64,000 bases of DNA, from positions 62,001-126,000 of the forward strand of contig NZ_NBZW01000010.1 of assembly GCF_002379085.1 (NCBI RefSeq), given 5' to 3'. The stretch comes from Polaromonas sp. AET17H-212. GTDB lineage: Bacteria > Pseudomonadota > Gammaproteobacteria > Burkholderiales > Burkholderiaceae_C. This document shows positions 1 through 64,000 of this stretch, piece by piece (position 1 is the first letter of the stretch; the number at the start of each line of letters is the position of its first letter). Below the pieces are notes generated by a model. The model had not been told where the DNA came from. It worked only from the letters and a program-made list of their open reading frames with translations, and did not search any database. A program made the position numbers and the translations under genes.

Positions 1-975
<975 letters not shown>

Positions 976-1211
976 GGTGGGTCCAGAAGGAAACGGCCGG
1001 GAAGACAGAAAAAAACAAAAAAAAGCGGCTGGGCAGAAAAGTTGGGGGCCGACAGGGAATTACCAAGAGTTGCGATTTTCCCCCACTTTGCGGGGGCGCG
1101 GCCGGCCGGCGGTCTGTGTCCTGCGCGCAGCGGTGGGAGAGGCCATAATTTGCAGCAGCCCGGCGTTCGCGCAACCGCTCCGGTTCCGGGCCAACACACA
1201 AGGAATCCGCC

Positions 1212-2135
1212 ATGAAAGCTGCCAGCGTCCTCGCCACCATCGGCAATACACCGCACATCCGGATCAACCGGCTTTTTGGTGCGGCCTGCCAGACCCACCA
1301 GATCTACATCAAGTCCGAGCGCAGCAACCCGGGCGGCTCCATCAAGGACCGGATTGCGCTGTCCATGGTGGAAGCGGCCGAGCAGTCGGGCGCGCTCCAG
1401 CCCGGCGGCACCATCATCGAGCCGACCTCGGGCAACACCGGCGTGGGCCTGGCCATGGTGGCGGCCGTCAAGGGCTACACGCTGGTGCTGGTGATGCCGG
1501 ACAGCATGAGCATCGAGCGGCGCCGCCTGATGCTGGCCTACGGCGCCAGTTTCGAGCTGACGCCGCGCGAAAAAGGCATGAACGGCGCGATCGCCCGTGC
1601 CAAAGAGCTGGTGGCGCAAACACCGGGTGCCTGGATGCCGCAGCAGTTTGAAAACCCGGCCAACATCGAGGTGCATGTACGCACCACGGCCGCAGAAATC
1701 CTGGCCGACTTTCCGGACGGCGTGGACTACCTGATCACCGGGGTCGGCACCGGCGGCCACCTGAGCGGCGTGGCGCAGGTGTTGAAGGCCAAATTTCCGA
1801 ACACCAAGGTGTATGCGGTGGAACCGTCGGCTTCGCCGGTGATCAGCGGCGGCAAACCCTCGCCGCATCCGATCCAGGGCATAGGTGCGGGCTTCATTCC
1901 GGCCAACCTGAAAACCAGCCTGCTGGACGGCGTGATCCAGGTCGAAGGGGATGCCGCCAAGGACTACGCCCGCCGCAGCGCGACCGAAGAGGGCCTGCTG
2001 GTCGGCATTTCCTCAGGCGCCACACTGGCGGCCATCGCGCAGAAGCTGCCAGAGATTCCTGCCGGCAGCACGGTGCTGGGTTTCAACTACGACACCGGTG
2101 AGCGTTATCTGTCCATCGAGGGCTTTCTTCCTTGA
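1212..2135 (+). CDS. cysM: cysteine synthase (O-acetylserine sulfhydrylase)
   Basis: PLP enzyme that makes cysteine from O-acetylserine and sulfide (or thiosulfate for the CysM form) in the cytoplasm. At 307 residues it has normal family length. The PLP lysine is Lys45 in [10 protein letters not shown]. The substrate loop TSGNTG is at 72-77, the phosphate-binding glycine loop GTGGHLSG lies around 177, and GISSG is near the C-terminus. The first-residue context ([12 protein letters not shown]) is typical. CysK and CysM cannot be separated safely by eye, so the symbol is tentative. The stop codon overlaps the TTG start of the next gene, which suggests translational coupling. A CATAAT hexamer at 1144-1149 may be its -10 element. 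Confidence 0.9.
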
Positions 2136-2923
2136 ACTCCCCCCAGGCTTCCGGAGCACCGGTAGCGCCGCGCGCGCTGCTGCTGGCTGCTTTCGACCAG
2201 CTGCTGCAGCCCGAAGGCTTCAAGGACTATGGGCCGAACGGCCTGCAGGTCGAGGGCAAGGCCGAGGTGCGCAAGATCGTCTCCGGCGTCACCGCCAGCC
2301 TGGCGCTGATCGAAGCGGCGGTTGCCGCGCAGGCCGACGCGATTTTTGTGCACCATGGCCTGTTCTGGCGCGGCCAGGACGGCCGCGTCACCGGCTGGAT
2401 GAAGCAGCGCTTGGGCCTGCTGCTGGCGCACGACATCAATCTCTACGCCTACCACCTGCCGCTCGACGCCCACCCCGAACTCGGCAACAACGCCCAGCTG
2501 GGTCTGCAGCTCGGGCTGAAGGCGGATCGCTGGTTCGGCGAGAACAAGCTGGGTTTCCTTGGCGGGCGCAGCGGCACCAGTGAAGGCTTTGACAGCGCCG
2601 ACAGCCTGGCGCTGCATGTCAGAAATGCATTAAATCGGCCTGTTATCCTTGTTGGTAATGCGCCGGTAGCTATTAAAAACATAGCATGGTGCAGTGGCGG
2701 CGCGCAGGGCTACTTCGAGGACGCGATTGCCGCCGGGGCCGACGCCTTCATCACCGGCGAGATCTCCGAGCCGCAGGCGCATTACGCGCGCGAAATGGGC
2801 GTGGCGTTCATCGCCTGCGGCCACCATGCGTCCGAGCGTTACGGCGCGCCCGCGGTGGCGGCGCACGTGGCCGCGCGGTTCGGGCTGGCGCACGAGTTCA
2901 TCGACATCGACAACCCGGCCTGA
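2132..2923 (+). CDS. NIF3-like (DUF34) dinuclear metal-binding protein
   Basis: Member of the NIF3/YbgI family, a conserved dinuclear metal protein whose cellular role is unsettled (GTP cyclohydrolase I type 2 is a common database name). 263 residues. Family signatures are [11 protein letters not shown] near residue 30, the metal-binding [15 protein letters not shown], the ITGE motif and CGHHASER near the C-terminus. The start appears to be TTG, overlapping the TGA stop of the upstream gene as TTGA. No upstream ATG is available. Residues about 166-185 ([18 protein letters not shown]) are encoded by an unusually AT-rich segment that is a copy of the dispersed repeat described under 2627-2685. 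It converges with the next gene, whose stop is only 13 bases away. Confidence 0.88.
2627..2685 (-). repeat. dispersed repeat family A, copy inside the NIF3-family gene
   Basis: Read on the minus strand, the 17-base head GCTATGTTTTTAATAGC is followed by TACCGGCGC and a GC/AT tail ending in AGGCCGATTT. The head has 5-base complementary arms and a 7-base loop, as in all copies. This copy is antisense to, and fully inside, the reading frame. Confidence 0.8.
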
Positions 2924-2936
2924 GTGCCGGCTGCGG

Positions 2937-4229
2937 TCAGGCCGGCGCCCTGCGGGGCCGGGCGCCGTGGCCGTTGCGTGCATAGTGCGGCCGCCCCGAG
3001 CGCATGGCATGCCAGCTCGCGCCGAGCTGGGCATTTTCCACCGGCACGGCCTGGTGGCTGATCTCGTCGAGCAGGGCGGCGCGTGAGCGCATGCCGCGGG
3101 CGGCTGCGGCCATTTCCTCGGCCTCGTGCAGCAGTTGGGCCACGTCCCGGCCCGCGCCTGTCAGATGGACCATGCCGACGCTGATATCGGCACTGATCCG
3201 GATGCGCTCGCCGTTCAGCGCGCTGATCTCCAGCGGCCGCCGCAGGCTGGAGGCCACGCGCAGTCCCAGGGTGCGTATCCAGCCGGGCGAATGCAGGCTT
3301 TCGATCAACACCACAAAACAGCGGTCGTAATACCGCCCCGCGGGGTTGACGACGCCGGTGTGGCGCTGCATGCGCCGCGCCAGCTGCGCGTAAATTTCGT
3401 TGAGGCCGTGCTGGCCCACCTGGTCGAGCAGCCGCTCGGGCTCGAACACCCGCACCGCCATGATCGCCCCGTCGCGCCGGGTGCGCGCCAGCCGGCGTTG
3501 CGCACGCAGGATTTTCTGCACCAGCACGACACTGCTGTAAAGCTGGGTGGTGGGGTCGCGCCGCGACTGGCCGGCATGGCGGATTTCCAGGTCCTGGTGG
3601 TTGCGCAGCCACAGGGTCACGCCAATCACCGAGACGCTGAGCAAGCCAAGCAGGGCCACACCGGCCTGCAGCAGGGCCGAGGGCCGGCTGGGGTTGAGCG
3701 CCAGCCGGTACAGCCCGAGCTGCAGCGGCAGGGTCAGCAGACAGCCGGCTGCCAGCCCCCAGGCGAGCCGGTCGCCCTGCTGCGCCGCGCGCACGGCCAG
3801 CCACAACGCCACCGACAGGCTCAGCAGGGTCAGCCCCGCCGAAGCTGGCAGCTGCAGGCCTGGCGCCAGCAGCAGGCACAGCGGCCCGCCCGCCAGGCAC
3901 AGGGTGCTGACAGCGCGAAAGCTGAGGTCGGTGAGCCGGTCGCGCCGGGCGGCGGCCAGCCACTGGCCCGCACCGTAAGTGCCCAGGCCGCCGCACAGGG
4001 GCCCGATCAGCACCTGGGCGGCAGGCAGCCAGGGAGCGCCGGGGCTTGGCAGCATGGTGGCCGCCAGACCGCTGAGCAGCATGAAAAACAGCCAGCAGGC
4101 CGTGAGGTAAATCAGGCTTTGCACACTGGCGCGGCTTCGGCTGAAGAGCGCGTCTGCCGCGCCGAGCAGGACCACCAGTCCCATCGATCCCGCGGCGGCG
4201 CTCCAGATGACGGTTTCAGCCGTGTTCAT
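2937..4229 (-). CDS. membrane protein with degenerate GGDEF domain
   Basis: 430 residues. The N-terminal half (about 5-215) has six or seven hydrophobic segments. The C-terminal half has the fold pattern of a diguanylate cyclase domain: DPTTQLYSS stands where D-x-LTGL-x-NR is usual, and ISADISVGMVHLTG matches the late GGDEF-domain strand. The signature loop itself reads RYYDRCF instead of GG(D/E)EF, so cyclic-di-GMP synthesis is unlikely and a binding or regulatory role is more plausible. Start placed at the ATG giving MNTAETVIW. A longer open frame upstream has no membrane or domain content. Divergent from pdxA with a 199-base gap. Confidence 0.75.
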   Translation of the reverse strand: MNTAETVIWSAAAGSMGLVVLLGAADALFSRSRASVQSLIYLTACWLFFMLLSGLAATMLPSPGAPWLPAAQVLIGPLCGGLGTYGAGQWLAAARRDRLTDLSFRAVSTLCLAGGPLCLLLAPGLQLPASAGLTLLSLSVALWLAVRAAQQGDRLAWGLAAGCLLTLPLQLGLYRLALNPSRPSALLQAGVALLGLLSVSVIGVTLWLRNHQDLEIRHAGQSRRDPTTQLYSSVVLVQKILRAQRRLARTRRDGAIMAVRVFEPERLLDQVGQHGLNEIYAQLARRMQRHTGVVNPAGRYYDRCFVVLIESLHSPGWIRTLGLRVASSLRRPLEISALNGERIRISADISVGMVHLTGAGRDVAQLLHEAEEMAAAARGMRSRAALLDEISHQAVPVENAQLGASWHAMRSGRPHYARNGHGARPRRAPA

Positions 4230-4428
4230 GCCGCCTTCCGCCACAGCGCGGGGGCGCGGGCCTGGGTTTGCGCGAGAATACCGGCAGGATGCATGTCGTC
4301 GCTTTCCCCTGTTCAGTGGCCTTGCCGGCTGCCTGTCCGTCAGGTGGGCCGGCAAGCAGCTGGTGGACACCGTGGCGCGCCAACGCCATGCAAACCATTA
4401 TGGGACGTACAGACCGCCAGGGGAAGAC

Positions 4429-5481
4429 ATGCAGGACCTGAGAAACCGGCCGCTGGCCATCACCATGGGCGATCCGGCCGGGATCGGGCCGGAAATCATT
4501 GCCAGGGCCTTTCGCGACGCTCCGGCCGAACTGTCCGGCTGCGTTGTGGTCGGTGATGTCGCCACCTTGCGCCGCGCCGCGCAGCTGGTGGGCGGCGGTC
4601 CGGCCCTGGCTTTGCCCGTGGCCCAACTCGATGCGGTCAGCCACTGGCAGTCGGTGCCGCCGCGCTGCATTCCTGTGCTACAAAAATGTGAGCTGCCCGC
4701 CCCTGTGCCTTTTGGGGAAATCAGTGCTTTGGCCGGCAAGGCGGCGGCGGACAGCATTGTCTGGGCGGCCCGGGCGACCCTGGCCGGCGAATGCGCGGCG
4801 ATGGTCACCGCGCCCATCCACAAGGAGGCGCTCGCCGCCGCCGGCGCGGCGTTTGCGCGTTTTCCCGGCCATACCGAGCTGCTGCAGGCCGAAGCCGCGG
4901 CTTTTCTCGGCAAGGACGTGTCCGCGCTGCCGGTGCGCATGATGCTGGCCAACGAGGAACTCAAGACCGTGCTGGTCAGCATCCACCTGTCCCTGCGCGA
5001 GGCGATAGCCGCCGTGACTTTTGACAACGTGCTGCAGACCCTGCGCATCACGCACCAGGCGGTGCGCAGTGCCTCGGGCGGCCGGCCGCGCATCGCGGTG
5101 GCCGGCCTGAACCCGCACGCCGGCGAGGGCGGCCTGTTCGGCCGTGAAGAGGTGGACATCATCGCGCCGGCGATCGCCAGGGCCCGGGAGGAGGGGCTGG
5201 AGGTGAGCGGCCCCTTCGCCCCCGATACGGTGTTCATGAGGGCCCGCGCCCCGGCCGGGCAGGGTGGCGAGTTCGACGTGGTGGTGGCGATGTACCACGA
5301 CCAGGGGCTGATCCCGGTCAAGTACCTGGGGGTGGAGCAGGGCGTCAATGTCACGCTGGGCCTGCCGCTGGTGCGCACCAGCCCGGACCACGGCACGGCA
5401 TTTGACATCGCCGGCACGGGCAGGGCCGACGCGTCCAGCTTGCTGGCGGCCATTCGCATGGCGCGGCGTTTGGTGGCTTGA
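4429..5481 (+). CDS. pdxA: 4-hydroxythreonine-4-phosphate dehydrogenase
   Basis: NAD-dependent oxidative decarboxylase in pyridoxal 5'-phosphate synthesis; its product condenses with deoxyxylulose phosphate through PdxJ. 350 residues, slightly longer than the E. coli enzyme. Clear motifs are MGDPAGIGPE (13-22), TAPIHKEAL, FPGHTELL, GLNPHAGEGG and YHDQGLIPVKY with the C-terminal RTSPDHGTAFDIAG; these carry the metal-binding histidines. Start chosen at the ATG preceded by GGGGAA (4420-4425). An in-frame extension upstream lacks homology. Residues about 83-101 (VLQKCELPAPVPFGEISAL) come from an AT-rich copy of the dispersed repeat. It is not next to ksgA or surA, unlike in many proteobacteria. 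Confidence 0.92.
   Translation: MQDLRNRPLAITMGDPAGIGPEIIARAFRDAPAELSGCVVVGDVATLRRAAQLVGGGPALALPVAQLDAVSHWQSVPPRCIPVLQKCELPAPVPFGEISALAGKAAADSIVWAARATLAGECAAMVTAPIHKEALAAAGAAFARFPGHTELLQAEAAAFLGKDVSALPVRMMLANEELKTVLVSIHLSLREAIAAVTFDNVLQTLRITHQAVRSASGGRPRIAVAGLNPHAGEGGLFGREEVDIIAPAIARAREEGLEVSGPFAPDTVFMRARAPAGQGGEFDVVVAMYHDQGLIPVKYLGVEQGVNVTLGLPLVRTSPDHGTAFDIAGTGRADASSLLAAIRMARRLVA
4677..4733 (+). repeat. dispersed repeat family A, copy inside pdxA
   Basis: Head GCTACAAAAATGTGAGC (17 bases, fixed spacing), then TGCCCGCCCCTGTGCC and a tail rich in T and G. It lies in frame within a variable loop of the protein and is visibly more AT-rich than the flanking coding sequence. Confidence 0.7.
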
Positions 5482-5506
5482 ACCACTGCATTGCCCGAAA
5501 GTTCAA

Positions 5507-5541
5507 GGAAAAAGCGCCTGCAGCCCGGAAGGGGCGGGCGC
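5507..5541 (-). terminator. probable rho-independent terminator of mscL, formed by the repeat
   Basis: On the minus strand GCGCC-CGCCC... pairs with GGGC...GGCGC around CCTTCC and is followed by TTTTT. It is the 3' half of the repeat copy, 45 to 80 bases beyond the mscL stop. Confidence 0.6.
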
Positions 5542-5563
5542 AGTAAGCTACTAATTCAATAGC
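5507..5563 (-). repeat. dispersed repeat family A, intergenic copy after mscL
   Basis: On the minus strand the head GCTATTGAATTAGTAGC is followed by TTACTGCGCCCGCC and a second hairpin closing on GGCGCTTTTT. It lies between the convergent genes pdxA and mscL. Confidence 0.85.
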
Positions 5564-5586
5564 AACTCGCTGCGCCAGGGGCGGCT

Positions 5587-6009
5587 TCAGCGGTTTTTCA
5601 GGCTGTCGCGGATCTCGCGCAGCAGCACCACGTCCTCGGGCGGGACGGCGGGCGCAGCCGGGGTTTCCTTTTTCAGGCGATTGATCTGCTTGATCATCAG
5701 GAAGATGATGAACGCGAGGATGGCGAAGTTGACCGCCACCGTGATGAAGTTGCCGTAGGCAAACACCGGGACGCCGGCTTTCTTCAGGGCATCCAGCGTC
5801 ATGGCCGTGCCCGCGGGCACCGTGCCCAGGACCACAAAAAGATTCGAGAAGTCGAGCTTGCCAATCACCGCCCCGACCAGCGGCAGGATCAGGTCGCTGA
5901 CCACCGAGTCCACAATCTTGGCGAAAGCGGCACCTATGATCACGCCGACGGCCAGATCGACGACGCTGCCCTTGACGGCAAATTCCTTGAATTCCTGCAT
6001 CATTCCCAT
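5587..6009 (-). CDS. mscL: large-conductance mechanosensitive channel
   Basis: Inner-membrane channel that opens under hypo-osmotic stress and releases small solutes. 140 residues, a normal length. The N-terminal amphipathic helix [11 protein letters not shown] precedes TM1 with the pore-lining [12 protein letters not shown]. The periplasmic loop contains the [11 protein letters not shown] region. TM2 is [14 protein letters not shown], followed by a charged cytoplasmic helix ([12 protein letters not shown]). AGGAG lies about 6 bases before the ATG. It converges with pdxA; a repeat-derived terminator follows it. Confidence 0.97.
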
Positions 6010-6154
6010 GACATGCTCCTGGTGTGGTTGCTAAACACCCGTCATTGTGCCCATGCTGCGAGGCAAGGGCGTAACGGTCCAGCTTCGTTCGGATGGTTGC
6101 CACGCTCCGGTCCTGCCGATGTCGCAGCCGCGCTGTCGGAATGGGTCGCGCCGC

Positions 6155-6184
6155 TTGAAAATGCCATTCGCGCTCCGTTACAAT
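6155..6184 (+). promoter_or_regulatory. sigma-70-like promoter for petABC
   Basis: TTGAAA at 6155-6160 and TACAAT at 6179-6184, separated by 18 bases, about 60 bases upstream of the petA start. Hexamers are close to consensus and correctly oriented. Confidence 0.6.
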
Positions 6185-6246
6185 CCCGGGTTGACCCCAA
6201 TAAGCCCTCTTTCAAGTTTTTCAAGCCCTGTTCTTGTAGGACATCC

Positions 6247-6870
6247 ATGACCCAAGCAAGCCTTAACGTGCCGCCCGGCGCACCGATTGACAAAAACAAA
6301 AGAAACTGGATCGTGACCACCTGCGCCGTCGGCGGTGCTGGTGTGGCCGCTGTCGCTGTGCCCTTCGTCAGCACTTTCCAGCCTTCCGAGCGTGCCAAAG
6401 CCGCCGGTGCGGCCGTCGAGGTGGATATTTCGGCGCTGAAGCCGGGCGAGAAGCTCACGGTGGAATGGCGCGGCAAGCCGGTCTGGATCGTCAGGCGCAC
6501 GCCCGAGCAGCTGGCTTCGCTGGCCAAGCTGGACCCCCAGCTCGCCGACCCGAAGTCCGAGCGCAAGCCGGGCGAACTCACCCCCGAATACGCGCGCAAC
6601 GAAAACCGCTCGATCAAGCCTGAATTCCTGGTGGCCGTCGGTATCTGCTCGCACCTGGGCTGCTCGCCCAGCGACAAATTTCAGCCGGGCGCCCAGCCTT
6701 CGCTGCCGGACGACTGGGCGGGCGGCTTTCTCTGCCCCTGCCACGGTTCGACCTTTGACATGGCCGGCCGCGTCTACAAAAACAAGCCGGCGCCGGACAA
6801 CCTCGAAGTGCCGCCCCACATGTACCTGTCAGACGCCAAGCTGCTGATTGGTGAGGACAAAAAAGCCTGA
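6247..6870 (+). CDS. petA: ubiquinol-cytochrome c reductase, Rieske iron-sulfur subunit
   Basis: The [2Fe-2S] subunit of the cytochrome bc1 complex, which carries electrons from ubiquinol to cytochrome c1. 207 residues. A basic KNKRNW stretch is followed by one transmembrane anchor (about 21-42), consistent with Tat-dependent insertion although the second arginine of a classical RR pair is a lysine. Cluster ligands are in CSHLGC (about residue 137) and CPCHGS (about 160). First gene of petABC, with petB 74 bases and petC 16 bases downstream. The ATG was chosen for the family-like N-terminus; the longer frame upstream is unsupported. Confidence 0.96.
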   Translation: MTQASLNVPPGAPIDKNKRNWIVTTCAVGGAGVAAVAVPFVSTFQPSERAKAAGAAVEVDISALKPGEKLTVEWRGKPVWIVRRTPEQLASLAKLDPQLADPKSERKPGELTPEYARNENRSIKPEFLVAVGICSHLGCSPSDKFQPGAQPSLPDDWAGGFLCPCHGSTFDMAGRVYKNKPAPDNLEVPPHMYLSDAKLLIGEDKKA

Positions 6871-6944
6871 AGCTTTGCTGGACAACCCGCCGGCGCCGCG
6901 TGGCGCCCGCCAAGTCCCCCATCGAGTAGCAAATAGGACCCCTT

Positions 6945-8345
6945 ATGGCTGAATTCAAAGAAATCTCCCCCGATGCGCCGGCTGCTGCCAGGCTGATGAA
7001 CTGGGTCGACAACCGCTTCCCGGCGAGCAAGCTCTACAAAGAGCACATGAGCGAATACTACGCACCGAAGAACTTCAACTTCTGGTACGTGTTCGGCTCG
7101 CTGGCCCTGCTGGTGCTGGTCATCCAGATCGTCACCGGTATTTTCCTGACCATGCATTACAAGCCCGATGCCGCGCTGGCGTTTGGCTCGGTCGAATACA
7201 TCATGCGCGACGTGCCCTGGGGCTGGCTGATCCGCTATATGCATTCCACCGGAGCGTCTGCATTTTTTGTCGTGGTCTACCTGCACATGTTCCGCGGCCT
7301 GATCTACGGCAGCTACCGCAAGCCGCGCGAGCTGATCTGGATTTTCGGCTGCGCGATTTTCCTGGCGCTGATGGCCGAGGCCTTCATGGGTTACCTGCTG
7401 CCATGGGGCCAGATGAGCTACTGGGGCGCCCAGGTGATCGTCAACCTGTTTGCCGCCATTCCCTTCATCGGTCCCGATCTGGCCCTGCTGATCCGCGGCG
7501 ACTACGTGGTCGGCGACGCCACGCTGAACCGCTTCTTCGCCTTCCACGTGATCGCCGTGCCGCTGGTGTTGCTGGGCCTGGTGGTCGCGCACCTGATCGC
7601 GCTGCATGAAGTCGGCTCCAACAACCCCGACGGCGTGGAAATCAAGGCGAAAAAAGACGCCGCCGGCAGGCCGCTCGATGGCATTCCGTTCCATCCCTAC
7701 TACACGGTGCATGACATCTTTGCCGTCAGCGTGTTCCTGATGATCTTCTCGGCCATCATCTTCTTTGCACCCGAGGCCGGTGGTTATTTCCTCGAGTACA
7801 ACAACTTCATTCCCGCCGATTCGCTCAAGACCCCGGCGCACATCGCCCCGGTCTGGTATTTCACGCCGTATTACTCGATGCTGCGCGCCATCACCAGCGA
7901 GATGATGTATGCGCTGATCGCCTGCGTGCTGGCGGGTGCGGTGCTGGGTGTGCTCAAGGCCAAAATCGCCGCGCTGTTCAAGCTGGTGATTGTTGGCGCC
8001 GCTGTGGTGCTGATCGCTGCGATGCTGGCGATTGACGCCAAGTTCTGGGGCGTGGTTGTCATGGGCGGCGCGGTCATCATCCTGTTTTTTCTGCCCTGGC
8101 TGGACAACAGTGCCGCCAAATCGATCCGTTACCGGCCCACCTGGCATTCGTGGATGTACGGCATTTTTGTCGTCAACTTCCTGGTGCTCGGTTATCTGGG
8201 TATCAATCCGCCCTCAGCGATCAACGAGCGTGTCTCGCAGGTCGGAACGCTGTTTTATTTCGGTTTCTTCCTGCTGATGCCCTGGTGGAGCCGCCTGGGC
8301 ACTTTCCGGCCGGTTCCTGACCGCGTGACTTTTGCTGCCCATTGA
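6945..8345 (+). CDS. petB: cytochrome b of the bc1 complex
   Basis: Membrane subunit holding hemes bL and bH and both quinone sites. 466 residues, in the bacterial size range, with at least eight hydrophobic helices. Heme-ligand histidines are visible in the second helix (MHSTGASAFF, YLHMFRG) and fourth helix (FAFHVIAVP, VAHLIALHEVG). The Qo-site motif reads PVWY (IAPVWYFTPYY) where mitochondria have PEWY. The C-terminal part adds extra helices before the end (LFYFGFFLLMPWWSRLG). It lies between petA and petC in one transcript. Confidence 0.97.
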   Translation: MAEFKEISPDAPAAARLMNWVDNRFPASKLYKEHMSEYYAPKNFNFWYVFGSLALLVLVIQIVTGIFLTMHYKPDAALAFGSVEYIMRDVPWGWLIRYMHSTGASAFFVVVYLHMFRGLIYGSYRKPRELIWIFGCAIFLALMAEAFMGYLLPWGQMSYWGAQVIVNLFAAIPFIGPDLALLIRGDYVVGDATLNRFFAFHVIAVPLVLLGLVVAHLIALHEVGSNNPDGVEIKAKKDAAGRPLDGIPFHPYYTVHDIFAVSVFLMIFSAIIFFAPEAGGYFLEYNNFIPADSLKTPAHIAPVWYFTPYYSMLRAITSEMMYALIACVLAGAVLGVLKAKIAALFKLVIVGAAVVLIAAMLAIDAKFWGVVVMGGAVIILFFLPWLDNSAAKSIRYRPTWHSWMYGIFVVNFLVLGYLGINPPSAINERVSQVGTLFYFGFFLLMPWWSRLGTFRPVPDRVTFAAH

Positions 8346-8361
8346 GCCGGAGACTCCTGAC

Positions 8362-9132
8362 ATGATGAAGACACTGAAACAACTGGCTCTGGGTTTTTCC
8401 GTCGTGCTGGCGCTGGCCGGTACGGGCGCGCATGCGGCGACCACGGGCATTGCCTGGGACAAGGCGCCCAACAAGACCAACGACCTGGGCGCACTGCAAA
8501 ACGGCGCCAAGCTGTTCGTCAACTACTGCCTGAACTGCCATTCCGCCGCATTCATGCGGTACAACCGCCTGCGCGACATCGGCCTGACCGAGCAGCAGAT
8601 CAAGGACAACCTGTTGTTCGCCACCGACAAGGTGGGCGAAACCATGAAGGCCTCGATCGACCCGAAGCAGGCCAAGGACTGGTTTGGCGCGAATCCGCCT
8701 GACCTGACCGTGATCGCCCGTTCGCGTGCCGGCCATGCCGGCACGGGTGCCGACTACCTCTACACCTACCTGCGCACCTATTACCGTGACGACACCACCG
8801 CCACCGGCTGGAACAACCTGGCGTTCCCCACTGTGGCCATGCCGCATGTGTTGTGGGAACTGTCGGGTGAGCGCAAGCCGCTGTACGAGGAAAAGGAAGA
8901 ACACGGCCACAAGGTGGCGGTCTTCAAGGGCTGGCAGCAAGTGACACCTGGCACCATGACGAACCTGCAGTACGACCAGGCCATGGGCGACCTGGTGGGC
9001 TACCTGCAATGGATGGGAGAGCCTGCACAGAACACCCGTGTCCGGGTGGGTGCCTGGGTGCTGCTGTTTCTGCTGGGTCTGACTTTTGTTGCCTGGCGCC
9101 TGAACGCGGCGTTCTGGAAAGACATCAAGTAA
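8362..9132 (+). CDS. petC: cytochrome c1 of the bc1 complex
   Basis: Heme-c subunit that receives electrons from the Rieske protein and passes them to soluble cytochrome c. 256 residues. An N-terminal signal peptide ends around THAHAA-like AGTGAHA|ATTG. The heme site is CLNCH near residue 57, and the likely axial methionine is in TVAMPHVLW. A C-terminal helix (VLLFLLGLTFVAWRLNAAF) anchors it in the membrane. Two ATG codons occur in tandem; the first is used, 9 bases after GGAG. Only 16 bases separate it from petB. Confidence 0.96.
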   Translation: MMKTLKQLALGFSVVLALAGTGAHAATTGIAWDKAPNKTNDLGALQNGAKLFVNYCLNCHSAAFMRYNRLRDIGLTEQQIKDNLLFATDKVGETMKASIDPKQAKDWFGANPPDLTVIARSRAGHAGTGADYLYTYLRTYYRDDTTATGWNNLAFPTVAMPHVLWELSGERKPLYEEKEEHGHKVAVFKGWQQVTPGTMTNLQYDQAMGDLVGYLQWMGEPAQNTRVRVGAWVLLFLLGLTFVAWRLNAAFWKDIK

Positions 9133-9219
9133 TTTTTTTCGCCGGGGCTGGCTTCCCGGCACCTTCTGGAGTGGATGCCTTCAACGGTTCCACTCCTTTG
9201 CATTTAGGAGTTCCGAACC

Positions 9220-9831
9220 ATGATGGTCCTTTATTCAGGCACGACCTGCCCCTTTTCGCATCGCTGCCGTTTTGTGCTGTTTGAAAAAGGCATGGACTTC
9301 GAAATCCGCGATGTGGACTTGTACAACAAGCCCGAAGACATCAATGTCATGAATCCCTACGGCCAGGTGCCGATTCTGGTGGAGCGTGACCTGATTCTGT
9401 ACGAGTCGAACATCATCAATGAGTACATCGACGAGCGTTTCCCGCACCCGCAACTGATGCCTGGTGACCCGGTTGACCGTGCACGGGTTCGCCTGTTCCT
9501 GCTCAACTTCGAGAAAGAACTGTTCGTCCATGTCAGCACGCTGGAAGCACGCGCGTCCAAGGGCAACGAAAAGGCACTCGAAAAGGCCCGTTCGCACATC
9601 CGCGACCGCCTGACGCAGCTGGCCCCCGTGTTCCTGAAAAACAAGTTCATGCTGGGTGACAACTTCTCCATGCTCGACGTGGCGATTGCCCCGCTGCTGT
9701 GGCGCCTGGACTACTACGACATCGACCTGTCGAAGAACGCCGCGCCGCTGCTCAAGTACGCCGAGCGCATTTTCTCGCGCCCGGCCTACATCGAGGCGCT
9801 GACGCCGTCCGAGAAGGTCATGAGAAAGTAA
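9220..9831 (+). CDS. sspA: stringent starvation protein A
   Basis: Glutathione-S-transferase-fold protein that binds RNA polymerase in starvation and acid-stress responses. 203 residues. The thioredoxin-like N-terminal domain (about 1-80) starts MVLYSGTTCPFSHRCR and contains GQVPILVERDLILYESNII; the helical C-terminal domain ends in SEKVMRK. It lacks the look of a catalytic GST, as expected for SspA. Located 87 bases after petC, the usual betaproteobacterial order, and followed by sspB. The 3' end abuts a copy of repeat family B. Confidence 0.93.
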   Translation: MMVLYSGTTCPFSHRCRFVLFEKGMDFEIRDVDLYNKPEDINVMNPYGQVPILVERDLILYESNIINEYIDERFPHPQLMPGDPVDRARVRLFLLNFEKELFVHVSTLEARASKGNEKALEKARSHIRDRLTQLAPVFLKNKFMLGDNFSMLDVAIAPLLWRLDYYDIDLSKNAAPLLKYAERIFSRPAYIEALTPSEKVMRK

Positions 9832-9834
9832 TGA

Positions 9835-9921
9835 CCCCCACGCTTGTCGCTTCGCGTACTGCGCTGCCCCCCGGAGGGGCGCTGCGCCTGCGGCCCGGCA
9901 AAGCCGGTTCCGCAGCCCCTG
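9835..9921 (+). repeat. repeat family B, copy directly after sspA
   Basis: Begins three bases after the sspA stop with CCCCCACGCTTG and contains CCCCCCGGAGGGGCG and TGCGCCTGCGGCCCGGC, ending AAGCCGGTTCCGCAGCCCC. A shorter copy with the same blocks lies at 47578-47632. Confidence 0.7.
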
Positions 9922-9972
9922 TTTGTGATGAGGGTGCCCGCATGCTGTCTTGGATCTGGCTTGGCTGATTTC

Positions 9973-10503
9973 ATGAACGCGCTCGACTCCACATCGACCC
10001 GCCCCTACCTGATCCGGGCGCTGTACGACTGGTGTACCGACAACGGGCTCACGCCCTATGTGGCGGTGGCTGTGGACGAAACCGTGCAGGTGCCGCGTGA
10101 ATATGTGAAGAACAACGAGATCGTGCTCAACATCAGTTTTGATGCCACGAGCTCGCTCAAACTGGGCAATGACTTCATCGAATTCAAGGCGCGTTTTGCC
10201 GGAAGTGCGCGCGAGATCATGGTGCCGATTGGCCGTGTGATTGCCATTTACGCCCGTGAAAATGGCCAGGGGATGGCGTTTCCGCTGGCGGCAGGGCCGT
10301 CGGTGGGAACTGTCCAGTCACCGGTCCAGGCGGAAGCGCAGCCTGTTGCAACGGAGGCGGACCCGTCAGCAGCGGCAGAAGCGAAGATCGTACAATTGGT
10401 GCCAGCCAACAACAGTTCTTCGGCGCGCGACGACGATCCGGAGCCGCCCGAACCACCCAAGCCGCCACAAGGCAAGCGCCCCTCACTCACGCGCGTCAAG
10501 TAA
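9973..10503 (+). CDS. sspB: ClpXP protease specificity-enhancing factor SspB
   Basis: Adaptor that delivers ssrA-tagged proteins to ClpXP. 176 residues. The folded domain (about 1-110) contains RPYLIRALYDWCTDNGLTP and IVLNISFDATSSLKLGND. A long acidic, proline-rich linker follows, ending in the basic tail RPSLTRVK, which is the ClpX-docking signature of the family. Start is the ATG giving MNALDSTSTRPYL; the frame stays open upstream through the family B repeat but that part is not conserved. Paired with sspA, from which the repeat separates it. Confidence 0.94.
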   Translation: MNALDSTSTRPYLIRALYDWCTDNGLTPYVAVAVDETVQVPREYVKNNEIVLNISFDATSSLKLGNDFIEFKARFAGSAREIMVPIGRVIAIYARENGQGMAFPLAAGPSVGTVQSPVQAEAQPVATEADPSAAAEAKIVQLVPANNSSSARDDDPEPPEPPKPPQGKRPSLTRVK

Positions 10504-10515
10504 TATAGAGTTTGT

Positions 10516-10591
10516 GCCGCTTTAGCTCAGTTGGTAGAGCAACCGCCTTGTAAGCGGTAGGTCGTCAGTTCGAATCCGACAAGCGGCACCA
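10516..10591 (+). tRNA. tRNA-Thr (anticodon TGT)
   Basis: 76 nt with encoded CCA. Acceptor GCCGCTT pairs with AAGCGGC, the D-arm is AGCTCAGTTGGTAGAGC, and the anticodon stem ACCGC/GCGGT frames the loop CTTGTAA, giving anticodon TGT. The T-arm has GTTCGAATC. Confidence 0.97.
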
Positions 10592-10596
10592 TTCAT

Positions 10597-10651
10597 TTCC
10601 TCCTGCCCCGGTCATCTGCCCAAGGGCAGGGCCAACTACCCGTTTGATAGC
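10597..10651 (-). repeat. dispersed repeat family A, degenerate copy after tRNA-Thr
   Basis: Minus strand head GCTATCAAACGGGTAGT keeps the 17-base spacing, followed by TGGCCCTGCCC and GGGCAG. Weaker match than most copies. Confidence 0.45.
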
Positions 10652-10702
10652 AGTCCGCCCAAGGCGGGCAAGCTTTCGCCGTGGGCAGGGGCAGGTTTTC
10701 TG

Positions 10703-11020
10703 CTACTTTCCGCGGATTAGTATCTTCAACCGAATTGAGGTAACCTTCCAACCTTTGTCGATCAGGCGGGACTGGATCAGGGGCAGCAACTGGCGTACTT
10801 TGGCTGCAGCGGCATTGCTGCTGACCAGCAGGCACCATACCCCGTCTTCGATCGGGCCGGCCTGAATCGCGGGGCGCAAGGCTTCAGGGATCAGCGACTC
10901 CACGGCCTTGAGCCTGTCGCTGGATTCCCGGACAAGCCCGGCCAGCCGCGCCAGTGATGGCGAGTTCTCGACAGCCTGGCTGAAAGTGACGGCCTGGTGA
11001 AGGCGGGGGCTGGAGTTCAA
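10703..11020 (-). CDS. dciA: DciA-like (DUF721) protein
   Basis: 105 residues with the DUF721 pattern: an N-terminal helical part and a C-terminal half reading GVWCLLVSSNAAAAKVRQLLP and VTSIRLKILI. DciA proteins load or assist the replicative helicase DnaB in the many bacteria without DnaC; the role here is inferred from the family. In betaproteobacteria this gene commonly sits next to the M23 peptidase-secA pair, as here, where it is divergent from the peptidase with only 35 bases between the start codons, so the two promoters must overlap. Confidence 0.8.
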   Translation of the reverse strand: MNSSPRLHQAVTFSQAVENSPSLARLAGLVRESSDRLKAVESLIPEALRPAIQAGPIEDGVWCLLVSSNAAAAKVRQLLPLIQSRLIDKGWKVTSIRLKILIRGK

Positions 11021-11055
11021 GGTTATCAGGCTCTGATTGTGAAGGAGACAAACAC

Positions 11056-12036
11056 GTGCATTTGATTATCACGGATGCCTGGCTGGCGCAAAGCCGTGCC
11101 ATTTATCTAAGCGGAACGAAGCTGGTGGTGGCGGGTTTTGTCGCGGCACTGGCATTGATGCTGGTGGCCGCGGGCATGTACCACTGGGTTTTCCTCAAGG
11201 GCGCGCGCGAGGGCTGGCCGGTGATCGGTGGCCTCGTCAAACTGGTGGTCAAGGACGAGTTCGAACAACGCGACCGCTTCATGCGGGAAAATCTCGACGC
11301 CATGGCCAAACGTCTGGGCGAAATGCAGGCCAAGATGATGCAGCTCGAATCGCTCGGGGAGCGGGTGTCGGGCCTGGCCGGTGTCAACCCCAGCGAGATC
11401 AGGACCCAGCCCGGGCGCGGCGGTGCGCTGGTGGAAGGCCGTTCGCTGAGCATGGAAGAGCTGCAGGCGACCCTGGCCGATCTCGACAAGTTGACGGATC
11501 AGCGCGTGGACCTCATGACCGTGATGGAGTCCAGGCTGTTTGACCAGAAGATCAAGAAAATGATGGTGCCGACACAGCAGCCGGTCGCGGGTGGCGCGCT
11601 CGGGTCGGCCTTTGGCTGGCGCATCGACCCGCTGAACGGGCGCTCCGCGCTGCACACGGGGCTGGATTTCCCGGCCGAACCTGGCACGTCGATTCTTGCC
11701 GCGGCGGGTGGCGTTGTGGTCACGCAGGAATACCACCCGGCCTACGGCAACATGGTCGAAATCGACCACGGCAACGACCTGGTGTCCCGTTATGGCCATG
11801 CCTCCAGGGTGATGGTCAAAAAGGGCGACCTGATCAAGCGGGGCCAGAAAATTGCCGAGGTGGGCACCACCGGCCGCTCGACCGGGCCGCACCTGCATTT
11901 TGAAGTGATGGTGCAGGGCGTGTTCCAGGATCCCCAGAAATTCCTGACGGCGGGCCAGAAACTGCCCGCGCCGATGGCGCTCGCCACTGTTCCGTCGGCC
12001 CTGGGACCGTCCATTCAGGCGGTCCGGCCGAAGTAA
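11056..12036 (+). CDS. membrane-anchored M23-family metallopeptidase
   Basis: LytM/M23 peptidoglycan endopeptidase or an inactive activator of cell-wall amidases. 326 residues. One transmembrane segment (about 23-48), a helical coiled region (about 70-160), then the M23 domain (about 180-295). Zn-binding residues are in HTGLDF and HLHFEV; GHAS also matches the active site, so it is probably catalytic. The start is GTG, preceded by AAGGAGA at 11042-11048. It lies directly upstream of secA in the same direction. Confidence 0.88.
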   Translation: MHLIITDAWLAQSRAIYLSGTKLVVAGFVAALALMLVAAGMYHWVFLKGAREGWPVIGGLVKLVVKDEFEQRDRFMRENLDAMAKRLGEMQAKMMQLESLGERVSGLAGVNPSEIRTQPGRGGALVEGRSLSMEELQATLADLDKLTDQRVDLMTVMESRLFDQKIKKMMVPTQQPVAGGALGSAFGWRIDPLNGRSALHTGLDFPAEPGTSILAAAGGVVVTQEYHPAYGNMVEIDHGNDLVSRYGHASRVMVKKGDLIKRGQKIAEVGTTGRSTGPHLHFEVMVQGVFQDPQKFLTAGQKLPAPMALATVPSALGPSIQAVRPK

Positions 12037-12171
12037 GGGCGCGGCAGAGGTAAAATCGGCGCTTCGCGCGCAGTTGAAACCAGCTGGCAGCGCCCACAAC
12101 TAAGTCGATACTCAATAAGGATTTCGGCCGCACTGCCCGCTCATGGGAGCTGTCAGCGCGGCCTCGCATTT

Positions 12172-14937
12172 ATGGCTTCCAATATCCTGACCAAAATCTT
12201 CGGCAGCCGCAACGACCGCCTGCTCAAAACCTACCGCAAATCCATCGAGCAGATCAATGCGCTGGAAGCGCAACTGGAAGCCCTTGATGATGAGCAGCTG
12301 CGTGCCAAGACCCGGGAATTCATAGACCGCGTGACCAAGGGAGAGACCCTGGATGACATCCTCCCCGAAGCCTTTGCCGTGGTCCGGGAAGGCAGCAAGC
12401 GTGTCATGAAGATGCGCCACTTCGACGTGCAGATGCTGGGCGGCATGGCGCTGCACAACGGCAAGATTTCCGAGATGGGAACCGGCGAAGGCAAGACCCT
12501 GACGGCGACGCTGCCGGTCTACCTCAATGCGCTGACCGGCAAGGGCGTGCATGTGGTCACGGTCAACGACTACCTCGCCAACCGCGATGCCCGCTGGATG
12601 GGCAAGCTCTACAACTTCCTGGGTCTGACGGTCGGCATCAACCTGCCGAACATGCAGCGCCCCGAGAAGCAGGAAGCCTACCTTGCCGACATCACCTACG
12701 GCACCAACAACGAATTCGGTTTTGACTACCTGCGCGACAACATGGTCTACGAAGTGGCCGACCGCGTTCAGCGCGGACTGAACTACGCCATCGTCGACGA
12801 GGTGGATTCGATCCTGATCGACGAAGCCCGCACGCCGCTGATCATCAGCGGCCAGGCCGAAGACCATACCGAGATGTACCTGGCCATCAACAAGGTGGTT
12901 CCGCTGCTGACGCGCCAGGAAGGCGAGGCCGACCCGCGCACCGGCGAGGGCATCATCAAGCCCGGCGACTTCACGCTCGATGAAAAGACCCATCAGGTGT
13001 TCCTGACCGAGCAAGGCCACGAAAACGCCGAACGCATCCTGTTCAGCCTGGGCCTGATTCCCGAAGGCGCCACGCTGTACGATCCGGCGAACATTTCGCT
13101 GATGCACCACCTGTATGCGGCCCTGCGTGCCAACCACCTGTATCACCGCGACCAGCACTATGTGGTGCAGGACGGCGAAATCGTGATCGTCGACGAGTTC
13201 ACCGGCCGCCTGATGTCGGGCCGGCGCTGGAGCGAGGGCCTGCACCAGGCCGTCGAGGCGAAAGAAGGCGTGGAGATCCAGGCCGAGAACCAGACCCTGG
13301 CATCGATCACCTTCCAGAATTACTTCCGCCTGTACGGCAAGCTGGCCGGCATGACCGGCACGGCCGACACCGAGGCCTACGAGTTCCAGGAAATCTACGG
13401 ACTCGAGACCACGGTGATCCCGCCGAACCGCCCGAGCCGGCGCGAGGACCAGCTCGACCGCGTGTACAAGACCACGCGTGAAAAATACGAGGCAGCGATC
13501 AAGGACATCCGGGAATGCCACGAACGCGGCCAGCCGGTGCTGGTGGGCACCACGTCGATCGAAAACTCGGAAATCATCGACCAGCTGCTGGACAAGGAAA
13601 ACCTGCCGCACCAGGTGCTCAACGCCAAGCAGCATGCCCGTGAGGCCGACATCGTGGCCCAGGCCGGCCGCCCCGGCATGATCACCATCGCCACCAACAT
13701 GGCCGGCCGCGGCACGGACATCGTGCTGGGCGGCAACGTGGAGAAACTTGTTGAGGCGGTCGAGGCCGACGAGTCGCTGGACGCTGATGCCAAAGCCGTT
13801 GAAATTGCCCGCCTGCGCGCGCAGTGGGCGCAGGACCACGAGAAGGTCAAGGCGCTCGGCGGGCTGCGCATCATTGCGACGGAGCGGCATGAGTCCCGCC
13901 GCATCGACAACCAGCTGCGCGGCCGCTCGGGCCGCCAGGGTGACCCCGGTTCCTCGCGTTTTTACCTGAGCCTGGACGACACGCTGATGCGCATTTTCGC
14001 CGGCGACCGGGTCCGCGCCATCATGGAGCGGCTCAAGATGCCGGACGGCGAGGCCATCGAGGCCGGCATCGTGACACGCAGCATCGAGTCTGCCCAGCGC
14101 AAGGTGGAAGCACGCAACTTCGACATCCGCAAGCAGCTGCTGGAATACGATGACGTCGCCAACGACCAGCGCAAGGTGATTTACCAGCAGCGCAACGACA
14201 TCATGGACGCGGCCAGCCTGGAAGGGCAGATTGCCTCCCTGCGCGAGGGCTGCTTCACCGACCTGGTGCGCCAGTACATCCCGGCCGAAAGCGTGGAAGA
14301 GCAGTGGGACATTGCGGGCCTGGAGAAAGTGCTGCGTGACGAATGGCAGATCGAGATCTCCCTGCACGACGAGGTCCAGGCGGCCAGCGCCATCACCGAC
14401 GAGGACCTGCTGGAAAAGGTGCTCGCCGCCGCCAATGCCGCCTTTGCCGACAAGGTCGAGAAAATCGGCGCGGAAAACTTCACCCAGTTCGAGCGCATCG
14501 TGCTGCTGCAGAGCATTGACTCGCACTGGCGCGAGCACCTGAGCTCGCTCGACTACCTGCGCCAGGGCATCCACCTGCGCGGCTACGCCCAGAAGCAGCC
14601 CAAGCAGGAGTACAAGCGGGAAGCCTTCGAGCTGTTCGGCCAGTTGCTCGACAGCGTGAAAAACGAAGTCACCAAACTGCTCATGACGGTCCAGGTCCAG
14701 TCGGGCGAACAGCTTGGCCAGGCCGCCGAGGAGATGGAAGACCGGGCCGAGCGGATCGCCAACGTGACCTACACGGCGCCGACCGAAACCGGCGAAGTGG
14801 AAACCACGGTGGACGAGGAATCGCTGCGTTACAAGCAGGCCTTGCCGGCCGGTGCGCTGCCACGCGTGGGCCGCAACGATCCGTGCCCTTGCGGCTCGGG
14901 AAAAAAATACAAACTCTGCCACGGCAAACTCAATTGA
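12172..14937 (+). CDS. secA: preprotein translocase ATPase SecA
   Basis: Motor of the Sec export pathway. 921 residues, full length. NBD1 has Walker A GTGEGKT around residue 103 and Walker [16 protein letters not shown] around 207; NBD2 contains [14 protein letters not shown] and [15 protein letters not shown]. The C-terminus carries the zinc- and SecB-binding tail [19 protein letters not shown]. The 135-base leader shows TAAAAT (12051-12056) but no convincing -35 and no SecM-like arrest peptide. Confidence 0.98.
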
Positions 14938-14974
14938 GTTGCGCCCGTCGGCCCGCTTCTGGAGCCAAGACACC

Positions 14975-16216
14975 ATGCCCGTGAACCTGCTTGCCACGCC
15001 TGCCGACCAGCTCCATCCCGTGCCCGGCGTGCGCTGGGGCATTGCCGAGGCGGGCATACGCAAGGCCGGCCGCAAAGACCTGTCGGTGCTGCTGCTCGAT
15101 GAGGGCGCCTCGGTCGGTGCGGTGTTCACGCAAAACCGCTTCTGCGCCGCACCGGTGCAGATTTGCCGCGAGCACCTTGCCCGAAACGGCGGCCAGAGCC
15201 TGGGCATACGCGCGATGCTGATCAACACCGGCAACGCCAATGCCGGCACCGGCGCGGACGGCCTGAGCCGGGCGCACGCCAGCTGCATTGCGCTGGCGCG
15301 CGCGCTCAATGTCGCACCGGAGCAGATCCTGCCGTTTTCCACCGGTGTGATCATGGAACCGCTGCCGCACGACCGCATCGCCGCAGGCCTGCCCGCTGCA
15401 CTGGCCGATGCCAAGGCCGACAACTGGGGCCGGGCCGCCGAAGCTATCATGACCACGGACACCGTGGCCAAGGCGTTTTCCAGCCGCATCACCCTGGGCG
15501 GCGTGCCCGTGGCCATCACCGGCATCAGCAAGGGCGCCGGCATGATACGGCCTAACATGGCCACCATGCTGGGCTTCCTGGCGACCGACGCCTGTGTGGC
15601 GCAGGACCTGATGGCGCAACTGGCCACCGAACTGGCCGAGGGCTCGTTCAACCGCGTCACCGTGGACGGCGACACCTCGACCAACGACTCCTTTGTGGTG
15701 ATGGCCACCAACCGCGCGAGCCATGCGCCCATCACCGCGCTGGACAGCCCCGACGGCCAGGCGCTGAAGGCGGCCATGCTGGACATCGCAAAAAAGCTGG
15801 CGCAGGCGATTGTGCGTGACGGCGAAGGTGCGACCAAGTTCATCACCATCCGCGTCGAAGGCGGCCAGACCGGCGCCGAGTGCCGCCAGGTGGCCTACGC
15901 GATTGCGCATTCGCCGCTGGTCAAGACGGCGTTTTTTGCCAGCGACCCCAACCTGGGCCGCATCCTGGCGGCGGTTGGTTATGCCGGCATCGCCGATCTG
16001 GACCAGACACAAATCGATCTTTACCTGGACGATGTGCTGGTGGCCAAAAACGGCGGCCGGCATGCCGGCTATGTCGAGGCCGACGGCCAGCGCGTGATGA
16101 AACAAAGCGAAATCACGGTACGCGTGGCGCTGGGCCGCGGCCAAGCCGTTGACACGGTCTGGACCTGTGACCTGTCGTACGACTACGTCAAGATCAACGC
16201 CGACTACCGCAGCTGA
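14975..16216 (+). CDS. argJ: bifunctional ornithine acetyltransferase / N-acetylglutamate synthase
   Basis: Recycles the acetyl group in the arginine pathway by moving it from N-acetylornithine to glutamate. 413 residues. The proenzyme self-cleavage site is [16 protein letters not shown], where the threonine of ATML becomes the N-terminal nucleophile of the beta chain (about residue 197). The C-terminal [13 protein letters not shown] is family-typical. Start is the ATG giving MPVNLL, with GGAG 10 bases upstream. Followed after 17 bases by the DUF815 ATPase gene and then mutT, likely one operon. Confidence 0.95.
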
Positions 16217-16233
16217 GTGCTGCCCCCACCGAC

Positions 16234-17214
16234 ATGAACGAGCAATTTGAACGCCTGATGGCGCGTGCGGAATCCCTGCTGGCGCGCATTGAATCCGTGT
16301 TGCCGCAGCCGCTGTCGGCGCCGGACTGGAGCGCCTCGGTAGCCTACCGCTACCGCAAGCGCAGCTCCGGCCACGGTTCGCTGGAGCCGGTGCGCCACAT
16401 CGGCAACATGCGCCTCACCGACCTCAAGGAAATCGAGGACCAGAAGGAAAAAATCCGGCGCAACACCGAGCAGTTCGTGCTCGGCAAACCCGCCAACAAC
16501 GTGCTGCTGACCGGCGCCCGCGGCACCGGCAAGTCCTCGCTGATCAAGGCCTGCCTCAACGCCTATTCGGCGCGCGGCCTGCGCCTGATCGAGGTCGACA
16601 AGACCGACCTGACCGACCTGCCCGACATCGTCGACGTGGTCTCCGGCCTGAGCGAAAAATTCATCGTGTTTTGTGATGACCTGAGTTTTGAGGAAGGCGA
16701 GCCCGGCTACAAGGCACTCAAGTCCATCCTCGACGGCTCCATCGCCGCGGCCACGCCGAACGTGCTGATTTACGCGACCAGCAACCGGCGCCACCTGCTG
16801 CCCGAGTACATGACCGAGAACCTGACCTACAGCCGCAGCGAGGACGGCGAGGTGCATCCGGGCGAGGTCGTCGAGGAAAAGATCTCGCTGTCCGAACGCT
16901 TCGGCCTGTGGGTCAGCTTCTACCCGTTCAGCCAGGACGAGTACCTGACCATCGTTGCGCAGTGGCTGTCGTCGTTTGGCGTGGGCCAGGAGGCGATCAA
17001 CGCGGCCAAACCGGCATCGCTGGTCTGGGCACTGGAGCGCGGCTCACGCAGCGGCCGCGTGGCCTACCAGTTCGCCCGCGACTACGCCGGCCGTGACAGT
17101 GATCAGCGGCCCACCGCCGCCGCACCCATCGCCGCCTACGAGCGGCCCGCTGCCGCTGCTAGCGCGGCTGCGGCGTCCGACCCTGGCGACGCGGCGGCTG
17201 ATCACGCAACATGA
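16234..17214 (+). CDS. DUF815-family AAA+ ATPase
   Basis: 326-residue P-loop ATPase of unknown substrate, widespread in proteobacteria. Walker A is GARGTGKSS near residue 91, Walker B is FIVFCDDLSF near 145, and ATSNRRHLLPEYM looks like sensor 1. The C-terminal 35 residues are alanine-rich and low in complexity. Its stop overlaps the mutT start (ATGA). The position between argJ and mutT is conserved in related bacteria as far as I recall, but no function follows from that. Confidence 0.85.
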   Translation: MNEQFERLMARAESLLARIESVLPQPLSAPDWSASVAYRYRKRSSGHGSLEPVRHIGNMRLTDLKEIEDQKEKIRRNTEQFVLGKPANNVLLTGARGTGKSSLIKACLNAYSARGLRLIEVDKTDLTDLPDIVDVVSGLSEKFIVFCDDLSFEEGEPGYKALKSILDGSIAAATPNVLIYATSNRRHLLPEYMTENLTYSRSEDGEVHPGEVVEEKISLSERFGLWVSFYPFSQDEYLTIVAQWLSSFGVGQEAINAAKPASLVWALERGSRSGRVAYQFARDYAGRDSDQRPTAAAPIAAYERPAAAASAAAASDPGDAAADHAT

Positions 17215-17681
17215 GTGTGCTGATCGCCGACGGCGAGCGCCCGCGCGAGGGCGGCGCCGACCGCCAGGTGGTGGATGTCGCGGTGGGTGTGTTGCTGCGG
17301 CCGGACGGCGACTTCCTGCTGACCTCGCGCCCGCCGGGCAAGGTCTACGAGGGCTACTGGGAGTTCCCGGGCGGCAAGCTGGAGGCCGGCGAGACGGTGG
17401 AGCAGGCGCTGCGCCGCGAACTGCATGAAGAAATCGGCATCACGATAGGCGCGGTGCAGCCCTGGAAGGTCGAGCTGGTGGACTACCCGCACGCGCTGGT
17501 GCGGCTGAACTTCTGCAAGGTCTTCGACTGGACGGGCGAGCTGCACATGCGCGAAGGCCAGCTGTTTGCCTGGCAGCGCCTGCCGGTGGCGGTCAGGCCG
17601 GTGTTGCCGGGCACGCTGCCGGTGCTGGGCTGGTTCGCAGCCGAACGCCAGTTTGCCGGCGTGACGCACACCGCCGTTTAA
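17211..17681 (+). CDS. mutT: 8-oxo-dGTP diphosphatase MutT
   Basis: Nudix hydrolase that removes oxidised dGTP from the nucleotide pool. 156 residues. The Nudix box spans about 54-76 (GGKLEAGETVEQALRRELHE then EIG). The surrounding VAVGVLLRPDGDFLLTSRP and YEGYWEFPGGK match MutT rather than RppH or NudB. It overlaps the preceding ATPase gene by 4 bases. Short form, without the fused ThiE-like domain seen in some proteobacteria. Confidence 0.88.
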   Translation: MSVLIADGERPREGGADRQVVDVAVGVLLRPDGDFLLTSRPPGKVYEGYWEFPGGKLEAGETVEQALRRELHEEIGITIGAVQPWKVELVDYPHALVRLNFCKVFDWTGELHMREGQLFAWQRLPVAVRPVLPGTLPVLGWFAAERQFAGVTHTAV

Positions 17682-17717
17682 CCGTTTGACCGGTTTACAT
17701 GCAGGCGGCGCTGGGGT

Positions 17718-17773
17718 GCTCTGTTATTGATAGCTGCTTGCGCTTGCCGAATAAGGGCTAGCGGCACTTTGTA
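17718..17773 (+). repeat. dispersed repeat family A, intergenic copy after mutT
   Basis: Head GCTCTGTTATTGATAGC, then TGCTTGCGCTTGCC, GGGCTAGCGGCA and CTTT. One of the best-preserved copies. It lies between the convergent mutT and lytic transglycosylase genes. Confidence 0.85.
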
Positions 17774-17807
17774 CTCGTAAATCCGGCGTGCTGCCGGATT
17801 GCCGGCC

Positions 17808-18491
17808 TCAGGCCGTGAGTTCCCACTGTTTTCTCGCACCCAGCACCGCATCCGGGTAGGGCGCCTTGCCGCGTGAGCCGTTGTAGCGGCCCAGGCCCAG
17901 GAACAGGTCGCCTTTTTCCCGGTCCAGGTAGTGCCGCAGAATCACGCAGCCAAAGCGCAGGTTGGTCTGCATGTGAAACAGCTTGCCGGCGTCGCCGTCG
18001 CCAATGACCCGGGTCCAGAAGGGCATGACCTGCATGTAACCCCGCGCGCCGACGCGGCTGACCGCAAATTTACGGAAGTTGCTTTCGACCTGGATCAGGC
18101 CCAGCACCAGCGCCACGTCCAGGCCGGCGCGTTTGCTTTCGTACCAGACCGTCTGCAGGAATTCCTTGCGGATTTGCCATTCCGGCTTTTTCTTCCAGAG
18201 CCGGTCGCTCATGGCGCCCAGCCAGCGCAGGTAGGCGAGGCGGCTTTCGGTGTCGCGAAATTCGGGCACCGGTGGCGCCTGGCTGGCGATGGCTGAACTC
18301 AACGCCGTGCGCACCGAGTCGATCAGGGGTTCTTCGATCTGTGCGCCGGCCCAGGATTGCTCCGAAAATAGGAGCGATCCCCCCAGAACGGAAAAGGACT
18401 GCAGGCACTTTCTTCTTGAAAGTCCGGCAGCCGAGGGGAGGGCGGGGACCACAGGTGCCGGTGGCGACAGGAAGACGTGGGACGGCCGCAT
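17808..18491 (-). CDS. secreted lytic transglycosylase (SLT domain)
   Basis: Peptidoglycan-cleaving enzyme of the transglycosylase SLT family. 227 residues. An RRKCLQSFSVLGG stretch near residues 26-38 resembles a twin-arginine signal peptide. The catalytic glutamate is in LIQVESNFRKFAVS (about residue 138), followed by GARGYMQVMPFW and LGRYNGSRG. It starts 5 bases after the proS stop and is likely cotranscribed with proS. The signal-peptide segment coincides with a copy of the dispersed repeat (18359-18415), so this N-terminus may be a lineage-specific acquisition. Confidence 0.87.
   Translation of the reverse strand: MRPSHVFLSPPAPVVPALPSAAGLSRRKCLQSFSVLGGSLLFSEQSWAGAQIEEPLIDSVRTALSSAIASQAPPVPEFRDTESRLAYLRWLGAMSDRLWKKKPEWQIRKEFLQTVWYESKRAGLDVALVLGLIQVESNFRKFAVSRVGARGYMQVMPFWTRVIGDGDAGKLFHMQTNLRFGCVILRHYLDREKGDLFLGLGRYNGSRGKAPYPDAVLGARKQWELTA
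18359..18415 (+). repeat. dispersed repeat family A, copy over the transglycosylase signal peptide
   Basis: Head GCTCCGAAAATAGGAGC has perfectly complementary arms; the tail reads GGACTGCAGGCACTTTCTTC, like the intergenic copies. It lies antisense within the gene and covers about codons 26-44. Confidence 0.65.
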
Positions 18492-18496
18492 TGCGC

Positions 18497-20242
18497 TCAG
18501 AGGGCCAGTTTTTCCTTGAGGAAAGTGAAGGCGTCGGCAATGGCGATCTTGCTCGATGCGGCGTCGCGGCGGTGCTGGTATTCCAGCTGGCCGTCTTTCA
18601 GGCCGCGGTCGCCGATGGTGACGCGGTGCGGCACCCCGATGAGTTCCCAGTCGGCAAACATGGCACCGGGCCGTTCGCCCCGGTCGTCCAGGATCACGTC
18701 CACGCCGGCCGTGACCAGTTCGTCATGCAGCTTTTCCGCCGCCGCCTTCACCTCGGGAAAGCGGTCCGGGCTGATGGGGCAGAGCACCACGGTGAAGGGG
18801 GCAATCGCGTCCGGCCAGATGATGCCGCGCTCGTCATGGTTCTGCTCGATGGCGGCGGCCGGCAGGCGTGTGATGCCGATGCCGTAACAGCCCATTTCGA
18901 GGAATTGCGGCTTGCCGTTTTCGTCGAGAAAGGTCGCGTTCATCGTCTGGCTGTATTTGGTGCCGAGGTAGAACACATGGCCGACTTCGATGCCGCGCTC
19001 GATCGCCAGCACGCCCTGGCCGTCGGGCGAGGCGTCACCAGCCACCACATTGCGGATGTCGGCGATCAGGTCGGGCTCGGGCAGGTCCCGGCCCCAGTTC
19101 ACGCCAGTGATGTGGAAGTCTGCCTCATTGGCGCCGCAGATCCAGTCGCTCATCACCGCCACCTCCCGGTCGGCCACGATGTGGAGCGGCTTCTTCAAGC
19201 CCACCGGTCCGAGGTAACCCGGCTTGCAGCCAAAGTGCGCGTCAATCTCTTCTCCGGTGGCAAAACGGAAGCCTGCACTGAGCCCCGGCAACTTGCCAAG
19301 CTTGACTTCGTTCATGTCGTGGTCGCCGCGCAGCAGCAGCAGCCAGACCTGGGTCTTGACCACTTCGTCGTAGTCGTTGAGTTCATCGGTGGCCAGCACC
19401 AGCGACTTGACGGTGCGAGCCAGCGGCAGCCCCAGCAGTTCGGCCACGTCGGCGCAGGTGGCCTTGCCCGGCGTCGGTGTCCTGGTCATGGCTTGCGCCG
19501 GATCGGGGCGCGCCGCCTGGGGCGCCAACGCCTCGGCTTTTTCCATGTTGGCGGCGTAGTCGCTGGCCGGGCAGTAGACGATGGCGTCTTCGCCGGTCGC
19601 GGCAATCACCTGGAACTCTTCACTGAGGTCGCCGCCAATCGCGCCGCTGTCGGCCGCGACGGCGCGGTAGGTCAGGCCGAAGCGGTCAAAAATCCGGCGG
19701 TAGGCCTGCGCCATCACCTGGTAGCTGGCTTTGGCGGCGGTCTGGTCGCGGTCAAAGCTGTAGGCGTCCTTCATGACGAACTCACGCCCGCGCATCAGGC
19801 CAAAGCGCGGCCGGCGTTCGTCGCGGAATTTGGTCTGGATCTGGTACAGGTTCTTCGGCAACTGCTTGTAGCTCTTGATGTCCTGGCGCATCACGTCGGT
19901 CACGACTTCCTCGCTGGTCGGCTGCACCACAAAGTCGCGGCCATGGCGGTCCTTGATGCGCAGCAGCTCCGGCCCCATGGATGCAAACCGGCCGGTTTCC
20001 TGCCAGAGCTCGGCCGGCTGGATCACTGGCATGCTCATTTCAACGGCGCCGGCGCGGTTCATCTCTTCGCGCACGATGGCTTCCACCTTGCGGATGACGC
20101 GCAGGCCCATGGGCATGTAGTTGTAGATGCCGGCGCCCAGTTTCTTGATCATGCCGGCGCGCATCATCAGCTGGTGGCTCACCACCTCGGCGTCGGCGGG
20201 CGCTTCCTTGAGGGTGGAAATGAAGAACTGGGAGGCTTTCAT
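18497..20242 (-). CDS. proS: prolyl-tRNA synthetase
   Basis: Charges tRNA-Pro. 581 residues, the bacterial type with the inserted YbaK-like editing domain (about 225-405) between class II motifs 2 and 3. N-terminal [20 protein letters not shown], the TSEEVVTDV motif near residue 110 and [17 protein letters not shown] are characteristic; motif 3 is [13 protein letters not shown] near 450. The lytic transglycosylase gene follows closely on the same strand. Divergent from rppH with a 113-base gap. Confidence 0.97.
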
Positions 20243-20296
20243 GGACGGTTTTTCCGGGCTTCGTGAGGTTTTTGGGACTGCCGCCCCGGCGTGCGC

Positions 20297-20325
20297 TTGG
20301 CTCTGAGCATTCTGCTGTGCATAAT
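20297..20325 (+). promoter_or_regulatory. sigma-70-like promoter for rppH
   Basis: TTGGCT at 20297-20302 and CATAAT at 20320-20325 with a 17-base spacer, 30 bases upstream of the rppH start. Confidence 0.55.
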
Positions 20326-20355
20326 GGACTCAGTTTAAAAAATTGAGGTTTGATT

Positions 20356-21045
20356 ATGCTTGACCGGGACGGCTTTCGGCCCAACGTCGGCATCATCTTG
20401 CTCAACCAGAGAAGTCAGGTATTTTGGGGCAAGCGTATCCGTACCCACTCGTGGCAGTTTCCGCAGGGTGGCATTGATCGGGGCGAAAATCCCGAGCAGG
20501 CCATGTTCCGCGAACTGCACGAAGAAGTGGGGCTGATGCCGCAACATGTGCAGTTGCTTGCCCGGACCCGGGACTGGTTGCGCTATGAGGTGCCTGACCG
20601 GTTTATCCGCCGCGATGCGCGCGGACATTACAAAGGCCAGAAACAGATCTGGTTTCTCCTGCAACTGGTCGGTCACGACTGGGACTTGAACCTGCGCGCG
20701 ACCGACCATCCGGAGTTCGACGCCTGGCGCTGGAACGACTACTGGGTTCCGCTGGATGTGGTCGTTGAATTCAAGCGCGGCGTCTATGAAATGGCGCTGA
20801 CCGAACTGTCGCGTTTTGTACCGCGTTTTGAAAATCGCTTCGAGCCGCGGCCCGACCACCGGAACCGCTATCTGCGCGGCGGCATGCGCCACCGCGATCC
20901 AGCCGATGCCGGTCCGGGCGAGCCGGGGCTGCGCGGTGCCGGCATGCCCGGCGCATCGTTCGAGTTGCCGCCCGGCGCAACCTTTGAACCCGATCCCCAA
21001 ACCAGCTTCATGGCGGCTACCAGAAAAGACAAGCATGACATTTAA
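20356..21045 (+). CDS. rppH: RNA pyrophosphohydrolase
   Basis: Nudix enzyme that converts 5'-triphosphate ends of mRNA to monophosphate and so starts decay by RNase E. 229 residues. N-terminal [17 protein letters not shown], the substrate-contacting [11 protein letters not shown] and a Nudix box at about 38-60 are diagnostic. The C-terminal 60 residues are a variable arginine/proline-rich extension, as in other betaproteobacteria. The ATG is preceded by GAGG at 20345-20348. The next gene starts inside its last codons. Confidence 0.95.
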
Positions 21046-21532
21046 ATCCTGGGGGGTGGCATGTTTGCTGGGCCTTTCCCTGACGGCCTGGGCGCAGCCC
21101 CATGTCAATACCGATCCCCTCGACTGGAAAGAAGGCGAGGTGCCAGCGCCATCGGCTTTTGACACGCGAAAACTTCTGACTTTTGAGGTGGCGGGTTCCT
21201 CGCTGGTTTTTGGCGTGGATCCGGCCACCTTGCGCATCTCGGACGACGGAATTGTCCGCTACGTGATGGTTGCGAGCAGTGCCAGCGGTGCGCGCAATGT
21301 GTTTTATGAAGGCCTGCGCTGTGTCAGCGGGGAGCTCAAGACCTATGCCCGCTACACCCCGGAAGGCGTCTGGGTCAAGGTGAACGAGCCGCAGTGGCGC
21401 TCGCTTTTCGGCAACCCGGCGACGCGGCATGCGCTGCAGCTGGCCAGGGCAGGGGCCTGCAACAACTCTGCGCCCCCGACCTCGGTCGAGGAAATGGTCC
21501 GCCTGCTGAAGACCCAGGGGCTCAGGCCGTAA
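21035..21532 (+). CDS. CNP1-like family exported protein
   Basis: 165 residues with a cleavable signal peptide (about 1-20, ending LTAWA|QP). The mature part contains [29 protein letters not shown] and NEPQWRSL, which I recognise as the CNP1-like family, of unknown function. Two cysteines (in LRCVSG and GACNNS) might form a disulfide. It starts within rppH (11-base overlap) and its 3' end overlaps the end of proB on the opposite strand by 11 bases. Confidence 0.75.
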
Positions 21533-22658
21533 GCACCAGGTTGGTCCGGTGAATCATTTCGGCTTCACCGGTGTAACCCAGCAGCTTTTCAAATTCTGAA
21601 GAAGGTTTGCGGCAGATCAGCCGGGCCTCCGCGCTGGAGTAGTTGGCCAACCCGCGGGCGACTTCGGTGCCGTCACCGTCGCGGATGGCAATCACGTCTC
21701 CCCGGGAAAATTCGCCCTGCACGGTGGTCATGCCGATGGGCAGCAGGCTTTTGCCCTCGTCGCGCACCTTGATGGCCGCGCCGGCGTCGACTGTCACCGC
21801 ACCACGCAGTTGCAGGTGGTCGGCGATCCATTGCTTGCGGGCCTGGGTCTTCCCGGTCTGGGCAACCAGCAGCGTGCCGATGGCCTCGCCTTGCGTCAGG
21901 CGGATCAGGGCATTCGGTTCACGGCCCCAGGCAATCACGGTGGAGGCGCCGGAGCCAGCGGCACGTTTGGCCGCCAGGATTTTCGTGATCATGCCGCCCT
22001 TGCCGATGCTGGAGCCGGCGCCGCCCGCCATGGCTTCCAGCGCCGGGTCACCGGCATGGGCCTCATGGACAAACCGCGCCGAGGCATCCTTGCGCGGGTC
22101 GGCGGTGTACAGGCCCTTCTGGTCCGTCAGGATGACCAGCACGTCCGCGTCCACGAGGTTGGCCACCAGCGCACCCAGGGTGTCGTTGTCGCCGAACTTG
22201 ATCTCGTCGTTGACCACGGTGTCGTTTTCATTGATCACCGGCACCACACCGAGCTGCAGCAAGGTCAGCAGGGTGGAGCGGGCATTGAGATACCGTTCGC
22301 GATCGGCGAGGTCGGCGTGGGTGAGCAGCACCTGGGCACTGCCGACGCCGTTTTCGCGCAGCTGGCTTTCGTAGACCTGCACCAGACCCATCTGGCCGAC
22401 CGCGGCAGCGGCCTGCAGTTCATGGATGGCCTTGGGGCGCGTGGCCCAGCCCAGCCGTTTCATGCCCTCGGCGATGGCGCCGCTGCTGACCATGATGACT
22501 TCACGCCCGCTTTTGACCAGCACGGCGAGTTGCTGGCACCACTGCCCGATGGCCTGCGCATCCAGCCCCCGGCCTTCGTCGGTGACCAGGCTGGAGCCGA
22601 CCTTGACGACGATGCGTCTGGCGTTGAGGAGGACGGTGGACGCTGTTTTTTCCTGCAT
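21522..22658 (-). CDS. proB: glutamate 5-kinase
   Basis: First enzyme of proline synthesis; phosphorylates glutamate. 378 residues. The amino-acid-kinase domain (about 1-265) has [37 protein letters not shown] and [19 protein letters not shown] domain occupies about 285-365 ([20 protein letters not shown]). It follows obgE in the same direction after 90 bases that hold a repeat copy. Its stop overlaps the convergent CNP1-like gene. Confidence 0.96.
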
Positions 22659-22665
22659 GGTCAGG

Positions 22666-22722
22666 GTATTTTAGTGCTCCAGCCCATGGTGGCTGGATGC
22701 GAGTAGCTACTGTTTAAGTAGC
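22666..22722 (-). repeat. dispersed repeat family A, copy in the proB leader
   Basis: Minus strand head GCTACTTAAACAGTAGC, then TACTCGCATCCAGCC, a GGGCTGGAGCAC arm and TAAAAT. It ends 8 bases before the proB start codon. Confidence 0.75.
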
Positions 22723-22748
22723 GCGGCAAAAGGGCGGCTGCGGGCGTT

Positions 22749-23834
22749 TCAGGCGGCCGCCGGTGGCTCTGCCGGCAACTCCGCAAAACGCGGGTCGACC
22801 TCTTCCGGCTCCTGCTCGCTTTTTTGCACCGACTTGACATGCTGGTAAATCGTCTTGACCAGCTGCTCGCAGCCTTCGCGCGTCAGGGCCGAGATCTCGA
22901 AGACCGGTCCCTTGAACTTGAAGCGTTTGACAAAGTCCTTGACCAGCGCGGCACGCTTGTCCGCATCCACCATGTCGAGCTTGTTGAGCACGAGCCAGCG
23001 CGGCTTGTCATACAGCGCCGCATCGTACTTCTTGAGCTCGCCGACAATCGCCTTGGCCTGTGCAACCGGGTCGACGTTGTCGTCAAACGGCGCCATGTCC
23101 ACGATGTGCAGCAGCAGCCGGGTGCGCTGCAGATGGCGCAGGAACAGGTGTCCCAGGCCGGCACCTTCGGATGCGCCCTCGATCAGACCGGGCAGGTCGG
23201 CGACCACAAAACTCTGCTCCGGCCCCACACGTACCACGCCCAGGTTGGGGTGCAGGGTGGTAAAGGGGTAGTCGGCAATACGCGGTCTGGCGTTGGAAAT
23301 GGCCGAAATGAAGGTGGACTTGCCCGCATTGGGCATGCCCAGCAGGCCGACGTCGGCCAGCACTTTCAATTCCAGCTTGAGGCTTTTGTGTTCACCGGGC
23401 CAGCCTGGCGTCTTGCTGCGCGGCGCGCGGTTGGTCGAACTCTTGAAGCGCAGGTTGCCAAAGCCGCCGTCGCCGCCCTTGGCGATCAGCACTTCCTCGC
23501 CGGGGACCAGCAGCTCATACAGAACCTCGCCGGTTTCGGCGTCGGTCAGGATGGTGCCTACCGGCATCTTGAGGATGATGTCGTCGCCCTTGGCGCCAAA
23601 CATGTCCGAGCCCATGCCATGCTCGCCATTGCGCGCATGGTGGCGGCGCGAAAACCGGAAATCCACCAAGGTGTTCAGGTTCACGTCCGCCAGGGCATAC
23701 ACATGCCCGCCGCGGCCGCCGTCCCCCCCGTTGGGGCCACCGAACTCCTTGTACTTCTCATGGCGGAAGGAGACGCAGCCACTCCCGCCATCGCCAGCGG
23801 CGATGTCAATATAGGCTTCGTCGACAAATTTCAT
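22749..23834 (-). CDS. obgE: GTPase ObgE/CgtA
   Basis: Essential ribosome-associated GTPase linked to 50S maturation and stringent control. 361 residues. The glycine-rich Obg domain (about 1-158) begins [19 protein letters not shown]. The G domain has G1 GMPNAGKST near residue 166, G3 [12 protein letters not shown] and G4 NKLD. The C-terminal tail is short and acidic. Located downstream of rplU-rpmA on the same strand, beyond a terminator. Confidence 0.97.
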
Positions 23835-23913
23835 GATTTAAAAGGGGGCCGGCAGCAGGGGCTGCCTGTATTCTGAAGATAGGTTACAAAGATTGGAAAA
23901 CAAGAGGGGGCTC

Positions 23914-23943
23914 AAACAACAAAGCCCCGACCAAGCGGGGCTT
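23914..23943 (-). terminator. rho-independent terminator after rpmA
   Basis: On the minus strand AAGCCCCG and CGGGGCTT (23922-23943) pair around a 6-base loop and are followed by TTGTTGTTTG. It lies 22 bases beyond the rpmA stop. Confidence 0.75.
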
Positions 23944-23965
23944 CGATGCCATCGAAGTGATCAGC

Positions 23966-24223
23966 TTACGCTGGAGTCACGTTGACGGTGTGCTTGTTCA
24001 GCGCGCCCTTGACAGCAAACGATACCGAACCGTCCACCAGTGCAAACAGGGTGTGGTCCTTGCCGATGCCGACATTGACGCCCGGATGGAACTTGGTGCC
24101 ACGCTGGCGCACGATGATGCTGCCTGCGTTGATCACTTCGCCGCCGAACTTCTTGACGCCCAGCATCTTTGGCTTGGAATCGCGCCCGTTTCGCGTAGAG
24201 CCGCCGCCTTTTTTCTGTGCCAT
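23966..24223 (-). CDS. rpmA: 50S ribosomal protein L27
   Basis: 85-residue ribosomal protein whose N-terminus reaches the peptidyl-transferase centre. Starts [16 protein letters not shown] and contains [19 protein letters not shown], both diagnostic. The start codon is 28 bases after the rplU stop; a terminator follows. Confidence 0.98.
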
Positions 24224-24251
24224 TTTTCAATACTCCTTGGTGCGTCGCTGC

Positions 24252-24563
24252 TTAACCGGCGATGGCGCCGATTTGCAGTTCCGTGAAGTTCTGACGGTGA
24301 CCTTGACGTTTTTGGTAGTGCTTGCGACGACGCATTTTGAAAATGCGCACTTTGTCGCCCCTGCCGTGAGACAGGACAGTTACCGTAACAGTAGCGCCGG
24401 ACACCAAGGGCGTACCAACCGTGATTGTGCTGCCGCTTCCGACAGCCAATACCTGGTCAATAACGATCTCTTGGCCTACGTCCGCAGCAATCTGTTCTAC
24501 TTTAATTTTTTCACCAGTGGCAACTTTGTATTGTTTGCCGCCGGTTTTTATGACCGCGTACAT
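24252..24563 (-). CDS. rplU: 50S ribosomal protein L21
   Basis: 103-residue 23S rRNA-binding protein. Starts [14 protein letters not shown] and contains the conserved [16 protein letters not shown] near the C-terminus. The internal ATG was chosen over an upstream in-frame start because it matches the universal L21 N-terminus. Cotranscribed with rpmA; a TAGAAT -10 element lies upstream. Divergent from ispB. Confidence 0.98.
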
Positions 24564-24612
24564 GTGAGACCTCGTATGTGAGTTCTGCGGACGGATTTCC
24601 ACAGAGCCTTAT

Positions 24613-24618
24613 ATTCTA
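24613..24618 (-). promoter_or_regulatory. -10 element for rplU-rpmA
   Basis: TAGAAT on the minus strand, about 50 bases upstream of the rplU start. No strong -35 hexamer is visible. Confidence 0.45.
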
Positions 24619-24690
24619 GCACGGCGCCATTATTTGGCGCAGAACCCTCGTTTCGGCGCCGCCGGGTGTGCCGGCTGGGGGCTTGCTTTC

Positions 24691-24696
24691 TATAAT
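24691..24696 (+). promoter_or_regulatory. -10 element for ispB
   Basis: Perfect TATAAT 27 bases upstream of the assigned ispB start. The -35 region is weak. Confidence 0.5.
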
Positions 24697-24722
24697 TCCT
24701 GAAATCTCATGTCTGGACCGTT

Positions 24723-25706
24723 TTGTCTGTAAATTCTTCTAGCACCGCCGCCGCACTGGCCCTGATTGCCGACGACATGCAGGCCATGGACGCCGTGATC
24801 GCACGCCGCCTGAGCACCGAGGTGCCCCTGGTCAGCCAGGTATCGCAGTACATCATCGCCGCCGGTGGCAAGCGCCTTCGCCCTGCGCTGCTGCTGCTGA
24901 TGTGCGGCGCTTTGGGTTATCGGGGCGAGCAGCGTTTCAATCTGGCCGCCGTGGTGGAATTCATACATACGGCGACCTTGCTCCATGATGACGTGGTGGA
25001 CGAGTCTGCCCTGCGCCGGGGCCGGGCCACCGCCAACGCTGCTTTTGGCAACCCGGCCAGTGTTCTGGTGGGGGATTTTCTGTATTCCAGGGCCTTCCAG
25101 ATGATGGTCGATGCTGGCGACATGCGCGTCATGCAAACCCTGGCCGAGGCCACCAACATCATTGCCGAAGGTGAAGTGCTGCAATTGATGAACATGCACG
25201 ACGCCGGCCTGTCCGAAGAAGGCTATTTGCGTGTGATCCGCTCCAAAACCGCCAAGCTGTTCGAGGCGAGCGCCCGGCTGGCTGCATTGCTGGCGCAGGC
25301 GCCGGCTGACATAGAGCTTGCCTGCGCCGATTACGGACAGGCATTGGGAACCGCCTTCCAGGTGATTGACGATGTGCTGGACTATGACGGTGATGCCGAG
25401 GAAATGGGGAAAAACCTCGGGGACGACCTGCGCGAGGGCAAGGCGACGCTGCCGCTGATCATCGCCATGCAGCGCGGCACCGCGGATGAGCAGGCCACCA
25501 TCCGGCAAGCCATCGAAACCGGCGGGACGGGGCAGCTGCCCGAAATTGTGGCCATTGTCCGAAAGACTGGCGCCCTGCAGGCGACGCGGGACGCCGCCGC
25601 GGCGGAGGCTCAACGCGCTGTCCAGGCACTCACGGCGCTTGGGGTCAACCCCTACAGCGGGGCCTTGCTACAATTGGCATCCCAGCTGCTGCAGCGTCGT
25701 TCCTGA
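24723..25706 (+). CDS. ispB: octaprenyl diphosphate synthase
   Basis: Trans-prenyltransferase that makes the long isoprenoid tail of ubiquinone. 327 residues. The two aspartate-rich motifs are LLHDDVVDES (about 86-95) and IDDVLDYDGD (about 217-226), with GGKRLRPAL near residue 43. The assigned start is TTG, because no ATG in this frame lies closer to the family N-terminus; the next in-frame ATG (24777) would remove a conserved helix. An out-of-frame ATG at 24709 opens a 7-codon frame overlapping this start. It works upstream of the ubiE/J/B functions found at 45.8-49.8 kb. Confidence 0.92.
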   Translation: MSVNSSSTAAALALIADDMQAMDAVIARRLSTEVPLVSQVSQYIIAAGGKRLRPALLLLMCGALGYRGEQRFNLAAVVEFIHTATLLHDDVVDESALRRGRATANAAFGNPASVLVGDFLYSRAFQMMVDAGDMRVMQTLAEATNIIAEGEVLQLMNMHDAGLSEEGYLRVIRSKTAKLFEASARLAALLAQAPADIELACADYGQALGTAFQVIDDVLDYDGDAEEMGKNLGDDLREGKATLPLIIAMQRGTADEQATIRQAIETGGTGQLPEIVAIVRKTGALQATRDAAAAEAQRAVQALTALGVNPYSGALLQLASQLLQRRS

Positions 25707-25725
25707 CGCCGGACTGGGCACCTGT

Positions 25726-25802
25726 CGGGGTGTAGCTTAGCCTGGTAGAGCGCTACGTTCGGGACGTAGAGGCCGGAGGTTCGAATCCTCTCACCCCGAC
25801 CA
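25726..25802 (+). tRNA. tRNA-Pro (anticodon CGG)
   Basis: 77 nt with encoded CCA. Acceptor CGGGGTG pairs with CACCCCG. The anticodon stem CTACG/CGTAG frames the loop TTCGGGA, giving CGG. T-arm GTTCGAATC. It starts 19 bases after the ispB stop. Confidence 0.97.
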
Positions 25803-25958
25803 TTCCTGGGTCCCTCCCGTTCCCCCATCCCGTCCGCGGATGGCTGATCTTTGCTTTGTTCCAACACCGGGTCAGAGGCAGAACGCATTTAGATTTACAC
25901 CGCCAGATCTATCGGCGATGATGTCAATTTTGTCAATTCGGGCTGGATTCTAAAAACC

Positions 25959-27695
25959 ATGGCAGCTGTCGATTCTGTAAGCAATGCACCCGCCGCGCTG
26001 GCATTGCCCGGCTTGGGCAGGGCGTTGGTCATTGCCGGCAAGCTGGGGCAGAAGGCTGCGGAGGACATCTTTCGCAAGGCCCAAAGCGGGCGTACCAGCT
26101 TTATCGCCGAATTGACGGGTTCCGGCGCGGTATCCCCGTCGGACCTCGCGCACACCATGTCCACCGCGTTTGCGGCCCCCCTTCTTGACTTGAATGCGAT
26201 AGACACACAGCGCCTGCCCAAGGGTTTGCTGGACGCCAAAATCTGTCAGGCATACCGGATTGTGGTTCTCAGCAAGCGCAGCAACCGGCTGATCGTCGCG
26301 ACGGCGGACCCGTCCGATCAGGAGGCTGCAGAAAAGATCAAGTTTTCCACCCAGATGGGGGTGGACTGGGTCATCGCCGAATACGACAAGCTGTCCAAGA
26401 TGGTGGAGGCGTCTGCCACCACCGCGTCCGAGGCCATGGACAGCATCATTGGCGATGATTTTGAATTTGATGAATCCACCGCCGAGGCGGCCAGCGCGGA
26501 CAGCAACGACACCGGTGTTTCGGAGGTCGAGGACGCGCCGGTTGTCAAGTTCCTGCACAAAATGCTGCTCGATGCATTCAGCATGCGGGCCTCGGACCTG
26601 CACTTCGAACCTTACGAGCACACCTACCGGGTGCGTTTTCGCATCGACGGCGAGTTGCGCGAGATTGCCTCGCCGCCCGTGGCCATCAAGGAGAAGCTGG
26701 CCTCGCGGATCAAGGTCATCTCGAAAATGGACATTTCGGAAAAGCGGGTTCCTCAAGACGGGAAGATGAAGCTGAAGATCGGTCCCGACCGCGTGATCGA
26801 TTTCCGGGTCAGCACCTTGCCCACCATGTTCGGTGAAAAGATCGTGATCCGTATCCTGGATCCGAGCAGCGCCAAACTCGGCATTGACGCGCTGGGTTAC
26901 GAGCCCATTGAAAAGGAGCGCCTGCTCAAGGCTGTGCAGCGTCCCTACGGCATGGTGCTGGTGACCGGTCCGACCGGCTCCGGCAAAACCGTGTCCCTGT
27001 ACACCTGCCTGAATATCCTGAACAAGCCGGGCGTGAACATCGCCACGGCCGAGGACCCGGCCGAGATCAACCTGCCTGGCGTCAACCAGGTCAGCATGAA
27101 CGACAAGGCCGGCCTGACCTTTTCCGTGGCCCTGAAAGCCTTTTTGCGGCAGGATCCGGACATCATCATGGTTGGCGAGATCCGTGATCTGGAAACCGCC
27201 GAAATTTCCATCAAGGCTGCCCAGACTGGCCACCTGGTGCTGTCCACCCTGCATACCAACGATGCGCCCGCCACGTTGACGCGCCTGCGCAACATGGGCA
27301 TTGCTCCCTTCAACATTGCCTCGAGTGTCATCCTGATCACGGCCCAGCGCCTGGCGCGGCGTCTTTGCCCCAACTGCAAGGCACCCGCCGATATCCCGCG
27401 TGAGACCTTGCTGGAAGCCGGGTTCAAGGAAGAGGATGTGGATGGCACATGGACGCCTTACCGGCCGGTCGGCTGCTCCATGTGCAACAACGGTTACAAG
27501 GGCCGGGTCGGGGTATACCAGGTCATGCCCATCACCGAGGAACTCCAGCGCATCATCCTGCGCGACGGCAGCGCGCTCGAAATCGCTGCGCAGGCAGAGA
27601 GCGAAGGTGTCAAAAGTCTGCGCGGAGCGGGTCTGCACAAAGTCAAACTCGGCATGACCTCGCTCGAGGAAGTCCTGGCCTGCACCAATGTGTAG
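25959..27695 (+). CDS. pilB: type IV pilus assembly ATPase PilB
   Basis: Cytoplasmic hexameric ATPase that powers pilus extension. 578 residues. The N-terminal T2SSE_N-type domain (about 20-160) is followed by the ATPase domain: Walker A GPTGSGKT near 335-342, the Asp box and Walker B IIMVGEIRDLETA near 400, His box HTNDAPATLTRL near 430. A zinc site is formed by CPNC (near 470) and CSMC (near 507). First of pilB-pilC-pilD. The 156-base leader after tRNA-Pro contains a direct repeat of TGTCAATT (25922-25938). Confidence 0.96.
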   Translation: MAAVDSVSNAPAALALPGLGRALVIAGKLGQKAAEDIFRKAQSGRTSFIAELTGSGAVSPSDLAHTMSTAFAAPLLDLNAIDTQRLPKGLLDAKICQAYRIVVLSKRSNRLIVATADPSDQEAAEKIKFSTQMGVDWVIAEYDKLSKMVEASATTASEAMDSIIGDDFEFDESTAEAASADSNDTGVSEVEDAPVVKFLHKMLLDAFSMRASDLHFEPYEHTYRVRFRIDGELREIASPPVAIKEKLASRIKVISKMDISEKRVPQDGKMKLKIGPDRVIDFRVSTLPTMFGEKIVIRILDPSSAKLGIDALGYEPIEKERLLKAVQRPYGMVLVTGPTGSGKTVSLYTCLNILNKPGVNIATAEDPAEINLPGVNQVSMNDKAGLTFSVALKAFLRQDPDIIMVGEIRDLETAEISIKAAQTGHLVLSTLHTNDAPATLTRLRNMGIAPFNIASSVILITAQRLARRLCPNCKAPADIPRETLLEAGFKEEDVDGTWTPYRPVGCSMCNNGYKGRVGVYQVMPITEELQRIILRDGSALEIAAQAESEGVKSLRGAGLHKVKLGMTSLEEVLACTNV

Positions 27696-27778
27696 GCACT
27701 GGCTGTCCAACAGGCTGGTCGGTCGCGTCGCAGGACGTTTCGAGTCCCCAACATCACTTCCTTACTGAAGAAGGCACC

Positions 27779-28996
27779 ATGGCAACTGCAGCATCCAGAG
27801 ACATCAAGGAATTTGTCTTCGAGTGGGAAGGCAAGGATCGCAATGGCAAGCAGGTGCGGGGTGAAACCCGGGCTGTGGGGGAAAACCAGGTCAAGGCCTC
27901 CTTGCGCCGGCAGGGCGTACTGGCGACCAAGATCAAGAAGCGCAGCATGCGTTCGGGCAAGTCCATCAAGCCCCGGGATATCGCCATTTTCACGCGTCAG
28001 CTGGCCACCATGATGAAGGCCGGCGTGCCGCTGCTGCAGGCTTTCGACATTGTCGGGCGCGGCAACCCCAATGCCAGCGTGACCAAACTGCTCAATGACG
28101 TGCGCACCGATGTGGAAACCGGGACGTCCCTGAGCGCCGCCTTCCGCAAGTACCCGCTGTACTTCAATGCGCTGTATTGCAATCTGGTGGAAGCCGGCGA
28201 GGCGGCGGGTATTCTGGAGGCCTTGTTGGACCGCCTCGCGGTTTACATGGAAAAAACCGAGGCCATCAAGTCGAAAATCAAGTCGGCACTGATGTACCCG
28301 ACCTCGGTGGTGGTGGTGGCGTTTGTGGTGGTCGCGGTGATCATGATTTTCGTCATTCCCGCGTTCAAGGAGGTGTTCTCCTCTTTCGGTGCGGATTTGC
28401 CGGCCCCGACCTTGTTTGTGATGGCGATCAGCGAGTTTTTTGTGGCTTACTGGTGGCTTATTTTTGGCAGCGTGGGCGGGGGAGTCTACTTTTTCATGCA
28501 GGCCTGGAAACGCAACGAAAAAGTGCAGCGATTCATGGACCGGCTCTTGCTGAAAGTGCCGGTGTTTGGCGCCCTGATTGAAAAATCCTGCATCGCCCGC
28601 TGGACGCGCACGCTGTCGACCATGTTCGCCGCCGGTGTGCCGCTGGTGGAGGCGCTGGACTCGGTCGGGGGCGCCTCCGGCAACTCCCTTTACGAGGATG
28701 CCACCCGGAAAATCCAGCAGGAAGTCTCGACCGGCACCAGCCTGACAGCGGCGATGGGCAATGCCAACCTGTTTCCGACCATGGTGTTGCAGATGTGCGC
28801 CATCGGCGAGGAGTCGGGTTCCGTGGATCACATGCTTGGCAAAGCGGCAGACTTTTATGAGGCCGAAGTCGATGAAATGGTGGCAGGCCTGTCCAGCCTG
28901 ATGGAACCCATCATCATCGTGTTCCTCGGTGGCCTGATCGGCGGGATTGTGGTGTCCATGTACCTGCCGATCTTCAAACTGGGTCAAGTGGTCTGA
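27779..28996 (+). CDS. pilC: type IV pilus inner-membrane platform protein PilC
   Basis: Inner-membrane platform on which PilB works. 405 residues with two repeated T2SSF domains (about 70-195 and 275-395), each with the GVPLLQAFD or GVPLVEALD motif, and three membrane segments (about 175-200, 225-250, 375-400). Start is the ATG giving MATAASRDIKEFVF, preceded by GAAGAAGG; a longer open frame upstream overlaps pilB and is not used. It overlaps pilD by one base. Confidence 0.96.
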   Translation: MATAASRDIKEFVFEWEGKDRNGKQVRGETRAVGENQVKASLRRQGVLATKIKKRSMRSGKSIKPRDIAIFTRQLATMMKAGVPLLQAFDIVGRGNPNASVTKLLNDVRTDVETGTSLSAAFRKYPLYFNALYCNLVEAGEAAGILEALLDRLAVYMEKTEAIKSKIKSALMYPTSVVVVAFVVVAVIMIFVIPAFKEVFSSFGADLPAPTLFVMAISEFFVAYWWLIFGSVGGGVYFFMQAWKRNEKVQRFMDRLLLKVPVFGALIEKSCIARWTRTLSTMFAAGVPLVEALDSVGGASGNSLYEDATRKIQQEVSTGTSLTAAMGNANLFPTMVLQMCAIGEESGSVDHMLGKAADFYEAEVDEMVAGLSSLMEPIIIVFLGGLIGGIVVSMYLPIFKLGQVV

Positions 28997-29856
28997 TGCC
29001 CGGGCTCGCGCTCGGCTTGCCGGTCGAATTCAACGCCGCGCTGGCCGGTATCCTGGGGCTGCTGGTTGGCAGTTTCCTCAATGTGGTCATTTACCGCTTG
29101 CCGAAAATGATGGAGCGGCAGTGGGCAGCGGAATGCGCCGAGCTTGCCGGCAAGGCCGCAGACAGCGCCGAAAAATTCAATCTGATGGTGCCCCGTTCCC
29201 GCTGCTCAAGCTGCGGTCATGTGATTGACTGGTACGAAAATATTCCCGTCCTGAGTTACCTTTTTCTGCGGGGGAAATGTTCTGTCTGTGGCACGAAATT
29301 CGGCTGGCGCTATCCGCTGGTGGAGGCCGTCACCGGTGCCTTGTTCTTTTTTTGCGCCTGGCGCTGGGGCTTGACCGCCACCGGCCTGGCCTGGAGCGGT
29401 TTTGCCGCCACCTTGCTGGCACTGGCGCTGATTGACTGGGACACCACGCTGTTGCCGGACGACGTGACCCTGCCGCTGCTCTGGGCGGGGTTGATCGTCG
29501 CCGCGCTGGGCTGGAACCCGGCGGTGCAACTCATGGATGCCCTGTGGGGGTCGGTGGCCGGTTACCTGTCCTTGTGGCTGGTGTACTGGGTTTTCAAACT
29601 GGTGACCGGCAAGGAAGGCATGGGTTACGGAGATTTCAAGCTTTTTGCGGCCCTGGGGGCCTGGTTCGGCTGGAGCGCGCTGGTGCCGATGATCCTGATG
29701 GCGTCGGTGATCGGTGCCCTGGTCGGCATCGCGTTGAAGTTCTCCAGCGGCTTGCGTGAAGGAGGGTATGTGCCCTTTGGTCCTTTCCTGGCAGGTGCGG
29801 GGTTGACGGCCATGGTGTTTGGTCCCCAGTCCATCCTGCGCTTCATCGGCTTGTAG
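28996..29856 (+). CDS. pilD: prepilin peptidase / N-methyltransferase
   Basis: Membrane aspartic protease that cleaves and N-methylates type IV prepilins. 286 residues, about seven or eight hydrophobic segments. Four cysteines for zinc are in CSSC (about 69-72) and CSVC (about 95-98) of the methyltransferase domain. The two catalytic aspartates lie in LIDWDTTLLPDD (about 147) and GYGDFK (about 212). Start ATG overlaps the pilC stop as TGATG. No major pilin gene lies in the window. Confidence 0.95.
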   Translation: MPGLALGLPVEFNAALAGILGLLVGSFLNVVIYRLPKMMERQWAAECAELAGKAADSAEKFNLMVPRSRCSSCGHVIDWYENIPVLSYLFLRGKCSVCGTKFGWRYPLVEAVTGALFFFCAWRWGLTATGLAWSGFAATLLALALIDWDTTLLPDDVTLPLLWAGLIVAALGWNPAVQLMDALWGSVAGYLSLWLVYWVFKLVTGKEGMGYGDFKLFAALGAWFGWSALVPMILMASVIGALVGIALKFSSGLREGGYVPFGPFLAGAGLTAMVFGPQSILRFIGL

Positions 29857-29860
29857 CCTT

Positions 29861-30460
29861 ATGCGGGCGTTGCGTGTGGGCTTGACGGGCGGCATTGGCA
29901 GCGGAAAAAGCACGGTTGCCGCCATGCTGGCCGACTGCGGCGCCGCAGTGATTGATTCCGACGCCATCGCGCGCCAGGTCACGGCGCCGGGGGGAGTTGC
30001 CATGGACCAGCTTGCCAGGCAGTTTGGTACCCGGTTCATCACGCCGGAAGGCGGCTTGAACCGCGACGCGATGCGCGAGCTGGTTTTTGCGGATGCCGGG
30101 GCAAAAAAGCAGCTGGAAGCCATTGTGCATCCGCTGGTCGGCGAAGAAACCGCCCGTCTGGCAGCGCGGGCCGCCAGTGCCTGCATCGTGTTTGATGTTC
30201 CCCTGCTGGTCGAGTCAGGGCGCTGGCGCCAGCGTGTGGACCAGGTGCTGGTGGTGGACTGCAGCGAGGCAACCCAGGTCAGCCGGGTGATGGCGCGTAA
30301 CGGATGGACGCGTGAAGCGGTAGAACGTGTCATGGCCGGACAGGCCAGCCGCGACCAGCGGCTCGCCGCCGCCGACATCTGCATTTACAACGATGCGCCC
30401 CTGTCACTGGCCGCGCTGGCGGTGATGGTTCAGCAACTGTCGCAGCGCTTCGGGCTATGA
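29861..30460 (+). CDS. coaE: dephospho-CoA kinase
   Basis: Last step of coenzyme A synthesis. 199 residues. The P-loop is GLTGGIGSGKST (about 8-19); DSDAIARQVTAPGG and FDVPLLVESG are diagnostic. Starts 4 bases after pilD. The pilD-coaE-zapD-yacG order is the standard proteobacterial arrangement. Confidence 0.95.
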   Translation: MRALRVGLTGGIGSGKSTVAAMLADCGAAVIDSDAIARQVTAPGGVAMDQLARQFGTRFITPEGGLNRDAMRELVFADAGAKKQLEAIVHPLVGEETARLAARAASACIVFDVPLLVESGRWRQRVDQVLVVDCSEATQVSRVMARNGWTREAVERVMAGQASRDQRLAAADICIYNDAPLSLAALAVMVQQLSQRFGL

Positions 30461-30498
30461 TGGATGGACAACCAACCCGCTGAAAAAGATATATCGCA

Positions 30499-31254
30499 GT
30501 GATCCTTTACGAGTATCCCTTCAACGAACGCATTCGTACCTATTTGCGACTTGAGCATTTGTTTCACCGCTTGGGTGAGCTGGCCGTGCGTGAACATCCG
30601 ACCGACCACCATTACGCCATCACGACCATTTTCGAAATCATGGACGTGGCGGCCCGTGCCGACCTGAAGACCGATGTACTCAAGGACCTGGACCGGCAGA
30701 AACACACGCTCAACGGCTACCGCGGCAACCCGGCGATTTCCGAGGCGGTGCTGGATGAGGTCACCGGTCGGCTCGATGGTTGTTTTGCGGCCTTGAACAG
30801 CCTGCCCGGAAAAGCGGGGCAGTCCCTGACCGAAAACGACTGGCTCATGAGCATTCGCAGCCGCATCGGCATCCCCGGCGGAACCTGTGAATTCGATCTT
30901 CCCGCCTATTTTGCCTGGCAACACTTTGACGCACACCAGCGGCAGCAGGACTTGCAGCGCTGGATCGCCACGCTGGTGCCGCTGGCCGAGTCGGTCCGGA
31001 TGTTGCTCAAGCTGCTGCGCGACTCCGGTCTGCCGCAAAAAGTCGTGGCGGCGGGCGGGCAGTACCAGCAAACCCTGCCGCAGGGACGTACTTTCCAGCT
31101 TCTGCGCCTGCTGATCGATCCGGGCCTGGGGCTGATTCCGGAGATCAGCGGCAACCGCCTGATGGTTTCCGTGCGCCTCATGCGCCATGAAAGCGACGAC
31201 CGGCTGCACGCCTGCACCGACGACGCCGCGTTTGAACTGACGCTTTGTTCCTGA
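30499..31254 (+). CDS. zapD: cell division protein ZapD
   Basis: Cytoplasmic protein that bundles FtsZ filaments. 251 residues. Begins MILYEYPFNERIRTYLRLE and includes CEFDLPAYFAWQH, both family signatures. The start is GTG; upstream in-frame starts are absent. Lies 38 bases after coaE and 53 bases before yacG. Confidence 0.93.
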   Translation: MILYEYPFNERIRTYLRLEHLFHRLGELAVREHPTDHHYAITTIFEIMDVAARADLKTDVLKDLDRQKHTLNGYRGNPAISEAVLDEVTGRLDGCFAALNSLPGKAGQSLTENDWLMSIRSRIGIPGGTCEFDLPAYFAWQHFDAHQRQQDLQRWIATLVPLAESVRMLLKLLRDSGLPQKVVAAGGQYQQTLPQGRTFQLLRLLIDPGLGLIPEISGNRLMVSVRLMRHESDDRLHACTDDAAFELTLCS

Positions 31255-31307
31255 AACCGGCCTGTCGACGCAAGTGCTGACCCCCTGATTTCCAGCTTGA
31301 ATTCCCG

Positions 31308-31517
31308 ATGATGAACCCAGACCAGCCCCCACCCAAAACAGTGGTCTGCCCCACCTGCGGCGGCCCCAGCATTTATGCGCCGGAAAACCGGTTCAGGCCT
31401 TTTTGCAGTGAGCGCTGCAAAAATATCGATCTGGGCGCCTGGGCCAGCGAGGGTTTTCGCATGCCGGCCGACGCACCGCCGGATGACCAGATCTACGGCG
31501 ACGCCCGATTGCAATAG
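31308..31517 (+). CDS. yacG: DNA gyrase inhibitor YacG
   Basis: 69-residue zinc protein that can bind GyrB. The zinc ligands are CPTC (14-17) and CSERC (about 33-37), followed by [14 protein letters not shown], the conserved core. Two tandem ATG codons are present at the start; the first is listed. Confidence 0.9.
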
Positions 31518-31597
31518 GGCCGGTCATCGTGTAAAAACGGCAAGACGGCAGAACGGAAAAAATGGCAGGCCGTCGGTCAACAGGGAGGAGAGGGACC

Positions 31598-31843
31598 ATG
31601 ACTCAAGCATCCTTGGCGCGCCGCACGGCGGCCGTGTTGGCGGCGACCCTGCTGCTCGGCTTTGCGGCTGGCCCCAGCCTGGCGGCCAGCAAGAAGGCCC
31701 AGAAAAAGGTCAGCGCCCCGCCAGGCAAAAGCGTCAAGTTCATGCCCGGCTCGCAGGAAACCGCCAGGGAGCGCTCTGCCAGGCTCAAGCGCGAGTGCAA
31801 GGGCCGCGTCAATGCCGGGGCGTGTGAAGGGTACACCCAGTAA
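31598..31843 (+). CDS. small secreted basic protein of unknown function
   Basis: 81 residues. I do not recognise a family with certainty. A signal peptide (about 1-29, AAVLAATLLLGFAAGPSLAA) is followed by a lysine-rich stretch and the C-terminal pattern RLKRECKGRVNAGACEGYTQ with two cysteines 9 apart. The ATG at 31598 is preceded by the strong site GGAGGAGAGGG and was preferred over an in-frame start at 31562. It lies between yacG and the oppositely oriented grxD. Confidence 0.6.
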   Translation: MTQASLARRTAAVLAATLLLGFAAGPSLAASKKAQKKVSAPPGKSVKFMPGSQETARERSARLKRECKGRVNAGACEGYTQ

Positions 31844-31915
31844 AAGCCGGCAGACCTGAAGGCGCCATGACCTGCCGGTGCCGGGCAGGCTTGCGGGGAA
31901 GGTCTGGGAAGGGTT

Positions 31916-32236
31916 TTATTCGGCGGGTGTGCCCAACACCTGCTGCAATTCGCCGCTCTCGTACATCTCCATCATGATGTCAGAGCCGCCGACAAATTCG
32001 CCTTTCACATACAGCTGGGGAATGGTCGGCCAGTTGCTGTATTCCTTGATGCCGTGGCGGATCTCTTCGTCTTCGAGCACGTTCACGGTGGCGGGCTTGG
32101 TCACGCCGCAGGCTTTGAGCACCTGGATCGCGCGTCCGGAAAAACCGCACATGGGGAACTGGGCCGTGCCTTTCATGAAAAGCACAACCTCACTGGACTT
32201 GACGATCTGGTCAATGCGTTGCTGGGTATCGTTCAT
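31916..32236 (-). CDS. grxD: monothiol glutaredoxin Grx4
   Basis: Holds and transfers [2Fe-2S] clusters. 106 residues with the CGFS active site at Cys30 and the [19 protein letters not shown] glutathione-binding segment near 70-88. Last gene of the hemA-prfA-prmC-grxD series, 98 bases downstream of prmC. Confidence 0.97.
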
Positions 32237-32334
32237 GAGGGGTCCTTTGGATGGGAGTGGTTGGCGGCCGAGGGAAAGTCGGCCTTTGCTTTGCTCAAAT
32301 AAATGGATGTCAGACGCGGTAAATCAATGGGGGA

Positions 32335-33225
32335 TTATCCCGCCGTTTGGCTGTTGGTGGGCAGAACGGGGGCGGGCCAGCGCCCGCCCGAACAGCGGAG
32401 GGTGCCCGCCAGGTCGGCCCGGCTTTGCACTTCGGCAAAGCCCCGCTGCTGGAGCAGTTCGCACACCGCCCGGGCCTGGTCGTAGCCGTGTTCGAGCAGC
32501 AGCCAGCCTTGCGGCTGCAGGTAGGCCGGCGCCTGCGCGATGATTCGCCGGAGATCGTCCAGGCCGTCTTTTCCTGCCGTCAATGCCTGGATGGGTTCAT
32601 GGTGCAGGGCGGGCAAATGCGGATCGGCATCGGCCACATAGGGCGGATTGCTGACAATCAGGTGAAAGGGCCCACCTATATTTTCGAACCAGTTGCTTTG
32701 CAGGAAATGAACTGGCAACTGGTGCTGCTCGGCGTTGGCCACCGCCACCGCCAGCGCATCGCTGCTGGCATCGACCGCCGTGACCTCAAGTGCGGGCCGG
32801 GTTTTTTTTAGTGCCAGGGCAATCGCGCCGCTGCCGGTGCCCAGGTCGAGCACCCGGGCGGACGCCGGCATGCCCGCTTGGGCCAGTTGTTGCAGCGCCC
32901 ATTCCACCAGGGTTTCCGTGTCCGGACGCGGCACCAGCACGCGGCCATCAACCTGCAGTTCCAGGCCGAAGAACGCCTTGCTGCCGACCAGATAGGCCAG
33001 CGGTTCACCGGCGGTGCGGCGCAGGCTGAGTTCGTGGAAATACTGCGCCGCCTCTGCCGGCAAAGGGGTCGTGTCATGCGTGAGCAGCCAGGCGCGGTCG
33101 GCGCCGGGTTTGCCCAGCGCGTGCAGCAGCAGCAGCTGGGCGTCCAGCCGCTCCAGCCCCAATGTCCGGGCGGCGGTCAGTGCCTGCGCGCAGGTGAGGG
33201 TGGTCACGGGGAGGGCGTCAGTCAC
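32335..33225 (-). CDS. prmC: release factor glutamine methyltransferase
   Basis: Methylates the glutamine of the GGQ motif in RF1 and RF2; RF1 is encoded immediately upstream. 296 residues. An N-terminal helical domain precedes the SAM-binding VLDLGTGSGAIALALK (about 120-135) and the catalytic NPPY (about 190). The start is GTG (MTDALPVTTLT); the upstream sequence is a repeat copy and offers only a weak ribosome site. Confidence 0.94.
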   Translation of the reverse strand: MTDALPVTTLTCAQALTAARTLGLERLDAQLLLLHALGKPGADRAWLLTHDTTPLPAEAAQYFHELSLRRTAGEPLAYLVGSKAFFGLELQVDGRVLVPRPDTETLVEWALQQLAQAGMPASARVLDLGTGSGAIALALKKTRPALEVTAVDASSDALAVAVANAEQHQLPVHFLQSNWFENIGGPFHLIVSNPPYVADADPHLPALHHEPIQALTAGKDGLDDLRRIIAQAPAYLQPQGWLLLEHGYDQARAVCELLQQRGFAEVQSRADLAGTLRCSGGRWPAPVLPTNSQTAG

Positions 33226-33233
33226 GGTGATTT

Positions 33234-33291
33234 GCTATTAAAACAGGAGCTAGCGGCGCTTGCCAATAAAGGGTTGGAGGCCAATTTTGCA
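33234..33291 (+). repeat. dispersed repeat family A, copy between prfA and prmC
   Basis: Head GCTATTAAAACAGGAGC, then TAGCGGCGCTTGCC, GGGTTGGAGGCC and AATTTTGC. It ends 16 bases from the prfA stop and begins 9 bases before the prmC start. Confidence 0.85.
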
Positions 33292-33306
33292 TTAAACATG
33301 CAGCCC

Positions 33307-34425
33307 TCAGCCGTTGGACGAGGTTTCCAGCTCCGCCAGCAGTTCGGCGCCGCGGGCGACCTGCAGGGCGGTGACCACGTCGTCCAGGTCGCCTTCCATG
33401 ATGGACAGCAGCTTGTACAGCGTCAGGTTGATGCGGTGGTCGGTCAGCCGCCCCTGCGGAAAGTTGTAGGTCCGTATCCGGTCGCTTCGATCGCCACTTC
33501 CGATCAGGCCCTTGCGCATGGCCGCATCCTTGGCGGCGCGTTCGGAGCGGTCTTTTTCATGGATGCGGGCGGTCAGCACCTTCAGCGCCTGGGCCTTGTT
33601 GCCGTGCTGGCTGCGGCCCTCCTGGCACTCGGCGACGATGCCGGTCGGCAGGTGGGTGATGCGCACCGCCGAATCGGTCTTGTTGATGTGCTGGCCGCCG
33701 GCACCGCTGGCGCGGTAGGTGTCGATGCGCAGGTCGGCCGGGTTGACCTGGATGGCCACCGCCTCGTCGGGTTCGGGCAGCACCGCGACCGTACAGGCGC
33801 TGGTGTGGATGCGCCCCTGGGTTTCGGTGGCCGGCACGCGCTGCACGCGGTGGCCGCCGGACTCGAAACGCAGCTTGCCGTAAACGCCGACGCCCAAGGC
33901 ATCAGGCGGGCCGTCGACGCGCAGCACCACTTCCTTGTAGCCGCCGAGCTCGCTGACCGACTCGCTGATGATCTCGACGGCCCAGCGCTTGCGCTCGGCG
34001 TAACGCGTGTACATGCGAAACAGGTCGGCCGCGAACAGCGCGGATTCGTCGCCGCCGGCGCCGGCGCGGATCTCGATGAACGCCGGGCGCGCATCGTCCG
34101 GGTCCTTGGGAATCAGCATCAGCTGCAGGGCTTCATCCAGGCGGGCAATGTCGGCCTGCGCGGCCATGATCTCTTCTTCCGCCATGGTCGCCATCTCGGG
34201 GTCGTCCCTGGCCTCGGCCAGCATGGCCTGCGCGCTGGCCAGATCAGCCTCGCGCGCCGTCAGCTGCTGGTACTGGGTGACCACGATGCTGGCCTCGGCG
34301 TGTTCACGCGTCAGGTTGCGAAAACGCTCCATGTTGCTGACCACGTCGGCGGCCGACAGCAGCGCGTCGAGCTCGTGCAGCCGGAAAATCTGGCGGTCAA
34401 GGGTCTGGCGGAGAAAGGGTTTCAT
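33307..34425 (-). CDS. prfA: peptide chain release factor 1
   Basis: Terminates translation at UAA and UAG. 372 residues. The codon-recognition motif is PAT ([16 protein letters not shown]; the P-x-T class of RF1). The catalytic GGQ is in [15 protein letters not shown] near residue 240. Between hemA (97 bases upstream) and prmC, the classical order. Confidence 0.97.
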
Positions 34426-34522
34426 TGAAGGCCGGGGGCAAAAACGTTCAGGAGACAGGCGGCCGGTGACCCGGCCCCGCGTTCAGCCCGCTGCGCGGGC
34501 TGTGGTTCGCGCGACAGTGGCG

Positions 34523-35803
34523 CTAACGCTCTTTCTGTTCCCGGGGCAGGTTGCCGCGCAAAAACAGCCGCGAGACGGTTTGCGCCGTCGCTTCGCGGTT
34601 GTCCGCATTGCCGGCATGCAGCTCGGCGAGTGCGCCGTGCAGCATTTTCTGCGTCAGCCCGCGCGACAGCGCCTCGAGGACCGCATCGACAGGTTCGCCT
34701 TTGGCCAGCAGTTTTTTGGCGCGGGCAATTTCCAGCGCTCGCCATTCGTCGGCCTGGGCGTTGAGCTGCTGGATCAGCGGCACGGTGCGCCGCTGGTCCA
34801 GCCAGTGCATGAAGTTCTGCACACCGGCGTCGATGATGACTTCGGCCTCGGCCACCGCGGCCTGCCGGCTGTCCTTGCCGGTTTGCACCACATGCGCCAG
34901 ATCGTCGACGGTGTAGAGGTAGATGTCCGGCAGTTCCTTGACCTCCGGCTCGATGTCGCGCGGCACGGCCAGGTCCACCATGAACATCGGGCGGTGCTTG
35001 CGCAGCTTGACGGCGCGCTCGACCGCGCCCAGGCCGATGATGGGCAGGGTGCTGGCGGTGCAGCTGATCACCGCGTCGAACTCGTGCAGGCGGCTCGGCA
35101 GGTCGGCCAGGCGCATGACCTCGGCACCGAAGCGCCCGGCGAGTTTTTCGCCGCGCTCCAGGGTGCGGTTGGCCACGGTCATGGCTTTCGGGTTTTTGGC
35201 AGCAAAGTGGGTGGCGGCCAGGTCGATCATCTCGCCCGCGCCGACAAACAGCACCTTGATGTCGCTCAGATCCTCGAACAGCTGACCGGCCAGGCGCACC
35301 GAGGCGGCCGCCAGGCTGATGCTGTGCGCGCCGATTTCGGTGCTGGTGCGGACTTCCTTGGCGACCGCGAACGAGCGCTGGAACAGCTGGTGCAGCGTGG
35401 TGCCCATGGCGCCGGCGTCTTCGGCGGCGCGCACCGCGTCCTTCATCTGGCCCAGGATTTGCGGCTCGCCCAGCACCATGGAGTCCAGCCCGCTGGCGAC
35501 GCGAAAAGCGTGGCGCGCGGCATGGTCGTTTTCCAGCGTGTAGGCGTGGGAGCGCAGCAGGGCCGGCGAGACGCCGCCGCGGTGCGCCAGCCATTCGAGC
35601 GTGTGCTCGAGGTCGGACTTGTCACCGGCGCAATAGATCTCGGTGCGGTTGCAGGTCGACAGCAGCGTGGCTTCGGGCTGGCGCGCCAGCGACTCGCGCA
35701 AGCCCCTCAAGGTGGGCTCGATCTGGTCGATGGCGAACGCAAACCGCCCGCGCAAATCGAGCGGTGCGGTGGTATGGTTGATGCCCAAGGTCCAGACTGA
35801 CAT
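34523..35803 (-). CDS. hemA: glutamyl-tRNA reductase
   Basis: First committed step of tetrapyrrole synthesis by the C5 route, reducing Glu-tRNA to glutamate-1-semialdehyde. 426 residues. The nucleophile is Cys51 in [28 protein letters not shown] is the NADPH-binding site near 185. The C-terminal dimerisation helix ends [11 protein letters not shown]. The start codon lies only 6 bases after a TATAAT on this strand, so the message may be nearly leaderless. Confidence 0.97.
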
Positions 35804-35809
35804 GGCCTG

Positions 35810-35815
35810 ATTATA
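35810..35815 (-). promoter_or_regulatory. -10-like TATAAT next to the hemA start
   Basis: TATAAT on the minus strand followed by CAGGCC and the ATG of hemA. If used, transcription would begin at or next to the start codon. The -35 region is poor (GCGTCC at 17-base spacing). Confidence 0.35.
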
Positions 35816-35930
35816 AAATTGAAGAGATGGCCGGACGCGGACATTCTTTCAATGCCCTTGATACAGGGCAAGCCGGGGTGCCGACGGCCCGTCTGCCTTT
35901 TCGAATGACTTCTTTCAATCCGCCACCGGC

Positions 35931-36221
35931 ATGACTGCACTCAACCTGACCAACCAGCTGCTCAATTTCATGGCCCCGGCCGCTTTTGTGGCGCTGTTCG
36001 TGGTGCTGGTGGCCCGTGTCTTTGCCCGGTTTTTCAGATCAAAAAGGCCGTTTGTCCTTTCCCCTGTTGCGCAGTTTGCTATTGTTTTTGTAGTCTCTCT
36101 GGCCCTGCTGGTGGCCGGGCTGGTCATTTTTGGCCGCGACGGCAAGATGGCCAGTTATGCCTTGCTGGCCGTGGGCGCGGCGACCTGCCAGTGGGTGTTG
36201 CTGCGCGGCTGGAGAGCCTGA
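35931..36221 (+). CDS. small membrane protein of unknown function
   Basis: 96 residues with three predicted membrane helices (about 13-33, 46-64 and 73-90) and an arginine-rich loop between the first two. No family recognised. The start of helix 2 (about residues 37-55, RSKRPFVLSPVAQFAIVFVV) is encoded by an AT-rich repeat copy. It stands between hemA (divergent) and ugpQ (convergent). Confidence 0.6.
   Translation: MTALNLTNQLLNFMAPAAFVALFVVLVARVFARFFRSKRPFVLSPVAQFAIVFVVSLALLVAGLVIFGRDGKMASYALLAVGAATCQWVLLRGWRA
36038..36094 (-). repeat. dispersed repeat family A, copy inside the small membrane protein gene
   Basis: Minus strand head ACTACAAAAACAATAGC (17 bases), then AAACTGCGCAACAGGGG and a tail ending ACGGCCTTTTTGA. 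Lies antisense and in frame in the coding region. Confidence 0.7.
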
Positions 36222-36230
36222 CCGCCCGCC

Positions 36231-36964
36231 TCAGGCGTCGGGCGCGAACAGGTCGAGCCGGTCAGTGATGATGCCGTCGGTCCCCAGATCAAGCAGGCGC
36301 TGGGCCGCCCACTCGTCGTTGACGGTGTAACTCAGGCAGCGAAACCCGGCGCTTTTGGCCTGCAGCACGGTGGAGCTGTCCCACAGGGCCTGGTTGCAGA
36401 CCAGCGCCGCGCAGTCCAGCGTCAGCGCCGTTTCCAGCCAGCCCTTCCACAAATGGTCGAGCAGCAGGCCACGCGGCAGCTGCGCTTGCGCGGCTTGGGC
36501 AGCTTGCAGCGCCTCGGGCTGAAAAGAAGTCAGCAGCGGCGGGACGGCGGCGCCTTGCCACAGACGAGCCGCGGCGTTGGCCACGACCGTGCCCGTCCGG
36601 GCCTCGAGGCCGGGGGTGGGCTTGATCTCGATGTTCAGGAAATACCCGTTGCGCAGGCAATAACGTGCCACGTGGTCCAGGCTGGCCAGCGGCTCGCCGG
36701 CATAGGCGCGCGAGTGCCAGCTGCCGGCGTCGAGCCGCGACAGCGCGCCCCAGGGCTGCGCGCCGCCGGTGCCCTGGCCGCTGGTCGTTCGTTCCAGCGT
36801 GGCGTCATGCATCAGGAAGGGCAGGTCGTCGGCACTGAGCTTCACATCACATTCGAACATGCGGTAGCCGTGGCTGGCCCCGAGCCGGAAAGCGGCCAGC
36901 GTGTTTTCCGGCGCCAGCTTGCCCGCACCGCGGTGGGCGATCCAGCGCGGATAGGGCCAGGGGG

Positions 36965-36968
<4 letters not shown>
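36231..36968 (-). CDS. ugpQ: glycerophosphodiester phosphodiesterase
   Basis: Cytoplasmic enzyme that cuts imported glycerophosphodiesters to glycerol-3-phosphate and an alcohol. 245 residues. The catalytic HRG ([18 protein letters not shown], His at about 11) and [25 protein letters not shown] are the family metal/active-site segments. No signal peptide, consistent with UgpQ rather than periplasmic GlpQ. Last gene of the ugp operon, overlapping ugpC by 4 bases. Confidence 0.94.
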
Positions 36969-37980
<1,012 letters not shown>

Positions 37981-37981
<1 letters not shown>

Positions 37982-38835
37982 TATTTTTCCGTATCCACAA
38001 GACCCTTGACGAACCACTTCTGCATCAGCATCACGACGATGGCCGGCGGCAGCATGGCCAGGATGGCCGTCGCCATCACCACGTTCCATTCGATGTACAC
38101 CTCGCCGAAGATCAGGCGCTTGATGCCCATCACGATGGGGTACATCCTTTCATCGGTGGTGACCAGCAGCGGCCACAGGTACTGGTTCCAGCCGTAGATG
38201 AACTGGATCACGAACAGCGCGGCGATCGAGGTTTTCGACAGCGGCAGCAACACGTCCTTGAAAAAGCGCATCGGGCCGGCGCCGTCCATGCGTGCGGCCT
38301 CCACCAGCTCATCGGGCACGGTCAGGAAAAACTGCCGGAACAAAAACGTGGCCGTGGCCGAGGCGATCAGTGGCACCGTCAGGCCCGCCATGCTGTTGAG
38401 CATGCCCAGGTTGGACACCACCTCGTAGGTCGGACCGATGCGCACCTCGACCGGCAGCATCAGCGTGACGAACACCATCCAGAACACCAGGTTCTTGAAG
38501 GGAAAGCGGAAGTACACGATGGCAAAGGCCGAGAGCAGCGAAATCGCGATCTTGCCGATGGCGATGATCAGCGCGCTGGACAGGCTGATCAGCATCATCG
38601 GCCCGGCCGCGCCGATGCTGGCGCCGGCTTCGGTCTTGCCGCCGAACAGCGCCAGCCTGTAGCTCTCGATGAAATTGTTGCCCGGCAGCAGCGAGATCGG
38701 GTTGCTGGTCATGATCTGCGCGGCGGTTTGCGTGGACCCGATGAAGGTCACGTAGATCGGAAAAAACACGATCAGCACCCCGAGGATCAGGATCAGGTGC
38801 GAGAAGAAATCGAGGATGGGGTTTTTCTGGATCAT
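37981..38835 (-). CDS. ugpE: glycerol-3-phosphate ABC transporter permease UgpE
   Basis: Inner-membrane permease. 284 residues with six membrane helices. The cytoplasmic EAA loop that contacts UgpC is [25 protein letters not shown] near residue 190. Start chosen at the ATG that overlaps the ugpA stop (TGATG); a longer open frame reaching into ugpA is not real. Confidence 0.94.
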
Positions 38836-39716
38836 CAGTAATTCACCTTCTTCTCGACAAACTTGAACTGGATCACCGTCAGTGCAACGACGATCACCAT
38901 CAGCACCACCGATTGCGCGGCAGAACCATTGATGTCGAGCGCCTTGAAACCGTCGTAATAGACCTTGTAGACCAGGATGGAGGTGTCTTTGCCGGGGCCG
39001 CCGTGCGTGGCCGCATCGACGATGGCGAAGGTGTCGAAGAAGGCGTAGACGATGTTGACGACCAGCAGGAAAAAGGTGGTCGGCGACAGCAGCGGGAACA
39101 CGATGCTCCAGAAACGTTTCCACGGGGATGCGCCGTCGATGGTGGCGGCCTCGATCAGCGAATGCGGAATCGACTGCAGGCCCGCCAGGAAGAACAGGAA
39201 GTTGTAGGAAATCTGCTTCCAGACCGCGGCCATGACGATCAGCGCCATCGCGTGGTTGCCGTTGAGCACATGGTCCCACTCGAAGCCGACTTCACGCAGG
39301 GCATAGGCCAGCACGCCGTAGGGCGAGGCGAACATCATCAGCCAGAGCACGCCGGCCACGACGGGCGCGGTGGCGTACGGCCAGATCAGCAGCGTCTTGT
39401 AGATGCCGGCGCCGCGCACGACGCGGTTCGCCATGACCGCCAGCAGCAGGGCGATGGTCAGTCCCGAGACCGCCACCAGGCCGGAGAAGAGGGCGGTGGT
39501 GTAGAAGGACTCGAGGTAGGACGGATCGGCGAACAGGCGGCGGAAGTTTTCCAGGCCGACAAATTCGCTGGAGGAGCCGAAGGCATCTTCGAGCAGCAGG
39601 CTCTGGTAGAGCGCCTGACCGGCCGGCCAGAAAAAGAAAACCAGGATCACCGCCATCTGCGGTGCAATCAGCACCCAGGGCAGCCAGACCGATTTGAAAA
39701 GAACCCGTTTTTCCAT
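38835..39716 (-). CDS. ugpA: glycerol-3-phosphate ABC transporter permease UgpA
   Basis: Partner permease of UgpE. 293 residues, six membrane helices. The EAA loop is [25 protein letters not shown] near residue 195, followed by [18 protein letters not shown], typical of UgpA. It lies 95 bases downstream of ugpB; that gap holds a repeat copy. Confidence 0.94.
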
Positions 39717-39721
39717 GACAC

Positions 39722-39778
39722 GCTATAAAAATAATAGCCGCCGAATCCCGTAGAACGGGGGTCGACAGCTATATTGGC
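39722..39778 (+). repeat. dispersed repeat family A, copy between ugpB and ugpA
   Basis: Head GCTATAAAAATAATAGC with perfect arms, followed by CGCCGAATCCCG and a CGGGGGTCGAC arm. It lies within the operon, 5 bases upstream of the ugpA start. Confidence 0.75.
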
Positions 39779-39811
39779 TTTAAAGGGCGGTGCGGACACC
39801 GCCCCGCCTGA

Positions 39812-41125
39812 TCAGGACTTGTTGGCTTTCTGGAAGCGCTCGAGCTGCTCGTTGCCGCGCTTGACGGCCGTATCGAGCGCATCTTTCGGGGTTTTGCTGC
39901 CTTTCCAGACGCCTTCGAGTTCCTCGTCAATGATAGTGCGAATCTGCACGAAGTTGCCCAGACGCACGCCGCGCGACTTGTCCGTGGTTTTGCGGATCAT
40001 CTGGGTGACCGACACATCGGTGCCCGGGTTTTTCTTGTAGAAGCCGGACTTGTCGGTCATCTCGAACGAAGCCTTGGTGACCGGCAGGTAACCGGTGCGC
40101 TGGTGGCTGGCCGCAGCCACTTCAGGCTTGGACAGGTAGCTGAAGAAGGAGGCGATGGCCTTGTATTCTTCCGGCTTTTTGCCCGACATGGCCCACAGGC
40201 TGGCGCCGCCAATCACGGTGTTCTGCGGTGCGCCCGGGACATCGGGGTAGTAGGGCAGGGTGCCGATGCCGTAGCCGAACTTGCCGTTGCGCACCACACT
40301 GCCGTAGAGCGCCGACGAGCCGGTCGCCATGGCGCATTCGCCCGAGACAAAGGTCGCGTCAGCCGCGTTGTTGCGGCCCTTGTAGACGAACAGGCCGGTT
40401 TTGGCCATGTTCGCCAGGTTTTCGATGTGGCGCACATGCAGCGGGGTGTTGAAGGCCAGACGTGTGTCCAGGCCGCCGAAGCCGTTGTTCTTGGTGGCGT
40501 ACAACACGTTGTGCCAGGCCGAGAAACTTTCCAGTTGCGTCCAGCTGATCCAGCTGGTGGTGAACGGGCACTTGTGGCCCGAGGCCTTGAGCTTGGCGGC
40601 GGCCAGCGCCACTTCGGGCCAGGTGGTGGGTGGTTTCTCGGGGTCCAGGCCGGCGGCCTTGAACGCGTCCTTGTTGTAGTGGAAGACCGGGGTCGAGCTG
40701 TTGAAGGGGAAGCTCAGCATCTGGCCGTTGGGTGCCGTGTAGTAGCCGGCGACCGCAGGCACGTAGGCGCCCGGATCGAACGGCAGGCCGGATTGCTTCA
40801 TGACTTCGCCGACCGGCTTGATCGCGCCCTTGGAGGCCATCATGGTGGCGGTGCCGACCTCAAAGACCTGCAGGATGTGCGGCGCATTGCCGGCACGGTA
40901 GGCGGCGATGGCGGCGGTCATGGACTCGTCGTAGCTGCCCTTGAAGGTGGGCGTGATCTTGTAGTCCTTCTGGCTGGCATTGAAATCCTTGGCCAGGTCA
41001 TTGACCCATTCGCCGAGGGCGCCGCCCATGGAGTGCCACCACTGGACTTCGGTTTGTGCCTGGCTGGCCAGCGGAAGGCAAAAAGCGCAGGCAGCAAGGG
41101 CCGCCGCCGTAAAACGGTTCTTCAT
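39812..41125 (-). CDS. ugpB: glycerol-3-phosphate-binding periplasmic protein
   Basis: Substrate-binding protein of the Ugp ABC importer. 437 residues with a signal peptide (1-23, ending ASQA|QT). The mature start TEVQWWHSMGGALGEWVN, SFPFNSSTPVFHYNKDAF and GASLWAMSGKKPEEYKA match UgpB. First gene of ugpBAECQ. The 187-base gap to the divergent oxidoreductase gene includes ATGACTTGTCACAAT on this strand, which resembles half of a Pho box; I would not call PhoB control from that alone. Confidence 0.95.
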   Translation of the reverse strand: MKNRFTAAALAACAFCLPLASQAQTEVQWWHSMGGALGEWVNDLAKDFNASQKDYKITPTFKGSYDESMTAAIAAYRAGNAPHILQVFEVGTATMMASKGAIKPVGEVMKQSGLPFDPGAYVPAVAGYYTAPNGQMLSFPFNSSTPVFHYNKDAFKAAGLDPEKPPTTWPEVALAAAKLKASGHKCPFTTSWISWTQLESFSAWHNVLYATKNNGFGGLDTRLAFNTPLHVRHIENLANMAKTGLFVYKGRNNAADATFVSGECAMATGSSALYGSVVRNGKFGYGIGTLPYYPDVPGAPQNTVIGGASLWAMSGKKPEEYKAIASFFSYLSKPEVAAASHQRTGYLPVTKASFEMTDKSGFYKKNPGTDVSVTQMIRKTTDKSRGVRLGNFVQIRTIIDEELEGVWKGSKTPKDALDTAVKRGNEQLERFQKANKS

Positions 41126-41312
41126 GAAAACTCCTGAGTTGGGGTAACGTTCAGTGTACGAACTGATTGTGACAAGTCATTTAAACGACCCCATGGTGCT
41201 TTAACAAGCGGGATTTCCATGAGGCCGGCGACGGTGTCAGGGTCTTGTTGCACTGCGGTAACATAGGCCCACAGCACGCACGGCCGCTGAGCGCGGCGGA
41301 ATTTCCCCCACG

Positions 41313-44300
41313 ATGAACGCCCCTGACACCCTTCAAGACCTGAACGTTTTCGCTTCCGACGCGACACCCGACGCGGAGCATGGGCAAGCCCGCATTCGCG
41401 AGATTCCCTACAACTACACCTCGTTTTCCGACCGCGAAGTCGTGATCCGCCTGCTCGGCGAACGGGCCTGGGACCTGCTGAACCTGCTGCGCGACGAGCG
41501 CCGCACCGGCCGGTCGGCGCGCATGTTGTACGAGGTGCTGGGCGATGTCTGGGTGGTGCAGCGCAACCCCTATTTGCAGGACGACCTGCTGGACAACCCC
41601 AAGCGCCGCCGGATGCTGGTCGAGGCCCTGCAGCACCGCCTCTTCGAGGTCGAAAAACGCCGCACGCCCGAGGCGGACAGCCAGCGCGACGCCATCGTAG
41701 GCGAGCTGCTCGAAACCGCGCGCGCCGCCGTCAACCGTTTTTCCACCTCGTTCGAGGACATGGCCGACCTGCGCCGCCAAACCGCGCGCCGGCTGGGCAA
41801 GTTCACGCTCAAGGACAACATCAAGTTCGACGGCCTGTCGCGTGTCTCGCATGTGACCGATGCCACCGACTGGCGCGTCGAATACCCGTTTGTGGTGCTG
41901 ACACCGGACACCGAAGTCGAGATGGCCGGCCTGGTCAAGGGCTGTATCGAGCTCGGCCTGACCATCATTCCGCGCGGCGGCGGCACCGGCTACACCGGCG
42001 GCGCGATTCCGCTGAGCTGGAAGTCGGCCGTCATCAACACCGAAAAACTCGAGGCCATGACCGAGGTTGAGCAGGTGGCGCTGCCCGGGCTGGACCAGCC
42101 CGTGGCGACCGTCTGGACCGAAGCCGGCGTGGTCACGCAGCGCGTGGCCGATGCGGCCGAACGCGGTGGTTATGTCTTTGCGGTGGACCCGACCTCGGCC
42201 GAAGCCTCCTGCATAGGCGGCAACATCGCCATGAATGCCGGCGGCAAGAAGGCCGTGCTCTGGGGCACGGCGCTGGACAACCTCGCCTCCTGGCGCATGG
42301 TCACGCCCGAGGCGCAGTGGCTGGAAGTCACCCGCCTGAACCACAACCTCGGCAAGATCCACGACGCCGAGATGGCCAGCTTCGAGCTGAAATATTTCGA
42401 GGCCGACGGCAAGACGCCGGTGCGCACCGAGCGCCTCGACATCCCCGGCAAGACCTTCCGCAAGGAAGGCCTGGGCAAGGACGTGACCGACAAGTTCCTC
42501 AGCGGCCTGCCCGGCATCCAGAAAGAAGGCTGCGACGGCCTGATCACCAGCGCGCGCTGGATCGTGCACCGCATGCCGGCGCACACCCGCACCGTCTGCC
42601 TGGAGTTTTTCGGCAATGCCAGGGACGCGGTCCCCAGCATCGTCGAGATCAAGGACTTCATGTTCGCCGAGCAAAAGCGCGGCGGCGCCATCCTCGCCGG
42701 CCTGGAGCACCTGGACGACCGCTACCTGAAGGCGGTCGGTTACGCGACCAAGTCCAAGACCCACGGCGGCCTGCCCAAGATGGTGCTGTTCGGCGACATC
42801 GCCGGCGACGACGCCGACGTGGTGGCGCGCGCGACCTCGGAAGTCGTGCGCATCGCCAATTCGCGCCGCGGCGAGGGTTTTATCGCCATCAGCCCGGACG
42901 CGCGCAAGAAATTCTGGCTGGACCGCAAGCGCACCGCCGCCATTTCGCGCCACACCAACGCCTTCAAGATCAACGAAGACGTGGTGATTCCGCTGCCGCG
43001 CATGGCCGAATACACCGACGGCATCGAGCGCATCAACATCGAGCTGAGCCTGGCCAACAAGGTCCGGCTGTGCGACGCGCTGGAGGCCTTTTTCCTCAAG
43101 GGCAAGCTGCCGCTGGGCAAGTCGGACGACGCCGGCGAGATCCCCTCGGCCGAGCTGCTGGAGGACCGCGTTGGCCAGGCCGTGGCGCTGATTGCCGAGG
43201 TGCGCGCATTGTGGTCGGGCTGGCTGCGCGATGTGGACACGCTGTTCCCGCAGCTGCAGGACCATTCGCTACGCGCCAGCTGGAAAACCCAGCTGCGCGC
43301 GCCCCTGCAAACGATTTTTTCGGGCGCCGCTTTTGCGCCCATCCTGGCGGAGTGCAGCGCCATCCACAAACAGGTGCTCAAGGGCCGCGTCTGGGCCGCC
43401 CTGCACATGCATGCCGGTGACGGCAATGTGCACACCAACCTGCCGGTCAACAGCGACGACTACGAGATGCTGCAGACCGCGCACCATGCGGTGGCGCGCA
43501 TCATGGTGCTGGCGCGTTCGCTGGACGGCGTGATCTCCGGTGAACACGGCATTGGCATCACCAAGCTGGAGTTCCTGACCGACGCCGAGCTCCAGCCTTT
43601 TGCCGATTACAAGACCCGGGTCGATCCCGAAGGGCGCTTCAACAAGGGCAAGCTGCTACGAAATCAGGAGCTGATTGCGCCCGTGGCTACTGCGCAAAAG
43701 ACCAAAAATACTGATGATTCTGCGCCGGAGAGCCTGTTGGCCGACCTGACCAACGCCTACACGCCCAGCTTCGGCCTGATGGGCCACGAGTCGCTGATCA
43801 TGCAGCAGTCCGACATCGGTGCGATCGCCGACAGTGTCAAGGACTGCCTGCGCTGCGGCAAGTGCAAACCGGTCTGCGCCACCCATGTGCCGCGCGCCAA
43901 CCTGCTGTACAGCCCGCGCAACAAGATCCTGGCGACCTCGCTGCTGGTTGAGGCCTTTCTCTACGAAGAGCAGACGCGGCGCGGCATCAGCATCAAGCAC
44001 TGGGAAGAGTTCGAGGACGTGGCCGACCACTGCACGGTCTGCCACAAGTGCCTGAGCCCGTGCCCGGTGGACATCGACTTCGGCGAGGTGTCCATGAACA
44101 TGCGCAACCTGCTGCGCAAGATGGGGCAGAAGTCCTTCCGTCCCGGCAATGCCGCCGCCATGTTTTTCCTCAACGCCACCAGCCCGCAGACCATCAAGTT
44201 CATGCGCAGCGCGATGGTGGACGTCGGCTTCAAGGCCCAGCGCGTGGCCAACGAGCTGCTCAAGCGCCTGGCGCGCAAACAGACGGCCCGACCACGGGCG

Positions 44301-45266
44301 ACCGTCGGCCCGGCGCCGGTCAAGGAACAGGTGATCCACTTCATCAACAAGAAGATGCCGGGCGGCCTGCCCAAGAAAACCGCACGCGCGCTGCTGGACA
44401 TCGAGGACAAGGACTACGTCCCCATCATCCGCGATCCGAAAACCACCACGGCCGAAACCGAGGCGGTGTTTTATTTCCCCGGTTGCGGTTCGGAACGCCT
44501 GTTTTCGCAGGTGGGCCTCGCGACCCAGGCCATGCTCTGGCATGCCGGCGTGCAGACCGTGCTGCCGCCCGGTTACCTGTGCTGCGGTTACCCGCAGCGG
44601 GGCAGCGGCCAGTTCGACAAGGCCGAGAAAATCATCACCGACAACCGGGTGCTGTTCCACCGCGTGGCCAACACACTGAACTACCTCGACATCAAGACCG
44701 TGGTTGTGAGCTGCGGCACCTGCTACGACCAGCTGCAGGGTTATGAGTTCGACAAGATATTCCCGGGCTGCCGCATCATCGACATCCACGAGTACCTGCT
44801 GGAAAAGGGCATTACCCTGAGGACGGATCAGCCGGGCCAGGGTTACCTGTACCACGACCCCTGCCACAGCCCGATGAAGCTGCAGGAGCCGATGAAAACC
44901 GTCAAGGCGCTGCTCGGCGACCAGGTGCTCAAGTCCGAGCGCTGCTGCGGCGAGTCCGGCACGCTGGGCGTGACGCGCCCCGACATCTCTACCCAGATCC
45001 GCTTTCGCAAGGAAGAAGAGCTGCGCAGGGACGAAGCCAAACTGCGTGCCAGCGGTGCCGTGGCCGACGCCGGGAACGTCAAGATCCTGACCAGCTGCCC
45101 GAGCTGCCTGCAGGGGTTGACCCGCTACGGCGACGACCTGCAAAACGGCTTGCTCGAGGCCGACTACATTGTGGTGGAAATGGCCAACCAGATCCTCGGC
45201 AAGCAATGGCTGCCCGGCTATGTCGAGGCGGCCAACAACGGCGGCATCGAGCGCGTGCTGGTCTGA
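41313..45266 (+). CDS. FAD-linked oxidase / iron-sulfur fusion with DUF3683 N-terminus
   Basis: 1317 residues. Order of parts: a DUF3683 region (about 1-180, [20 protein letters not shown]), a GlcD-type FAD-binding domain with [11 protein letters not shown] near 221, an FAD-oxidase C-terminal domain (about 560-775), a short linker, two 4Fe-4S motifs ([11 protein letters not shown] near 845, [12 protein letters not shown] near 907), and two cysteine-rich CCG domains (CCGYPQ near 1090, CCGESG near 1210). This resembles glycolate or D-lactate/D-2-hydroxyacid dehydrogenase subunits D and F joined in one chain; the substrate is unknown. RNA-level start ATG at 41313 begins the conserved region. The linker at about 781-800 is encoded by a repeat copy. 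Confidence 0.9.
43655..43711 (+). repeat. dispersed repeat family A, copy at the domain junction of the oxidoreductase
   Basis: Head GCTACGAAATCAGGAGC, then TGATTGCGCCCGTGGC and ACTGCGCAAAAGACC. It encodes the linker [19 protein letters not shown] in frame between the FAD and Fe-S halves. Confidence 0.7.
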
Positions 45267-45285
45267 TTCACCGAAGGAGACATTC

Positions 45286-45699
45286 ATGGCAGGCCTGACC
45301 CCCGACACCCCCACCCCGACCGCGCTGACCGTGCACGCCCAGTCGCGGGTGCTCGAGATCGCCTTTTCGGACGGCACCGCGTTCAGGATTCCGTTCGAAC
45401 TGATGCGTGTTTATTCGCCCTCGGCCGAAGTCCAGGGCCACGGCCCTGGCCAGGAAGTGCTGCAGACCGGCAAACGCGAGGTCACGGTGGTCGAACTCGA
45501 ACCCATCGGCAACTATGCGGTCAAGCCGGTGTTTTCGGACGGCCACGAGAGCGGCATTTTTTCCTGGGACTACCTTTATTTCCTGGGCTCGGAGCAGGCG
45601 CGTTTGTGGACCGATTACCTGCAGCGCCTGGAGGCAGCCGGCATGCAGCGCGATGCGCCCATGGTGGCGGCGGGCGGCCATGCCTGTGGCAGCCATTGA
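45286..45699 (+). CDS. DUF971 (gamma-butyrobetaine hydroxylase N-terminal-like) protein
   Basis: 137 residues. The single DUF971 domain (about 15-110) contains VLEIAFSDGTAFRIPFELMRVYSPSAEV and PVFSDGHESGIFSWDYLYFLG, the zinc-ribbon-like fold named after the N-terminus of gamma-butyrobetaine hydroxylase. Stand-alone members have been linked to iron-sulfur protein assembly, but nothing here proves a role. Start ATG preceded by GAAGGAGA. Lies 19 bases after the oxidoreductase gene and upstream of ubiE, a common betaproteobacterial order. Confidence 0.85.
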   Translation: MAGLTPDTPTPTALTVHAQSRVLEIAFSDGTAFRIPFELMRVYSPSAEVQGHGPGQEVLQTGKREVTVVELEPIGNYAVKPVFSDGHESGIFSWDYLYFLGSEQARLWTDYLQRLEAAGMQRDAPMVAAGGHACGSH

Positions 45700-45725
45700 T
45701 GGTTGACGCGGGCAAACCCTCATTC

Positions 45726-45783
45726 GCTATCGTTTTCATAGCTGCTGGCGTCCGGCGTTGGCGCGCAGCTGTTGTTTTTCAAC
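45726..45783 (+). repeat. dispersed repeat family A, intergenic copy upstream of ubiE
   Basis: Head GCTATCGTTTTCATAGC, then TGCTGGCGTCCGGCG, a GGCGCGCAGC arm and TGTTGTTTTTC. Well preserved. Confidence 0.85.
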
Positions 45784-45859
45784 ATAAATCCGCGGCAATG
45801 CCCCAATCAGGGGCAGGGTTGTCGCTTGCATTGCCGGCATTCACCCCTAGCATTGACTT

Positions 45860-46591
45860 ATGAGCAGTACCCATTTCGGATTTGAGTCGGTTGACGAAAA
45901 GGACAAGGCACGCCGTGTGCGTGGCGTGTTCGATTCCGTGGCGCCGAAATACGACGTGATGAACGACCTGATGTCCATGGGGCTGCACCGGGTCTGGAAG
46001 GCCTACACCGTGATGGTGGCCGATGTCCGGGAGGGCCAGTATGTGCTGGACATCGCCGGCGGCACCGGCGACCTGGCCCTGGCGTTCGCTCCCAAGGTCG
46101 GCAGCACCGGCTGCGTGGTGCACACCGACATCAATGAAGCCATGCTGCGCGAAGGCCGCAACCGCATGCTCGACGCCGGCAAGGTCTTGCCGACCACCGT
46201 CTGTGATGCCGAGCACCTGCCGTTTCCCGATGCCCGTTTCGATCTGGTGACGGTGGCCTTCGGTTTGCGCAACATGACGCACAAGGACGAGGCGCTCAGG
46301 GAGATGAACCGCGTGCTCAAGCCGGGCGGCAAGCTGCTGGTGCTGGAATTCTCCAAAATTGCCAAGCCGCTGGAAAAAGCCTACGACTGGTATTCCTTCA
46401 AGGTCTTGCCCCGTCTGGGCAAGCTGGTGGCCAACGACGACTCGAGTTACCGCTATCTGGCGGAGTCCATCCGCATGCATCCCAGCCAGGAAGAGCTAAA
46501 GGCCCTGATGCATAAAGGTGGTTTCGGCCATGTGGACTATCACAACCTCACCGGCGGGGTAGTGGCATTGCATGTTGGAATCAAGTGTTGA
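45860..46591 (+). CDS. ubiE: ubiquinone/menaquinone methyltransferase
   Basis: C-methyltransferase of the ubiquinone (and menaquinone) pathways. 243 residues. The SAM site is [15 protein letters not shown] (about 63-77). The UbiE signatures [17 protein letters not shown] and [24 protein letters not shown] are clear, as is [18 protein letters not shown]. Part of a ubiE - Tim44-like - ubiJ - ubiB series. Confidence 0.97.
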
Positions 46592-46626
46592 GATATTTCC
46601 TGAGACATTTAATTAGAGGAGACGGT

Positions 46627-47577
46627 ATGAAACTTTGGTCTGCGATTCTGGCGGCTGTCCTGGCCACCACCATGCTGCTGGCGTACGCGCCAGCGGAAGC
46701 CAAACGCATGGGCGGCGGCGGCTCCGTCGGACGGCAATCGTCCAACGTGACGCAGCGCCAGGCGACACCGCCGGCCGCGCCGGCCAACACCGGGGCCGCT
46801 GCAGCAGCGCCCAAGAAGCCTTGGGGCGCGATGCTGGGCGGGCTGGCCGCGGGTCTGGGTCTGGCCTGGCTGGCTTCCTCGCTCGGTCTGGGCGGCGCTT
46901 TTGGGCAGATCATCATGTTTGCCTTGCTCGCCATGCTGGTGATGGTGGCCGTCGGCTTCATCATGCGCAGGCTCAAGGCCAACAACGGCCAGGGCGCGAC
47001 GCCTTACGCCATGCAGGGGGCGGGCAACGCCACCACACCGCGCAACTACAGTCCCGAAAATGTCGGCAACGACGCGTCAGCCCGGCCTTGGGAGCGTGGC
47101 AGCATGGCGTTTGAGGCCAACAAGGCCGGCGCGGGCGCCGCTGCCGGCGGATCGATGATCGGCTCCTCCCTTGGCGGGTCGCAGTCTTGGGGTGTGCCGG
47201 CCGGCTTTGATGCCGAAGGTTTTCTCAAGGCCTGCAAGGCCAACTTCGTGACCCTGCAGGACGCCTGGGACCGCTCCGATGTCAACAGCCTGCGCGCCAT
47301 GATGACCGACGAGATGCTCGAGCAGATCAAGGCGCAACTGGCCGACCGTGAATCGCACACCGGTGGCGTGACCAACAAGACCGACGTGGTCATGCTCGAT
47401 GCGCAGCTGCTGGGCATTGAAGAGCTCAGCGATGTCTACATGGCCAGCGTGGAGTTCTCCGGCATGATCCGGGAAGACGCTTCGGCAGGCCCGAGTCCAT
47501 TCCGCGAAGTCTGGAACATGACCAAGCCGCGCAACGGTGGTGGCTGGCTGGTCGCCGGCGTGCAGGCATTGCAATAG
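46627..47577 (+). CDS. Tim44-like domain protein
   Basis: 316 residues. A signal peptide or anchor (about 1-22) is followed by a glycine/alanine-rich low-complexity region, two hydrophobic segments (about 62-85 and 92-112), and a C-terminal Tim44-like domain (about 195-316, FLKACKANFVTLQDAWDRSD, MMTDEMLEQIKAQL, VWNMTK). The precise role of bacterial Tim44-like proteins is unknown; this gene is regularly found between ubiE and ubiJ in betaproteobacteria. The ATG has AGAGGAGA just upstream. Its stop abuts a family B repeat and a terminator. Confidence 0.82.
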   Translation: MKLWSAILAAVLATTMLLAYAPAEAKRMGGGGSVGRQSSNVTQRQATPPAAPANTGAAAAAPKKPWGAMLGGLAAGLGLAWLASSLGLGGAFGQIIMFALLAMLVMVAVGFIMRRLKANNGQGATPYAMQGAGNATTPRNYSPENVGNDASARPWERGSMAFEANKAGAGAAAGGSMIGSSLGGSQSWGVPAGFDAEGFLKACKANFVTLQDAWDRSDVNSLRAMMTDEMLEQIKAQLADRESHTGGVTNKTDVVMLDAQLLGIEELSDVYMASVEFSGMIREDASAGPSPFREVWNMTKPRNGGGWLVAGVQALQ

Positions 47578-47632
47578 CCCCACGTTCGCGCGTTGCGCCT
47601 GCGGACCGACGAAGCCGGATCCGCGGCCCCTG
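47578..47632 (+). repeat. repeat family B, short copy directly after the Tim44-like gene
   Basis: Starts at the base after the stop codon: CCCCACG, then TGCGCCTGCGG, CCGACGAAGCCGG and TCCGCGGCCCCTG, the same blocks in the same order as at 9835-9921 but with about 30 central bases missing. Confidence 0.65.
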
Positions 47633-47638
47633 CTGAAT

Positions 47639-47676
47639 TAAAGCCCCTTCAATCGTTTGGTCGATGGAGGGGCTTT
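47639..47676 (+). terminator. rho-independent terminator after the Tim44-like gene
   Basis: AAAGCCCCTTCAATCG pairs with CGATGGAGGGGCTTT around a short loop (one bulge or mismatch) and is followed by CTTC. It separates the gene from ubiJ. Confidence 0.6.
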
Positions 47677-47704
47677 CTTCAATCTGCTGCAAAATCGGGG
47701 ACGT

Positions 47705-48286
47705 ATGAATAACACGTCCCCTTTTTCTTTTCTGCAGTCCCTGGCCACCCGTTTTCAGCCCCCTGCCTGGGCGGTTGATGAAGGGCAGCAGAAGCTGGTC
47801 CTGTTGCTCAACCATGTCCTGATGCAGGAAAAGGAGGCGCAAAACCGCCTTCTGCGCAAAAAGGGCAGCGTGGTCCATGTCCGCTGGGGTGCGTTTGCGC
47901 TGGATTTGCTGATCACCCCCGCGGGACTCGTGGACCGTGCGCCGGCCGCGGCCAGGCCGGATTTGTTGCTGGCGGTGGCGACAGAGTCCCCGGGCGTGGT
48001 GCTGCAGTCGGTGCTGGCAGGCAAAGCGCCGCCGGTCAAGATCGAGGGCGATGTCCAGCTTGCCGCCGAACTCGGCTGGCTGGCGGACAACCTGCGCTGG
48101 GATGTGGAGGAAGACCTGTCGCGCCTGATCGGCGATGTGCCGGCCCATACGCTGGGCAGCGCGGCGCGCCAGGGCCTGGCGGGCTTGCGGCAGTTTCTGG
48201 CCCAGGCACCGCGGCCGTCTTCGTCCGCTTCACCGGTGCAGCCCGGTGTGCCGCCGGTGACGGAGCCTCCGAAGGCTTCCGCATGA
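47705..48286 (+). CDS. ubiJ: ubiquinone biosynthesis accessory factor UbiJ
   Basis: Lipid-binding SCP2-fold protein of the Ubi complex. 193 residues. The SCP2-like part (about 30-130) includes [20 protein letters not shown] and [34 protein letters not shown]-type sequence characteristic of UbiJ. A proline-rich tail follows. It overlaps ubiB by 4 bases (ATGA). Confidence 0.9.
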
Positions 48287-49836
48287 GCCGCCTGTTCAGG
48301 GGCGTTTTCATTGTCTGGACGGTGCTGCGCTTCGGCCTCGACGAGCTGGTGCTTTCCAGTTTCAGCAGGCCCTGGGTCAGGAGACTGACGCGTATTGTGT
48401 CGCTGGGCCGGAACCTGAAAGCGCCCCGCGGCGAGCGCCTGCGCGAAGCCCTGGAAAGCCTGGGACCGATTTTTGTCAAGTTCGGCCAGGTCATGTCGAC
48501 CCGCCGCGACCTGCTGCCGCTGGACATCGCCAACGAACTGGCCCGGCTGCAGGACCGGGTCCCGCCGTTCGACTCGGATGTGGCCATTGCCATCATTGAA
48601 AAGGCCTTCGGCCGGCCGATCGGCCAGATCTTTGCGACCTTCGAGCGCCAGCCCGTGGCCAGCGCCTCGATTGCGCAGGTTCACTTCGCCACGTTGCCCG
48701 GTGGCCGTGAGGTGGCGGTCAAGGTGCTGCGTCCCAACATGCTGCCCGCGATCGAAAAAGACCTGGCGCTGATGCACATGATGGCCGGCTGGGTCGAAGG
48801 CCTGTCGGCCGACGGCAAGCGCCTGAAGCCGCGTGAAGTGGTCGGCGAGTTCGACAAGTACCTGCATGACGAGCTCGACCTGCTGCGCGAAGCCGCCAAT
48901 GCGGCCCAGCTGCGCCGCAACATGCAGGACCTGAACCTGGTGCTGATTCCGGAGATGGTCTGGGATTTCTGCATGCCCGACGTGATGGTGATGCAGCGCA
49001 TGGACGGCGTGCCCATCAGCCAGGTGCAGCGCCTGCGGGACGCCGGCGTGGACATGAAAAAACTGGCGCGCGACGGCGTCACCATCTTTTTCACCCAGGT
49101 CTTCCGCGACGGTTTTTTTCATGCCGACATGCATCCCGGCAACATCCAGGTCAGCCTGGATCCCGCGACCTTTGGCCGCTACATCTCGCTGGACTTCGGC
49201 ATCGTCGGCACGCTCACCGAGGTCGACAAGGAATACCTGGCGCAGAATTTCAGCGCCTTTTTCCAGCGTGACTACAAACGGGTGGCCGAGCTGCACATCG
49301 AGTCGGGCTGGGTGCCGCCGCAGACGCGGGTCGATGAACTGGAGTCGGCCATACGCGCCTGCTGCGAACCTTACTTCGACCGGCCGCTCAAGGAAATATC
49401 GCTGGGCATGGTGCTGATGCGCCTGTTCCAGACCTCGCGCCGTTTCCATGTGGAAATCCAGCCGCAGCTGGTGCTGCTGCAGAAAACCCTGCTCAACATC
49501 GAGGGCCTGGGTCGGGAACTCGACCCCGAGCTGGACCTGTGGAGCACGGCCAAGCCCTTTCTGGAGACCTGGATGCTGGAGCAGGTTGGTCCGGAAAAAC
49601 TGCTGGAGCAACTCAAGGCCGAGGCGCCGACCTACGCCAAGCTGCTGCCCGGCCTGCCGCGCCTGTTGCAGCAGTACCTCAAGGGCCAGAGCGGCGGAAA
49701 CCGCCAGGAGCTTCAGGCCCTGTTGCAGGAGCAGCGGCGCACCAACAAACTGCTGCAAAGCCTGATTTATGGTGGTCTGGGTTTTGCGCTGGGCCTGCTG
49801 GCCATGCAAATTCTGCTGAGAATCCGGGTTTTTTGA
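48283..49836 (+). CDS. ubiB: ubiquinone biosynthesis protein kinase-like UbiB
   Basis: ABC1/ADCK-family ATPase needed for aerobic ubiquinone synthesis. 517 residues. The KxGQ motif is [16 protein letters not shown] (about 64-79); the A-rich loop is [12 protein letters not shown], and [11 protein letters not shown] is the catalytic-loop equivalent. Two hydrophobic helices lie at the C-terminus (about 495-515). Translationally coupled to ubiJ. Confidence 0.96.
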
Positions 49837-49880
49837 GCCGGAAAATCTGGTGATAATCACGCATTCCTGAGGAGATCGCC

Positions 49881-51326
49881 GTGCTCTTGACCCTGGTTTT
49901 TGTCTATCTTCTGATCACCATCATCATCGGCCTGTACGCCGCCCGGCGCGTTAAAAACACCGCCGACTACGCGATCGCGGGGCGCAATCTGCCGCTGATC
50001 ATGATTGTGACAACGACGTTTGCGACCTGGTTCGGCTCGGAAACCGTGCTCGGCATTCCGGCGAAGTTCGTCAGCAGCGGCCTCAACGGCGTGGTGGAAG
50101 ACCCGTTTGGCGCCGGCACCTGTCTGATTCTGGTGGGCCTGTTTTTTGCGGGCAAGCTCTACAAGATGTCCTTGCTGACCATCAGCGACTACTACCGCGA
50201 GCGTTACGGTCGCAGCATTGAAGTGGTGTGCTCCATCATCATCATGATCAGCTACCTCGGCTGGGTGGCGGCCCAGATCACGGCGCTCGGCCTGGTGTTC
50301 AACCTCCTGTCGGGTGGCGCCATCAGCACGACGGCCGGCATGATCATCGGCACGGCCTCGGTGCTCGCCTACACCCTGTTCGGCGGCATGTGGTCGGTCG
50401 CGGTGACCGACTTCATCCAGATGATTGTGCTGGTCGCCGGCCTGGCCGTGCTGGCCGTTTTTGCCGGCAACCTGGCCGGCGGCGCGGACAAGGTCGTGGC
50501 CCTGGCCACCAGCCAGGACCTGTTCCGGTTCTGGCCGGAACCGAACTTCAGGGACATGGTGTTTTTCTTTGCCGCAGCCATCACGATGATGTTTGGCTCG
50601 ATTCCGCAGCAGGACGTGTTCCAGCGCGTGATGTCGGCGAACAGCCAGAGCGCGGCGACCAAGGGGCCGGTCATTGGCGGCATTTTCTACATCCTGTTTG
50701 CCTTTGTCCCGATGTTTCTGGTGGCCAGCGCGCTGATCATCATGCCCGAGCAGACGGCCCTGCTGCTCAAGGAAGACCCGCAGAAAATCCTGCCGACGCT
50801 GGTGCTCGAAAAAATGCCTTTCATCATGCAGGTGCTGTTTTTTGGCGCCTTGCTGTCGGCCATCAAGTCCACCGCGTCGGCGACCCTGCTGGCGCCCAGC
50901 GTGACCTTTGTGGAGAACATCTGGCGCCAGTTCAAACCGCGCATGAGCGACAAACGTGAACTCAAACTGATGCGGACCACCGTGCTGGTCTTCAGCGCCC
51001 TGGTGCTGAGCTACGCCATCTTCATGCAGGGCACCTCGATTTACGACATGGTGTCGGGCGCCTACCAGGTGCCCCTGGTCGGCGCTTTTGTCCCGCTGGT
51101 GTTTGGGCTGTACTGGAAAAAGGCCAGCACCCAGGGTGCCATTTTCTCGGTGGTCTGCGGCATCGCGACCTGGCTGCTGTTCACCTTCAGCACCCTGGGG
51201 GCGCAATTCCCCGCCCAACTGGCGGGTGTCCTGGCCGCCACGCTGGGCATGCTGGTGGGGTCGCTGACGCCGCAAACCATCGAGAACAGCCGCGGCAGCC
51301 ACCACCGGCTGTCCACCGAAAGCTGA
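49881..51326 (+). CDS. sodium:solute symporter family protein
   Basis: Secondary transporter of the SSS family. 481 residues with about 13 hydrophobic helices. N-terminal VKNTADYAIAGRNLPLIMI and the WFGSETVLGIPAKF region, and FGSIPQQDVFQRVMSA near residue 240, are family signatures. Substrate cannot be told from sequence alone. The start is GTG with GAGGAGA 6 bases upstream, giving MLLTLVFVYLL. Confidence 0.9.
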   Translation: MLLTLVFVYLLITIIIGLYAARRVKNTADYAIAGRNLPLIMIVTTTFATWFGSETVLGIPAKFVSSGLNGVVEDPFGAGTCLILVGLFFAGKLYKMSLLTISDYYRERYGRSIEVVCSIIIMISYLGWVAAQITALGLVFNLLSGGAISTTAGMIIGTASVLAYTLFGGMWSVAVTDFIQMIVLVAGLAVLAVFAGNLAGGADKVVALATSQDLFRFWPEPNFRDMVFFFAAAITMMFGSIPQQDVFQRVMSANSQSAATKGPVIGGIFYILFAFVPMFLVASALIIMPEQTALLLKEDPQKILPTLVLEKMPFIMQVLFFGALLSAIKSTASATLLAPSVTFVENIWRQFKPRMSDKRELKLMRTTVLVFSALVLSYAIFMQGTSIYDMVSGAYQVPLVGAFVPLVFGLYWKKASTQGAIFSVVCGIATWLLFTFSTLGAQFPAQLAGVLAATLGMLVGSLTPQTIENSRGSHHRLSTES

Positions 51327-51467
51327 CCGGCGTCATCAGGGGCGGGAGCGCCAGATGCTCACCCGGGCGGGTTTCTGAAGCTTGGGGCGGCAGGACCCGC
51401 GCCGCAGCCATGGAGAGGGTCCGGCATCGGGCGAATCCGGGGGCCTGCTCCAGAAATTTGCAGCGCC

Positions 51468-51473
51468 TATAAT
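51468..51473 (+). promoter_or_regulatory. -10-like element upstream of the FmdB-type gene
   Basis: Perfect TATAAT 65 bases upstream of the start at 51538; the -35 region is not convincing. Confidence 0.4.
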
Positions 51474-51537
51474 TGAAGGTTTTGCATCCTGAGGGTCACT
51501 TCGGGACTGCACCCCCTCTGACAAAACCTCTAGAACC

Positions 51538-51879
51538 ATGCCAATCTACGCTTACAAATGCGAGTCCTGCGGGCATACCAAGGACGTTTTGCAAAAAATG
51601 TCCGATGCCCCGCTGACCGACTGCCCCCAGTGCGGCGCGCCCGCGTTCAAGAAGCAGCTCACCGCGGCCGGCTTCCAGCTCAAGGGTTCGGGCTGGTACG
51701 TGACTGATTTTCGTGGTGGCGGCGGTGCTACCGCGGTTCCGCCCGTCAGCGGCGGCGAAGCCCCGGCTGCTGCTGCAGCAGACAGCAAGCCCGCCGAGCC
51801 GGCAGGGAAAACTGCTCCGGCCCCTGCTGCTGCCCCCGCTCCCGCGCCGGCCTCTTCCGGCCCTGCCAAGGCGAGCTGA
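51538..51879 (+). CDS. FmdB-family zinc ribbon protein
   Basis: 113 residues. The N-terminal 45 residues form a zinc ribbon, MPIYAYKCESCGHTKDVL with CESC and CPQC pairs, as in the putative regulatory protein FmdB family. The rest is an alanine/proline low-complexity tail. Role unknown. It is coupled to the DUF502 gene (TGATG) and precedes aspS, an order seen in many betaproteobacteria. Confidence 0.85.
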   Translation: MPIYAYKCESCGHTKDVLQKMSDAPLTDCPQCGAPAFKKQLTAAGFQLKGSGWYVTDFRGGGGATAVPPVSGGEAPAAAAADSKPAEPAGKTAPAPAAAPAPAPASSGPAKAS

Positions 51880-52499
51880 TGGGCCCGATACGCCGATGGT
51901 TGCTGGCCGGGTTGCTGGTCCTGGTGCCGCTGGCGGTCACGGTCTGGCTGCTCAACTGGATCATCGGCACGCTGGACCAGACGCTGCAAATTCTTCCGGC
52001 GGACTGGCATCCGGACAAGCTGCTGGGTTTTCACCTCCCGGGTTTTGGCGTTCTGCTGGCGCTGGCCATCGTGCTGTCGATAGGCGCTTTCGCCAGCAAC
52101 TTCTTCGGAAGAATACTGGTCAGCTGGTGGGATGCCCTGCTCAGCCGCATTCCCATCGTCCGGTCGATTTATTCCAGCGTCAAGCAGGTTTCCGACACCC
52201 TGTTCTCGGAAAACGGCAATGCATTTCGCAAGGCCTTGCTGGTGCAGTGGCCGCGCGAAGGCGTCTGGACCATCGCGTTCCAGACCGGCATGCCGGGCGG
52301 CGATGTGGCCAACCACCTGCGAGGTGACTACCTGAGCGTGTATGTTCCGACGACACCCAATCCCACCGGCGGCTATTTCATCATGCTGCCCAAGGCCGAC
52401 TGCATTGAACTCCAAATGAGTGTGGATGAAGCCTTGACCTATGTGATTTCCATGGGTGTGGTGGTGCCCGGCAGCGCCGCCAGCTACAAGCCCAAGTAA
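51879..52499 (+). CDS. DUF502 inner-membrane protein
   Basis: 206 residues. Two membrane helices (about 6-30 and 55-78), then RIPIVRSIYSSVKQVSDTL and a C-terminal domain with TGGYFIMLPKADCIELQMSVDEALTYVISMGVV, the DUF502 hallmark. Function unknown. Start overlaps the preceding stop by one base. Confidence 0.88.
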   Translation: MGPIRRWLLAGLLVLVPLAVTVWLLNWIIGTLDQTLQILPADWHPDKLLGFHLPGFGVLLALAIVLSIGAFASNFFGRILVSWWDALLSRIPIVRSIYSSVKQVSDTLFSENGNAFRKALLVQWPREGVWTIAFQTGMPGGDVANHLRGDYLSVYVPTTPNPTGGYFIMLPKADCIELQMSVDEALTYVISMGVVVPGSAASYKPK

Positions 52500-52541
52500 A
52501 CCAGTACCAGCCCCTCGGCTCTCTAGCAAAGCGATTTATCT

Positions 52542-54341
52542 ATGACTTCCCAAATGCGTTCCCACTATTGCGGTCTGGTGACCGAAGCCCTGATGGGGCA
52601 GACTGTGAGCCTGTGCGGCTGGGTCAATCGCCGGCGCGACCACGGCGGCGTGATTTTCATCGACCTGCGCGACCGCGAGGGTTATGTGCAGGTGGTGTGT
52701 GACCCCGACCGTGCCGACATGTTCAAGACGGCCGAAGGTGTGCGCAATGAGTTCTGCGTGCAGATCAAGGGCCTGGTGCGGGCGCGCCCCGAGGGCACCG
52801 TCAATGACGCGCTGAAAAGCGGCAAGATCGAAATCCTGTGCCACGAGCTGACCGTGCTCAACCCCAGCGTGACGCCGCCGTTCCAGCTCGACGACGACAA
52901 CCTGTCGGAGACCACCCGCCTGACGCACCGCGTGCTGGACCTGCGCCGCCCCTATATGCAGAACAACCTGATGCTGCGTTACCGCGTGGCGATGGAAACG
53001 CGCAAGTTCCTCGACGCCAACGGTTTCATCGACATCGAAACGCCGATGCTGACCAAGAGCACGCCGGAAGGCGCGCGCGACTACCTGGTGCCCAGCCGCG
53101 TCAACGAAGGCATGTTTTTTGCGCTGCCGCAAAGCCCGCAGCTGTTCAAGCAGCTGCTGATGGTGGCCGGCTTTGACCGCTACTACCAGATCACCAAGTG
53201 TTTCCGCGACGAAGACCTGCGCGCCGACCGCCAGCCCGAATTCACGCAGATCGATATCGAGACGTCCTTCATGGGCGAGCAGGACATCCGCGACATGTTC
53301 CAGGGCATGATCAGCAACATCTTCAAGACCGTGCTGGCCACCGACTTGGGCGAATTCCCGGTCATGGCCTATGCCGACGCCATGCACCGCTTCGGCTCCG
53401 ACAAGCCCGACCTGCGCGTCAACCTGGAGTTCACCGAGCTGACCGATGTGATGGCCGATGTCGACTTCAAGGTCTTCAGCGCGCCGGCCACGACCGTGGG
53501 CGGCCGCGTGGTGGCCCTGCGCGTGCCGGGCGGCTCCGAGATGAGCCGCGGCGAGATCGACGGCTACACCGAGTTCGTCAAGATCTACGGCGCCAAGGGC
53601 CTGGCCTGGATCAAGGTCAACGACATCACCAAAGGCCGTGACGGTCTGCAAAGCCCCATCGTCAAGAACATCCACGACGCGGCGGTGGCCGAGATCCTCA
53701 AGCGCACCGGTGCGCAGAACGGTGACATCCTTTTCTTCGGTGCCGACAAGGCCAAGGTGGTCAACGACAGCATAGGCGCCTTGCGCCTGAAGGTCGGCCT
53801 GAGCGCCTTCGGCAAGAAGACCGGCATCTTCACGGCCGGCTGGAAGCCGCTGTGGGTGGTGGACTTTCCGATGTTCGAATTCGACGAGGAAGGCCAGCGC
53901 TGGAGCGCCGTGCACCACCCCTTCACGGCGCCCAAGGACGGCCATGAAGACTGGATGGACACCGATCCCGGAAAATGTATCGCCAAGGCCTACGACATGG
54001 TGCTCAATGGCTGGGAGCTCGGCGGCGGCTCGGTGCGTATCCACCGCGCCGAGGTGCAGAGCAAGGTCTTCAATGCGCTGAAAATCGGGCCCGAGGAAGC
54101 GCAGGAGAAGTTCGGCTTCCTGCTCGACGCGCTGCAGTACGGCGCGCCGCCGCACGGTGGCCTGGCCTTCGGCCTGGACCGCATCGTGACCATGATGACG
54201 GGCGCCGAGTCCATCCGCGACGTGATTGCCTTCCCCAAGACCCAGCGCGCGCAGTGCCTGCTCACGCACGCACCCAGCCCGGTCGACGAAAAGCAGCTGC
54301 GCGAGCTGCACATCCGCCTGCGCAACCCCCAGCCGGTCTGA
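52542..54341 (+). CDS. aspS: aspartyl-tRNA synthetase
   Basis: Charges tRNA-Asp. 599 residues, the bacterial type with an N-terminal OB-fold (about 1-110, [24 protein letters not shown]), the class II core and the inserted GAD domain (about 290-410). Motif 2 is [23 protein letters not shown]; motif 3 is [15 protein letters not shown]. Whether it also charges tRNA-Asn cannot be judged by eye. Confidence 0.97.
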
Positions 54342-54358
54342 TGCCGGTGCAGCGGCGT

Positions 54359-54415
54359 GCTGCGATATTGATAGCTGCTGGCGCCCGGGTTTATTGGGCT
54401 GGAGGGTGTTTGTCT
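54359..54415 (+). repeat. dispersed repeat family A, intergenic copy after aspS
   Basis: Head GCTGCGATATTGATAGC, then TGCTGGCGCCCGGG, GGGCTGGAGGGTG and TTTGTCTTG. 17 bases after the aspS stop. Confidence 0.8.
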
Positions 54416-54504
54416 TGTAAAAAGAGGCAATTCGCACGGTGCGCGGCGGGAGCCGCTCAGCTTCCGCGCATCGCTGCCTGTCCGGACGGAAGAGGACCGA
54501 GGCC

Positions 54505-54951
54505 ATGACTTCCTTCAAGATTCCCGAGTCGGTGCTGGTCGTCATTCACACGCCGGCGCTGGAGGTGCTGCTGATCGAGCGTGCCGACCAGCCCGGGTTC
54601 TGGCAAAGTGTCACCGGCTCCCTGGACGCGCCGGATGAGCCCCTGGCGCAGACCGCCGCGCGCGAAGTGCTGGAGGAAACCGGCATTTCAGCGCGACCGG
54701 AAGATTTTCGGGACTGGGCGCTGGCCAATGTCTATGAGATCTACCCGGTCTGGCGCCATCGCTACGCGCCTGGCGTGACGCACAACACCGAACATGTCTT
54801 CAGCCTGTGTGTACCGCCGGACACGGCCGTCACGCTCAGCCCCCGCGAACACAGCGCCTGGCAGTGGCTGCCCTACCGGGAAGCGGCGGACCGGTGCTTT
54901 TCCCCCTCGAATGCCGAGGCCGTGCTGATGCTGCCACAATTTGCGGGGTAA
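54505..54951 (+). CDS. nudB: dihydroneopterin triphosphate diphosphatase
   Basis: Nudix hydrolase that removes pyrophosphate from the FolE product in folate synthesis. 148 residues. FKIPESVLVVIHTP and the Nudix box with GSLDAPDEPLAQTAAREVLEETG (about 37-59) match NudB, as does THNTEHVFSLCVP. Start ATG follows AGAGGA. folE, which makes its substrate, is 1.5 kb downstream on the same strand. Confidence 0.92.
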   Translation: MTSFKIPESVLVVIHTPALEVLLIERADQPGFWQSVTGSLDAPDEPLAQTAAREVLEETGISARPEDFRDWALANVYEIYPVWRHRYAPGVTHNTEHVFSLCVPPDTAVTLSPREHSAWQWLPYREAADRCFSPSNAEAVLMLPQFAG

Positions 54952-55028
54952 AAGGCTGTTGCCTGCCCGGCACGGCATCGCTGTGGCGCCGTCCGGCATG
55001 GTCCGTCTCCTGCACAAGCCCTGAACCC

Positions 55029-56267
55029 ATGCCCACACTCCACAACCAGGATCCGCGCGCCTTGCAATTGCTGCAGGGCGGGCAGGCGCTGTTCCCGGCG
55101 CTGGTGCAGGCGATCGACACGGCCGCGGCCTGGGTGCAGCTGGAGACCTATATCTTCGACGTCCACGGGCAGGGTGCGGACGTCGCCGAGGCCCTGGTCC
55201 AGGCGGCGCGCCGCGGTGTGCTGGTTCAGGTGCTGGTCGACGGCATAGGCACCGACCGCCTCTCCCCTGAATGGCAGGAGAAGTTCGACCAGGCCGGGGT
55301 ACAGTGGCGCTTCTACGCGCCGCTGGGCCGCGGCCGGTTTGCCGCGCTGGGGCTGCTGGTCCCCGAACGCTGGCGCCGCCTGCACCGCAAGCTGTGTGTG
55401 GTCGACGAACACCTCGTGTTTTGCGGCGGCATCAATATCCTGGACGATTTTTACGACCCCAACCATGGGCCGCTGACGGAACCGCGTTTCGACTTTGCCG
55501 TGGCCGTCACCGGGCCGCTGGCGGCGGAAGCCTCCGACGCCATGGCGCTGCTCTGGTGGCGTGTGGAGGCCGGCTACAGTGCGCGCCAGCGCCACCTGCT
55601 CGCCGCCTGGGAGGCTGTCAAGGTGGCCGGTTACGGTGGCCGGTCCACCGGGCTGGGTCCCGGCGCCTCGCCTCGCGCGACGCGTGGGCGCAGCAACACC
55701 GCGGGCCTGCTGCTGCGTGACAACCTGCTCAATCGCCGCATCATCGAACGCGCCTACCGCAAGGCCATCGGCAAGGCGCGGAACGAAATCATCATTGCCA
55801 ATGCCTATTTTGTACCGGGCGGAAAGTTGCGCCGGGCCCTGATTCGGGCTTCCAGGCGCGGCGTCAAGGTCAGCCTGCTGCTGCAGGGCCGGTACGAATA
55901 CTTCATGCAATACCATGCGGCGCGGCCGGTGTACGGCGCACTGCTTGCCGCGGGCGTGGAGATCCATGAATACGGTGCCGGTTTCCTGCACGCCAAGGTG
56001 GCGGTGATCGACGGACGCTGGGCCACCGTCGGTTCGTCCAACCTCGATCCCCTGAGCCTGCTGCTGGCGCGCGAGGCCAACGTGGTGGTGCAGGACCCCG
56101 GCTTTGCGCAGGCCTTGCGTGAGCGCCTGGTGCTGGCCATGACCACCAGCGGCGTGCGGCTGGATCCCGACATCTACAGCCGCCGGCCCTGGCGCCAGCG
56201 GGTGCTGGACTACATCGCCTACGCCCTGATGCGCCTGGCCCTGCTGATTGCTGGCCAGCGTTATTGA
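55029..56267 (+). CDS. clsB: cardiolipin synthase, ClsB type
   Basis: Phospholipase D-family enzyme that makes cardiolipin. 412 residues. Two HKD motifs are present: HRKLCVVDEHLVFCGGIN near residue 119 and HAKVAVIDGRWATVGSSN near 321. The absence of N-terminal membrane helices argues for ClsB rather than ClsA. A C-terminal amphipathic/hydrophobic segment ends LMRLALLIAGQRY. The start at MPTLHNQD was chosen; the open frame upstream belongs to a shadow. Confidence 0.9.
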   Translation: MPTLHNQDPRALQLLQGGQALFPALVQAIDTAAAWVQLETYIFDVHGQGADVAEALVQAARRGVLVQVLVDGIGTDRLSPEWQEKFDQAGVQWRFYAPLGRGRFAALGLLVPERWRRLHRKLCVVDEHLVFCGGINILDDFYDPNHGPLTEPRFDFAVAVTGPLAAEASDAMALLWWRVEAGYSARQRHLLAAWEAVKVAGYGGRSTGLGPGASPRATRGRSNTAGLLLRDNLLNRRIIERAYRKAIGKARNEIIIANAYFVPGGKLRRALIRASRRGVKVSLLLQGRYEYFMQYHAARPVYGALLAAGVEIHEYGAGFLHAKVAVIDGRWATVGSSNLDPLSLLLAREANVVVQDPGFAQALRERLVLAMTTSGVRLDPDIYSRRPWRQRVLDYIAYALMRLALLIAGQRY

Positions 56268-56320
56268 GCCCCGTGCCGATTCCCTGCAGACGGGGTTCGT
56301 CCCCGGCAGGCACTGAAAGT

Positions 56321-56377
56321 GCTCCTTAATTCATAGCTGTAATCGCACGTGTGTAAAGGGATTGAGGCCTAAAACCC
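56321..56377 (+). repeat. dispersed repeat family A, intergenic copy before folE
   Basis: Head GCTCCTTAATTCATAGC, then TGTAATCGCACG, AAAGGGATTGAGGCC and TAAAAC. About 50 bases upstream of the folE start. Confidence 0.75.
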
Positions 56378-56427
56378 TTGTAAAAAAGGGTCATGGCTGT
56401 TTTGAGGCAGACTGGTAACATCTGACC

Positions 56428-57159
56428 ATGCTTATGAAATCCAATACGCCTGATTCCCCCGCCCTTCTTGACGAAGGCATGCCGGTTTCCGTCAAGATCC
56501 GCGAACGCCTCGCCCTGGCGAAAAAACGCTTCCATGCCAACGACAACATTGCCGCCTTCATCGAGCCGGGCGAACTGGAGAAGCTGCTGGACGAGGTGGA
56601 AGGCAAGATGCAGGGCGTGCTGGACAGCCTGGTGATCGACACCGTCGGTGACCACAACACCAACAACACCGCGCGCCGCGTGGCCAAGATGTACCTCAAC
56701 GAGGTGTTCAAGGGCCGTTATGTGGACGGCCCCACCGTCACCGAATTTCCCAATGCCGAGCACCTCAACGAGCTGATCATTGTGGGCCCGATCACGGTGC
56801 GCAGTGCCTGCTCGCACCATTTCTGCCCGGTGATCGGCCAGCTCTGGATAGGCGTGATGCCCAACGAACACACCAATGTCATCGGTCTGTCCAAATACGC
56901 GCGCCTGGCGGAGTGGATCATGGGTCGACCGCAGATCCAGGAAGAAGCGGTGGTGCAGCTGGCCGACCTGATCCAGGAAAAAACACGACCCGACGGCCTG
57001 GCCATCGTCATGGAGGCCAGCCACTACTGCATGGGCTGGCGCGGTGTGAAGGACCTGGACAGCAAGATGATCAACTCCGTCATGCGCGGGGTGTTCCTCA
57101 AGGACCCGAACCTGCGCCGTGAATTTTTGTCGCTCATCCCGAAAAAGAGCAACAGCTAA
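56428..57159 (+). CDS. folE: GTP cyclohydrolase I
   Basis: Converts GTP to dihydroneopterin triphosphate, the first step of folate synthesis. 243 residues. The zinc-binding segment is CSHHFCPVIG near 128 with the third ligand in HYCMGWRGV near 197. VGDHNTNNTARRVAKMYLNEVF is a family signature. The blue-light sensor gene follows after 9 bases and is probably cotranscribed. Confidence 0.96.
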   Translation: MLMKSNTPDSPALLDEGMPVSVKIRERLALAKKRFHANDNIAAFIEPGELEKLLDEVEGKMQGVLDSLVIDTVGDHNTNNTARRVAKMYLNEVFKGRYVDGPTVTEFPNAEHLNELIIVGPITVRSACSHHFCPVIGQLWIGVMPNEHTNVIGLSKYARLAEWIMGRPQIQEEAVVQLADLIQEKTRPDGLAIVMEASHYCMGWRGVKDLDSKMINSVMRGVFLKDPNLRREFLSLIPKKSNS

Positions 57160-57168
57160 GGACACACG

Positions 57169-57594
57169 ATGTTGGTACGCCTTCTTTACGCCAGCCGCTC
57201 GGTCAACCCCGGCTCCAGCGACCTCACCGAATCCATCCTGGCGCAGTCGCGCAGCCACAACCCGGCCATGGGCATCACCGGCATCCTCTGTTATGGCGGC
57301 GGCATTTTCCTGCAGGCCCTCGAAGGTGGGCGCATGCCGGTCAACGACCTCTACGGCCACATTCAGCGGGACCCGCGCCACAAGGACGTGGTGCTGCTGC
57401 ATTACGAGGAAATCTCTGAGCGGCATTTTGGCGGCTGGACCATGGGCCAGGTCAATGTCGAGCGCATCAACGCCTCCATCCTGCTCAAATACTCCGAGAA
57501 GGCCGAACTCGACCCTTACGCGGTGTCGGGCACGGTCTCGCTGGCCTTGCTGGAAGACCTGATGGCCACCGCTTCCATCTGCGGCAAGGTCTGA
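57169..57594 (+). CDS. BLUF-domain blue-light photoreceptor
   Basis: 141 residues, a single BLUF domain (about 1-95) plus a short helical C-terminus. The flavin-site residues line up exactly with AppA numbering: Tyr7 (LLYASRS), Asn31 (HNPAMGITG), Gln49 (FLQALEGG), Trp90 and Met92 (GGWTMG), with identical spacing. It should therefore bind FAD and respond to blue light. No output domain is fused, so it presumably acts on a partner protein. It lies 9 bases after folE, the only nearby candidate for cotranscription. Confidence 0.95.
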   Translation: MLVRLLYASRSVNPGSSDLTESILAQSRSHNPAMGITGILCYGGGIFLQALEGGRMPVNDLYGHIQRDPRHKDVVLLHYEEISERHFGGWTMGQVNVERINASILLKYSEKAELDPYAVSGTVSLALLEDLMATASICGKV

Positions 57595-57659
57595 GTCCTC
57601 CTGGCCAGGAGGCAACGCGGGGCGCACGGCGTGCGTGCGCGCTGCCCGCCGCTTGCACC

Positions 57660-57737
57660 ATGCCGCTGTCCGCTTTTGTCCGCGTCCTGCTTGCCGGCCT
57701 GATGGCTGCGGGCGTGACCGCGCTGGCCCTGGGCTGA
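57660..57737 (+). CDS. possible 25-residue hydrophobic small protein
   Basis: Open frame starting MPLSAFVRVLLAGLMA and ending in ALALG: one membrane-spanning helix with a single arginine near the start. It fills the gap between the BLUF gene and the DUF429 gene, 13 bases before the latter. There is no clear ribosome-binding site. It might be a small membrane protein or chance. Confidence 0.25.
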   Translation: MPLSAFVRVLLAGLMAAGVTALALG

Positions 57738-57750
57738 ACGGAACCGACCC

Positions 57751-58584
57751 ATGCCTCACACCCTGCCTTTGCTGGTCGGCTGCGATTTCTCCAGCAGTCC
57801 GACGCGCCGCAAGCCCATCGTCCTGGCCAGTGGCTCACTGTCCGGCGGGCGGGTGTTGCTGGCTGGCCTGGCGCACATCGCGTCGCTGGAAGCCTTCGGC
57901 GACTGGCTGAGCCAGCCACGTGCGTGGCTGGGCGCTTTTGACTTCCCGTTCGGCCTGCCGCGCGAGCTGGTCGAGCAGCTCGGCTGGCCGGGCAGCTGGA
58001 CGGCGCTGATGGCCCACTACGCCAGCCTCAGCCGGGAAGAGATCCGGCAGACGTTTGCGGCCTTCTGCGCGGCGCGCCCGGTGGGCGGCAAGTTTGCGCA
58101 CCGCGCCACGGACATACCGGCCGGCTCCAGCCCGTCGATGAAATGGATCAATCCGCCGGTGGCGTTCATGCTGCACGCCGGGGTGCCGCGGCTGCTGGCA
58201 GCCGGTGTTCACCTGCCGGGCCTGCAGGAGGGCGACCTGTCGCGCGTTGCGCTTGAAGCCTACCCGGGGCTGCTCGCGCGCGAGGTGCTGGGCCGGCGCT
58301 CCTACAAAAGTGACGACCGGCTCAAGCAGACGCCGGACCGGCTGATTGCGCGCAAGGACCTGATCACCGCGCTGGAGATGGGCCAGACCCGGCTCGGCCT
58401 GCGCCTGAAGCTCAGCCATGCGCAGCGCGACACCCTGGTCGACGACGCCAGCGGCGACAGCCTGGATGCGGCGCTCTGCCTGATGCAGGCCGCATGGGCC
58501 CAGGCACAACAGGCGCAGGGCGCAGCGAATTACGGGCTGCCCAGCGATGTCGACCCGCTCGAGGGCTGGATCGTTACTGCATGA
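57751..58584 (+). CDS. DUF429 protein (predicted RNase H-like nuclease)
   Basis: 277 residues. The predicted active-site aspartates of the RNase H-like fold are in LLVGCDFSSSP (about 14), LGAFDFPFGLP (about 64) and SGDSLDAALCL (about 237). Catalysis has not been shown for the family as far as I know. It overlaps the next gene by 4 bases (ATGA), so they are coupled. Confidence 0.75.
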   Translation: MPHTLPLLVGCDFSSSPTRRKPIVLASGSLSGGRVLLAGLAHIASLEAFGDWLSQPRAWLGAFDFPFGLPRELVEQLGWPGSWTALMAHYASLSREEIRQTFAAFCAARPVGGKFAHRATDIPAGSSPSMKWINPPVAFMLHAGVPRLLAAGVHLPGLQEGDLSRVALEAYPGLLAREVLGRRSYKSDDRLKQTPDRLIARKDLITALEMGQTRLGLRLKLSHAQRDTLVDDASGDSLDAALCLMQAAWAQAQQAQGAANYGLPSDVDPLEGWIVTA

Positions 58585-59090
58585 CCATGACCGTATTCAA
58601 AATTGCTATGTTTTTGATAGCTTTCAGCGTCCATTCCGCATGGGCAGAAGGCATGAAAGTCACATATGTCACCGACGGAGACACGTTGTGGGTCCAGCCC
58701 GCCGGAGGCGGCAGGCCGGTCAAGCTGCGCCTGGCCGGCATCGATGCGCCCGAGATCTGCCAGGCCGGCGGCCGTGCCGCGCGTGTCGCCCTGGCCAGCC
58801 GCGTCGCGCGCCGCACGGTGGTCGTGGCGACGCAGCGTCATGACGACTACGGACGCGCCGTGGCCACCGTGCATCTGGATGGCGAAGACATGGCTGGCTG
58901 GATGGTCGCGCAAGGCCATGCCTGGTCATACCGGTATGGGCGTGAGGGCGGGCCCTACCTGCGCTTGCAGGCGCAGGCCCGATCGGCGCAGCGTGGGCTG
59001 TTTGCCGATCCACAGGCGCTGCCGCCCCGCCTTTTCCGCAAGCGGCACGGCTCCTGCCACCCTGGAGGCGACGGGGCGCGCAGGGGATAG
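58581..59090 (+). CDS. secreted thermonuclease-like (SNc domain) protein
   Basis: 169 residues. A signal peptide (about 1-22, ending HSAWA|EG) precedes a staphylococcal-nuclease-like domain: TYVTDGDTLWV (calcium-binding aspartate), KLRLAGIDAPEICQ (catalytic Arg and Glu) and RHDDYGRAVATV (second catalytic Arg). It should cut DNA or RNA outside the cytoplasm. Start ATG overlaps the preceding stop. The signal-peptide codons coincide with a copy of the dispersed repeat. Confidence 0.88.
   Translation: MTMTVFKIAMFLIAFSVHSAWAEGMKVTYVTDGDTLWVQPAGGGRPVKLRLAGIDAPEICQAGGRAARVALASRVARRTVVVATQRHDDYGRAVATVHLDGEDMAGWMVAQGHAWSYRYGREGGPYLRLQAQARSAQRGLFADPQALPPRLFRKRHGSCHPGGDGARRG
58605..58661 (+). repeat. 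dispersed repeat family A, copy over the nuclease signal peptide
   Basis: Head GCTATGTTTTTGATAGC, then TTTCAGCGTCCATTCC and GGGCAGAAGGCATG. In frame from about codon 9 to 27 of the nuclease. Confidence 0.7.
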
Positions 59091-59208
59091 CCTGCCGTCC
59101 TACAGAAAATTCCGCAGGCGCTGACGGGCTGCCCAAACCGGCCTGCCTACAGTGGGGTGTGCTCGCCAGCCAGGCGGGCCGCATCCCATTTTCAAAGGAA
59201 GAAACACC

Positions 59209-59406
59209 ATGAACAAGCATCAAGTCGAAGGCCGTGTGGACCAGGCTGCGGGCAAAGCCAAGGAAGTGGCTGGCCGCGTGGTTGGCAATGAAAAGCTGGA
59301 GGCTGAGGGACTGGCGGACCAGGCCAAGGGCAAAACCCAGGCGGGTTACGGCGACGCCAAGGAAAACGTCAAGGACAGCGCCAAAAAACTGATCGACAAG
59401 ATCTGA
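59209..59406 (+). CDS. CsbD-family stress protein
   Basis: 65 residues, charged and helical, with VEGRVDQAAGKAKEVAGRV and the repeated ADQAKGKTQAGYGDAK element of the CsbD family. General stress marker of unknown mechanism. Strong AAAGGAAG site before the ATG. First gene of the stress island; a CCTACA motif occurs twice upstream (59099 and 59146). Confidence 0.93.
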   Translation: MNKHQVEGRVDQAAGKAKEVAGRVVGNEKLEAEGLADQAKGKTQAGYGDAKENVKDSAKKLIDKI

Positions 59407-59448
59407 GCGCACTGGTTCCGAATCTCATCTCAACACAGGAGAGCCATC

Positions 59449-59904
59449 ATGAAATCGACCCCTCTTCAAGCGCGGCGGCCACTTCTGGCGCTGGCGTGCT
59501 CCGCTGCCGTCCTGCTGGCACTGACGGCGTGCAAGAAAGCGGATGACGGCAAGACCGTCGGCCAGTCGATCGATTCCGGCATTGCCAAAACCGAGAAGGC
59601 TGCCAAGGATGCCGGCAATACCATGAAGGAAGCGTCCAAGGACGCGCAAGCCACAGGCAGCCAGGCCAGCACCACCCTGGGTGAAAAAATAGACGACGTC
59701 ACCATCACGGCAACCGTTTCCACCGGGCTGGCCAAGGACCCGGATCTGAGCGCGATCAAGATCAACGTCGACACCAAGGATGGCGTGGTCACCCTGAACG
59801 GCCCGGCACCCAGCGCGGCGGCGAAAGACAAGGCCACCGACATCGCCAAGCAGGTCAAGGGCGTGACATCGGTGAATAACCAGCTGGTGGTCAAACCCGG
59901 TTAA
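59449..59904 (+). CDS. BON-domain lipoprotein
   Basis: 151 residues. A signal peptide with lipobox LTAC (lipidated Cys at about 28) is followed by a lysine/alanine-rich helical stretch and one BON domain (about 80-150, DDVTITATVSTGLAKDPDL, GVVTLNGPA, VKGVTSVNNQLVV). BON domains bind membranes or protect the envelope under stress; OsmY and Kbp are distant relatives. 42 bases after the CsbD gene. A strong terminator follows. Confidence 0.92.
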   Translation: MKSTPLQARRPLLALACSAAVLLALTACKKADDGKTVGQSIDSGIAKTEKAAKDAGNTMKEASKDAQATGSQASTTLGEKIDDVTITATVSTGLAKDPDLSAIKINVDTKDGVVTLNGPAPSAAAKDKATDIAKQVKGVTSVNNQLVVKPG

Positions 59905-59927
59905 TTCATTCTTTTTTGGTCGATTCG

Positions 59928-59970
59928 GTCACTGGCACGCCTTCGGATGGCGGCCAGTGACTTTTTTTTT
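59928..59970 (+). terminator. rho-independent terminator after the BON lipoprotein gene
   Basis: GTCACTGGC (59928-59936) pairs with GCCAGTGAC (59953-59961), with an additional inner stem, followed by nine Ts. Confidence 0.92.
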
Positions 59971-60074
59971 GAGCACGGGCCGGGGACTCCTGGGCACTGG
60001 GCGCGGGGCGCATGGTGTGGGACCTCATGCCTTCAGATCGGTTCGTCCGCAGGCCGCCGCATCACACGCTGACC

Positions 60075-60121
60075 CGCCAAAAGCAAAGCGGGGTCCGGTT
60101 GCAGACAACCGGACCCCGCTT
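60075..60121 (-). terminator. rho-independent terminator of the minus-strand BON gene
   Basis: Perfect 16-base stem: AAGCGGGGTCCGGTTG (60086-60101) and CAACCGGACCCCGCTT (60106-60121) with a 4-base loop. On the minus strand it is followed by TGCTTTTGG and lies 45 bases past the BON gene stop. Confidence 0.75.
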
Positions 60122-60165
60122 GACGGGCTGGCAGGGCCAGCCCGTGTCACCCCCTCGGGGCTAGT

Positions 60166-60480
60166 TCAAGGACGAACGACGATGTCGTTGCGAACAGCAC
60201 GGACGTTCTTGGTGTCGCGTGCAATGGCTTCAGCCTGGGCTTTTTCGGCAGCCGATTTGGCAAAGCCGGACAGCTGCACCGTGCCATTCAGCGTTTCCAC
60301 ACTGATGGCGGTGGCGGCAACCGTCTTGTCGGCCGCAAACTTGGCCTTGACGGCCGTGGTGATGGCGGCGTCGTCGATATAGGCGCCAGCACTTTCCTGG
60401 CCGCGGGTCACGGCGCAACCAGCGCTGATGATGGTGATGCCAGCCAGGGCGGCGAATGCAATTGCGCGAGCGTATTTCAT
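60166..60480 (-). CDS. small BON-domain lipoprotein
   Basis: 104 residues. The lipobox is ISAGC (Cys at about 22), then one BON domain (about 37-104, DDAAITTAVKAKFAADKTV, LNGTVQLSGFAKSAAEKAQAE, VRAVRNDIVV). Convergent with the other BON gene, each with its own terminator. A TATAAA element at 60499-60504 on this strand is a possible -10 box. Confidence 0.92.
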   Translation of the reverse strand: MKYARAIAFAALAGITIISAGCAVTRGQESAGAYIDDAAITTAVKAKFAADKTVAATAISVETLNGTVQLSGFAKSAAEKAQAEAIARDTKNVRAVRNDIVVRP

Positions 60481-60574
60481 GGGTTTTCCTTGAAGTTTAT
60501 AAATATGTTTTGGTGCGGAGAGTTGAGAAGCTGGCCGACAGACGGCACCACGCCAGTCGGTTTGCGAATGGAAT

Positions 60575-60997
60575 TCATCGAAAGCGGTCGTTCCGGGTGC
60601 CGGAAGCCAGCAGGGAACTGGCCAGGCCGGCGACCTCGGATGACTTCAGCGCCGCGAAAACGAGGCCAGTCAGCGATATCAGGCGCCAGGGCCGGAGAAA
60701 CACGGCCGCCGCGCCCAGGCCCGCAGAAATGGCCAGCAGCTTCACGGGCTGCTCCTGGGCAAAACGCTGCATCCTCGGCTTGGCAAAATCCAGGGCCAGG
60801 CTGGCCGGGTGGCCTTGCCACCAGGACATGACCGTCTGTTTGACGAGTGACCAGGTGCTGGCCGACGCGTCAATCTCGTTGGGGCTACCGCCGTGCTCAA
60901 CCGCCTTGGCAGTGTCATGCCCCATCTGGCGAACAATCGCCTGCCGGCTGTTGTCCAGGCGTTGGCGGGGAGAAAGCGCGGTGTTGTCGTTCATCAT
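60575..60997 (-). CDS. membrane protein of the YqjC/D/E-type stress operon
   Basis: 140 residues of unknown family. A hydrophilic N-terminal half (about 1-60) is followed by PASLALDFAKPRMQRFAQEQP and hydrophobic segments near 85-115 (LLAISAGLGAAAVFLRPWRL and ISLTGLVFAAL). It starts 5 bases after the YqjE-like gene on the same strand and is likely the last gene of that operon. Confidence 0.7.
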   Translation of the reverse strand: MMNDNTALSPRQRLDNSRQAIVRQMGHDTAKAVEHGGSPNEIDASASTWSLVKQTVMSWWQGHPASLALDFAKPRMQRFAQEQPVKLLAISAGLGAAAVFLRPWRLISLTGLVFAALKSSEVAGLASSLLASGTRNDRFR

Positions 60998-61002
60998 CGG
61001 GA

Positions 61003-61368
61003 TCAGGCTGCTGCGCGCAATGCCTGCGCATCGCGGTCCAGCTGGGCCTTGAGTTCTTCAAAACGGGTAGCGGCCAGCGGCTGCCGCGCCTTGCCGAAGG
61101 CGACCAGCAGCAGCAGCAACATGACCGCAGGAATGGCCACCAGCACCCAGTGAAACTGGTTCAGCAAAATACCGAGCATCAGGGCCACACCGGCCAGCGT
61201 CAAAAACACGCCGGCACACAGCATGACCAAGCCCCACGCCAGTCCGCGCTGCAGCAGCTCCGACCCGGCTTCCGACGCTTCCTCGTGGACCAGGGCGCCG
61301 TAGGCCGACAGGTGATCGACCACCAGGTCGGGGCGTCTGACGAGAATGGAAAACAGCGGGTGCAGCAT
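61003..61368 (-). CDS. phage holin family / YqjE-like membrane protein
   Basis: 121 residues. SAYGALVHEEASEAGSELLQRG precedes two membrane helices (about 45-67 and 72-93), then a charged C-terminal helix (RFEELKAQLDRDAQAL). This matches the YqjE-like family (Phage_holin_3_6), which despite the name is encoded next to YqjD in many proteobacteria and is not a phage gene here. ATG at 61368 chosen; an upstream TTG at 61389 is possible. Confidence 0.75.
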   Translation of the reverse strand: MLHPLFSILVRRPDLVVDHLSAYGALVHEEASEAGSELLQRGLAWGLVMLCAGVFLTLAGVALMLGILLNQFHWVLVAIPAVMLLLLLVAFGKARQPLAATRFEELKAQLDRDAQALRAAA

Positions 61369-61409
61369 GGGCGCTCGGTAATTGGGCAAAGGAAGCGAAA
61401 CGGCGGAAA

Positions 61410-61811
61410 TCAGCGCTTGTCGCGCTGCACGGTCGAGGCCACCAGCAAGGCCACGGCTGCGCCGACTGCGGCGGCGATCAGGATGGACTTCACGGGCTCA
61501 TTGGACACATAACGCGTCGTCGCGTCTGCGTAGCGGTGCATGGAGCGCTGCGCCCGGTCGCTGGCCTCCGAGGCCATGTCCAGGCTCTGGCGCGCCAGCT
61601 TCTGCGCCTGGGTGGCCAGCTTGTCGACCAGTGGGTCGATGCTGCCGCGCAAATGGCGCACCTTGTCCTCGGCGCGGTCCAGGGTGTCGTTGGCCAGGCT
61701 GCGGGTGCTGTCCATGGCCCTCTCTGCACCGGTCAGCATCTGCTCGGACAGATGACGCGTACCCGACAGGGTGTCTTGGTCAGGGGAATGGCTGGAGAGT
61801 GGGTTTTTCAT
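61410..61811 (-). CDS. DUF883 / YqjD-ElaB-like protein
   Basis: 133 residues. A long amphipathic helical region (about 20-100, rich in Ala, Arg and Asp) is followed by a C-terminal membrane anchor (about 108-126, ILIAAAVGAAVALLVAS) and a basic tail. In E. coli YqjD, ElaB and YgaM bind inactive ribosomes at the membrane in stationary phase; the same role is possible here. AAGGA precedes the ATG. Confidence 0.8.
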   Translation of the reverse strand: MKNPLSSHSPDQDTLSGTRHLSEQMLTGAERAMDSTRSLANDTLDRAEDKVRHLRGSIDPLVDKLATQAQKLARQSLDMASEASDRAQRSMHRYADATTRYVSNEPVKSILIAAAVGAAVALLVASTVQRDKR

Positions 61812-61884
61812 GGGGTCCTTGGGAAATGGAAGGAAAAGGCAGGCGCCAGCGCGATATGCGCGGGAACCGGAGGATGGCGGGGTG

Positions 61885-62049
61885 TCACTTTCTTTTCATC
61901 AGGCCGACCACGAAGCTGATCACAGCCATGATGGCAAAGATGAAAAAGAGGATCTTGGCAATTTCGACGGCGCCAGCGGCAATGCCCCCGAAACCGAACA
62001 CGGCTGCAATCAGGGCGATCACGAGGAAAACAACGGAATAGTGCAGCAT
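61885..62049 (-). CDS. DUF1328 small membrane protein
   Basis: 54 residues with two membrane helices separated by [14 protein letters not shown], the DUF1328 (YtjA-like) signature, ending VVGLMKRK. Start ATG (MLHYSVVF) is preceded by AAGGAGAT. First gene of the minus-strand series DUF1328, YqjD-like, YqjE-like and membrane protein. A CCTACA motif lies upstream on this strand (62193-62188). Confidence 0.9.
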
Positions 62050-62294
62050 GTCGATCTCCTTGCAGGGGGTGCCCCTTGATATGTGTGGCGCTCCCAGTTG
62101 AAACACCTGCAGCAAGGTTAAACGTCGCAGTTCCGCGTGTTCATCGGTGAGTGCCGGCTGCCCATGTCGGTTGGCATGAACACGCTGTGTAGGACGCAGC
62201 CGATAGGCGCTTGCTGCACCGACGGCCGCGTTGGATCCAGTGGCCGGCGCTGCGCCGGTGTTCGCCCCGGCCCGGCTGGCGGGAGCACCTGCGC

Positions 62295-63635
62295 TTAAAG
62301 CGTTTTGGGCAACACGGCGGAGATACGGGTGCCCTGACCGGGACTGGAGACCACGGTCAGGCGACCGCCGGCCGCTTCGACCCGGTGGCGCATGCCGGCC
62401 AGTCCGTGGCTCGATCCCTTGATCTGCGTGGTGTCGAAGCCGGTGCCGTCGTCCCGGACCTCGACCGTGATGTAGCCGTCAAAATCATGCAGGCTGATTT
62501 CTGCCTGTTTCGCTTCGGCGTATTTGCCCATGTTGGTCAGCGACTCCTGCACCAGCCGGTAGACCGTGAGCTGTGCCGAGCCGCCGAGCTCCACCGTCTC
62601 CAGGTCGGTGATGATGCTCAGGCCGGACCGGTCTTCGAATTCGCGCGCCAAAATCTCGAGGGACGCGACCAGCCCCAGGTGCGACAGCGACGAGGGCCGC
62701 AAGTCCTCCACAATGCGGCGCTTGAGCGCAATGCCGCTGTTGAGCGTTTCGATCAGGTGCTGCATGCGTTCTGCGGCTTCCGGCGAAATGACGCCGAGCC
62801 GCGACTTGATGCGCGCCACATCAAGCTTGGCCGCCGTCAGCAGGGCACCGAGTTCGTCGTGCAGCTCACGGGCCAGGTGGCCGCGCTCATCTTCCCGCAC
62901 CTGCTGCAGATGGGTGGCCAGCTCGGCCAGGGTGGCCGTGCGGTCGCGCACTTCCTTGTCCAGCTGGTCGCGTTCGCGCTGCAGGGCTTCCTGTTCACGC
63001 TTGCCGGCATCCAGCAGGGCCCGGGTTTGCCGCAGATACATGTAAAACGCCAGCAGGCCGGCCAGCGCCATCAGGGCGATGCCGATACGCGACAACTGCA
63101 GCGACTGGGTGATCTGGGCCTGGGCCGTGCGCATCTTGCTGTTGCTGGCGTGGACCAGCTTGGTGATCTGGCTGCGGATGGCGTTCATCTGGTCCATGCC
63201 CACATCGGTGGTCAGCACAAACTTCCAGGCTTCTTCATTGCCCTGCTTGCGCATGCGTACGCTCAGGTCCATCTCCGCCAGCTTGCGCGATACGCTGCGC
63301 GACAGCAGTGTGAACTCCGCCAGCTCCGCCGGGTAGGGGGTGTAGTGCCGGCGCAGGGTGTCCAGGGTCTGGTTGAGGTCGGCGGTTGCCGCGTCGTAAG
63401 GTTCCAGGTATTTGGGGTCCCCGGTCAGCAGATAGCCGCGCTGACCGGTCTCGGCATCCAGCATTTGCTGCAATAGGATGTTGACGGCGCCGCGCGTGGC
63501 CTGCGACTCCTCAATGCGGGTAACGGCCTCGGTGGACAGCCGAAAACCCGCCTCGTTGATGAAAATCAGAACGAGCGCTGCCAGCACCGCCAGCGGCAGG
63601 CTGATTGCCATTTTGGGGATTGCAAACCATCTCAT
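62295..63635 (-). CDS. CHASE3 sensor histidine kinase (NarL-type partner)
   Basis: 446 residues. TM1 (about 9-29), a periplasmic CHASE3 domain (about 35-180, with [21 protein letters not shown]), TM2 (about 185-205), a coiled-coil linker, a HisKA_3 dimerisation domain with the phosphoacceptor His in [16 protein letters not shown] (about 275), and an HATPase_c domain ([21 protein letters not shown]). Start is the ATG giving MRWFAIPKM, with GGAGAT upstream. Divergent from the response regulator, with a 131-base shared control region. Confidence 0.93.
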
Positions 63636-63766
63636 CCTGATCTCCGTTCGGCATGGATCAATAATTCGTGAATAATCGCTACTGAAGACAGAAGCCCGTA
63701 ATTGCGCGAGGCCGTGTTGCTGCATTGTGCCGTTTGGCGATGCCAGCCTAACCAAGAGGATATGAA

Positions 63767-64000
63767 ATGATCAAAATTGGAATTGTGGATGACCATGCCA
63801 TCGTGCGCTCCGGGCTCAAGCAGTTCTTCTCGGATCAGGTCGACTTAAGGGTCGTGGGTGAGGCCGCCAGTGGCCGCGAGGCCATTGACCTGGTGCGAAA
63901 TGTCGAACTGGACATTCTGGTCATGGACCTGTCCATGCCCGGCCAGAGCGGCATTGATGCCCTGGCCATGATCCGCGCCAAGGCGCCCGATGTCGGCATC
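63767..64000 (+). CDS. NarL/FixJ-type response regulator, cut by window edge
   Basis: 78 residues visible: the receiver domain begins MIKIGIVDDHAIVRSGLKQF with the acidic pair Asp8/Asp9 and the phosphoacceptor Asp in ILVMDLSMPGQSG (about 54). The rest, probably a LuxR-type HTH, lies beyond the window. AAGAGGAT precedes the ATG. It pairs with the divergent CHASE3 kinase. Confidence 0.9.
   Translation, partial: MIKIGIVDDHAIVRSGLKQFFSDQVDLRVVGEAASGREAIDLVRNVELDILVMDLSMPGQSGIDALAMIRAKAPDVGI

What the first reader, a model, noticed from the sequence alone, without database searches (positions are those of the whole stretch)
2627..58661. A dispersed ~57-bp palindromic repeat family with an invariant 17-base head: 15 copies in 64 kb
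Each copy starts with a 17-base head made of two 5-base arms (GCTAY-type and ATAGC/GGAGC-type) around exactly 7 variable bases. TGCTNGCGC and a second, GC-rich inverted repeat with a T-rich 3' end follow. Heads (strand): 2669-2685(-), 4677-4693(+), 5547-5563(-), 10635-10651(-), 17718-17734(+), 18359-18375(+), 22706-22722(-), 33234-33250(+), 36078-36094(-), 39722-39738(+), 43655-43671(+), 45726-45742(+), 54359-54375(+), 56321-56337(+), 58605-58621(+). The fixed spacing with compensating arm changes (GCTAT/ATAGC, GCTAC/GTAGC, GCTCC/GGAGC) suggests selection for RNA or DNA hairpins. I recall similar sequences in Comamonadaceae genomes but know of no described function or mobilising enzyme.
Basis: partly seen in the sequence, partly recalled or inferred. 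Interest (0 to 1): 0.72.

Follow-up and report, generated by a model that had tools for sequence, protein, structure and literature searches.

The report
62-bp genome watermark, possible DNA-uptake signal
Hundreds of copies of a 62-base DNA motif are scattered through genomes of Polaromonas and related environmental bacteria; they look less like jumping DNA than like a self-recognition mark that arises in place, perhaps a signal that lets cells take up DNA of their own kind.

Summary
The repeat is real. Of 15 listed heads, 12 are copies of a 62-bp element (E<=2e-6). A 464-kb sample of the genome holds 70, roughly 700 per genome. The head is a symmetric 17-bp palindrome, GCTAY-N7-RTAGC: 41 sites with spacer 7 against 0-1 with spacers 5, 6, 8, 9.

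The hairpin reading fails: arm changes do not compensate. The mobile-element reading is weak. The closest pair of 63 copies is no closer than in column-shuffled sets. RAYT genes are not linked to it. At 9 of 10 in-gene copies examined the element overlies native codons, with gains of at most 9 residues instead of 21. Head arms stay conserved at orthologous sites while other columns change fast.

So it behaves like a DNA signal that arises in place, as Pasteurellaceae uptake sequences are reported to do. Selective natural transformation is reported in this family without a named motif (PMC4212676, sections read). I propose a 62-bp uptake signal, about 45% likely; the main rival is a chromosomal protein-binding site. 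Fragments of the motif are in print, unexplained (PMC5217627).

The parts
2624..2685 (-). 62-bp element, copy 1
   Evidence: R1 35.4 bits, E 5e-10
5502..5563 (-). 62-bp element, copy 2, between convergent genes (105-bp gap)
   Evidence: R1 45 bits, E 4.9e-13; context
17718..17779 (+). 62-bp element, copy 3, between convergent genes (126-bp gap)
   Evidence: R1 51.1 bits, E 6e-15; context
18359..18420 (+). 62-bp element, copy 4 (weakest of the 12)
   Evidence: R1 24 bits, E 2e-6
22661..22722 (-). 62-bp element, copy 5, shared with G004
   Evidence: R1 29.4 bits, E 4e-8; orthologue
33234..33295 (+). 62-bp element, copy 6, shared with G004
   Evidence: R1 40.4 bits, E 1.3e-11
36033..36094 (-). 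62-bp element, copy 7, inside a low-scoring predicted ORF, shared with G004
   Evidence: R1 27.7 bits, E 1.3e-7
43655..43716 (+). 62-bp element, copy 8, in frame inside a 1317-aa DUF3683/FAD-oxidase gene; 63 bp absent from five element-free genomes
   Evidence: R1 35.9 bits, E 3.5e-10; alignments; Pfam
45726..45787 (+). 62-bp element, copy 9, 26 nt after a stop codon
   Evidence: R1 28.4 bits, E 8e-8
54359..54420 (+). 62-bp element, copy 10, absent from the nearest relative G004
   Evidence: R1 46.2 bits, E 2e-13
56321..56382 (+). 62-bp element, copy 11, shared with G004
   Evidence: R1 37 bits, E 1.6e-10
58605..58666 (+). 62-bp element, copy 12, overlaps the start of the next predicted gene, shared with G004
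   Evidence: R1 33.6 bits, E 1.8e-9
39722..39738 (+). isolated head (perfect 5-bp arms) without the other blocks; G017 has an element hit in the same intergenic gap
   Evidence: R1 E 0.37
4677..4716 (+). weak partial match, not counted as a copy
   Evidence: R1 12.7 bits, E 0.007

Best explanation
The repeat is a genome-wide DNA signal that arises in place, most likely a DNA-uptake signal for type IV pilus-dependent natural transformation in Comamonadaceae.

Anatomy (shown): a 17-bp palindrome GCTAY-N7-RTAGC with an A/T-rich centre; then TGCTNGCGC; about 8 free bases; GGGCTGnAGGCC; then A/T tracts (TTT or AAA) at positions 51-53 and AAA near 60-62. Spacing is fixed.

Evolution (shown in samples): copies have no close relatives among each other, most in-gene copies examined overlie native codons, and the head arms are conserved at orthologous sites.

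Mechanism (inferred): a dimeric receptor of the uptake machinery binds the head of incoming double-stranded DNA, and the A/T tracts help bend it. Marked fragments enter more often and recombine at home. The motif therefore accumulates by molecular drive wherever coding constraint allows, that is, mostly near stop codons and between convergent genes.
For: In-place origin: 9 of 10 in-gene copies examined (of 20 in-gene copies in the sample) gain at most 9 residues at the element, where an insertion would give 21. They are rarA +2; two sites in one acyl-CoA synthetase, -6 to +4 and -12 to +1 against element-free genomes; and against solved homologues HIBADH 0 (9rb2), IcmF 0, XdhA +2, NadE +3 or +1, YfiH +8, AroE +9. 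PMC7811141 (section 8) states that Pasteurellaceae uptake sequences evolve by point mutation and are not inserted.

No close copies: the maximum pairwise identity of 63 copies is 46/63, against 45.4 (sd 1.1) in column-shuffled sets.

Constraint on the head: 22 orthologous copies in G000 and G004 differ at 3 of 220 arm positions, against 89 of 483 low-information positions. Allowing for ascertainment p=2e-6, and p=1.6e-5 for 7 copies in G017.

Symmetric, independent half-sites, as for a dimer.

Distribution: strands equal (13/13 in codirectional gaps, 11/9 in genes; 76/74 among the 150 best hits of the complete chromosome G129) and no strong clustering there; dense in intergenic DNA (about 0.86 against 0.05 per kb); 2 hits in 200 kb of Polaromonas plasmid against 30 expected from the window genome's density; no hit in phages with one copy as query or in viral contigs with a strict pattern.

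Lineage pattern: 42 of 120 family genomes carry it; within the genus, counts run from 0 to saturated.

Independent physiology: PMC4212676 reports pilus-dependent transformation in Verminephrobacter with limited inhibition by foreign DNA, read by its authors as sequence-specific.
Against: No uptake or binding was measured, and no receptor is known. One in-gene site (43655) differs by exactly 63 bp from five element-free genomes, as an insertion would. At 5 intergenic loci that could be compared, gaps with the element are longer by medians of 20, 20, 46, 95 and 100 bp. Three of the nine in-place cases are weak copies (rarA 18.3, NadE 24.0, IcmF 26.2 bits; the rest 27.0-45.5), and solved homologues are distant. 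The number of fairly similar pairs exceeds every shuffle (60 pairs at >=42/63 against 23.7; sd 4.2 against 3.5). Spacing is Poisson-like (CV 0.97, capped set), whereas PMC7811141 calls USS relatively even. At 62 bp it is longer than any uptake sequence I know of. ComEC is present with or without the element (70 of 75 genomes). The motif is shared across genera, yet Acidovorax temperans was transformed only by its own species' DNA; recombination barriers could explain that. After the ascertainment correction only the head arms, not the high-information columns as a whole, are significantly slow (p 0.13 and 0.08).
Confidence: 0.45

Rival explanations
1. The element is a chromosomal binding site for a dimeric DNA-binding protein (nucleoid organiser, insulator or global regulator), and each site is kept by ordinary selection rather than by uptake-driven spread.
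For: Symmetric independent half-sites, conserved head arms at orthologous sites, in-place origin, chromosomal rather than plasmid location.
Against: Copy number varies from 0 to more than 120 (scoring limit) among species of one genus, odd for a core chromosomal function. No ori/ter clustering among the 150 best hits of G129. It also lies inside genes in both directions. A 62-bp site with several spaced blocks is large for one protein.
Confidence: 0.27
2. It is an old non-autonomous mobile element (REP- or MITE-like) whose copies spread long ago and were later kept for a function.
For: The copy at 43655 adds exactly 63 bp relative to five element-free genomes. Intergenic gaps with it are longer at the 5 loci compared, by medians of 20 to 100 bp. 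Fairly similar pairs exceed the shuffles. Patchy distribution. Two copies flank one ATPase gene on plasmid pPNAP01.
Against: 9 of 10 in-gene copies examined lack the expected 21-residue insertion. The closest pair is no closer than shuffled. Only one 1-base insertion and one 1-base deletion within the aligned stretches of 70 copies. RAYT genes are not linked. Rarity in plasmid stretches and no viral match.
Confidence: 0.16
3. It is an RNA-level element, such as a hairpin or a transcription terminator at gene ends.
For: Copies lie a median of 17-20 nt after stop codons in codirectional gaps and are enriched between convergent genes (16 of 48 against 27 of 231 gaps, p=6e-4). The head folds better than shuffled sequence (z -1.9).
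Against: No covariation in 70 copies nor, at the freely varying pair 4-12, in 136 copies of which 80 loci were pattern-chosen. RNAalifold consensus energy -0.5 kcal/mol on the partly pattern-chosen set. Orientation is random relative to the upstream gene (13/13). None of the 25 terminator-like sites listed for window 41-60 kb lies in one of the five copies there. 20 of 68 copies are inside predicted genes.
Confidence: 0.05

Closest known systems
USS of Pasteurellaceae and DUS of Neisseriaceae (DNA uptake sequences)
   Same: High copy number, preference for weakly constrained DNA, in-place origin, a strongly conserved core plus A/T tracts, rarity in acquired DNA (PMC7811141, section 8 and passages). 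PMC3630211 (passages) reports dyad-arranged DUS pairs in Simonsiella and suggests dimer recognition.
   Different: 62 bp instead of a 9-12 bp core with about 30 bp of context (sizes partly recalled); palindromic head; another family; about 1 per 6.6 kb, sparser than USS or DUS (recalled, about 1 per kb); uptake not tested.
Two unexplained spaced motifs in PMC5217627 (Table 7): ATAGCT(N)22CAAAAG in Polaromonas naphthalenivorans CJ2 (125 copies) and GCTTAT(N)5AAGCG in Acidovorax ebreus TPSY (114 copies)
   Same: By spacing the first fits positions 12-17 and 40-45 of this element; the second fits its middle block, as in 2 of 5 matches in my loci (L318, L321). The paper reports 34 of 101 and 44 of 107 intergenic copies between convergent genes.
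   Different: The paper (passages read) lists them as separate potential novel motifs, without the 62-bp unit or an explanation. I did not scan those two genomes, so the identity is inferred.
REP sequences with RAYT transposases
   Same: Hundreds of dispersed palindromic copies, mostly intergenic (recalled for REPs).
   Different: No compensating stem, not linked to the RAYT genes, in-gene copies mostly without insertion.
BRE, Betaproteobacteria repeat element (PMC3110155)
   Same: Short repeat reported from Polaromonas, Delftia and other genera, usually intergenic.
   Different: BRE is about 90 bp, 63.7-78.9% GC and often in tandem (section 14 read). This element is 62 bp, 34-63% GC and dispersed. 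I had no BRE sequence to compare.
Rickettsia palindromic elements (recalled)
   Same: Repeats found both between and inside genes in frame.
   Different: Those are described as insertions; most in-gene copies examined here are not.

Membership tests
DNA uptake sequence (USS/DUS) | Promotes uptake of DNA that carries it | not testable with these tools
   Needs an uptake assay. PMC4212676 reports selective uptake in the same family but names no motif in the sections read.
DNA uptake sequence (USS/DUS) | Strongly over-represented, roughly equal on both strands | tested here: met
   70 copies in 464 kb; 76/74 strands among 150 hits on G129; head spacer control 41 against 0-1.
DNA uptake sequence (USS/DUS) | Arises in place by mutation, not by insertion | tested here: met
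   9 of 10 in-gene copies examined. Exception at 43655; 5 intergenic loci mixed.
DNA uptake sequence (USS/DUS) | Rare in newly acquired DNA and constrained genes | tested here: met
   2 hits in 200 kb from three Polaromonas plasmids, 30 expected at the window genome's density; 0 in viral contigs with a strict pattern; coding density about 18 times lower than intergenic.
DNA uptake sequence (USS/DUS) | More even spacing than random | tested here: not met
   Spacing CV 0.97 over the 150 best hits of G129, a capped set. I take this as a common, not a defining, property.
DNA uptake sequence (USS/DUS) | Cognate pilus receptor (such as ComP) co-occurs | tested here: inconclusive
   One GspH/FimT lineage is present in 6 of 6 element-free and 1 of 10 element-rich genomes sampled (scores; tree, G016 not in the tree), confounded by phylogeny.
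REP/RAYT | Stem kept by compensating changes | tested here: not met
   on partly pattern-chosen sets.
REP/RAYT | Copies flank the RAYT gene | tested here: not met
   8 hits in 6 of 30 PF01797 loci at E<=0.05, none in the own-genome locus; many RAYT loci carry GGAATCTGACCCC-type repeats instead.
Insertion element / MITE | Clean empty sites in relatives | tested here: not met
   1 of 10 in-gene sites examined fits; 9 of 10 have no insertion of the right size. Intergenic sites inconclusive.
Intrinsic terminator | GC stem plus T run, oriented with the upstream gene | tested here: not met
   13 sense and 13 antisense; middle z -0.4.
KOPS, Chi or matS type motif | Replichore polarity or ter/ori localisation | tested here: inconclusive
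   No strong clustering and 76/74 overall on G129. The best two-arc strand split (18+/35- against 58+/39-) is p=0.0035 taken alone but is reached by 51 of 300 shuffles; sampled GC skew did not locate ori/ter.
BRE (PMC3110155) | GC-rich ~90-bp unit, often in tandem | tested here: not met
   Unit length 62 bp, GC 0.34-0.63, no tandem arrays among the 70.

The most novel reading that the evidence does not exclude
Comamonadaceae have an independent, third self-DNA recognition system for natural transformation. Its signal is a 62-bp composite sequence with a dimer-read palindromic head, spread in place by molecular drive over hundreds of sites per genome, gained or lost between species of one genus, and read by an unknown pilus receptor.
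Probability: 0.4. Interest if true: 0.87.

Novelty: new variant of a known kind. Interest (0 to 1): 0.72.

Why it matters
Sequence-marked DNA uptake is described for two lineages, Pasteurellaceae and Neisseriaceae (PMC1939737, abstract). A third, in a large family of soil and freshwater bacteria, would let one compare how such systems arise, and would offer a candidate motif for the selective transformation reported in Verminephrobacter. Even if the function is another, a 62-bp motif that arises in place at hundreds of sites is unusual, and it probably ties together two motifs printed as separate curiosities.

Tried and rejected
RNA hairpin or terminator: rejected by covariation, orientation and folding. 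RAYT/REP: rejected. Known RNA family: only two tRNAs in the window at gathering score. Repeat finder without a model: the family is not among the 20 repeat families shown. Recent copies: none in the sample. ComEC as a discriminator: uninformative. Replication polarity: no clear signal. GspH/FimT minor pilin: a correlation (6 of 6 element-free against 1 of 10 element-rich sampled, p=9e-4), but one gene tree with five of the six element-free genomes puts them in two lineages, so I treat it as a lead. Literature: DNA uptake sequence plus Betaproteobacteria plus Comamonadaceae gave 0 papers; Burkholderiales plus REP plus RAYT gave 0; GCTAT/ATAGC plus Comamonadaceae gave 6 listings, none on repeats by title.

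Rows dropped before counts: 2 edge copies of 70; 7 of 70 copies; copy 54359 in the G004 comparison and copies 54359 and 58605 in the G017 comparison (not alignable as orthologues), with further G017 copies not covered. Three mis-framed rows (G004, G019, G007) were ignored. One search left out G001 and G012 (no match in the fetched stretch). 10 of the 20 in-gene copies were not examined.


Full report
Observation. The 15 heads exist. I aligned 42 copies (30 found elsewhere in the genome by a 13-base pattern, 12 from the window); the alignment has no gap in 72 columns. A sequence-only model of it (R1) recognises 12 of the 15 window copies, with E-values from 6e-15 to 2e-6. Genome-wide it returns 150 hits, the output limit, all with E<=6.6e-10. 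In 20 stretches of 20 kb chosen by round coordinates plus the window (464 kb) it finds 70 copies at E<=0.001, that is about 700 per 4.65 Mb. On a complete chromosome of the same genus, 20 sampled 15-kb stretches hold 33. About 118 kb from relatives that had scored zero gave no hit at the laxer E<=0.001 (loci of G013, G005, G018, G007, G023; about 18 expected at the window genome's density).

Anatomy. From the 70 copies the unit is t-GCTAY-N7-RTAGC-T-GCYNGCGC-ccG-N8-AAGGGCTGnAGGCC-n-ATTT-nACY-nn-AAA. Within the aligned stretches one copy has a one-base insertion and one a one-base deletion. The head's two halves have the same base preferences (fourth arm base A 0.79/C 0.17 on the left, its partner T 0.81/G 0.17 on the right), but the halves vary independently. 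The strongest mutual information is between columns at most four apart, for example TTT replaced by AAA at positions 51-53. This is what a double-stranded site read by a symmetric dimer, plus bendable A/T tracts, would look like; that reading is inference.

Not a hairpin. Variable arm pairs match no more often than in shuffled columns in the 70 copies (P 0.49 and 0.54). The same holds in 136 copies from named loci (P 0.55 and 0.74), though there the search pattern fixed part of the right arm in many rows, so only pair 4-12 is a fair test. RNAalifold finds two pairs without covariation on the partly pattern-chosen set. Only the head folds clearly better than shuffled sequence, as any palindrome would.

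Context. Using a simple gene finder of my own, 68 non-edge copies split into 20 inside genes, 26 between codirectional genes (13 in each orientation), 16 between convergent and 6 between divergent genes. Convergent gaps are enriched (p=6e-4); the deficit in divergent gaps is not significant (p=0.12). Intergenic density is about 0.86 per kb, coding 0.05 per kb (with 88% coding assumed). In codirectional gaps the element lies a median of 17-20 nt after the stop codon.

Origin. If copies were inserted, a gene holding one should carry 21 extra residues. I examined 10 of the 20 in-gene copies. Window 43655 does carry 63 extra base pairs relative to five element-free genomes, while six other genomes carry 24. 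The other nine do not: rarA +6 bp; two sites in one acyl-CoA synthetase, -6 to +4 and -12 to +1 residues against element-free genomes, 0 against two of them at the second site; and against solved homologues HIBADH 0 (9rb2), IcmF 0 (4xc6), XdhA +2 (1jro), NadE +3 (4f4h) or +1 (5kha), YfiH +8 (1xaf), AroE +9 (3o8q). Native residues persist across the element, for example in IcmF and the acyl-CoA synthetase. Three of the nine are weak copies (18-26 bits), the others 27-45 bits; solved homologues are distant, so single values are rough, but none approaches 21.

Intergenic sites are mixed. At five loci with both states, median gap lengths with the element exceed those without by 20, 20, 46, 95 and 100 bp. 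Yet at window 39716 the G017 gap with an element hit (model 3-56) is 89 bp, while gaps without one are 77-108 bp and G000 has only the head there; G002 with a hit there has 296 bp. At 45699 gaps with the element are 217 bp and gaps without reach 210-215 bp in three genomes. In 63 copies the most similar pair shares 46 of 63 bases, as in column-shuffled sets, so no recent copying is visible. The spread of identities and the count of fairly similar pairs (60 against 24) exceed all 200 shuffles; linked neighbouring columns and differences in copy strength may explain this, but an old shared history is not excluded.

Constraint after origin. Between G000 and its nearest relative G004 (95% identity over 13 kb), 22 orthologous copies changed at 3 of 220 head-arm positions, 51 of 681 high-information and 89 of 483 low-information positions; flanks 518 of 8245. 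Since G000 copies were chosen for matching the consensus, I halved the expected rate: the arms remain far below it (p=2e-6; G017, 3 of 70, p=1.6e-5), whereas the high-information columns as a whole do not reach significance (p=0.13 and 0.08).

Distribution. R1 finds it in 42 of 120 genomes, 41 of 119 genera, of the family and in 0 of 16 genomes from other families of the order (E<=1e-6). In 25 genomes of the genus (own included) 19 have it and 6 have none, with counts from 3 to the scoring limit. Plasmid stretches of Polaromonas (200 kb) hold 2, both beside one ATPase gene, against 30 expected at the window genome's density; the chromosomes of those strains were not scanned. A single copy as BLAST query, an insensitive probe, found 2 of 72,556 plasmids and no phage, and the strict pattern found nothing in viral contigs.

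Mobiliser. The own genome has one Y1 transposase of RAYT type 24.5 kb before the window. 24 of 25 genomes have such genes, including all six element-free ones. Many of their loci carry GGAATCTGACCCC-type repeats, mostly downstream and in some genomes on both sides. The element is not linked to them.

Function. The properties given for uptake sequences in PMC7811141 (section 8 read) are origin by point mutation, accumulation by uptake-biased recombination, and scarcity in acquired DNA and constrained genes; they match this element. Even spacing does not. PMC4212676 (abstract, results section 21 and the first of two parts of the discussion read) reports pilus-dependent transformation in Verminephrobacter and transformation in two Acidovorax species, in the same family, with evidence for selective uptake and no named motif in what I read. 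I therefore rate an uptake signal as the most likely function (0.45), followed by a chromosomal protein-binding site (0.27). A correlation with a FimT/GspH pilin lineage is a lead only. ComEC does not discriminate.

What was known. PMC5217627 (passages read) lists ATAGCT(N)22CAAAAG in P. naphthalenivorans and GCTTAT(N)5AAGCG in A. ebreus as potential novel motifs. By spacing they fit two fragments of this element (the second seen in loci L318 and L321, 2 of 5 matches). BRE (PMC3110155, section 14 read) differs in length, GC content and tandem arrangement. The paper searches (listings from an open-access library) brought up no other paper that I recognised as describing this unit.

Noticed in passing
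G000:C86:37197-37523 (locus L096), 24.5 kb before the window; also loci L091-L117: RAYT-type Y1 transposase genes of this genus, one or two per genome as a rule, often have GGAATCTGACCCC / GGGGTCAGATTCC repeats beside them (downstream in most, on both sides in some such as L098 and L107), a likely separate mobile family.
   Followed up: partly
window 9866-9921 and 47577-47632: Two GC-rich 56-bp copies, 80% identical (GCCCCCCGGAGGGGCGCTGCGCCTGCGG type), possibly another Comamonadaceae repeat or BRE-like.
   Followed up: no
L087:6398-6907: A dispersed repeat of about 400-500 bp with dozens of matches in G004 and G017. A 62-bp element lies just beside it, and two such elements (L087:6388, L079:13460) share a TTCGACAGG-type sequence just upstream of the head.
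   Followed up: no
L085:6300-6490: A second dispersed repeat of about 180 bp with several matches in G004, G017, G024 and G014.
   Followed up: no
L378:36067-36134 and 37422-37489 (plasmid pPNAP01 of P. naphthalenivorans): The only two copies found in 200 kb of plasmid flank, in the same orientation, one AAA-type ATPase gene inside a BREX-2 operon; they share 47 of 68 bases.
   Followed up: partly
G000:C34:7007-7366 and homologues (L381-L400): A FimT/GspH minor pilin lineage is present in 6 of 6 element-free genomes and 1 of 10 element-rich ones sampled; other element-rich genomes have diverse GspH pilins.
   Followed up: partly
window 43580-43760 in gene 41313-45266: A hypervariable loop of the DUF3683/FAD-oxidase protein is 0, 8 or 21 residues longer in different species of the genus.
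   Followed up: partly
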